Positions 1 to 34,522 of a stretch of 34,522 nucleotides of DNA are shown one piece after another. How positions within the stretch are numbered: position 1 is the first letter of the stretch; every line of letters begins with the position of its first letter. Source of the stretch: Cytophagales bacterium (GTDB lineage: Bacteria > Bacteroidota > Bacteroidia > Cytophagales > UBA9547); NCBI GenBank assembly GCA_013297755.1, contig JAAFIH010000039.1, positions 1-34,522 of the forward strand, given 5' to 3'. The position numbers were made by a program, and so were the translations under genes. The notes beneath the pieces were generated by a model. That model was not told the origin of the DNA and made no database searches. It saw only the letters and a list, made by a program, of their open reading frames with translations.

Positions 1-92
1 AAATCTATCAATTTGCTTACTTTCTCTGCAATTGCTTTGCCAAATTCTTTTTCAAGAGAAATATAAGTTTCTAAAGTGATGCTTTGTGCCAT
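1..92 (-). CDS. Unrecognised small protein, 5' end only (first 30 codons)
   Basis: Reading leftwards from an ATG at 90-92 gives an open frame to the window edge beginning MAQSITLETYISLEKEFGKA. The sequence is hydrophilic and predicted helical, alternating charged residues (LEKEFGKAIAEKVSKLID) in a way that suggests a coiled coil. There is no signal peptide, so the product is probably cytoplasmic. The opening loosely resembles small DUF1640-like coiled-coil proteins, but 30 residues are too few to assign a family. A -7-like element lies just upstream (109-116) and no Shine-Dalgarno site is visible, as is usual in Bacteroidota. It is divided from the giant gene upstream by the terminator at 314-346, so it is probably a separate unit. 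The frame and start are fairly safe; the function is unknown. Confidence 0.5.
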   Translation of the reverse strand, partial: MAQSITLETYISLEKEFGKAIAEKVSKLID

Positions 93-108
93 TTCCGTAT
101 TTTAGCTT

Positions 109-116
109 CAAAATTA
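109..116 (-). promoter_or_regulatory. Candidate -7 element for the gene at 1-92
   Basis: On the minus strand this reads TAATTTTG, an exact match to the Bacteroidota -7 consensus TAnnTTTG, 16 bases upstream of the ATG. No good TTTG -33 partner is visible in the A/T-rich tract beyond it. In such AT-rich sequence the match could be chance. Confidence 0.25.
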
Positions 117-181
117 AAAAAAGAAACAGAAATAAAAAAGAAATAAAATTTATTTTTTGAGAATATAAACTTACCAAGTAA

Positions 182-295
182 GCCCCCAAAACCCCGAGCT
201 AGAAAGCCCCCTGAAAGTACTTCTGTTCGATGCACAGAACCCAGAAGGGGGCTTTTGCTAGAATGCCCCCAAACCCCCGAAGGGGGCTTTTGCTA
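182..295. repeat. GC-rich dispersed repeat block with C5/G5 hairpins
   Basis: The 17-bp sequence GAAGGGGGCTTTTGCTA occurs at 244-260 and again at 279-295. The related strings GCCCCCAAAACCCCGA (182-197) and GCCCCCAAACCCCCGA (265-280) run in the same orientation, and a further GCCCCCT lies at 206-212. These allow several competing hairpins, including GCCCCC (265-270) with GGGGGC (282-287) followed by TTTT, and GCCCCCT (206-212) with AGGGGGC (246-252). The block is far more G/C-rich than its surroundings. It looks like a noncoding genomic repeat family, but other copies cannot be checked here. Confidence 0.65.
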
Positions 296-313
296 ACGCA
301 TGAATTTTATGAT

Positions 314-346
314 AAAGATACCATCGATCCAAGCGATGGTATCTTT
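314..346 (-). terminator. Hairpin terminator downstream of the giant gene
   Basis: A perfect 13-bp inverted repeat (AAAGATACCATCG at 314-326, CGATGGTATCTTT at 334-346) encloses a 7-base loop. It starts 34 bases past the stop codon of the giant gene and ends in TTT on the transcript strand. The A-run on one arm and T-run on the other would let it act in both directions. The same 13-bp arms recur at 30679-30711, upstream of the giant gene. Confidence 0.75.
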
Positions 347-380
347 GTAAACGATGAAGGATATATGGAATCGCTACGAA

Positions 381-635
381 TTAATACACGGCTACCGAAC
401 GACTTATTTTGGTGTCTCCATCTATAATTACAATTTTGTATATGCCTTTGGCTAAGTTTTTTACTTCTATGTCGTGGCTTAGGTTTCGGTTTTGGGTCGA
501 AATATATGCTTTTTCGTAAACTAAAGCTCCTGTGGCAGCAAATAATTGGATGGATACCACACCAGTTTTAGAGATAGTTTTGTAGCTTATATGCAACAAA
601 TCTGTGGCTGGTACAGGCGAAATTTCTATGGCTTG
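381..635 (-). other. Type A T9SS C-terminal sorting domain of the giant protein
   Basis: The last ~83 residues match the Por secretion-system tail pattern: a start like IEISPVPATDLLHISY, a central strand VSIQLFAATGALVYE, then the conserved turn NLAKGIYKIVIIDGD and a basic end KISRSVAVY. In characterised type A domains this region directs passage through the outer-membrane translocon, is cleaved, and the cargo is attached or released. The assignment rests on visible motifs only. Confidence 0.88.
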
Positions 636-3600
636 TTGTGGAACTATGGTTATGGTACTATCTGTTTCTTCAAAGCTAAAACGTGATAATTCCTCAAAAC
701 CTGTTTCGGCCACTGTGTAGTTGTCTGATACCTGTGCACATTCGTCAGTGGCTGTGTTACCAACTTTTACTTTATAATTGGTAGCGTTATACAAGGCCCT
801 GTATTGTTGGTTGGTGGCTCCTACTATGGCTTTTTTGCCCACATACCACTGATAATTAGGATATTGCTGTGTACGTATAAATAATTCGTTGCCCGAACCT
901 GTTTGAGCAATGGTAGGTTTGGCTATACTATTTTGTAATATCACATTGATAGGCGATGTAGTAGTGGTGCAACCTTTGCCTGCTTGTATTTCTATGGCAT
1001 ACTGACCATCAAGTACTGGTTTGTATTGAGGGGTTGTAGCTCCTGCAATATAGGCATTGCCATATTTCCATTGGTAACTAAAATAATCGCCAGCGATAGA
1101 TATAGTAGTGTTGTTTTTATCACATCTTGCGGCATTTGATCTATTTATTTGAATGGTGGGTAGCAAAGATGTAGGTAAATTTACTACAATTTTTGGTTTT
1201 TTATCCAATACCAAAGTAGTACATCCAACGGCTTGTATAGTAGCATCGAAACCACCATTGGCCAGTAGAGCAGCAGGAATAGTAAGTTTCAAGGATTTGT
1301 TTACAGCATTAGCCGAGGTTTCTGAAGCCAACAATATATTTCCATTCCATGCTTGGTAAGTCATGTTTTGGTCTATATCAAATAGTGTAATTGTGGCTGT
1401 GCCGCTACAAACGGTATCTCCTTGGCTTACAATATTGGTATTTGGAGCTGCTACTACTGTTACAGTATATACACTACCCGCTTCTGATGGGCATATACCA
1501 GCTAGGGCTTGTACTATATAATTGACTGTGCCTACACCACTCAGGGTATGAGATACAGTAGGCCCTGGGGTAGCTATATTGGCATCAAACCCAGAAACAT
1601 TGCCCACCACCCCTACTACATTGGTAGAAAAAGTAGTACCTACTACAGACGATGTGTAATTGATATTGAATACCTGCCCACTACATAGCTGCAATGGCGA
1701 AATAGATTGAATATTAGGCACTGGCGATACTTGTATGATAGGCCCAGGCAGGGTTACTTGAGGACAACCAGGCACAGAGGCCACTACTCCCATTTGTACA
1801 GTACCCACCGCAAGGCTGTTGGCTGCTGCTGTCAAAACAAAATCTACACTAGAACTAAACAACTGATATGTTCCACCATTGGCAAGGGCATAGTAAGTTG
1901 TTCTACTGGCTGTTGGTATTTGAACTGCTGGAGCTTCGTTTTGGCAAATCTGATTGCGTACTGCAATGACTTGTGTTTGGGCATCTGGCAAAATTTTGAT
2001 TTTAACTATGGCAGTAGATGCTGTACCAGTGAGTGTGCCAGCACTATTACAGCCTGTGGCACTTACACTAATGATAGAATTATTGGTAAGATTGTTGGCA
2101 GGAATTGTAAAGTTTAGTGCATTGCCAGTACCTATTTTTGATACTCCAAAATATCTATTGTTGCTCAATATTTTGTATGATACTGTAGATTGCGAGGCAG
2201 GAATGTTAAATTCAAAGTTGGCAATATTGCATATTTCATCGGTAGAATAATTTATGTTTTTGGCCAAATCGAGGGTGCATAACCCAGCTACTGAGATTAC
2301 AAACGAGCCAGTAACAGTGCCTAGTGTACCTACTAAAGTAACAACCCCATTGCCAATACCTGTAATGGCACCAGTAGTCGTGTTGAGGGTTGCTATGTTG
2401 TTGGGCAATGCAGGTAAAATACTCCATCCTAGGGCAGTGTTGTTGAGGATGCCTCCTACAAAACTGACCACTGGCGAAATAACTCCACCTGAGGTAGTGA
2501 TGGTATTGATACCACCTGAGCCACCAATGGTAATTTGAGTAATGATATTGTCGGCTGAATAAAATCTACCAATGTAGCTATACTTAATACCAGCAGGAAA
2601 TGTAACTTGATAACTTGTACCATTAACAGCAGTTGGAAGTGTAGCATTGGTTGTAAGATTTAATTCATTATAATACACATTTGATGGTGTATTTCCTACT
2701 TTTTCGGTTGAAATATAACTAAAATCCATAATAGTATTTCCAGTATTATTTCTAAATCCTCCAACATCACAGATGTGGTCAAAATATCTTTTTACATAAT
2801 TTACAAATCCAGTAGTGGTAATACCTGTTCTAAAACCTAGAGGATTGCCAGCGGCAAAATCAGAGGCTGTTACGTTTACAGGAGCATATACACCATTGGA
2901 CCCTATAGGGTAAGTATAGGTGGTCTCTTGAATACCCCCTACTGGGATATTTCTGTATAAATAACCAGTGCTTGAGGCATCAATGTAAGTGGAGTTATTA
3001 TAAACGCCAGTGATAGTGCCATCTACAAATGGCTTACCTATGGTTAAATCATTTGCCCCAAGAGTAAGAATAGTATTTTTTAATTCTAAAGAATTAGCTA
3101 CAATATTACCAAACATTTGCTTGGTCGCATTTTCTAAATATAGTGCATTGTAGTCGGCTGTAATGATATTTTGGCTTACCAAAGATGTATATTTTACGGT
3201 ACTAAAATCTGGGTTGATGGTTAGGTTTGCATTGGCTGGCACAGTGCCACTAAAATTTAATTGCACTGGAATATTGCTTGTCAAATCAAATTGGCCAGTG
3301 CCAGAAACGCCTTTTATATCAAGGGCAGCTGTTCCATTGGTAGATTTTAATTTTAATACAGCATTTGAATTTACAAAACTCAAATTACCAAAAGTATAAC
3401 CCAAGCCTGACAAAGTCATTAATTTATCTGACATGGTTTCTAACGTAATGTTGGCATAATGGGTTGGATATATTTCTTGTGGCACAACAGAGGCATATAT
3501 GACACTACTAGATACTGTACCTACACTAAGGGTAGCATTGTTGAGTACTTTTCCGCCATTTCTCAAATAAAGGGTAGCACCATTTTCGACATTCCATTTG

Positions 3601-6600
3601 GAGTTTAGTCCAGTGCCATTCCATAAAGCACCATTTTGGAACACAGTAGTATTTCCATTTTTTTGCGTTATTTCAACGCCATCGAATAGCACTTTCCCTT
3701 GCAAATTGATATTATTGGTACCAACTAAGGTTTGATTGTTGGTGCTAAACAACACATTTGTAAGTTCTAAAGTAGGTCCTTGTGATAATATGCCATTTCT
3801 GATTTCAATTTTATTAGTAGTATCACGCAAAGAAAATTGATTTTTATTGTGTAAAAGTCCACCCAATACCATTTGTACAGTAGCGTTTGGAAATTGATTG
3901 ACTGTGCCACTTAATTGCACCAACGTAAGCCCAGTAATTGTTATGCTTGTATTACCTATAAAAGAATTTATGCCTGAAATAGTAACAGAACCTAAAGGCA
4001 ACACTGATGTATCGTAATTGACAGTATGACCACCAGTGATGCTTACTAAATCGCCAATGTTGTTTTTGCCAGGATAATTATTGCCTGCATTTGCCCAAGT
4101 AGCACCAGCATCGTTGGATACTTGCCAGTTTGGACTTGTCCAATTCATGGATGTAGCATTTGAACGATATAAATTGCCACTTTTTATAATTGTGAGGCTT
4201 GTTGGCGATAGAGCCAAACCACAACTATTGCCTGACAAAGTAACAATACCAGATTGTGCTAGTGAAGGTACATTTGCTATAAGTGTAGTATTGGTAGCTA
4301 TGTTGGGTATGGCGGTAGCTCCGTTGAATAATATTTGCGTAGTTTTATTCAAATTTAAACCTAGCAAAGTAAGGTTATTGCCATTTTCGACTGGGTTGGG
4401 TGCCATAGAGGTAATGGTTGGAATACCAGTAATACTCAAAGTTACATTTCTTTCAATGTTTTTGCATCCAGTAATAGTATTTGTAATGTTTACAAAATAA
4501 TTGACTACGCCACTTATTGTTGGTGTAAAAGTAAGGTTTGATGTAAATTTATTGGTTACATACTCCATATTAGAGCCTGCCCAAGTGTATGTATTGGCTG
4601 CATCACCAGAATTTATCAAATTGATAGGATTGCCAACACAATAAGGAGCACTAGACACACCACTTAATGTAAACACAGGTTTATCTATACCCAAGACACT
4701 TGTGGTGTATAAAGTAAAAGGCATATTGGGAGATATGCAACCATTATTGGATAATTGTAAACTATAAACTCCTGCTTTGGTAGCATCAAAATTGCTAATG
4801 GTTGGATTTGGGTTTGTAGATACATAACCACCAGGCCCTGTCCAAGAATAGCTAATGCCTGTACCCATTTTAGGGCCTCTTAATTGCAAATCAGAGCCAA
4901 AACAAATGGGGCTAAAAGGCATGGCATTGGAGTAAATTGGTGCATCCACAAACGACATACCTTCGTTGTAGAGTGCTGCTATTTCGTTGGCAGAAATGGT
5001 ACGACTATATATGCTAACATCATCTAAAACTCCTTTGAAAGTGCTATTGTTGGCAAAATTATCAGCACCTAAGCCAAGTTGCACAGCATTTGTGGGGCCA
5101 AAAGTTGATTTTGCTTGTGGAGTGCCTATGATTTGTCCGTTTACATACATAGAGACAGCAGTGCCATCGTACAGGGCTGTTACCATGTACCATTTGTTGC
5201 GTTCTATTACTAAATTATTGCCAGTACCATACATATCATTGTCGCTACCAAATACTAATTGAGTGCCACCAGTATTATTATTGATAGCTACAAATACATT
5301 ATCAGTATTACTAGAGCCATATTTTACCAAAATATGATTTTCGGATACAGGCAGTTGGGCAGCCTTGAACCACACATTAATCGCTCGTGGGGCGTTGGCT
5401 GTGGGCAAACTGGTATTATTGGCAGTGATATAATTGGAACCATCCATGGCATAAGCACCAGCCATTGGGATTAAGCCGGCACCAGCTAATCTGTCTGGCA
5501 CAAAGTTGGTGTTTCCTGTATTTTGGCCAGTTGTTGATAGATGAGGAAATAATCCACTATTGAATAAATCACTATCTAATTTATATCTAGCAACCAGACC
5601 ATTTAATAAGTTTACATCAGGGTCAGAATTATTGATTTGGTAAGTAAGTGCCGAAACCAAAGTAGTTGCTGGCGAGCTCGAGGTGACTCTCAATTTGTAA
5701 GAACCATCTAAAAGATTTGTAGGAATTAATAGTGCTTTAACCGAGTTTGGATCACCTAAATTGGGGAATCCTGTAAATGTTTCAAGCAAAATACCAGGAA
5801 ATTGGGTTGCATTGTTGGATAATTCTAAACTAAAAATATTAGAACCATCAAATGTGCCAATACCAGAAATAGATATTACATAATTGCCACCTGCACAAAG
5901 ACTGGTAGCCGAAACGTCTATGCCAGTAAGTGAGGCCAAATTGCTGTCATAGATTGTAAATGATTTGGTTTGACCATACAAAAATGGGTTTGATGCACCA
6001 AAAGTAGTTTCATATTTTTTGGCAGCATTATCTATGCTCGATTGGCCCGTAATGTTGGTGGTCCCATCGTACATGGCCGTAGGTGAGCCATTTACTGATG
6101 GGCTTTCAAATTTGAAATTAAAACCATTCATACCTGATGCAGTAGGTATAGCCCCACTGGCTAACGTGATTTTGTAAGGAACAAAAGCAGCAGATGTAGT
6201 TGTAAAATTATCTACCCTTGCCGATAGTTTGTTGTCTGTATTAATTGATCCACCAAACCCACCAATCGTAATGGGTACAAAAGCTGAGGCTGTGCCAATA
6301 GGGAAAATAAAATTGGTAAACGAAATGGCGGTTGTGTTTACACGTTCTACATTTCCTGTACCATTGGTTACAATTTTGTTGGTATTAGAGAATGGCTGGG
6401 TGGGTGTAATACCTGTTGCTACATTGCCAGAAATGCTAAGGTTGAAAGCACCAAGATTGAGAACAGCACCAGCCATAAGTAAATTGTTGTTAACCAAAAC
6501 ATTACCTTCTAGATTTTTTGGATTGAAACCAAGCACTTCAAGGTTGTGATATTTGCCCAATAAAATAGGTTGTATGTTATTATAGTTGTAATAAACTGTA

Positions 6601-9600
6601 CCTAAACTTGCATCGATACTTGCCTGTGCATTTGTGTTAATTATGCCTCCAATAGTTAAATTGTGTGCAAAACCCGTCATAGTAATTGGATACCAAATAG
6701 CCAAAGCTCCTTTAATATTTAGGTTTAAGGCACTTGAATTACCAAAAGTAAATGGACTATTTACTCCAAAATCTTCACATGTTAAATTGCCAATAAGGGT
6801 TTTTGTTCCTGCATTTATTAAACTTACATTACTATATGTTCCAGCTTTTATTACTTGTGGCGAGTTGCTTGTATATGCTATATTTGAACCTGCAAAACCT
6901 GGTATAGTTGAAACTAAATTACCAATTGGCATAGGTTCAGATGCAAAATTAAAACGTAAATCTTTTTCATTTATCAACGTAGAGTTCGCATCTGTGCCTG
7001 TGATAACATCGTTCAACTGCCAAAAAATAAGTTTGTTAGTAACCGAAACACCAACAATAGTTGTAAGATTAGTTATTAAGTTTTCTTTAGTACCAACACC
7101 TGTAATTGTTTGGTTATTTGTTGTAAATAAGGTATTTCCAAGTAATTCTGGACGTGAACTAGTTGAATTATTTTCAAGACCGTTTCGTAACTCAGTAGTA
7201 CCTGTGAGAGATATTACACCAAAGTTGTTGATTAGTAATTTTCCACCAAAAATAATTGTATTAGTTGGATTGGAATTTAAAGTACCACTTACCGAAACAT
7301 TACCTAAAACTTGTGGATTTGTATCTACTCTTACCGTATGCCCACCAGAAATACTTACTATATCTCCTGTGCTAATCTGCCCAGGATAATTGGATGCTGC
7401 ATTCCAAACTGTACCATCTAAAGATTTTTCCCAAATAGCAGAGTTACTCCAGTTTCCTGTTGTAATACTTCTATAAAAGTTGCCATTTGTAACCGTTACC
7501 ACTTGTGAGGTAATGGCTGACGCACAAGCACCCAAACCACTCAAAGTAACTAAACTTGTTTGAGCCGAGTTTGGTACAATAAATACTACTTGAATAGGGG
7601 TTGGTGTTAGCGAACTTTGACTTCCTCCGAAAAAGGCTGCATTTGTAATTTGTCCTACAAAATTATTTCCAAACAAAGTAAGCGGTGTACCAGCCTGTAC
7701 AGGATTAGGTGCAACACCTGTAATGGTTGGAATGCCAGTAATGGTGTATGTACCTCTATCCCAAAAATTGGTGCAACCTGTGAGCGTATTTGTACCTGTT
7801 AAGCTAATTGTTAAAACGCCTGATGTGGTAGGAATATAGGTTGTAGATGGTATAAATCTATTGTTGTGGTATTCTAAATTTGACCCAAGCCAAGTATAAC
7901 TTACATTGGCATCGCCTCCAACACCAACCGTTGGTATTTGTTGATTGGCACAAAATAATGTTTGAGGTAAAATTGCCTGTATTCCTAAACCTGGCAAGGC
8001 ATTGACTACCACAGTTGTTGTATAGATTGAAGTACAGCCATTTTTAGAAATTGTACTTGTATAAACTAGATTTCCAGCAGGTGCATTAGAGATTGTAGGA
8101 TTTGGAGTATTGCTATTGCTATACGTTCCTGCCCCACTCCAAGCATAGTTAGCCCCTGCAAAAGTTGGACTTTGAAGGGCAAAATCTGTACCTACACAGG
8201 CTTGTGAGCCATTGTACAAAGCTGCTATTTCGGCATCAGATAAAGCACGATTGTATAAACGAACATCATCTATTGGTCCATTAAAAAATCTGTCGTTGCT
8301 GCCTGAACCAATAAACTCTCTTCCAATATACAAGGGCTCAGTTGAATTAACTAAACTCATGGATTCGATACGAGTATTTACTAATATTCCGTTAAAATAT
8401 AAGTTTTGTTTTGTTCCATCATAAGTTCCTGTAATCAAATTCCATTTGGGTTTTAAATTCGATATAGAACTTGAAATACCTGAGCAACTTGCATTACAGA
8501 ATGAATTAATTACTGAACCAAATGCTGATTGAAGTGCATATCCTGTAACAAAAGATGGTCTTGGTTTTCCAATGATTGCTTGCTCCAAACTCATATCGTA
8601 TCCATATACCCATGCCGAAAGCGTATAACGGTTAGTAAAATCTAGTGAATTTGCATCTGCTACACTTATATAGCCTGTATTTCCATCAAATTGGTAAGCA
8701 CCGCCAGTATTTCCAAATCTATCAGTAGTAGGTGTTACTCCACCATTTATTGTTCCATTATTTCCATTTCCACTTGCATCGTTGGCATTGCCATCAAAAG
8801 GATAGTAGGCTACAAGACCTGAAAATAGGTCTAAAGATAAATTTACAACTGTTATCAATGGTGTGCCTACAAAAGTAGTAGCTGGCGAGGTACTGATTAC
8901 TCTCAATTTAAAGTTTGTGCCATCCAGTGTACTTGTAGATGGTAAAAATACACCTGAAGTAATTACATTAGGATTTGTACCTGCTACACTTACCAAATCG
9001 TAAGCATTTGCAAAATTTCCTACATTATCAGAAAGTTGAACAACAAATAAATTACTGCCATTGAAAGTACCTGTGCCTGTAAGAGTTACAACGCCATTAT
9101 CAGTGTTGCAAAACCTATTTCCAAACGATGAATTAAATGTAAGCCCAGTAAGCGTAGGTGGAATACAAATAGTTGATGTACAAGTACTGCCTGAAACTAC
9201 TCCACCACCTGTTACAAAGTTTGATGTAACTCCGTTTAAGCTAAAATTGGTTAAAGTTCCATTATTATTGTTGCCACTGGCATCTGCCAAAGTAGTAATG
9301 CTGGTATTTAAACCACTTCCTTGTCCTTGGTTGAAATTATATTTGGCGATAAGCCCTGTTTGAACAGAAGGATTTTCGCAACTAGAGATGCTTAGAAGTT
9401 CGTCTGCACATAAGGCTCTATCCCAAATACGTACTTCGTCTATTATTCCATTGAAGTTTTCTTGACCAGCCTGGTTAGCACCAATGTAGGAGTTAGTAAT
9501 TGTTACTGGTATATTATTAGGAACTGCTGTAGGTTCTGGCAGAATTTGAGGTACACCATTGAGATATAAAGCCCAAGATCCTTCGTTATTTACAACTGTT

Positions 9601-12600
9601 ATGCGTTGCCAAGAATTATTTGTTGGCAATATTGCACTTGTTGTGGTTGTGTTCCAAGTTACGAATGGCACAAATAGTGAAAGTTTATTTCCACTTGATT
9701 TGTCAATAGCAATACCAAATCCGTTAGAGCCACTATTCCCATTCAAAAGTATAATTTGATTAGTCGATGTGGCACCTTTCCAATTTACCATTGCTTCTAG
9801 GGTAAAATTTTTAGTTTTGTTAAGCCACAAGCTATTGGTTTGTACATAATCATCGACCCCATCAAAATCCAAAGCTTCTCCAGGTGTGGTTGGTGTTACT
9901 ATTGCTGCCACACTAAATGCAGATGTACCATTACTGTTATCTGTTGCAGTGGATGTAATTCTATCTCCTAAAGTAAAAATACCTGCATACGACCAGTTTG
10001 AACCTGCAACTGTTGCATTTCCTAAATAAGTTCTACCTTGGTCGGTAGTTACACTTGTAGGTGAGTCATTATAAACTTGTACCAAATCACCTACTGCACA
10101 AGTACCAGAAATGAGGGTTGGGTAGGCAGATGTAATTGATGGGGAAAGTTTGTTTGCATTACCTCCACTGATTAGCGAAATACCACCATTTGCGTTATTA
10201 TAAATGTTATTTCCTAAAACTATATTTTTTAAAGCAGTTGTATTTGTAATTGAAATACCAACTAACCCATTGCCTGCTATAGTGTTGCTTTCGAAAGGTA
10301 GGTTGCCACCAATAGTATTGTTGAAACAATCTGTAATATTTATGGCATTACCCAAGTTTGGCAACGAGTTTTGAGCATTGGCAGACAGTCCCATAATGTT
10401 TCCAGTGATTTTATAACCCCCATTAGAAATTGATCCTATAATGATGGCATCTGTTGTATTACCACTTATTACGTTGCCTGAAATAGTTACTCCATTACTC
10501 CATATAATGGCATTTATTCCAGCTCCGTTGGGTATTGCTGTTGTGCCATTAGCATCTGTTCCAATATAATTATTTTGAATTAAACCAGTATTCCAACCAT
10601 TAAAATCAGCTAGGGCTGCATAGCTATTTCCAGACAAAAGATTTCTGTCTTCATTACTTAATCCACCAATGATATTACCTGACCTTGCAGTACTATTTGG
10701 ATTAGTAGCAATAAAAGCATGGCTATTGGGAACAGCAACTGTGCCTGCCCTATCTGTACCAATAAAACAACCTGAAATATGGTTGTTGCTTACACTTGGC
10801 ACAGTATTATCAAAAGCAAAAGCACCAGTACTAGCAAAACCATTAACTACAAGACCTTTGAATGTAGAATTATCAGATTTTAAAACAAAAGCATCTGTTC
10901 CAGCATTTGCTCCATTTATTACTACATTCAATTTGGCATTGATGGGCTGCCCAAATGGATTGGTATTAGGCGTTGAGTTTTCGCCTGTAAGCGTATTTAA
11001 TTGTGTAAAACCATCAATTAAAATAGGTTGGATTAGGTCATAAGAAGTGGTTGGTTGTATGGTTTGAGTGCCACTAGGTAAGCTAAAGTCTATATAATCT
11101 GTGTCAGGGTCAGTGTTGGCTTCATTAATAGCTTGACGAAGAGAACCTAGTGTTGCAGAACCGTTATCTGTGTTGTCAGTAACTCGTAGTGCCCAAAGTG
11201 GTGTGGTTGGTGAGTTAGATAAAGTTGCATTATAAGATGTGGTAGCATCAGCTGCTATTAAGCCAGTACTTTCATCAAAAGTCCAATAAGCAACTATACC
11301 CGACAATACGCCTGGCAATCCCATATCTGATTGTATTTCAGAAGCATTTAAAACTCTATTATAAATTTTAATTTCGTCTAATTGTCCGTTGAAGAAATTT
11401 GGTAACGATTGTATTCTTCCAATTTTTAAAGTTGCAGCACCTGTTAATCCCCCAAGTGTTTGATTTAAATTGCCTGTTAATGGTTCAGAAACTCCATCAA
11501 TATACATAGACACACCACCTGAGGCTTGTTCTCTAGTTACAGCCACATGATGCCATTTATTATCATTTACTAGAGTTGTACCTTCAGCAGTGTAATCAAA
11601 AACTGGTGAGTTTGAACCAGTACCAAACCTTATTTTTCCGTTTGACATTGAAATGCCATAATCTAGTGTAGCTGCATCTCCATCTATCAAACCAAATCCA
11701 TCAAACCATTTTATCCCTGCACTAGGGCTTCCTGTTTGTCTGGTTTTTATCCAAAATTCAATAGTAAAATCATTTTGAACAGGGTTGTTAACAGCTACAA
11801 AATCATCCACTCCATCAAAATAAATACCTCTATTACCAACTGGCATTGTTGGGAGTGGTGGAGATGTTACAGTCGCTGCATTTGAAAACGCAGATGTACC
11901 ATTGGTATTATCTGTAGCTGTGGCAGTAATTCTATTACCTAAAGTAAAAGTACCTGTATACGACCAGTTTGAACTTGATACTGTTGCATTTCCTAAATAC
12001 GTTCTACCTTGGTTGGAAGTTACGCTTGTAGGTGAGTCATTAAATACTTGTACCAAATCCCCTACTGCACAAGTACCAGAAATGAGGGTTGGGAATGCAG
12101 ATGTGATGACTGGGGCAGCTTTGGAGTTGTTGCCTCCGTTTAGTAATGAAATTCCTCCCAAAAAATTCTCTGCTATTTGATTCCCAAATATTTTATTTCC
12201 AATGGTAGAACTTCCGTCTATAGAAATGCCATAACTACCATTAAAGCCTATAATATTTTCATCACTAATTGCAAATCCACCAATGGTGTTATTTTGAGGT
12301 ATAACTGAATTAAAATAAATATTTATGCCATGTTGCAAATTTCCTAAACTTGTAAGTGCATCGGCTGAAATTCCAATTTTATTTCCTTTTACTAATGTAT
12401 TGCTTGTAGTAATACCTAAACCAATTTTATTGGATGAAATTACATTATTGATAATTTGGTTGTTTATGCCATCATACACTACAACACCCCATCCTCCTAA
12501 TGCACCATTGCCCATTGCTCCATTTCCAGAGGGATTTGTGCCTATATAATTACCTTGTATTATATTTCCATTACTGTTTATTTTAATACCTGAGTAAGCG

Positions 12601-15600
12601 GAATTGCTTATTACGTTTCTTGCTTGTGGTGTACTACCACCAATCAGGTTTTGTGTGGCTGTACCAATTTCAATATGGTTGCTAGAAGTAGATGCAGCAG
12701 TACCATCTGCTTTTACACCAAACCAACAACCAGAAATGGTGTTTGAAGTACCACCTAAAAATGCTACTGAACGAGAACTACTTGAGCCATTAATAGGTAA
12801 ACCATAAACAGACAAGCCTCTAATCTCTGAGTTAGAAATATTATTGAACAATAAACCTTCTGTACGGAGATTAGAGCCAGAAGCCATATTAAGTTCAATT
12901 CTCAAATTCGCATCATTACCAACTGCTAAAGTGTTAGGAGAAGAACCATAAGCTGAATAACCATCAATAAAAACAGGGTTATTGATTACATCTAAACTTG
13001 AATTTGGCAGATTAATAATACTTACTCCACCAATTCCAGCTACTGTTTGCTGTATACTAAAGTCTATATAATCGGTATCAGGATCTGTATTGGCTTCTGC
13101 TATTGCTTCACGTAAAGAACCTAAATTACCTCCTGAGAATGTGTCTGTATTGTTTGTAACACGTAGTGCCCAAAGGGGGTTATTGTTAAGCGAACCATTT
13201 GAAGTTGCACCTACAGTACCAGAGTTGGCGGCTGTAGTGTTGGTGCTTTCATCTAAATTCCAATAGCCGACAGCACCATCTGGTGTGGTAGAGCTCATGT
13301 CTGATTGGATTTGAGCTTGAGTACGGACCGTATTGAATATTTTTACTTCGTCTATTTGACCAATAAAATTTTCAGTTCCAATATTGTTAGAACCAATTAA
13401 AAAAGTAGCGGAGGAAATAATATTAGGTGCAGGGTTACCAGATGTAGTTACAGAATTGCCATTAACATACAATGACCAAACACCTGAACTTCTCACAGCT
13501 GCAATGTGAGTCCACTGGTTAATGTTCAATGTTGAAGTGCTCGCAACACCTCCTGCTCCCCCACAAATAACATTAATCTGCTGTGAAGTATTAACAAAAA
13601 GTCCATAGCCTTCTGTAGATGTATTTCCATTGACCAAAATTAAAGCGTTATTAGTATTGATTTTACTTAATTTCACCCAAGCTTCCATGGTAATGTTATC
13701 AACTTGTGTAGTAGGGCTTGTAGCTGTAATGTTCTTATTAATTGATCCATCAAAATAAATACCTCTGTTGCCAACTGGCATTGTTGGGAGTGGTGGAGAT
13801 GTTACAGTCGCTGCATTTGAAAACGCAGATGTACCATTGGTATTATCGGTTGCAGTGGCTGTAATTCTATCTCCTAAAGTAAAAGTACCTGCATACGACC
13901 AGTTTGTACTTGATACTGTTGCATTTCCTAAATACGTGCGACCTTGGTTAGTACCTATTATTGGGGTATTATCATTAAATACTTGTACTACATCCCCAGC
14001 TGAGCAAGTACCAGAAATGAGGATTGGGAATGCAGATGTGATGACTGGGGCAGCTTTGGAGTTGTTGCCGTTATTCAATAAATCAATTCCACCTAAATTA
14101 TTTGAATAAATATTATTGTTTAAAATAACAATGCCAATTACGCCTACATTTCCAGTATTGTTAATTTGAACACCATAATTAGTATTACCTGCAATAGTAT
14201 TTGCTTCGCCAAATCCTGTGCCTCCTATGGTAATATTCTTAGATACACCTCCATCAAATGCATCAATTTTTATACCATCTGTTGCATTAGGTATATTTGA
14301 AGTCAAATTAGCATTTAAACCTATAATATTGCCTTGTACTAAAGTATTTGTGGTGCCATTTTGTAATTTTATGCCGCCATTACTTCCATTTCCGCTGATT
14401 AAGTTTTTGATAATTTTATTTCCTGTATTGGGAGCTGTAAGAGCAATACCAACCAAATTATTAGCAAAAGCTGATGTTCCCTGCACATTTGTGCCTAAAT
14501 AATTATTTTTAATTAAATTATTGTTTCCTTGTAGATTTATACCTTGAAACTGAGATGCAGAAAAAACATTTCTATCGCTTGAGTTATCTCCACCTATACA
14601 GTTGTTATTTGCATTTGGAGAAAGGTACAAACCATTCATGTTAGTTTTAGCTACACCAGATGCATCTATACCAAACCAACAACCTTGTATAGTGTTACTT
14701 GTTGCATTAAATATCCCTAGAGCATGTCCATCGCCTGCATCGTTAGGAATGTTGTAAAATGAAAGACCTCTAATTAAACTCCCAAAATGATTTTTTATTT
14801 GTAAGCCAGATGGACGTGCAGTACCAGCTAAATCTATATTTATTCTTAATTGAGCATTTGAGCCAATATTTAATGAATTTATTGTAGAATTAAATGAAGA
14901 ATAACCATCTAAAAATACAGGTTGTGTTATAGTAAGTACTGGAAAACCTACATTTATTGTAGATACTCCTGCTAATCCAGCTACCGTTTGCTGTATACTA
15001 AAATCTATATAATCGGTATCAGAATCTGTATTGGCTTCTGCTATTGCTTGTCTTAAAGAGCCTAAACCTGGTGCTGGGGTATCGGTATTGTTGGTAACAC
15101 GTAGTGCACGTAAGGGGATGTGTACAAAATTTGCATTATTTCCATTTCCAGACATATCATTGGCAGTTGATCCCGAAGTTTCTTCAAAGTTCCAATATCC
15201 AACGGCTCCGTCTGCAAGTGTAGAGCCCATATCAGCTTGTATTTGGGCTTGTGTACGAGCAGTGTTGAATATTTTTACTTCATCAATTTGACCTGCAAAA
15301 GGATTGGATTCTCCAAAGCCATTACCTACTACCAAACTTCCTGAAGGTGGACCAAATACAGCATTTTGTGGCCAACCCCCTGTATAAGGTGCTACTATTC
15401 CGTTGATATACAGTTCCCACAATCCAAGATTTTTAACTATTGCGATATGCGACCATTGGTTAAGTAAAACTGGTGCTGCAAAATTTACCCCACCTAGACC
15501 AGCTATAAATATTGAAACATTACCAGTAGGGTCTATAAAAATACCATATCCATTAGCAGAACTATTGCCATTATAAGCAACAAAAGCTAGTCCAGTTGGC

Positions 15601-18600
15601 AATTTTGATAATTTAACCCAAGCTTCTAAAGTAATATTATCTACTGCATTTGTTGGTAAGGTGCTTGTTATCACATTACTACCAGCTACTTGGTTTCCTT
15701 CTAAATACATTCCTCTGTTGCCTACAGGCATGGTAGGTATTATTAAACTATTCCCTACAAACCAAGTACCTTGAGTTAAGGTATTGCCAGCTGCGTTTAC
15801 ACCAAATATATTGTTTGCTATATCTACAAAGCTATTAGTAGGTACAGCACCAAGTTGTGGAGTGCCTACAGTATTGGTATGATTTACTTGTGTTGGATTT
15901 CCAATTTTTTCTATAGGTGCATAGCTAAATAATATCCTAAAATCAGATACAACACCAGTGCTTCCTTGATCTATACTAAAGTAGCGAGAAACATAATTAG
16001 TAAGTCCTGTTGTGGTAAGTCCTGTTTTGATTCCAATTAAATCATAGGTTGATGCAGTCATACCTACAATGGTTACAGGTGCAAAAGCACTAATATCGCC
16101 AATTGGTAAAACCACACTTGAAAAATCCGTAGCATTTGAGCCATTTCTTCGTATTTCTCCAGTGCCAAGCTGAATGTAATTGGTTGGGCTAAAAGCCACC
16201 GTTCCAGTTATTGTTCCTGGGGCAAGTTGTACCAGTGTTTGATTTCCTACGTTGAGAACGGCACCATTTAATTGAATATTTTTTGCAGAAGTAGCACCCG
16301 TTAATGATTTTATTGTACTTCCTGTTACTTGAAGAGTATTGTAATCGCCAGCAAATACACTTTGAGGTGCTAAACCGTTGTAAATAACTGTTCCGTTGCC
16401 TGCATTGAAAGTATTTAAACTATTGGTTGCCCCACCAAGATATAAGCTATGTGCTAAACCACCACCAGACATGTCTATTCCTGATGTAACAGTTCCAAGA
16501 TTTAAATTTCCAGAAATGCTTAATGTTGAAATTGCACTACCAGAAAAAGAAATTATACCTGCTGGTGTTCCATTTAAACCTACATTGTTGATTACATTAA
16601 CATTAGCTTCAATTATTTTATTACCAGCTCCTATAATATCTAAATTGTAATAAGTTGTAGGTTTTACATTTTGATTACTAAAACTACTGTAAATTACTCT
16701 AGATCCAATAGCTGTAGCATCTAACAATCCAGTTTGCATAGGAGTTTGAGTAAAATTAAACCCAACTTGAGCAAAACTAGCAACTTTATAAACAGCATTA
16801 GCACCTAATCCATTCAAGGGTTGAAATAAAATATTGGCAGTAGAAATTTGCTGTTCGACAGTTGCATTATTGGCAATAGTAACCCCACCATTAAAAGAAA
16901 TTAATCCAAATCCTGATAAAGTTTGATTATTTGAAAACAAAACTGGAGCTCCAAAATTTGAAGTTACACTTGATTCTATTCCTCCTTGAAATTCAAAATT
17001 TCCAAAACCAGTTAAAGGAATTGTAGATGCGATGTTAGCTTTGCCTACACCAATATAATTTGCAGCATTATCAAGTTTCAGTTCTGCTCCAGTAGTAAGA
17101 TTTGTAGTACCAGAAACTGTAATATTTCCACCTGCAAAAGTTACTTGTCCAGAAACAGTTATGTTTAGCAAGTCGTTTGCCAAAGGCGTATTTTGAAGTA
17201 CTGCCGTTCCACCACTAATACTTACCACATCGCCATTATTCAAATACCCAGGATATTGCCCTGCACTTAAACTATACCAAGTATTGCCATCGGCAGAGCC
17301 TTGCCAAGTACCTGGAGTTGTCCAGTTACCTGTGGCTATGGAACGGAAAAAAGTAGGTTCTGGATATGAATAGGCTTGCCACAAACCATTCATAACTGTA
17401 TTTCCAGGAGCATTTACACCAAATGTGTTGGTAGTACTATAATCCAAAAATCCACCAACTGGAAGTTGTACATTATTTACAAAAATATCGGAAGGAGCAT
17501 TTACAACCTCAGATGGATCAAATTTAAATACGGGTTTAAAATCTGAAATTCCAGTAATGCTTTGGGTAAAAACTTGAAATCCTCTGCTGATATAATCTGT
17601 AAAACCAAGTGTTGTCAATACTGGTCGAATCATCATGCCAGATGTTCCTGGTGCATACGAGCTTGCAAAAATGCTTGAAATGGTAACAGGAGAATAAATG
17701 CCGTTTGAACCTATGGGAAAAACAAAATTATTCAAATCCGCATCTGCACTTGCTTTTCGAACAAGTGTAGCCCCAACACCAGCAATTGAACAATCGATCA
17801 TATTGGTTGAACCAAAAGGCACAGCATGATATATAAATCCTGTAGTTTCTAATGTAATTAATTTAGGAGGATTAGGTTTAATTACAGCCCCATCCATGTA
17901 TAACCCGAAATCAACTTTTATGTCATTGGTTACTATTTTATCTCCCCCACCCGAAAAACGCAATTTGGTATAATTCATTAATGGTGCCACATTTTGTGTA
18001 ACTGAACCAGAATAGTGTATTTCTGCATTATTAGAGTTTGTAAATCCACCTTGATTAATCACATTATTTGCACCCGCCAACTCTAGTAAATAGCTACCTC
18101 CAATACCACTCATGTTCAATACACCTAGGCAAGAAAAATTACCGCCTACGAATACTGAATGTGGCTGAGCCGTAGCAAATAAAAACTGGTTAGCCACTAT
18201 CAAATCATTGTTAAATGTAGCTGCAACAGGTTGTGTTGTTGCACCATTAAACTGCAATACACCATTTACTGTACTTGCACCATTTACAAACAAGTTTGAA
18301 ACAGAGGTAGTAAAATCTAAATGTCCATTTTTTACCCAAAGGCTACCCGCCACGGTGGTATTTTCTGAAAGCGATTTGATAGTACCACCACCATCTATTT
18401 GCAAATTACCATAAGTAGGTACTCCCGAAACGATGTTGTTACTATTACTTTGATAAATTACAGTACTTGTTGGATGTAGAGAAATATTAGGTTTTGTAAA
18501 ATTTGTGGGAAACAAAGATGGAGTTGCTACAGTGTTATTTCCTAAAATCAACACAGAGCTATTGTCCATAAGCATTTTTTCGGTTGCTGTTCCTGTAATT

Positions 18601-21600
18601 TGAAACTCACGGCTATCGAGGGTTGCTCCTAAAATGCTAAGACCTTGTACTTGAGAATTAGCAACTAATTGTTTTGTACCAGAACCAGTTACAATTAAAT
18701 TTGGATAATTTAGTGAGAATGGAGTTCCTGCTCCCAACATAATTTGGTTACCTAATCGAGAATAGATTACAATATCACTTGGGGTTGCACCAATTGTAAC
18801 CATGCCTCCATTTATATTATTTGCTCCTCTTAATTCAAGAGTATTTGGAGAACTTGATGAATTAATATTTATGGCAGTTGCTCCTCCTAAGTTTAAATCC
18901 CCAATAAGTAGAATTTTTTGCCCCCCACTGCCGCTAGTTTTTATCATAGCTCCTGTTGTCTCAGCCATAGTAGTTCCCATGACTGTAAGTATATCACCTG
19001 AAGCAGTACCCAAATCAAATGTAGTTCCAATAACACTCAAATTTCCATTGATTAAAGAATTTGTAAGTTGATTTTTAACTGCACCTGTCATAAACACATT
19101 TGGATAGGTGTTTACTCCAAGTTTTGAAGGCAAGTTTTGTGAGATATTAGCATTTGTAAAGGCCACCACACTCGGCAAATCAGCATCAATAGTTCCAGTA
19201 AAGTTTTGGTTATTGAGTTTATTATCCCACACATGTTGCACACCGCCTTTCATGCGAATAGTACCGTTGCCAAAAAGCGAATTTGCATTAGCATCTGTGC
19301 CAAATGCAAAAGTACGAGCTGTGGTAGCATCACCAAAGTCTAATACGCCATTGATGGTTGTGTTTCCGTTGGCTTGAAGTGGGCTAGTAATAGTTGAATT
19401 TGAACCACTAAGGGTTGAATTTGTTTGAACGACAAGATTTTTATCAACACTAGCAATATATTGTAAAGTCTTTACCCCTGCACCTATTTCTAAATTTGTG
19501 TAATTTCCTTTTATTATTGGCTGCGTAGTAGGTGCTACATAATGGACTGTACCATTTGCTGAAGGTCCACCACGTATTTCTGCAGTTGAAGAAATGTTGC
19601 TAATAAATCCTGGTACAGTGAAATGATGAGCCAATGGCTGATTCATATTGACAGTATTAGTGAAATTATTAATATCACTTGTTACGTTGAGATTTACTGG
19701 AGATATTGAGCTAAATTCCAAATCTGCTCCAATTCCCATTGTTTTGGTAGTTAAATCAGATAACAATAATTTATTATTGCTTTGAAGGTTTATGTTGTTA
19801 TAGTTTCCACCTTTAATAGTTTGTGCAGTGCTGCTCCAATAGCCTAAATATGAACCAGATAATGATGAAACTAAATTACCAATTAACATCGGCTCTTGTG
19901 AAAATAAGAAAACAGCTCCTTTTTCATTTTCAAGTGTTGAATTAACATCAGTTCCAGTTATTGAACTATAAAAATACAAAATACCAGTTGATTTATTTGT
20001 TAATGTAACACCAACAATGCTTGTAGGATACAAACTTGTGTTTCCAGTTCCAGAAATAGTTTGATTATTGGTAGTAAAATAATTATTGCCTTGCATTGAC
20101 ATTACACCACCAGAATTATTTATTATTCCGTTTTTAAAATATGTATTACCATTGAAAGCAGCACTACTTGTATTTGTAAACAATACATTTCCACCAAAAA
20201 TGGCAGTATTGGGTGTATTAGTAAAAAATGTCCCACTCACACTCACATTACCCAACTCCAACGGATTGACATCAAGCGTAACCGTATGCCCACCTGTAAT
20301 ACTCACAATATCGCCAGTAAGAAACTCCCCTGGATAATTTGGGGCTGGTGTCCAGTTTACAAAATCACTAGAAACTTGCCAATTAGAAGATGGAGAATTT
20401 GACCAATTAAATGACAAAGTAGCATTTGAGCGATAATAAGGACCAACTGGCGTAAATGCTTGTGGAGGACCAGCTGTAACAATCAATTCCTTGCCTGAAG
20501 TAGCAGCCAAGTTATATGTTATTATTTTTGTGCCTGCATTTACAGAACCTGCTCCATTTATGTTCCAAGCAATAGGTGTGCTTGGTGAGCCAGCAGCAAG
20601 ATAGTTGGCTTCTATGCCTTGCACATCGCTAGGTAGATAATCGCAAAACATAGTTCCAGAACTAAAACCAGATGCTGTACCTCCTACCGAAAGCACCCAA
20701 TGCCTTTTGAGTGCGTTTGATGGAGAAATTAGTCCTGATGCAACTGTTGATACAGACTTTATGTATACAGGGTTTGGATTAGGATTAGCATTAAACGAAT
20801 TGGTAACTACTTTGCTTATAAAATTTCCATTACCAACTGGATATGTCATATTTCCATTGTAATGTCCAAGCATACCCAAACCATCTGTTTGTATAAAATT
20901 TGTATTTGAAAAAGTTGGAATAGGATTTGGGTTAAGATTACTAGGACTTGCAATAAAAAAATTATAGTCACCTAAAATAACCCTAGCACCATTCAAGTTT
21001 AAAGTACAACTATTTGTACCATCTCCAATAGTAATATTGCCAGTAAGCAATTTATCTCCTCCTCCACTTACACGTAAGTTTGGATATTGCCCAGCTTTGA
21101 TTAATTGTTGATTTGTACCAAAATAATGAATTTCGTCATTAAAAGTCGTACTTAAATTACCAGTAGTTTGAAAATCGCCTCCAATAAAAAGTTTTTCAGC
21201 AGTACCAGAAGACATATTTACTATTCCCGAACCGATGAAGCTACCAGTAACAGTAAGACTAGTGTTTGTAGCGAAGTTTAGACTTGTAGCATTATTTGTT
21301 ACATCATTCAATACAAGTGTGTTTGCAAGTATAGTTTTGGTGCTTGCTCCAGAGGTAGCAAGATTATAATATGTTAAATCTTCGATATTTTGACTAGCCG
21401 CACCTCCATATTCAAACGTATTGCCTGTGGCGGTAGCAACAAAATTGGCGGCAGTTGGATAATTAACTGTAGAACTAAATGTAAAATACGAATCAGGGGC
21501 TTGTATCCATTTGTATGTAGGAAAACTAAAAGCAAGTCCATTGCCTGTACCAGCTACAGTCAGTTGTGTAGCAAAATTGGTCATCACAGTTACAGTTTGC

Positions 21601-24600
21601 AAAATTCCATTTCCAAAAAAGTAAGTACCAATGCCCTCTAGTTTTGTGGCTTTATTATCTAATCTTGTAAGGGAATTTGCAAAATTGATAGTTCCATCGT
21701 TGTAAATATTACCATTTATGAAATTAGCAGCAGAACCAAAACTTGTAAATAATTGCCCACCAGCCAATACTTTTAAATTATCAAAAGTGTAACAAATAGC
21801 TGTAGCATTTACTTGCCCAGTAGCATCAATTACCGTTTCGTTGGCATAAAGAGGTCCCCCTTGAGAAAAGTTTGAAAATTCATTTAAAATACCTGAAACA
21901 GTTACATTACCAACAGTTTGTGGAGCTATGTTTACACCAATTACGGTATGCCCATTTCTTATAATTACTCTATCGCCAGATGCAGATGCGCCTGGATAAC
22001 TGGCAGTGCCTAGCCAAGTAGCACCATTATCATCTGAGGCTTCCCAAATAGCAGAGTTCCAAGCTCCAGAGGCTGTGGTGGCGTAGAGACGGCTGGCGGA
22101 GCTGCGCATTGTTAATGTCTGAAAAGTATTTAATAAAATAGCATTGCTGTTGGTAAACACATTGGTTTGTGGATTGGTCATTAATCCATTTGGATTTACA
22201 TCTACAAACAAAGTTAAATTTGAAGGATTTCCTACTACTGATGCAGGTGGGACTTCTATTTTAAACATAAAATTATTTATTATTTGAGAAGCACTAATTT
22301 GAAGTTGATGTTTGATATAATCAGTGTAAGATGAACTATAATTTGAAGGTGCATAACTAATGATTGTATTTCCAGAAAAAGCCCCTAGACTTGAAATTGT
22401 CAAAGGTACATAAGCCGAAGGCGTAGCCATTGGGTACACAAAGTTTATAAAATCAGATGAAAAAGAGCCTGTTTTATTAATTCCATTTACACTCGAATTC
22501 GCCACCACCGCATTGCCAAAACCAAAAGGCACAGAGCCTCCAATATTAACAGAGCCAGTAGCTAGATTTAAAGTAGTAGATGCTCCATTCAATACCAAAT
22601 TGGCTCCGCTAAGCGAAAGGGCTTTGTTAATTTGTAATAAACTATTTGCGATTTTGTTGCCACCGCCAGAAACTTCGAGGGTTGCATAGTTCGTTGGTTT
22701 TACAATCTGATTACCTGAGCCAGAGTAAACAAATTTATTATCAGCACTAATTCCAGTATAAATAGTTAAAACACCTGTATTTGAATAATTTCCTTTGAGG
22801 TCTATAATTGAACTAGAGGCTCCGCTTAAAACCTCTAAATCTCTAGTCCCTTGAATATTTCCATTAACTTTTAAGATTGTATTGGGTAATTGTAATGATA
22901 AAGGAAAAATAGTTTCTATGCTCAAATTACCATCTATAATTGTGGTGCCAGTATCAAAATTTGTGCTAAAATTATTATTTCCTACTATGGAAAGGTTATA
23001 AAATTCTATAGCAGGGATAAATTGTTGGTTTATAGAATTATCAAAAACAACAAGGTTATTGGTGGCGGTGAAATCAAGGTTTAATGCACCTATACTACTT
23101 CCACCAAAATGCAAAGAAGCATTTGTGGCATTTGTAAAAAATGTATTACCCGTAAAATCATCAGTTGCCAATGAATTGGTTGTGAGTTTAGTTTTGTTGG
23201 TTACTGTACAATAATTAGCTGTTAATTCAGGCGTAGAAATTTCACTTGTGCCATCAAAAACTGCATCAACACCTACATTAATGCTTCCATTTATAATATT
23301 TATAGGTTGATTAGCGGTAATTGTTTGAGAGTTTGATTCAAACCTTGCCTGAAAAACATCTAAGTTACAGATGCCATTATTTAAAAGTCCGTTTTCAAAA
23401 TGAATAGTTGCTTGATTATTTCCAGCAGAAGCAGTCATAGAAGCTCCTACATTTATAATAACTAAGTCAATTAAAGATATATCAGCAGGAAAATAATTTG
23501 GACCACCTCCAAAAATATTTAAAGTACCATCTAATATTGTATTTCCTTTGATTGTTAATTTAATTCCTTCTGGGATAGTAGTATTAGCATTAAATGTAGC
23601 ACCAGTGCCTACATACAAATTTCTACTAATACCCACAACGGCAGCATTTCCAACTAAATCTGGAGCAAATTCTACGGTTTTTATACCACCTCTAATATCT
23701 ACATTTTCGTACCCAGCTGAAGCAAATATTTCTTGGCTTGCAGAGCTAAAATACGTTATTTTGCTACCTGCCAAGTTGGTTTGCAAACCCAAACCTGCCA
23801 CTGTGGTTTGGGTGTTTTTGGCTCCACCCAAAAATAATTGATGTGCTTTGTTTTGCATCAACAATGTGCCTGCACAGGTAAAATTACCGTTTACCGTCAG
23901 GTTTTGGGCTACTGCTGCCGAAAATCGAAGATTAGCTCCAGCATTTATGCCTAAAGTAGAAAGCGTAAAAGGTGGTGTGTTGTCTAATATTATTACATCT
24001 CTTATTTCTACTTCATCGCCTGCTATGCACATGCCTGGGGCTGTGGTGGCAGGTATCCATGTAATACCATCTGAGCTTTGCTCCCATCTACCCACAAAAT
24101 TCCATGAACCACTAGAAACGGAGCGGTATTTTTTGGCAGTTGGGGTATTGCCTGCGGCAAAAAAAGTGCCTTGTTTTGGTGTCGTTGCCGAGCCATTATA
24201 ACTAAAAGTACGATTGGCAATATCTACGAATCCTAAGGGCTGCAACACACCATTGGCCAACACATTGGATGGCGAGCCTATAAAATTAGAGGCTTGCATG
24301 GTTGCCGAAAACCCAAAAGAGGTAGAACCTGCTGCTTGCCAAGCAAAATCAATGCCATATTTGGCATAATTTGCTCCTAATATGGTAGATATTGGTTTTA
24401 TTCTAAGGGCATCAGTAGCCGAAACACCTGCAGCATCGTTTATTTTTGTAGTAATATAATCGCCAGTACCTTCTATCATAAATGGCACATTGTAGCGAGT
24501 GTATTTATTGGCTGCATTTTGTTGTAATATTACACTACCACCAGTGGCTAGTCCGTTAGATTCAAAGCAATTGGTGGCATCAAATCCTACAAAAGTAGCA

Positions 24601-27600
24601 TTATCCAAAAATGTAACATTGGATGAATTAAGTTGTAATTTACCATTGCTATTAAAACCTAAAGCTCCTACAATAGTAATATTTTGATTTAAAATAACGG
24701 GTACACCATCGTTTTTGGATAATAATAAATTTTGAAAAGTAGTTGGATTAGTGCCACCTATAATTTGAGTGCCAAGACTTGAAAACGATGTAAGTTGCGA
24801 TGAAGCAGAGGTAAAACTGCCATTATTTATAAAATTTCCTAACAAATTGATGCTATTGGCAGCAGCTGCCAAAGTAGTTGTAGCCCCCAAAATAGACACG
24901 TTTCCATTGGCCAAAAATCCACCATCAACCACATTTTTTAATCCATTGCCGTTTACAATAAGATTTGCATATTGATACCCTCTTACATTTTGAGTACCAT
25001 TGTTTTGATAGGCAATAATGCTACTTGGGTCTAAAAGCAGATTCGATAAAAATGCAGTTCCTTGAATTTCGCCAGTATTATTTACTAAATCACCAATATT
25101 AAGCCTTGTATTGGCATCCATTCGCAAGCCATTACTTCCAGAAAAAGACATATTATATTGATTAGAATTAAGCGTAGCCCCACCTGATATAGTAAGTCCA
25201 TTTACTGCTACATTATTTGCAAAGTTTTTTGTACTTGCATTATCAATAATCAAGTTGTTATAATTTAACCCAAAAACTTGTTGGTTGGCTGTACCATTAT
25301 AAATAACTGTTCCGTTCCCTTTTAAAAACGAACCACCAACAGAAACAATTGAACTATTCAATCCAGAAAGAATTAACTTATGTGGTTGATTTCCCCCTGA
25401 CATATCAAAATTTTGAACCAAGTTCAGGTTCGTATTCCCTGATACCGAGACCGTTATTCCAGTTATTGTATTGAACCGAATAGTTGAAACTGCTCCATTT
25501 TCACTAATAAGATTTACCGCATTTGTATTACCCATAAATCTACCATTGCCACTTTGCCCAAAGTTGAGGTTGTAGTAGTTGGTAGGTTTTACTGGAATGT
25601 CAGATGCAGTAGCGTAACTTACGGTTGCATCAATGGCATCCGCCTTCAAAATACCAGTACTCATTGGCATAAGATTTTCATTTACAAACATTACTTTAGC
25701 ATTTGGCAAAAGCTCTAAAGTAGATGTGGCACTTCCGCCAGTAAGTGTATTTGCAAATTGTAAAGGATTGCTACTACCTAGCGGTGCGACAGAAACTCTA
25801 ATGCCCACATTTATAAAATGTGGTCCCCTAAAACCTATGAGTTCTGTTCCTGAAATGGTTTGATTATTTACTCCCCATCGCACACTTGGCAGAACATCTA
25901 AGTTAAATTTATTATTTACAAACCCATTTCTAAAAACCAATATACTATTTATGTTTCCTTCTATCAATCCTGCATTTCGCAATGGTCCATTAAAAACTAT
26001 TTTTGATGCTGCATTTATGCCATTAAGTGTGCCTGTAGATAATATATATGTAGCACCTGATATACGTAAACTATCTGTGCCATTATGCACTAAATTACCA
26101 GAAATGGTGAGTGAATTGAGTAGTTTATTAGCAAATGCACCTGTGATTTGTACGTTTGTACCTCCTGTAATACTTACTAAATCTTGTGGCACCAATGCAC
26201 CAGGAGCATTTGTGGCTGTATTCCAAGAGGCACCACCATTGTTTGACACTTGCCAAATACTAGGAGTAGTCCAATCGCCACTTGTAATGGAGCGATACAT
26301 GGCAGCACTTACATTGATAACTGTAAGTACTGCTGCAGTACTTGTTACAGATACACCACAAGTACCACCAACCAAAACCCTGTATTGAGATTGATTTAGA
26401 TTCATTCCTACATTAGAAATAAGCAATGTAGGAGATAAAGCCCCACTAAAAGTAAGATTATTTGCTATTGTATTCCAAGTTGTGCCACCATTTACTGAAA
26501 TTTGCCATTGATATGTTAAATTTAGCCCATTAGCCGCAACTGTAAACGATGGAAACCCACCTATTCCTTCTGAATCGCCAATGGGTTGCGATGTGATGGT
26601 GGTGTTGGGTTGCACATTGAAGCCTACGCCTGGGCTAGTACAACCATTGACTATGTTTCTGGTTATAATAAATATAGGTGTTGTATTGCCAGTACCAGCA
26701 GTGTAAATATTGCCTGTAATATTACCAAAAACACCCTGTGGAGATGCATAAGCCCAAGTGCCGCCATTGGTACCTGTAAGGGTTTTTGCGTTTGGAGATG
26801 GACATATATCTACGTTTGGTGGGGTAGTATTTGTGGGCATGTAATTGATAACCACATTTACGCCTGTACTGGTGCAACCATTAGGAATAATGTTAAAAAA
26901 TGTTCCCAATATACTACCTGGTCCAGTTATGTTATTTACTGTAAAATTATTACCAATAACAACCCCAGCACTTGGGGGTGTTACTATCCATTGTGAGCCA
27001 TTATTTCCTACCAAAAGTCTTTGTGATAAACCATCAGCACAAAAAGGTGCATTGGATGTAGTATTGGTGGGTGTACCATTTATTTTTAAAAAATAACCAC
27101 TTACACTACTAATATAAAAGGGATTGGTAGCACGAATACGTACATAATAATTGGGATTAGGTGCCAAATTTGATGGAATTGTAACGACCAAACCAGCAGC
27201 TGAAATAGATACACCTGTTACTGAGCGAAGGGCTGTGATTAAAGTTGTAAAACCTGTAGTAGATGATACTTCTACAACAAAAGTATTGACAGTATTAAAT
27301 GTATTGCCAAAACTTTGGGCAGGAATAGTAACGACTTGCCCTTGACAAAAAATTGGATTTGCGATATTGCCAAGCGTGATACTCGATTGCAAAGCACCAG
27401 GATAGGCAGCCGTAAAGTTGGCTGAACCATAAGCCATTCCATTAACCAAATAGGTTGCAGTATTGGTTATTGCATTTACACCAGTTGGGTTGTTTGCCCA
27501 ACCTGTGGTATTAAATGCACTTCCATAGCTAGTTTCTATACCTTGCACATCAGCATCAATATATGTGCCAGTTACACTATTTGTAATACTAGAAAAGTTT

Positions 27601-30284
27601 GAACTAGCCAATTTCCAATGTCTTTTAAGAGCATAAGTTGGGTCTCGCAAATTAGGAGAAACCGTGGCTACTACACTTGCCGAAATGGTAGCATTGCTGG
27701 GAATCGAACTTGTAATATTTTGGGTAAGTGGTGTATAAGCCCCTGCTGTACCAATAGGAAAGAAAAATGTACTGCCAGACAAAGAATTAGGAAAAAATTT
27801 AGTAACCAAGCTATTGGGATGGCTACACAAAATCATATTTGTAGCCGAAAACGCATTGCCAAGTGTGGTAGAGGTGGCTCCATTATATGTAAATGTATTG
27901 TTTCCAATATCGAAAACTGAGTTAAAAAGTGATAAATTACCAAATACTTTAGCGTTTGAGTTAGTTGAAACTACTGATTTTGTGTTATTAACCCCAGTGC
28001 TAGATAATACTACATTGGGATATGATACACTTGGGATGGTTTGATTTATATTATTAGAAATGAAATTAAAACTTGCAAATGTGTTAATATTTGCATTTGT
28101 GGTTAATCCTAGTGAATTATTAGCACCATAAAAATTAAATGTATGTACTACCAATGTATTACTTACATTGATAGTACCACCAGTACCTATCAAATCGCCT
28201 TGAACATTGATAGTTTTGGCACCTGCATTAGCAGCTTGCAAACTAAAAGAAGCTGCAGAGCCTACAAAAAAATCATTGCCTATGTTTATAGTTCCGCCAC
28301 CTACAAAATCGTTGAGCAAATTTGTACCACCATTGGTAATTACACAATCGTTGATTACATTTAGTCCTCCACTTGAAAGTTTTTTTAGACCACCACCTGA
28401 AGCTACAAAGTTATAATAAGTTGGGGCAGAGTTTGCAAATTGTGTGCCTGTAGCTGCAGCATAGTCAAAAGTATTGCCAGCAGCAGTTAGGTTGAGCGTA
28501 CCCGTACTCATAGGGGTTTGTGTTCCATAGTACTTGGTGTAGGCGTTGGCAGAATTTATAAAAGTTCCATTACCCAACATATTACCAACAAAAGTGAAAA
28601 TTCCAGTAGATTGATTAATCAATTTTGTAGATGCACCATTAATAGAAAGAGTGCCATTGATTAATATACCTTGCGTTCCTTTGAGTGTATTTGAATTGGA
28701 TGTAGTGTTGATATTGAAATTACCTATTGAAAACGAACCACTATTGTCTATTTCTGTTAATAATACACAACTAGGCATTTCTACTAAACCAGTAGTCGAA
28801 AACACACCTGCGTTAAGGGTTTGCCTGTCGAGTCTTATTGTTGCAAACGAATTGGCATTGAATACTCCAGAGGGTAAAATTCTCATTGTGGTAAATGAAT
28901 GAATAATTGGGGTAGTATTTAATAAATTTAAGCTTCCTGCAATAGTTATGGCAGATTGAATACAACCAACATTGTATTTGAATTGGCTTGCACCAGTTAC
29001 ATTTACAGTTGTGCCTGCATCTATCAAACAAGAAGTACTATAAGAAGTATTAGCAGAAATATTTTTAGAACCAGCACCTGAAAAGATTAATTTAGGATAA
29101 TCACAAGCCAATATGTTTTGCGTTGATGCCCCAAAATATTCGATAGTGCTTGTAGAGTTGTTTGCTAGAATTGGAAAACCATTATTTAACCATAGTGCCC
29201 CTCCTATTCTAAACAAATGAGGAACTCCTGTTCCAGTCATCACAATTAAACCATAAAATTCATAATTTCCATCAATTTGAACATTTTTAGGGGTTATTGA
29301 ACCAAAATCAAAAATATTGCTGCCCCCCATAGACATTGTACCCAAACATCTAAAATTCATTGTTGAAGTAGGAATGGTAGTAAGACTCATGTGTACACCA
29401 CTAGCAAAATTAGCAGCAACACAAGTAATGTTAGAAATTGGATTTTTGTATCCACTACCACCAATAACCAACTTTGGGTAATCACTACTTCCAAAAACTG
29501 TTTGGTCGCCAGCACGGAGGTACGAAACTGTGTGGTTGGTAGGCGAAGTAGAACTAAAAGAACCTATGGAATTGGATGCTCCGTAAAGGTTGAGGTTGCT
29601 AACAACAGCCGCATCTGCCATATTTATTGTTCCAATTCCAGACAAATTATTGATAATACTTACATTTTTGGCAGCAGTACTACCGAAAGTTAACGTCCCA
29701 TTAATGGCCGCATTACCCGATATAGTTACATTTTTTGCAAATGCACTAAGGTTTAGAGAACTACCATTGATTATACTTAAATTACCAGCTATAATTACAT
29801 TACTGTTTGAAAAGTCAAATGTCTTAGTACCTGAACCGCCAATTTGAATGTTGAAAAAATTTCTGGAGTATATTATTTGATTTCCAGCACCAGCGTAATT
29901 TACATTTCCAGCAGGTACAGACATAATCCCAGAAAATGCATCATTCCCAAAAATATAAAGTGCATTGTTTGGAAAAGAACCACTAAAAGCGATTTGACCT
30001 GTACCTGTTATACTATTGTTTACATAGATAGATGTACTATTTGCAATACCAAAAATTAAACCACCATTTACAGTCAAATTATTGCATTGCCCAATACCTG
30101 TCGAAAGCCCTGTAACTGTTCTGCCTGCTGGAATAATTACATTGTGTGTTATACCAGGTACAGTACCCAAACTCCAATTGCTATTAGTGTTCCATGCACC
30201 ACTTGTAACATTAAAAGTATTGGTTTGAGCCAAACCAATTTGTGCTAAAGCACTAAAAAATAGGATAAATAGTATTTTTTTCAT
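381..30284 (-). CDS. Giant multidomain T9SS-secreted surface protein (9967 aa)
   Basis: One unbroken frame codes for a protein of roughly 1 MDa (rule of thumb) that is probably exported to the cell surface as an adhesin or matrix protein. The ATG at 30284 is chosen because it begins a clear signal peptide (MKKILFILFFSALAQIGLA, likely cut before Gln20); an in-frame TTG 18 bases upstream only adds MGKVKY. The body is rich in Asn, Gly, Ser and Thr. Eight 'YRS..GxW..GGHTV' modules begin near residues 24, 1329, 2050, 2731, 3281, 4310, 7601 and 8703. LamG-like domains begin near 4852, 5502, 6147, 6802, 7154 and 8225. The first three of these are each followed by a CSLREA-type beta-helix (GSLREAIAEANTDPDTDYID) with turns such as IGG..DRNVISGN. 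IPT/TIG-like domains lie near 7511-7599 and 8616-8702, a Big_2-like domain near 9252-9349, and Ig-like domains near 9715-9835. Residues from about 9885 form a type A T9SS sorting domain (ISPVPATD...KGIYKIVI). No catalytic domain was recognised, so function is inferred. Confidence 0.95.
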   Translation of the reverse strand: MKKILFILFFSALAQIGLAQTNTFNVTSGAWNTNSNWSLGTVPGITHNVIIPAGRTVTGLSTGIGQCNNLTVNGGLIFGIANSTSIYVNNSITGTGQIAFSGSFPNNALYIFGNDAFSGIMSVPAGNVNYAGAGNQIIYSRNFFNIQIGGSGTKTFDFSNSNVIIAGNLSIINGSSLNLSAFAKNVTISGNAAINGTLTFGSTAAKNVSIINNLSGIGTINMADAAVVSNLNLYGASNSIGSFSSTSPTNHTVSYLRAGDQTVFGSSDYPKLVIGGSGYKNPISNITCVAANFASGVHMSLTTIPTSTMNFRCLGTMSMGGSNIFDFGSITPKNVQIDGNYEFYGLIVMTGTGVPHLFRIGGALWLNNGFPILANNSTSTIEYFGASTQNILACDYPKLIFSGAGSKNISANTSYSTSCLIDAGTTVNVTGASQFKYNVGCIQSAITIAGSLNLLNTTPIIHSFTTMRILPSGVFNANSFATIRLDRQTLNAGVFSTTGLVEMPSCVLLTEIDNSGSFSIGNFNINTTSNSNTLKGTQGILINGTLSINGASTKLINQSTGIFTFVGNMLGNGTFINSANAYTKYYGTQTPMSTGTLNLTAAGNTFDYAAATGTQFANSAPTYYNFVASGGGLKKLSSGGLNVINDCVITNGGTNLLNDFVGGGTINIGNDFFVGSAASFSLQAANAGAKTINVQGDLIGTGGTINVSNTLVVHTFNFYGANNSLGLTTNANINTFASFNFISNNINQTIPSVSYPNVVLSSTGVNNTKSVVSTNSNAKVFGNLSLFNSVFDIGNNTFTYNGATSTTLGNAFSATNMILCSHPNSLVTKFFPNSLSGSTFFFPIGTAGAYTPLTQNITSSIPSNATISASVVATVSPNLRDPTYALKRHWKLASSNFSSITNSVTGTYIDADVQGIETSYGSAFNTTGWANNPTGVNAITNTATYLVNGMAYGSANFTAAYPGALQSSITLGNIANPIFCQGQVVTIPAQSFGNTFNTVNTFVVEVSSTTGFTTLITALRSVTGVSISAAGLVVTIPSNLAPNPNYYVRIRATNPFYISSVSGYFLKINGTPTNTTSNAPFCADGLSQRLLVGNNGSQWIVTPPSAGVVIGNNFTVNNITGPGSILGTFFNIIPNGCTSTGVNVVINYMPTNTTPPNVDICPSPNAKTLTGTNGGTWAYASPQGVFGNITGNIYTAGTGNTTPIFIITRNIVNGCTSPGVGFNVQPNTTITSQPIGDSEGIGGFPSFTVAANGLNLTYQWQISVNGGTTWNTIANNLTFSGALSPTLLISNVGMNLNQSQYRVLVGGTCGVSVTSTAAVLTVINVSAAMYRSITSGDWTTPSIWQVSNNGGASWNTATNAPGALVPQDLVSITGGTNVQITGAFANKLLNSLTISGNLVHNGTDSLRISGATYILSTGTLNGINAASKIVFNGPLRNAGLIEGNINSILVFRNGFVNNKFNLDVLPSVRWGVNNQTISGTELIGFRGPHFINVGIRVSVAPLGSSNPLQFANTLTGGSATSTLELLPNAKVMFVNENLMPMSTGILKADAIDATVSYATASDIPVKPTNYYNLNFGQSGNGRFMGNTNAVNLISENGAVSTIRFNTITGITVSVSGNTNLNLVQNFDMSGGNQPHKLILSGLNSSIVSVGGSFLKGNGTVIYNGTANQQVFGLNYNNLIIDNASTKNFANNVAVNGLTISGGATLNSNQYNMSFSGSNGLRMDANTRLNIGDLVNNTGEIQGTAFLSNLLLDPSSIIAYQNNGTQNVRGYQYANLIVNGNGLKNVVDGGFLANGNVSILGATTTLAAAANSINLLGNFINNGSFTSASSQLTSFSSLGTQIIGGTNPTTFQNLLLSKNDGVPVILNQNITIVGALGFNSNGKLQLNSSNVTFLDNATFVGFDATNCFESNGLATGGSVILQQNAANKYTRYNVPFMIEGTGDYITTKINDAAGVSATDALRIKPISTILGANYAKYGIDFAWQAAGSTSFGFSATMQASNFIGSPSNVLANGVLQPLGFVDIANRTFSYNGSATTPKQGTFFAAGNTPTAKKYRSVSSGSWNFVGRWEQSSDGITWIPATTAPGMCIAGDEVEIRDVIILDNTPPFTLSTLGINAGANLRFSAAVAQNLTVNGNFTCAGTLLMQNKAHQLFLGGAKNTQTTVAGLGLQTNLAGSKITYFSSASQEIFASAGYENVDIRGGIKTVEFAPDLVGNAAVVGISRNLYVGTGATFNANTTIPEGIKLTIKGNTILDGTLNIFGGGPNYFPADISLIDLVIINVGASMTASAGNNQATIHFENGLLNNGICNLDVFQARFESNSQTITANQPINIINGSINVGVDAVFDGTSEISTPELTANYCTVTNKTKLTTNSLATDDFTGNTFFTNATNASLHFGGSSIGALNLDFTATNNLVVFDNSINQQFIPAIEFYNLSIVGNNNFSTNFDTGTTIIDGNLSIETIFPLSLQLPNTILKVNGNIQGTRDLEVLSGASSSIIDLKGNYSNTGVLTIYTGISADNKFVYSGSGNQIVKPTNYATLEVSGGGNKIANSLLQINKALSLSGANLVLNGASTTLNLATGSVNIGGSVPFGFGNAVVANSSVNGINKTGSFSSDFINFVYPMATPSAYVPLTISSLGAFSGNTIISYAPSNYSSSYTDYIKHQLQISASQIINNFMFKIEVPPASVVGNPSNLTLFVDVNPNGLMTNPQTNVFTNSNAILLNTFQTLTMRSSASRLYATTASGAWNSAIWEASDDNGATWLGTASYPGASASGDRVIIRNGHTVIGVNIAPQTVGNVTVSGILNEFSNFSQGGPLYANETVIDATGQVNATAICYTFDNLKVLAGGQLFTSFGSAANFINGNIYNDGTINFANSLTRLDNKATKLEGIGTYFFGNGILQTVTVMTNFATQLTVAGTGNGLAFSFPTYKWIQAPDSYFTFSSTVNYPTAANFVATATGNTFEYGGAASQNIEDLTYYNLATSGASTKTILANTLVLNDVTNNATSLNFATNTSLTVTGSFIGSGIVNMSSGTAEKLFIGGDFQTTGNLSTTFNDEIHYFGTNQQLIKAGQYPNLRVSGGGDKLLTGNITIGDGTNSCTLNLNGARVILGDYNFFIASPSNLNPNPIPTFSNTNFIQTDGLGMLGHYNGNMTYPVGNGNFISKVVTNSFNANPNPNPVYIKSVSTVASGLISPSNALKRHWVLSVGGTASGFSSGTMFCDYLPSDVQGIEANYLAAGSPSTPIAWNINGAGSVNAGTKIITYNLAATSGKELIVTAGPPQAFTPVGPYYRSNATLSFNWSNSPSSNWQVSSDFVNWTPAPNYPGEFLTGDIVSITGGHTVTLDVNPLELGNVSVSGTFFTNTPNTAIFGGNVLFTNTSSAAFNGNTYFKNGIINNSGGVMSMQGNNYFTTNNQTISGTGNTSLYPTSIVGVTLTNKSTGILYFYSSITGTDVNSTLENEKGAVFLFSQEPMLIGNLVSSLSGSYLGYWSSTAQTIKGGNYNNINLQSNNKLLLSDLTTKTMGIGADLEFSSISPVNLNVTSDINNFTNTVNMNQPLAHHFTVPGFISNISSTAEIRGGPSANGTVHYVAPTTQPIIKGNYTNLEIGAGVKTLQYIASVDKNLVVQTNSTLSGSNSTITSPLQANGNTTINGVLDFGDATTARTFAFGTDANANSLFGNGTIRMKGGVQHVWDNKLNNQNFTGTIDADLPSVVAFTNANISQNLPSKLGVNTYPNVFMTGAVKNQLTNSLINGNLSVIGTTFDLGTASGDILTVMGTTMAETTGAMIKTSGSGGQKILLIGDLNLGGATAININSSSSPNTLELRGANNINGGMVTIGATPSDIVIYSRLGNQIMLGAGTPFSLNYPNLIVTGSGTKQLVANSQVQGLSILGATLDSREFQITGTATEKMLMDNSSVLILGNNTVATPSLFPTNFTKPNISLHPTSTVIYQSNSNNIVSGVPTYGNLQIDGGGTIKSLSENTTVAGSLWVKNGHLDFTTSVSNLFVNGASTVNGVLQFNGATTQPVAATFNNDLIVANQFLFATAQPHSVFVGGNFSCLGVLNMSGIGGSYLLELAGANNVINQGGFTNSNNAEIHYSGSVTQNVAPLMNYTKLRFSGGGDKIVTNDIKVDFGLYMDGAVIKPNPPKLITLETTGFIYHAVPFGSTNMIDCSIAGVGATLVRKASADADLNNFVFPIGSNGIYSPVTISSIFASSYAPGTSGMMIRPVLTTLGFTDYISRGFQVFTQSITGISDFKPVFKFDPSEVVNAPSDIFVNNVQLPVGGFLDYSTTNTFGVNAPGNTVMNGLWQAYSYPEPTFFRSIATGNWTTPGTWQGSADGNTWYSLSAGQYPGYLNNGDVVSISGGTAVLQNTPLANDLLNITVSGQVTFAGGNITVSGTTNLTTGAELKLDNAANYIGVGKANIASTIPLTGFGNFEFQGGIESSVTSNFGAPVLFSNNQTLSGFGLISFNGGVTIANNATVEQQISTANILFQPLNGLGANAVYKVASFAQVGFNFTQTPMQTGLLDATAIGSRVIYSSFSNQNVKPTTYYNLDIIGAGNKIIEANVNVINNVGLNGTPAGIISFSGSAISTLSISGNLNLGTVTSGIDMSGGGLAHSLYLGGATNSLNTFNAGNGTVIYNGLAPQSVFAGDYNTLQVTGSTIKSLTGATSAKNIQLNGAVLNVGNQTLVQLAPGTITGTVAFSPTNYIQLGTGEIRRNGSNATDFSSVVLPIGDISAFAPVTIVGMTASTYDLIGIKTGLTTTGLTNYVSRYFSIDQGSTGVVSDFRILFSYAPIEKIGNPTQVNHTNTVGTPQLGAVPTNSFVDIANNIFGVNAAGNTLTQGTWFVGNSLIIPTMPVGNRGMYLEGNQVAGSNVITSTLPTNAVDNITLEAWVKLSKLPTGLAFVAYNGNSSANGYGIFIDPTGNVSIFIAGLGGVNFAAPVLLNQWSHIAIVKNLGLWELYINGIVAPYTGGWPQNAVFGPPSGSLVVGNGFGESNPFAGQIDEVKIFNTARTQAQIQADMGSTLADGAVGYWNFEETSGSTANDMSGNGNNANFVHIPLRALRVTNNTDTPAPGLGSLRQAIAEANTDSDTDYIDFSIQQTVAGLAGVSTINVGFPVLTITQPVFLDGYSSFNSTINSLNIGSNAQLRINIDLAGTARPSGLQIKNHFGSLIRGLSFYNIPNDAGDGHALGIFNATSNTIQGCWFGIDASGVAKTNMNGLYLSPNANNNCIGGDNSSDRNVFSASQFQGINLQGNNNLIKNNYLGTNVQGTSAFANNLVGIALTAPNTGNKIIKNLISGNGSNGGIKLQNGTTNTLVQGNIIGLNANLTSNIPNATDGIKIDAFDGGVSKNITIGGTGFGEANTIAGNTNYGVQINNTGNVGVIGIVILNNNIYSNNLGGIDLLNNGNNSKAAPVITSAFPILISGTCSAGDVVQVFNDNTPIIGTNQGRTYLGNATVSSTNWSYAGTFTLGDRITATATDNTNGTSAFSNAATVTSPPLPTMPVGNRGIYFDGSINKNITATSPTTQVDNITMEAWVKLSKINTNNALILVNGNTSTEGYGLFVNTSQQINVICGGAGGVASTSTLNINQWTHIAAVRSSGVWSLYVNGNSVTTSGNPAPNIISSATFLIGSNNIGTENFIGQIDEVKIFNTVRTQAQIQSDMSSTTPDGAVGYWNLDESTNTTAANSGTVGATSNGSLNNNPLWALRVTNNTDTFSGGNLGSLREAIAEANTDPDTDYIDFSIQQTVAGIGGVSIINLPNSSLDVINNPVFIDGYSAYGSSPNTLAVGNDANLRIELNMASGSNLRTEGLLFNNISNSEIRGLSVYGLPINGSSSSRSVAFLGGTSNTISGCWFGVKADGTAASTSSNHIEIGTATQNLIGGSTPQARNVISNSAYSGIKINSNGNIIQGNYIGTNPSGNGAMGNGALGGWGVVVYDGINNQIINNVISSNKIGLGITTSNTLVKGNKIGISADALTSLGNLQHGINIYFNSVIPQNNTIGGFAISDENIIGFNGSYGISIDGSSTIGNKIFGNQIAENFLGGISLLNGGNNSKAAPVITSAFPTLISGTCAVGDLVQVFNDSPTSVTSNQGRTYLGNATVSSSNWSYTGTFTLGNRITATATDNTNGTSAFSNAATVTSPPLPTMPVGNRGIYFDGVDDFVAVNNPVQNDFTIEFWIKTRQTGSPSAGIKWFDGFGLIDGDAATLDYGISMSNGKIRFGTGSNSPVFDYTAEGTTLVNDNKWHHVAVTREQASGGVSMYIDGVSEPLTGNLNQTLGGLTGAATLKIGRIQSLPNFFNGQLDEIKIYNRVLNASEIQSDMGLPGVLSGIVAYWTFDESTGLIAADATTSYNATLSNSPTTPLWALRVTDNTDNGSATLGSLRQAINEANTDPDTDYIDFSLPSGTQTIQPTTSYDLIQPILIDGFTQLNTLTGENSTPNTNPFGQPINAKLNVVINGANAGTDAFVLKSDNSTFKGLVVNGFASTGAFAFDNTVPSVSNNHISGCFIGTDRAGTVAVPNSHAFIATNPNSTARSGNIIGGLSNEDRNLLSGNSYAALADFNGWNTGLIQNNYIGTDANGTTAIPNGAGINAIIWSNGVTISGNVISGNTTDAIIIGSISNGGYKITGNIMGLSANAQNSLPNLGNAINITDCFNNTIGGNLPFESNTIAGNGLVGISITNTTALKNIVLGNNIYNNANGGISLISGGNANKLSPSITSAYPTLISGTCAVGDLVQVYNDSPTSVTTDQGRTYLGNATVAGSNWSYAGIFTLGDRITSTATDNSNGTSAFSVAAIVTPTTPGEALDFDGVDDYVQTNSLWLNKTKNFTLEAMVNWKGATSTNQIILLNGNSGSNGFGIAIDKSSGNKLSLFVPFVTWNTTTTSAILPTNNSWQRITVVNNEGSWALYLNGVPQILPEPTAVPNNIPVTITNSYIGANQAGQENFNGIIDEVRIWDRALCADELLSISSCENPSVQTGLIAKYNFNQGQGSGLNTSITTLADASGNNNNGTLTNFSLNGVTSNFVTGGGVVSGSTCTSTICIPPTLTGLTFNSSFGNRFCNTDNGVVTLTGTGTFNGSNLFVVQLSDNVGNFANAYDLVSVAGTNPNVITSGVFLPSTSTLDGTNFKLRVISTSPATTFVGTPLITVVNLSLDLFSGLVAYYPFDGNANDASGNGNNGTINGGVTPTTDRFGNTGGAYQFDGNTGYISVADANSLDFTNRYTLSAWVYGYDMSLEQAIIGKPRPSFVTGYALQSAFGSVINSFCNASCSGISSSISNLKPKWNLITGTYDGTKQNLYFNGILVNTRIESMSLVNSTEPLYIGREFIGSGSNDRFFNGPIDDVRLYNRALSDAEIAALYNGSQACVGTDFALQSPTFAGANYAWSGAGTYSNSNTPNPTISNAPAGNLVYTSTISKNGCTSIYTTTVVVNALPGLGIQAILPQTLFCANQQIPTVGVGGDANVSYTWLGSNLEYHNNRFIPSTTYIPTTSGVLTISLTGTNTLTGCTNFWDRGTYTITGIPTITGVAPNPVQAGTPLTLFGNNFVGQITNAAFFGGSQSSLTPTPIQVVFIVPNSAQTSLVTLSGLGACASAITSQVVTVTNGNFYRSITTGNWSNSAIWEKSLDGTVWNAASNYPGQISTGDIVSISGGHTVRVDTNPQVLGNVSVSGTLNSNPTNTIIFGGKLLINNFGVISLTGTTELRNGLENNSTSSRPELLGNTLFTTNNQTITGVGTKENLITNLTTIVGVSVTNKLIFWQLNDVITGTDANSTLINEKDLRFNFASEPMPIGNLVSTIPGFAGSNIAYTSNSPQVIKAGTYSNVSLINAGTKTLIGNLTCEDFGVNSPFTFGNSSALNLNIKGALAIWYPITMTGFAHNLTIGGIINTNAQASIDASLGTVYYNYNNIQPILLGKYHNLEVLGFNPKNLEGNVLVNNNLLMAGAVLNLGAFNLSISGNVATGITPTQPFSNTNKIVTNGTGNVERVNTTAISFTNFIFPIGTASAFVPITIGGFGGSINTDNKLSARVDNFTTTSAAFVPYKITLASGAIPTASGMNGFNFKFESPSVNGSPTAMYDGTTNITGQSSIDNAAKKYETTFGASNPFLYGQTKSFTIYDSNLASLTGIDVSATSLCAGGNYVISISGIGTFDGSNIFSLELSNNATQFPGILLETFTGFPNLGDPNSVKALLIPTNLLDGSYKLRVTSSSPATTLVSALTYQINNSDPDVNLLNGLVARYKLDSDLFNSGLFPHLSTTGQNTGNTNFVPDRLAGAGLIPMAGAYAMDGSNYITANNTSLPTANAPRAINVWFKAAQLPVSENHILVKYGSSNTDNVFVAINNNTGGTQLVFGSDNDMYGTGNNLVIERNKWYMVTALYDGTAVSMYVNGQIIGTPQAKSTFGPTNAVQLGLGADNFANNSTFKGVLDDVSIYSRTISANEIAALYNEGMSFVDAPIYSNAMPFSPICFGSDLQLRGPKMGTGISYSWTGPGGYVSTNPNPTISNFDATKAGVYSLQLSNNGCISPNMPFTLYTTSVLGIDKPVFTLSGVSSAPYCVGNPINLINSGDAANTYTWAGSNMEYVTNKFTSNLTFTPTISGVVNYFVNITNTITGCKNIERNVTLSITGIPTITSMAPNPVENGNNLTLLGLNLNKTTQILFNGATAIPNIATNTTLIANVPSLAQSGIVTLSGNSCGLALSPTSLTIIKSGNLYRSNATSMNWTSPNWQVSNDAGATWANAGNNYPGKNNIGDLVSITGGHTVNYDTSVLPLGSVTISGINSFIGNTSITITGLTLVQLSGTVNQFPNATVQMVLGGLLHNKNQFSLRDTTNKIEIRNGILSQGPTLELTNVLFSTNNQTLVGTNNINLQGKVLFDGVEITQKNGNTTVFQNGALWNGTGLNSKWNVENGATLYLRNGGKVLNNATLSVGTVSSSVIYASVVPQEIYPTHYANITLETMSDKLMTLSGLGYTFGNLSFVNSNAVLKLKSTNGTAALDIKGVSGTGQFDLTSNIPVQLNFSGTVPANANLTINPDFSTVKYTSLVSQNIITADYNALYLENATKQMFGNIVANSLELKNTILTLGANDLTIGKPFVDGTITGVYNNSTYIDASSTGYLYRNIPVGGIQETTYTYPIGSNGVYAPVNVTASDFAAGNPLGFRTGITTTGFVNYVKRYFDHICDVGGFRNNTGNTIMDFSYISTEKVGNTPSNVYYNELNLTTNATLPTAVNGTSYQVTFPAGIKYSYIGRFYSADNIITQITIGGSGGINTITTSGGVISPVVSFVGGILNNTALGWSILPALPNNIATLNTTTGAITGIGNGVVTLVGTLGTVTGSFVISVAGLCTLDLAKNINYSTDEICNIANFEFNIPASQSTVSYKILSNNRYFGVSKIGTGNALNFTIPANNLTNNSIISVSATGCNSAGTLTGTASTAIVKIKILPDAQTQVIAVRNQICQNEAPAVQIPTASRTTYYALANGGTYQLFSSSVDFVLTAAANSLAVGTVQMGVVASVPGCPQVTLPGPIIQVSPVPNIQSISPLQLCSGQVFNINYTSSVVGTTFSTNVVGVVGNVSGFDANIATPGPTVSHTLSGVGTVNYIVQALAGICPSEAGSVYTVTVVAAPNTNIVSQGDTVCSGTATITLFDIDQNMTYQAWNGNILLASETSANAVNKSLKLTIPAALLANGGFDATIQAVGCTTLVLDKKPKIVVNLPTSLLPTIQINRSNAARCDKNNTTISIAGDYFSYQWKYGNAYIAGATTPQYKPVLDGQYAIEIQAGKGCTTTTSPINVILQNSIAKPTIAQTGSGNELFIRTQQYPNYQWYVGKKAIVGATNQQYRALYNATNYKVKVGNTATDECAQVSDNYTVAETGFEELSRFSFEETDSTITIVPQQAIEISPVPATDLLHISYKTISKTGVVSIQLFAATGALVYEKAYISTQNRNLSHDIEVKNLAKGIYKIVIIDGDTKISRSVAVY
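11836..11912 (-). repeat. 77-bp perfect intragenic repeat, copy 1
   Basis: These 77 bases are identical to 13771-13847, an offset of 1935 bp equal to the supermodule period. They encode the end of the Ig-like linker and the MPV of the next LamG-like domain. Similarity continues on the right, with substitutions, to about 12137. Confidence 0.85.
13771..13847 (-). repeat. 77-bp perfect intragenic repeat, copy 2
   Basis: Identical to 11836-11912. Similarity also continues to the right: a later stretch ending near 14070 again matches the stretch ending near 12137 (GATGTGATGACTGGGGCAGC and neighbours). Confidence 0.85.
30228..30284 (-). other. Signal peptide of the giant protein
   Basis: Residues 1-19 (MKKILFILFFSALAQIGLA) show a Lys-Lys n-region, a hydrophobic core and a GLA-Q site fitting signal peptidase I. 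Sec export to the periplasm before T9SS passage matches the sorting domain at the other end. Confidence 0.88.
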
Positions 30285-30423
30285 ATATTTTACCTTACCC
30301 AATCCAACTCCAAAAAAGGAAGGATTTTAAGCAAGGATTTTGTTTTTAGGATGTATAATTAGTTAATCAAAATCGCAAGAATGAAATGACTGCAAAATAA
30401 GTATATTTCGTCTGCAATATATA

Positions 30424-30431
30424 CAAATTTA
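30424..30431 (-). promoter_or_regulatory. Candidate -7 element for the giant gene
   Basis: The minus strand reads TAAATTTG, an exact TAnnTTTG match, about 140 bases upstream of the ATG. The expected TTTG at -33 is not clear (only TTTCG near 30446-30450 at a short spacing). This is the best match in the region between the hairpin array and the start codon. Confidence 0.35.
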
Positions 30432-30451
30432 ACGAAAAAAGTAAACGAAAT

Positions 30452-30483
30452 TTGGTAGATTGGTAGGTTGGTAGGTTGGTAGA
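30452..30483. repeat. Four-copy 8-bp microsatellite upstream of the giant gene
   Basis: Units TTGGTAGA, TTGGTAGG, TTGGTAGG and TTGGTAGA run without gaps. The array ends about 20 bases from the candidate -7 element, so a copy-number change would alter sequence just beyond the core promoter. Four copies are a modest array. Confidence 0.8.
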
Positions 30484-30507
30484 TAAAATGATGGCAAGCC
30501 AGTAAAT

Positions 30508-30753
30508 AAACCTATAAGGTTTTTAAAACCTTATAGGTTTGTAGTTAAAAAAAAGAAATCATCGCTCCAAGCGATAGAATCTTTAAAAAATCAAACGCAG
30601 ACATGGTTCAAAACCCTATCTGCGTTCGCAAACCTATAATGTTTTTAAAAACCTCATAGGTTTGATTGATTAGAAAATAAAGATACCATCGTTTGGAGCG
30701 ATGGTATCTTTATAAAATCAAACGCAGACAGGGTTCAAAACCCTGTCTGCGTT
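30508..30753. repeat. Tandemly duplicated array of three different hairpins (A-B-C-A-B-C)
   Basis: A1 30508-30540 is a perfect 16-bp palindrome around one base (AAACCTATAAGGTTTT arms). B1 30552-30584 is an imperfect relative of the AAAGATACCATCG hairpin. C1 30594-30626 has 15-bp arms (AACGCAGACATGGTT) with two mismatches and a CAA loop. A2 30630-30663 has 17-bp arms with two mismatches. B2 30679-30711 has perfect 13-bp arms. C2 30721-30753 has perfect 15-bp arms and the same CAA loop. The offset between the two triplets is 122-127 bases. In each triplet some hairpins are perfect and others decayed. They may act as terminators or as transcript-end structures. Confidence 0.8.
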
Positions 30754-30780
30754 CGCAATGACGCAAAGCATTCGCAACAG

Positions 30781-30817
30781 CAAAGGATGCCATCACTTTG
30801 AGCGATGGCATCCTTTG
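30781..30817 (-). terminator. Hairpin terminator just after the GLUG/MBG gene
   Basis: Perfect 14-bp arms CAAAGGATGCCATC (30781-30794) and GATGGCATCCTTTG (30804-30817) enclose a 9-base loop, starting 4 bases past the TAG stop codon at 30822-30824. The core (GATGCCATC, GAGCGATGG) resembles hairpin family B of the adjacent array. This makes readthrough into the giant gene unlikely. Confidence 0.72.
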
Positions 30818-30821
30818 TTAC

Positions 30822-33800
30822 CTATTCAACCACTACTTTTACACTCGATTTACCCACATATACAATGTATGTGCCTGTTGAAATACCCGAAACAAATAAT
30901 TTGGTTTCGGTGGTTGTTTTGGTTTGCACCAATTTGCCATCGAGGGTATAAATCATAACTTTGCCCAATGGCACAGCTGCAGAAATAGTGAAACTGCCAT
31001 TGTTTGGGTTGGGATGAATTGTTAATTGTAAATTGTTAATTATTAATGCTGAATTTACACTAGTCGAATTGGCGTTTACTACAACTATAGCAGTCAAGGC
31101 ACTTGGATTTTGGTTTGGGTTTTGAACTATTGCACTCACATTGCTACTTGTGGCTGAGCCAGCTGACAAAGTAGCTATAATTGTTGAGACGTTAATTAAT
31201 ATTACGTTTGTCAAAACCACACCATTGACAGTAACACTTGCTCCTGGCTCGAAACCTGAACCCGAAATGGTAATACTTGTTGGCACAGTGGCGTTAACAA
31301 TATTTCCATCCGACAAAATACCTGAAACAGAAGCACTTGAATTTGCTGGTGTTACTGTTAATTGACCATTAACCATTAACAATTGATAATTACCCACGTT
31401 TGCTCCTGAAGCAGTTGCGATTATTGGGAATGTACCCACACCAGAGAGACTGGTTGCTGCTGTTGAACCACTATACGTAATTACATCATTATTTACCAAA
31501 CCTAAAACTGTACCTGTAAAAACTGGATTGGGTTGCCCATATACTTTGGTTGCATTGTTACCAACTATGGTTGCCGAAACTGGCAAAATTACGATAACAC
31601 TTGTAACTGTACCTCTATAATTTGGGTCTGTGATTATACCTACAACTGTATATGTACCTGCATTGGTAGGTGCAATGGTACTACCATTGTAGGTAACGCT
31701 ACTGGCAACTCCCGAAGGCAAACCTGTAATGCTTGTAGTTTTTGGAGAACCATTATATACACTATTGCTAAGCCCAGCTACCGAAAGTTGGTTGCTAATG
31801 TCTGATGGAGAAATTAGGATAACACTTGTAACTGTACCTACATAATTATTATCATTTACAATACCTATAACTGTATATGTACCTGCGTTTGTAGGTGCAG
31901 TTGGGCTACCATTGTAGGTAACGCTACTGGCAACTCCTGAAGGCAAACCTGTAATACTTGTAGCTTTTGGCGAACCATTATATACACTATTGCTAAGCCC
32001 AGCTACCGAAAGTTGGTTGCTAATATCTGATGGAGATATTACGATTACACTTGTAACTGTACCTGTATAATTTGGGTCTGTGATGATGCCCACAACTGTA
32101 TATGTACCTGCGTTTGTAGGTGCAGTGGTGCTGCCATTGTAGGTAACGCTACTGGCAACTCCTGAAGGCAAACCTGTAATGCTTGTAGTTTTTGGCGAAC
32201 CATTATAAACACTATTACTAAGCCCAGCTACCGAAAGTTGATTGCTAATGTCAGATGGAGAAATTACGATTACACTTGTTACTGTACCTGTATAATTTGG
32301 GTCTGTGATTATACCCACAACTGTATAACTTCCTGCATTGGTGGGTGCTGTGCTACTACCATTGTAGGTATAGTTTACTCCCGAAGTGCTTGGCAAACCA
32401 ACCACACTGGGTACTTTTGGTGTATTATCAAAAACATTACTATTAAAAACTATTGGGCTAGGTGCTGTACTCACAAAAGCCAAGGCAGTAATCGTTAATT
32501 GAGAATTGATAATGGAGAATTGATAATTATTTGAGTTTGCTCCTGTAGCTGTTGCAACAATTGCATAAACCCCAACTCCCGAAAGGCTGGTTGCTGCGGT
32601 TGTGCCACTATAATTTATAACATCGCCATTTACCAAGCCTAAAATAGTACCTGTAAATATGGGGTTGGCTGAACCATATTCTCTTGTGAAATTATTACCA
32701 TTTACGGTAGCATTATATTTTAAACTTACAGCATTACTAATTTCATCCCCACAAGTACCAGAAACTGCAACTTGATACATACCTGGGACAGTGGTATTAA
32801 TGCCTGTAGTAGTTGCTCCAGTATTCCATTTATAGGACAAGTTTGTACCTGTTGCTGAAACTGAAAATGTAGCAAGACTACCTGAATTGATAATTTGGGG
32901 GATGGGATGAGTAGCAATTATTGTGCCTGCAAAAGTACTTAAACTAAACGTATTGGAAATTCTAGTACCACACGTACCCGAAACAGTAACTCTATAATTA
33001 TTACCAACTACAGATGTTAGCATACTTGTGGTTGTACTCAAGCCATTGCTCCATGCATAACTTAAACTTGCTCCTGTAGTAGTTATACCAAATATAGCCA
33101 TAGTGCCACCACATACCGTTTGGGATAACGATTGACCAGTAATGGTGGTATTTGAGTTTTGTATAACTACTTGCGCTCTTATTTTACTTTCACAAGTATT
33201 GATGGTTTGAGATACATATAGATTAGAACCAGTTATACTTGAGCTAGGATTTAAGGCAATGCCACTTACTGACAAGGTATAGTATTTGAGATTGGCACCT
33301 GTAGCTGTAATACTACTGACCAATGCACCACTGCAAAAAGATTGGTTGCTGGCAATTGGTGCTGAAGTAAGCGTAGTAATGGTTTCTTGCAATGCCAACA
33401 CAGGGTAGCCATTATTGAGGTTACATATATCCATTTTCCATGTGTCGGTAGAGCCATTGGTGGTTTCGTTTATAAAATCCCAACCAGCAGCGGTAAAGGT
33501 GCTGATGGTTTGCATCTGGGTAGTAGTTTTGCCAATAGCACCAACACCAGCCGAAGTTGATTGATTAGTAGTTTGGGTATCCCAAAAACTGTTATTATAT
33601 GTGCCTCCACTATTTAATCCTACCAAGCCGCCAACTGCACTACTCCCACTTACTGACCCTGTGGCGTAGCAGTTAGAGATGGTGCTATTATTAAATCCTA
33701 CAAAACCGCCAACATTACTAGTCCCATTTACACCACCTGTGGCGTAGCAGGAACTAATATTGCTTGCCCAAATGTATCCTATGAAGCCGCCAACATAATT

Positions 33801-34352
33801 TCCCCCACTTACAGACCCTTTAGCATAGCTGGTATTGACGATGCCATTATTATTTCCTACCAAACCTCCAACATAACTACCACCACTTACTGCCCCTGTT
33901 GCGTAGCAAGTAGTGATAGAGCGCCAATTATATCCCACCAAACCGCCAACAAAACTACTACCAATTACAGCTCCTGTAGCGTAGCAGGTAGTTAGGATTC
34001 CTCCTCCACTAATATTATTTCCTACCAAGCCGCCAACATAATCGCTCCCACCACTTACTGCCCCTGTGGCGTAGCAGGCAGTGACGATGCCATTATTAGT
34101 TCCTACCAAGCCGCCAACCTGACTTAGTCCAGTTACGGTGCCTCCATCTATGCCTAGGTTTGATATCAATGCTGGAGAATTTGTACGTCCAAATAAACCA
34201 ACTTGATTTTGAGTAGGTCTGTTTATAATAAGCCCCCTAATTTTGAAATCCTGACCTGTGTAAGTGCCTGTAAATTGATTTGTGGTGTTTCCTATGGGGC
34301 TAAAACCAGCTCCAGCGTTCCAAGCGCTTGTTGCACTCGCATCTATATCCAT
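30822..34352 (-). CDS. GLUG/MBG/IPT T9SS cargo protein, 5' end lost to an IS (1176 aa remain)
   Basis: From the first ATG the product starts MDIDASATSAWNAGAGFSPI, which in relatives is an internal position of GLUG proteins rather than an N-terminus. Residues ~60-250 carry seven VGG(L/F)(V/I)G GLUG-type repeats about 26 residues apart. Then come Ig-like domains with paired Cys (~320-540), an MBG domain (REYGSANPIFTGTILGLVNG), one divergent and three near-identical 75-residue MBG_3-like repeats, a second MBG domain (KVYGQPNPVFTGTVLGLVNN), an IPT/TIG-like domain, and a type A T9SS sorting domain (LTIHPNPNNGSFTIS...ISTGTYIVYV). No signal peptide exists, although the sorting domain requires Sec export. 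Homologous coding runs upstream of the ATG (LSTTTGHWNKSFKQT, 34353-34397) and ends at a stop inside IS sequence. The gene is therefore probably a non-secreted remnant, even though 1176 codons remain intact. Confidence 0.85.
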   Translation of the reverse strand: MDIDASATSAWNAGAGFSPIGNTTNQFTGTYTGQDFKIRGLIINRPTQNQVGLFGRTNSPALISNLGIDGGTVTGLSQVGGLVGTNNGIVTACYATGAVSGGSDYVGGLVGNNISGGGILTTCYATGAVIGSSFVGGLVGYNWRSITTCYATGAVSGGSYVGGLVGNNNGIVNTSYAKGSVSGGNYVGGFIGYIWASNISSCYATGGVNGTSNVGGFVGFNNSTISNCYATGSVSGSSAVGGLVGLNSGGTYNNSFWDTQTTNQSTSAGVGAIGKTTTQMQTISTFTAAGWDFINETTNGSTDTWKMDICNLNNGYPVLALQETITTLTSAPIASNQSFCSGALVSSITATGANLKYYTLSVSGIALNPSSSITGSNLYVSQTINTCESKIRAQVVIQNSNTTITGQSLSQTVCGGTMAIFGITTTGASLSYAWSNGLSTTTSMLTSVVGNNYRVTVSGTCGTRISNTFSLSTFAGTIIATHPIPQIINSGSLATFSVSATGTNLSYKWNTGATTTGINTTVPGMYQVAVSGTCGDEISNAVSLKYNATVNGNNFTREYGSANPIFTGTILGLVNGDVINYSGTTAATSLSGVGVYAIVATATGANSNNYQFSIINSQLTITALAFVSTAPSPIVFNSNVFDNTPKVPSVVGLPSTSGVNYTYNGSSTAPTNAGSYTVVGIITDPNYTGTVTSVIVISPSDISNQLSVAGLSNSVYNGSPKTTSITGLPSGVASSVTYNGSTTAPTNAGTYTVVGIITDPNYTGTVTSVIVISPSDISNQLSVAGLSNSVYNGSPKATSITGLPSGVASSVTYNGSPTAPTNAGTYTVIGIVNDNNYVGTVTSVILISPSDISNQLSVAGLSNSVYNGSPKTTSITGLPSGVASSVTYNGSTIAPTNAGTYTVVGIITDPNYRGTVTSVIVILPVSATIVGNNATKVYGQPNPVFTGTVLGLVNNDVITYSGSTAATSLSGVGTFPIIATASGANVGNYQLLMVNGQLTVTPANSSASVSGILSDGNIVNATVPTSITISGSGFEPGASVTVNGVVLTNVILINVSTIIATLSAGSATSSNVSAIVQNPNQNPSALTAIVVVNANSTSVNSALIINNLQLTIHPNPNNGSFTISAAVPLGKVMIYTLDGKLVQTKTTTETKLFVSGISTGTYIVYVGKSSVKVVVE
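30825..31050 (-). other. T9SS sorting domain of the GLUG/MBG protein
   Basis: The C-terminal ~75 residues show INNLQLTIHPNPNNGSFTIS, the strand VMIYTLDGKLVQTK and ISTGTYIVYVGKSSVKVVVE, the usual three landmarks of a type A Por-tail domain. Without the lost signal peptide it should have no effect. Confidence 0.88.
31590..32264 (-). repeat. Three near-identical 225-bp repeats (MBG_3-like)
   Basis: Copies at about 32264-32040, 32039-31815 and 31814-31590 each encode 75 residues beginning ISPSDISNQLSVAGLSNSVY and containing YNGS.(T/I)APTNAGTYTV. They differ at only a few residues (TT/AT after SPK; TDPNYTG, NDNNYVG, TDPNYRG). A fourth, clearly diverged relative lies at about 32480-32265. The pattern suggests recent expansion of one unit, and the array could change length by recombination. 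Confidence 0.88.
33590..34175 (-). repeat. Seven GLUG-type repeats
   Basis: The motif VGGLVG or its variants VGGFIG and VGGFVG occurs at about residues 79, 106, 135, 161, 187, 214 and 240, with CYATG(A/S)VSG-like strands between. The set ends in the usual GLUG exit NSFWDTQTT...GKTTTQMQ. GLUG repeats form a beta-solenoid in bacterial surface proteins. Confidence 0.88.
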
Positions 34353-34403
34353 TGTTTGTTTAAAACTTTTGTTCCAATGACCTGTTGTGGTACTTAGGGA
34401 TTG
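34353..34403 (-). pseudogene. Residual 5' coding of the GLUG/MBG gene ahead of its first ATG
   Basis: In frame with the gene, the codons upstream of the ATG read S-LSTTTGHWNKSFKQT, a good match to the 'LS...WNK.F.QT.DIDA' stretch that precedes GLUG repeats in Bacteroidota proteins. The frame meets TAA at 34404-34406, inside what appears to be insertion-sequence end DNA. The normal signal peptide and the rest of the N-terminus are therefore missing on this side of the IS. Confidence 0.7.
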
Positions 34404-34522
34404 TTAAACAATAAACAATACAATTAAGGCAATATTGTGTAGTTCCAATCTCCTCTAAATTCGTTTCGAGAAAGATTAATGTTTTCTAATTCTTCATCAG
34501 TTATTTTAATACTTTTTTTATA
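34398..34522 (-). mobile_element. ISAzo13-like insertion sequence, 3' end only
   Basis: The transposase C-terminus (34424-34522) is followed by about 25 noncoding bases that end where GLUG coding resumes, placing the boundary within about 34395-34403. The presumed terminal sequence reads GGGATTGTTAAACAATAAAC on the plus strand and contains the small inverted repeat ATTGTT/AACAAT (34400-34412). The other end, the second inverted repeat and any target duplication lie outside the window. Confidence 0.65.
34424..34522 (-). CDS. ISAzo13-family (Rhodopirellula-type DDE) transposase, C-terminal 32 codons
   Basis: A frame open from the window edge reads KITDEELENINL...RNEFRGDWNYTILP and stops at TAA (34424-34426). 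The ending 'R.(E/D)F.G(E/D)WNYT(I/L).P' is characteristic of ISAzo13-type transposases as I recall the family, and the preceding 'I(T/S)DEEL..' also fits. The catalytic DDE region lies outside the window, so activity cannot be judged. Confidence 0.7.
   Translation of the reverse strand, partial: YKKSIKITDEELENINLSRNEFRGDWNYTILP

Follow-up and report, generated by a model that had tools for sequence, protein, structure and literature searches.

The locus analysed here raises the question of whether a single, very long open reading frame in a draft bacterial genome is a genuine gene and, if so, how its product is built, where it is likely to go and what it may do there. The window is the entire contig C33 (34,522 bases), and coordinates below refer to it unless another contig is named.

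A single intact gene

The giant gene is one open frame on the minus strand (30284..381) consisting of 9,967 codons and a stop. The start ATG is at 30284 and the stop codon is at bp 381-383, giving a product of 9,967 residues with a predicted mass of 1.04 MDa, a predicted pI of 5.1 and a combined D, E, K and R content of 8.7%. An alternative TTG start at 30302 would give a protein of 9,973 residues. From base composition, 6.9% of codons in the gene would be expected to be stops (approximately 689 in 9,967), and the log10 probability of finding none, calculated with the gene's own composition, is -310. As none are present, the frame is not a product of chance, and the unbroken frame of approximately 9,967 residues reported in the initial annotation is borne out. 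The other five frames across this stretch contain 322 to 933 stops each. G+C content at the three codon positions is 0.41, 0.46 and 0.23 overall, and the third position has the lowest value in all ten 3-kb steps along the gene (range 0.185 to 0.291).

The initial annotation had taken the gene to be repetitive yet intact, and hence selected, and had named a collapsed or chimeric assembly as the finding that would count against it. The DNA is not very repetitive, as the longest exact direct repeat within the gene is 77 bp. The direct repeats listed for the gene are diverged module copies (the closest pair is 300 nt long and 89% identical), and Tandem Repeats Finder placed all six of its rows beyond the gene, from 30452 upwards. 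A tandem-repeat or collapsed-repeat origin was rejected on these grounds. The host genome is a 4.24-Mb draft (estimated 100% complete). Because the longest exact repeat is so short, no tandem array lies in the gene and both contig ends are outside it, short-read collapse and chimerism are unlikely. The giant gene is a real, intact single gene.

The product of the second long gene of C33 (34352..30822, minus strand) is 1,176 aa long and combines GLUG and MBG domains with a type IX secretion system (T9SS) tail. This neighbour (30822-34352) holds 78-nt and 225-nt tandem repeats. The palindrome GATACCATCG-N7-CGATGGTATC is found on both sides of the giant gene (317-343, 30682-30708 and 30786-30812) and, allowing up to 3 mismatches, at 32 places in the host genome and at none in a backward control. 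It looks like a REP-type element.

Modular organization of the predicted protein

Module borders were assigned from internal window comparison, motifs, Pfam matches and alignment. The entry-motif pattern was found at six places and the end-motif pattern at four, while other borders were set by similarity or by eye. All of the features described below are on the minus strand, as parts of the frame at 381..30284. The recurring solenoid unit has an entry motif that is rich in tryptophan and contains PG and GD, followed by a predicted beta-helix of approximately 330 residues and an end domain, which carries an F-x-F/Y-P-I-G motif in some copies.

The N-terminus (aa 1-19; 30228..30284) resembles a signal peptide in its sequence, by eye, and in its hydropathy. 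It is followed by an N-terminal solenoid region (aa 20-1327; 26304..30227), recognised by internal similarity to the other solenoids, with a weak G8-like start (aa 37-89; 17 bits, below the cut-off of 22.9) and, near its end, an Ig-like stretch seen by eye. Solenoid modules then follow at aa 1328-2051 (24132..26303; alignment A2 and profile match), aa 2052-2735 (22080..24131; entry motif and internal similarity) and aa 2736-3280 (20445..22079; motif, alignment A2 and profile match). A long solenoid module at aa 3281-4312 (17349..20444) was recognised by entry and end motifs, internal similarity and a profile match, and the module at aa 4313-4854 (15723..17348) is the one from which a structural model was made.

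The central block consists of three units, each with a LamG domain, a beta-helix and an Ig-like part, that were aligned with one another (alignment A3). Unit 1 (aa 4855-5502; 13779..15722) has a Pentaxin-type LamG match at aa 4880-5023, unit 2 (aa 5503-6151; 11832..13778) has a Laminin_G_3 match at aa 5516-5660 and was also modelled, and unit 3 (aa 6152-6806; 9867..11831) has a Laminin_G_2 match at aa 6212-6307. LamG domain 4 and the stretch following it (aa 6807-7149; 8838..9866) were identified by a LamG-like Sialidase N-terminal match at aa 6900-6968. LamG domain 5 (Laminin_G_3, aa 7200-7354) is followed by an Ig/IPT-like stretch recognised by eye (aa 7150-7603 in all; 7476..8837). Next come a solenoid module (aa 7604-8130; 5895..7475; motif, alignment A2 and profile match), LamG domain 6 with a further Ig/IPT-like stretch (aa 8131-8705; 4170..5894; Pentaxin-type match at aa 8313-8446, the whole resembling aa 7044-7700) and another solenoid module (aa 8706-9250; 2535..4169; motif, alignment A2 and profile match). 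The protein ends with a C-terminal Ig-like stretch, assigned by eye (aa 9251-9888; 621..2534), and a type A T9SS sorting domain (PF18962; aa 9889-9967; 384..620). A 345-aa frame on contig C23 also has the last part of the Ig-like stretch and the tail.

Laminin_G_3 (PF13385) scored above its cut-off in two of the three query pieces (219.1 and 228.5 bits, three stretches in each); in Pfam, the piece with LamG domain 4 contains three such stretches. The Sialidase and trans-sialidase rows on the giant protein presumably reflect the LamG-like, non-catalytic parts of those families. The Ig-like and IPT-like stretches were recognised by eye, and no Pfam Ig or TIG match was found in the protein at E ≤ 0.01. 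The kinds of module named in the initial annotation are therefore present, the Ig/IPT parts by eye only, but they do not form the simple series that it described, since beyond the central block LamG modules alternate with solenoids. Of the two ends that it named, the sorting domain is recovered above its cut-off (29.9 bits, cut-off 27) and the N-terminus resembles a signal peptide in shape and hydropathy.

Predicted fold of the repeated units

An AlphaFold2 model of one solenoid module (aa 4313-4848), made with nine module sequences, is nearly all beta, with a pLDDT of 77.5 and a pTM of 0.78; the first 28 residues, which correspond to the entry motif, have a pLDDT below 50. In VIA-align, the best row for this model was a CBA120 tailspike (Z 15.1, rmsd 4.7, 271 aligned), and antigen 43 (Ag43; Z 14.6) and the adhesin PfbA (Z 13.4) were also matched. 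We take all three to be beta-helix proteins. Foldseek returned 202 matches to the model at E ≤ 10 and none at E ≤ 0.001, and a search of solved structures by sequence with the solenoid profile gave none at E ≤ 0.1. When the nine solenoid members were compared with Pfam at E ≤ 0.1, five families were matched, all of them weakly and each in one member (best: G8, E-value: 0.0015). Similarly, a single NCBIfam family was matched weakly in one of the nine (E-value: 0.01). Judged by these sequence comparisons, the solenoid module, being without a significant match in Pfam or NCBIfam, is unnamed by either.

The model of LamG-helix-Ig unit 2 (aa 5503-6151) is of middling confidence (pLDDT 67.6, pTM 0.65). 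Its helix part aligns with 8wm1 (VIA Z 29.3, rmsd 2.7, 288 aligned) and again with PfbA (Z 23.5). For its LamG part, fold comparison listed pentraxin and LamG domains (Foldseek rows from E-value: 1.2e-8). The profile of the unit also matches solved chains by sequence, including an S-layer domain-containing protein (4qvs_A, E-value: 3.8e-13) and an arabinanase (5hon_A, E-value: 3.8e-9). The predicted fold of one solenoid module and one LamG unit, the two for which models were made, is a right-handed parallel beta-helix. If all of the solenoids were to stack end to end, the modelled strand count would lead us to guess at a rod of the order of 100 nm.

A collinear relative and evidence for selection

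A search for homologues, as suggested in the initial annotation, found a relative that has the same start and tail and is collinear with the giant protein almost throughout, from its first residues to its last; apart from the module differences described below, the comparison segment at aa 2701 lacks a collinear match. This relative belongs to the same GTDB genus (genome G001, the MAG Bacteroidetes bacterium PH2015_06S_32_163, RDZG01000054.1, C143:105411-131239) and spans 25.8 kb, or about 8,609 codons. Amino acid identity is 47% over 8,176 aligned codons, and identity at codon positions 1, 2 and 3 is 0.584, 0.659 and 0.432, respectively. The best-conserved part is the LamG 5 and Ig/IPT-like region, with up to 74% identity in a 200-aa window. 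Over the same 8,176 codons, pN (0.375) is lower than pS (0.656); as pS is near saturation, only the direction of this difference is used. The direction is the same in all seven aligned segments. The codon comparison leaves out aa 2701-2800, 3274-3280, 5501-6151, 7601-7603 and 8071-8705, which have no clear partner in G001 or lie at segment joins. This comparison of two sequences shows purifying selection and supports the selection for an open frame posited in the initial annotation.

The span in G001 is broken into one frame of 3,258 codons and another of 5,383; the two have 94 bases in common (C143:115091-115184), and this overlap holds a T7 run. The frame change may be due to a sequencing error, a mixed population, slippage or a true break. 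The scaffold naming of G001 is that of a Microcoleus-dominated Eel River mat study (PMC6776057), to which it is linked by name only; the available text of that study describes 150-bp Illumina pairs and an IDBA_UD assembly. Just upstream of the relative's gene (C143:104550-105245) is a frame that resembles, by eye, a REP-associated Y1 transposase.

The two proteins differ by whole modules. G001 has two LamG-helix units to the three in the giant protein, and four Laminin_G_3 stretches to its six (Pfam). LamG 6 with its Ig/IPT-like stretch (aa 8131-8705) has no partner of its own in G001, while both of the late solenoids do. As G001 lacks one LamG-helix unit and the LamG 6-Ig/IPT stretch and the order of the rest is kept, the giant seems to grow and shrink by modules, and chain length seems, from this alignment, to evolve by gain or loss of whole modules.

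The genus includes a third genome (G002; 380 contigs, 95% complete), which gave no match to aa 1-2995 or to aa 7001-9967, with three of 13 candidates scored for the latter. The gene may therefore be dispensable in G002, not assembled there or missed.

Distribution in the order

Queries from the two ends of the protein were compared with other genomes of the order. Matches to aa 1-2995 were found in at least 13 of 59 genomes (the host included), and among the candidates scored only G001, besides the host itself, had the whole query. With aa 7001-9967 at E ≤ 1e-8, at least 46 of 98 genomes matched (again with the host included), mostly through LamG 5 or the tail, and only G001 besides the host had most of the rest among the candidates scored. 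The solenoid profile, at the same threshold, matched in at least 32 of 98 genomes, including the host and G001. As up to four, three and 14 candidates per genome were scored for the three queries, respectively, these counts are lower bounds, and a full-length relative elsewhere in the order may have been missed.

When genome contigs were scanned with alignment A1, 114 stretches were reduced to 13 loci. One of these, the G001 contig, matched nearly the whole query, and the other 12 had their best segment in the LamG end. A first scan with the C-terminal part had given 16 pattern stretches, none of which was confirmed. When viral contigs were scanned with the conserved part of the protein, none of 62 pattern stretches was confirmed and no relative was found, and a viral origin was rejected on this result.

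Other giant frames are found in the order, those of G085 and G006 among the genomes matched by the solenoid profile. In another family, G085 has a 10,615-codon frame (C14:46241-78085) that ends in a PF18962 tail and contains LamG, FG-GAP, Ig and LRR domains, Pfam having covered 6,252 of the 10,615 codons. This frame shares with the giant its solenoids, LamG domains, tail and a helix unit resembling aa 4901-6800 (window identity of at most 50%), but it is a mosaic with FG-GAP, Ig and LRR and has low similarity outside the LamG-helix unit. At E ≤ 1e-6, 70 of 100 windows of the giant protein match it, compared with 14 for reversed G085, 1 for shuffled G085, 13 for the giant's own reversed sequence and 22 for an unrelated giant of the host (on contig C34). 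These control counts indicate that the weak matches are inflated by composition and common modules. The LamG-helix part scores 154 bits against G085 (reversed G085: at most 46) and is the only part far above the controls, and the G085 frame was rejected as an orthologue. Within the host's own family, G006 has a 6,715-codon frame that continues past the end of its contig. Frames of 6,739 to 8,567 codons occur in three genomes of 1.5-1.6 Mb from one family of the order (G016 C3, G034 C22 and G049 C15), of which they take up an unusual share. Our survey of T9SS tails in the order covered 148 genomes with the best matches of each (up to 35, partly listed), and it is not read as showing that such frames are rare.

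Predicted export by the type IX secretion system

The tail matches the sorting domain PF18962 with 38.1 bits at 399-620 in the genome contig search, in addition to the hmmscan score given above. The related model TIGR04183 gave 18.4 bits, below its cut-off of 23. SprA (TIGR04189), the PorU sortase (NF033707) and PorV (NF033709) are each encoded in the host genome above the curated cut-off. PF18962 was matched at 91 places in the host genome at E ≤ 0.001, the longest frames being 9,981 codons (the giant gene, counted from stop to stop) and 7,317 codons. The latter (G000 C34:33064-55014) is a second T9SS giant, made up mainly of FG-GAP and TIG repeats with one Laminin_G_3 stretch. Type B tails (TIGR04131) occur at 24 places, in frames of up to 5,941 codons, but none of the 24 is on C33 and none was found in the giant protein at E ≤ 0.01. 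A check for an sprF/porP-like neighbour covers the 380 bases between the giant stop and the end of C33, where the next gene is visible as a start only. Based on its tail and the machinery of its host, the giant is probably an exported type A T9SS cargo.

The available text on Flavobacterium johnsoniae describes type A tails as leading to static anchoring or release, and the type B tail of SprB as directing cargo to the gliding machinery (PMC12618676). RemA, however, contributes to gliding with a tail of type A (PMC12618676; PMC10202324, in the parts available), so that a type A tail is not an absolute argument against a role in gliding.

Possible function and alternative explanations

We consider it reasonably probable that the giant protein is an adhesin fibre of the cell surface or matrix, either anchored or set free, in which beta-helices give length and LamG/helix units bind. 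The protein would be exported by Sec and then pass through the SprA translocon by means of its type A tail and PorV, after which it may either stay anchored at the cell surface or be released. The extracellular protein would be a long rod, mostly beta in structure and weakly charged, whose length is set by the right-handed beta-helix modules. Glycans or neighbouring cells would probably be held by the LamG and beta-helix units of its middle part and those close to the tail, and the whole would work as an adhesin fibre. This reading is supported by the open frame, the selection on it, the type A tail, the secretion machinery, the LamG matches and the variation in module number with order kept. 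Going by its scaffold name, the G001 relative would come from Microcoleus-dominated mats, a habitat in which attachment would matter. The long surface fibre or matrix protein proposed in the initial annotation is thus still the best reading, resting on anatomy and relatives.

Adhesion is not the sole reading of these folds, because LamG and right-handed beta-helix domains also occur in enzymes. The giant could instead capture and degrade glycans, with beta-helix units that cleave or epimerise a polysaccharide (such as cyanobacterial or algal sheath) held by LamG. Most of the 50 fold matches listed for the helix of the LamG unit, with Z from 23.1 to 29.3, are phage tailspikes, polysaccharide lyases, epimerases or glycosidases, and the sequence matches include an arabinanase LamG domain. 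We nevertheless regard an enzymatic role as unlikely for three reasons. First, no family named for a catalytic beta-helix is among the Pfam matches of the giant at E ≤ 0.01. Second, the three units lack GH28-type and AlgE-type signature motifs as a set, although this is a weak test. Third, a shared fold does not show a shared function.

A gliding-motility adhesin, moved along the cell by the T9SS motor, is also to be weighed. SprB of Flavobacterium johnsoniae, at approximately 6,500 aa, resembles the giant in being a very large surface adhesin exported by the T9SS, and type B tails also occur in the host genome, at 24 places. SprB differs from the giant, however, in having a type B tail and an SprF shuttle and in serving gliding, whereas the giant's tail is of type A and its contig bears none of the type B places. 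The participation of RemA in gliding with a type A tail tempers this difference (PMC12618676; PMC10202324, as far as their available text goes), and we judge a SprB- or RemA-like role to be quite unlikely. Most likely, the giant is an anchored or released adhesive or matrix fibre, by its inferred function, and not a gliding adhesin of the SprB type.

That the locus is instead a decaying or optional mosaic surface gene, drifting, often broken and of little present function, appears improbable. The frame break in G001, the lack of a match in G002 and the fast divergence (47% identity over 8,176 codons) are what such a gene might show, but they are set against 9,967 open codons in the host (G000), the 5,383 open codons of the second G001 frame and pN < pS in 7 of 7 segments. 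An assembly artefact, whether chimera or repeat collapse, is most improbable, as the drift in third-position G+C (0.185 to 0.291) and the draft state of the genome (70 contigs) are outweighed by a 77-bp longest exact repeat and by a relative that is collinear over nearly its whole length apart from two missing modules.

Comparison with known giant proteins and significance

Within its genus, the giant shares its start, its tail and 47% collinear identity with the G001 relative, which differs in being shorter (approximately 8,609 codons), in having two LamG-helix units and no partner for LamG 6 and its Ig/IPT stretch, and in lying in two overlapping frames. Further afield, giant genes and huge proteins (over 5,000 aa) of bacteria form an established class, for which the available text gives a single frame of more than 5,000 codons as the criterion (PMC11573180); the giant gene has 9,967. 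An Omnitrophota ORF of 39,678 aa has been proposed to form an extracellular coat, and others are thought to act in cell contact (PMC10066038). These ORFs share giant size with our protein and some have laminin_G_3, but they reach 39,678 aa and have transmembrane helices, and the portion of that paper available mentions no T9SS tail. Giant1-5 of Apilactobacillus kunkeei, a lactic acid bacterium, are likewise very large extracellular surface proteins, of 3,000 to 8,000 aa (PMC12863079, from the text available). A search of titles and the starts of abstracts, with bioRxiv and most subscription journals outside its scope, found no paper on the giant protein itself. The giant gene belongs to an already known class of giant bacterial surface proteins. 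It is large, as the initial annotation held in placing it among the larger bacterial protein sizes, but not exceptional, given the 10,615-codon frame in the same order and the Omnitrophota ORF.

The giant gene would overturn nothing that is known. It does offer a clean, intact T9SS-type cargo of megadalton size, of which a second species has a sister copy, and this makes the size limit of the T9SS and the change of fibre length by whole modules testable. As a more speculative proposal, the solenoid unit might be an uncatalogued building block for giant T9SS fibres in the order, with module number possibly acting as an evolvable ruler for the distance from the cell to its partner. The uncatalogued solenoid module is the part most worth taking further, and a family model of it could annotate a share of the giant unknown proteins in Bacteroidota.
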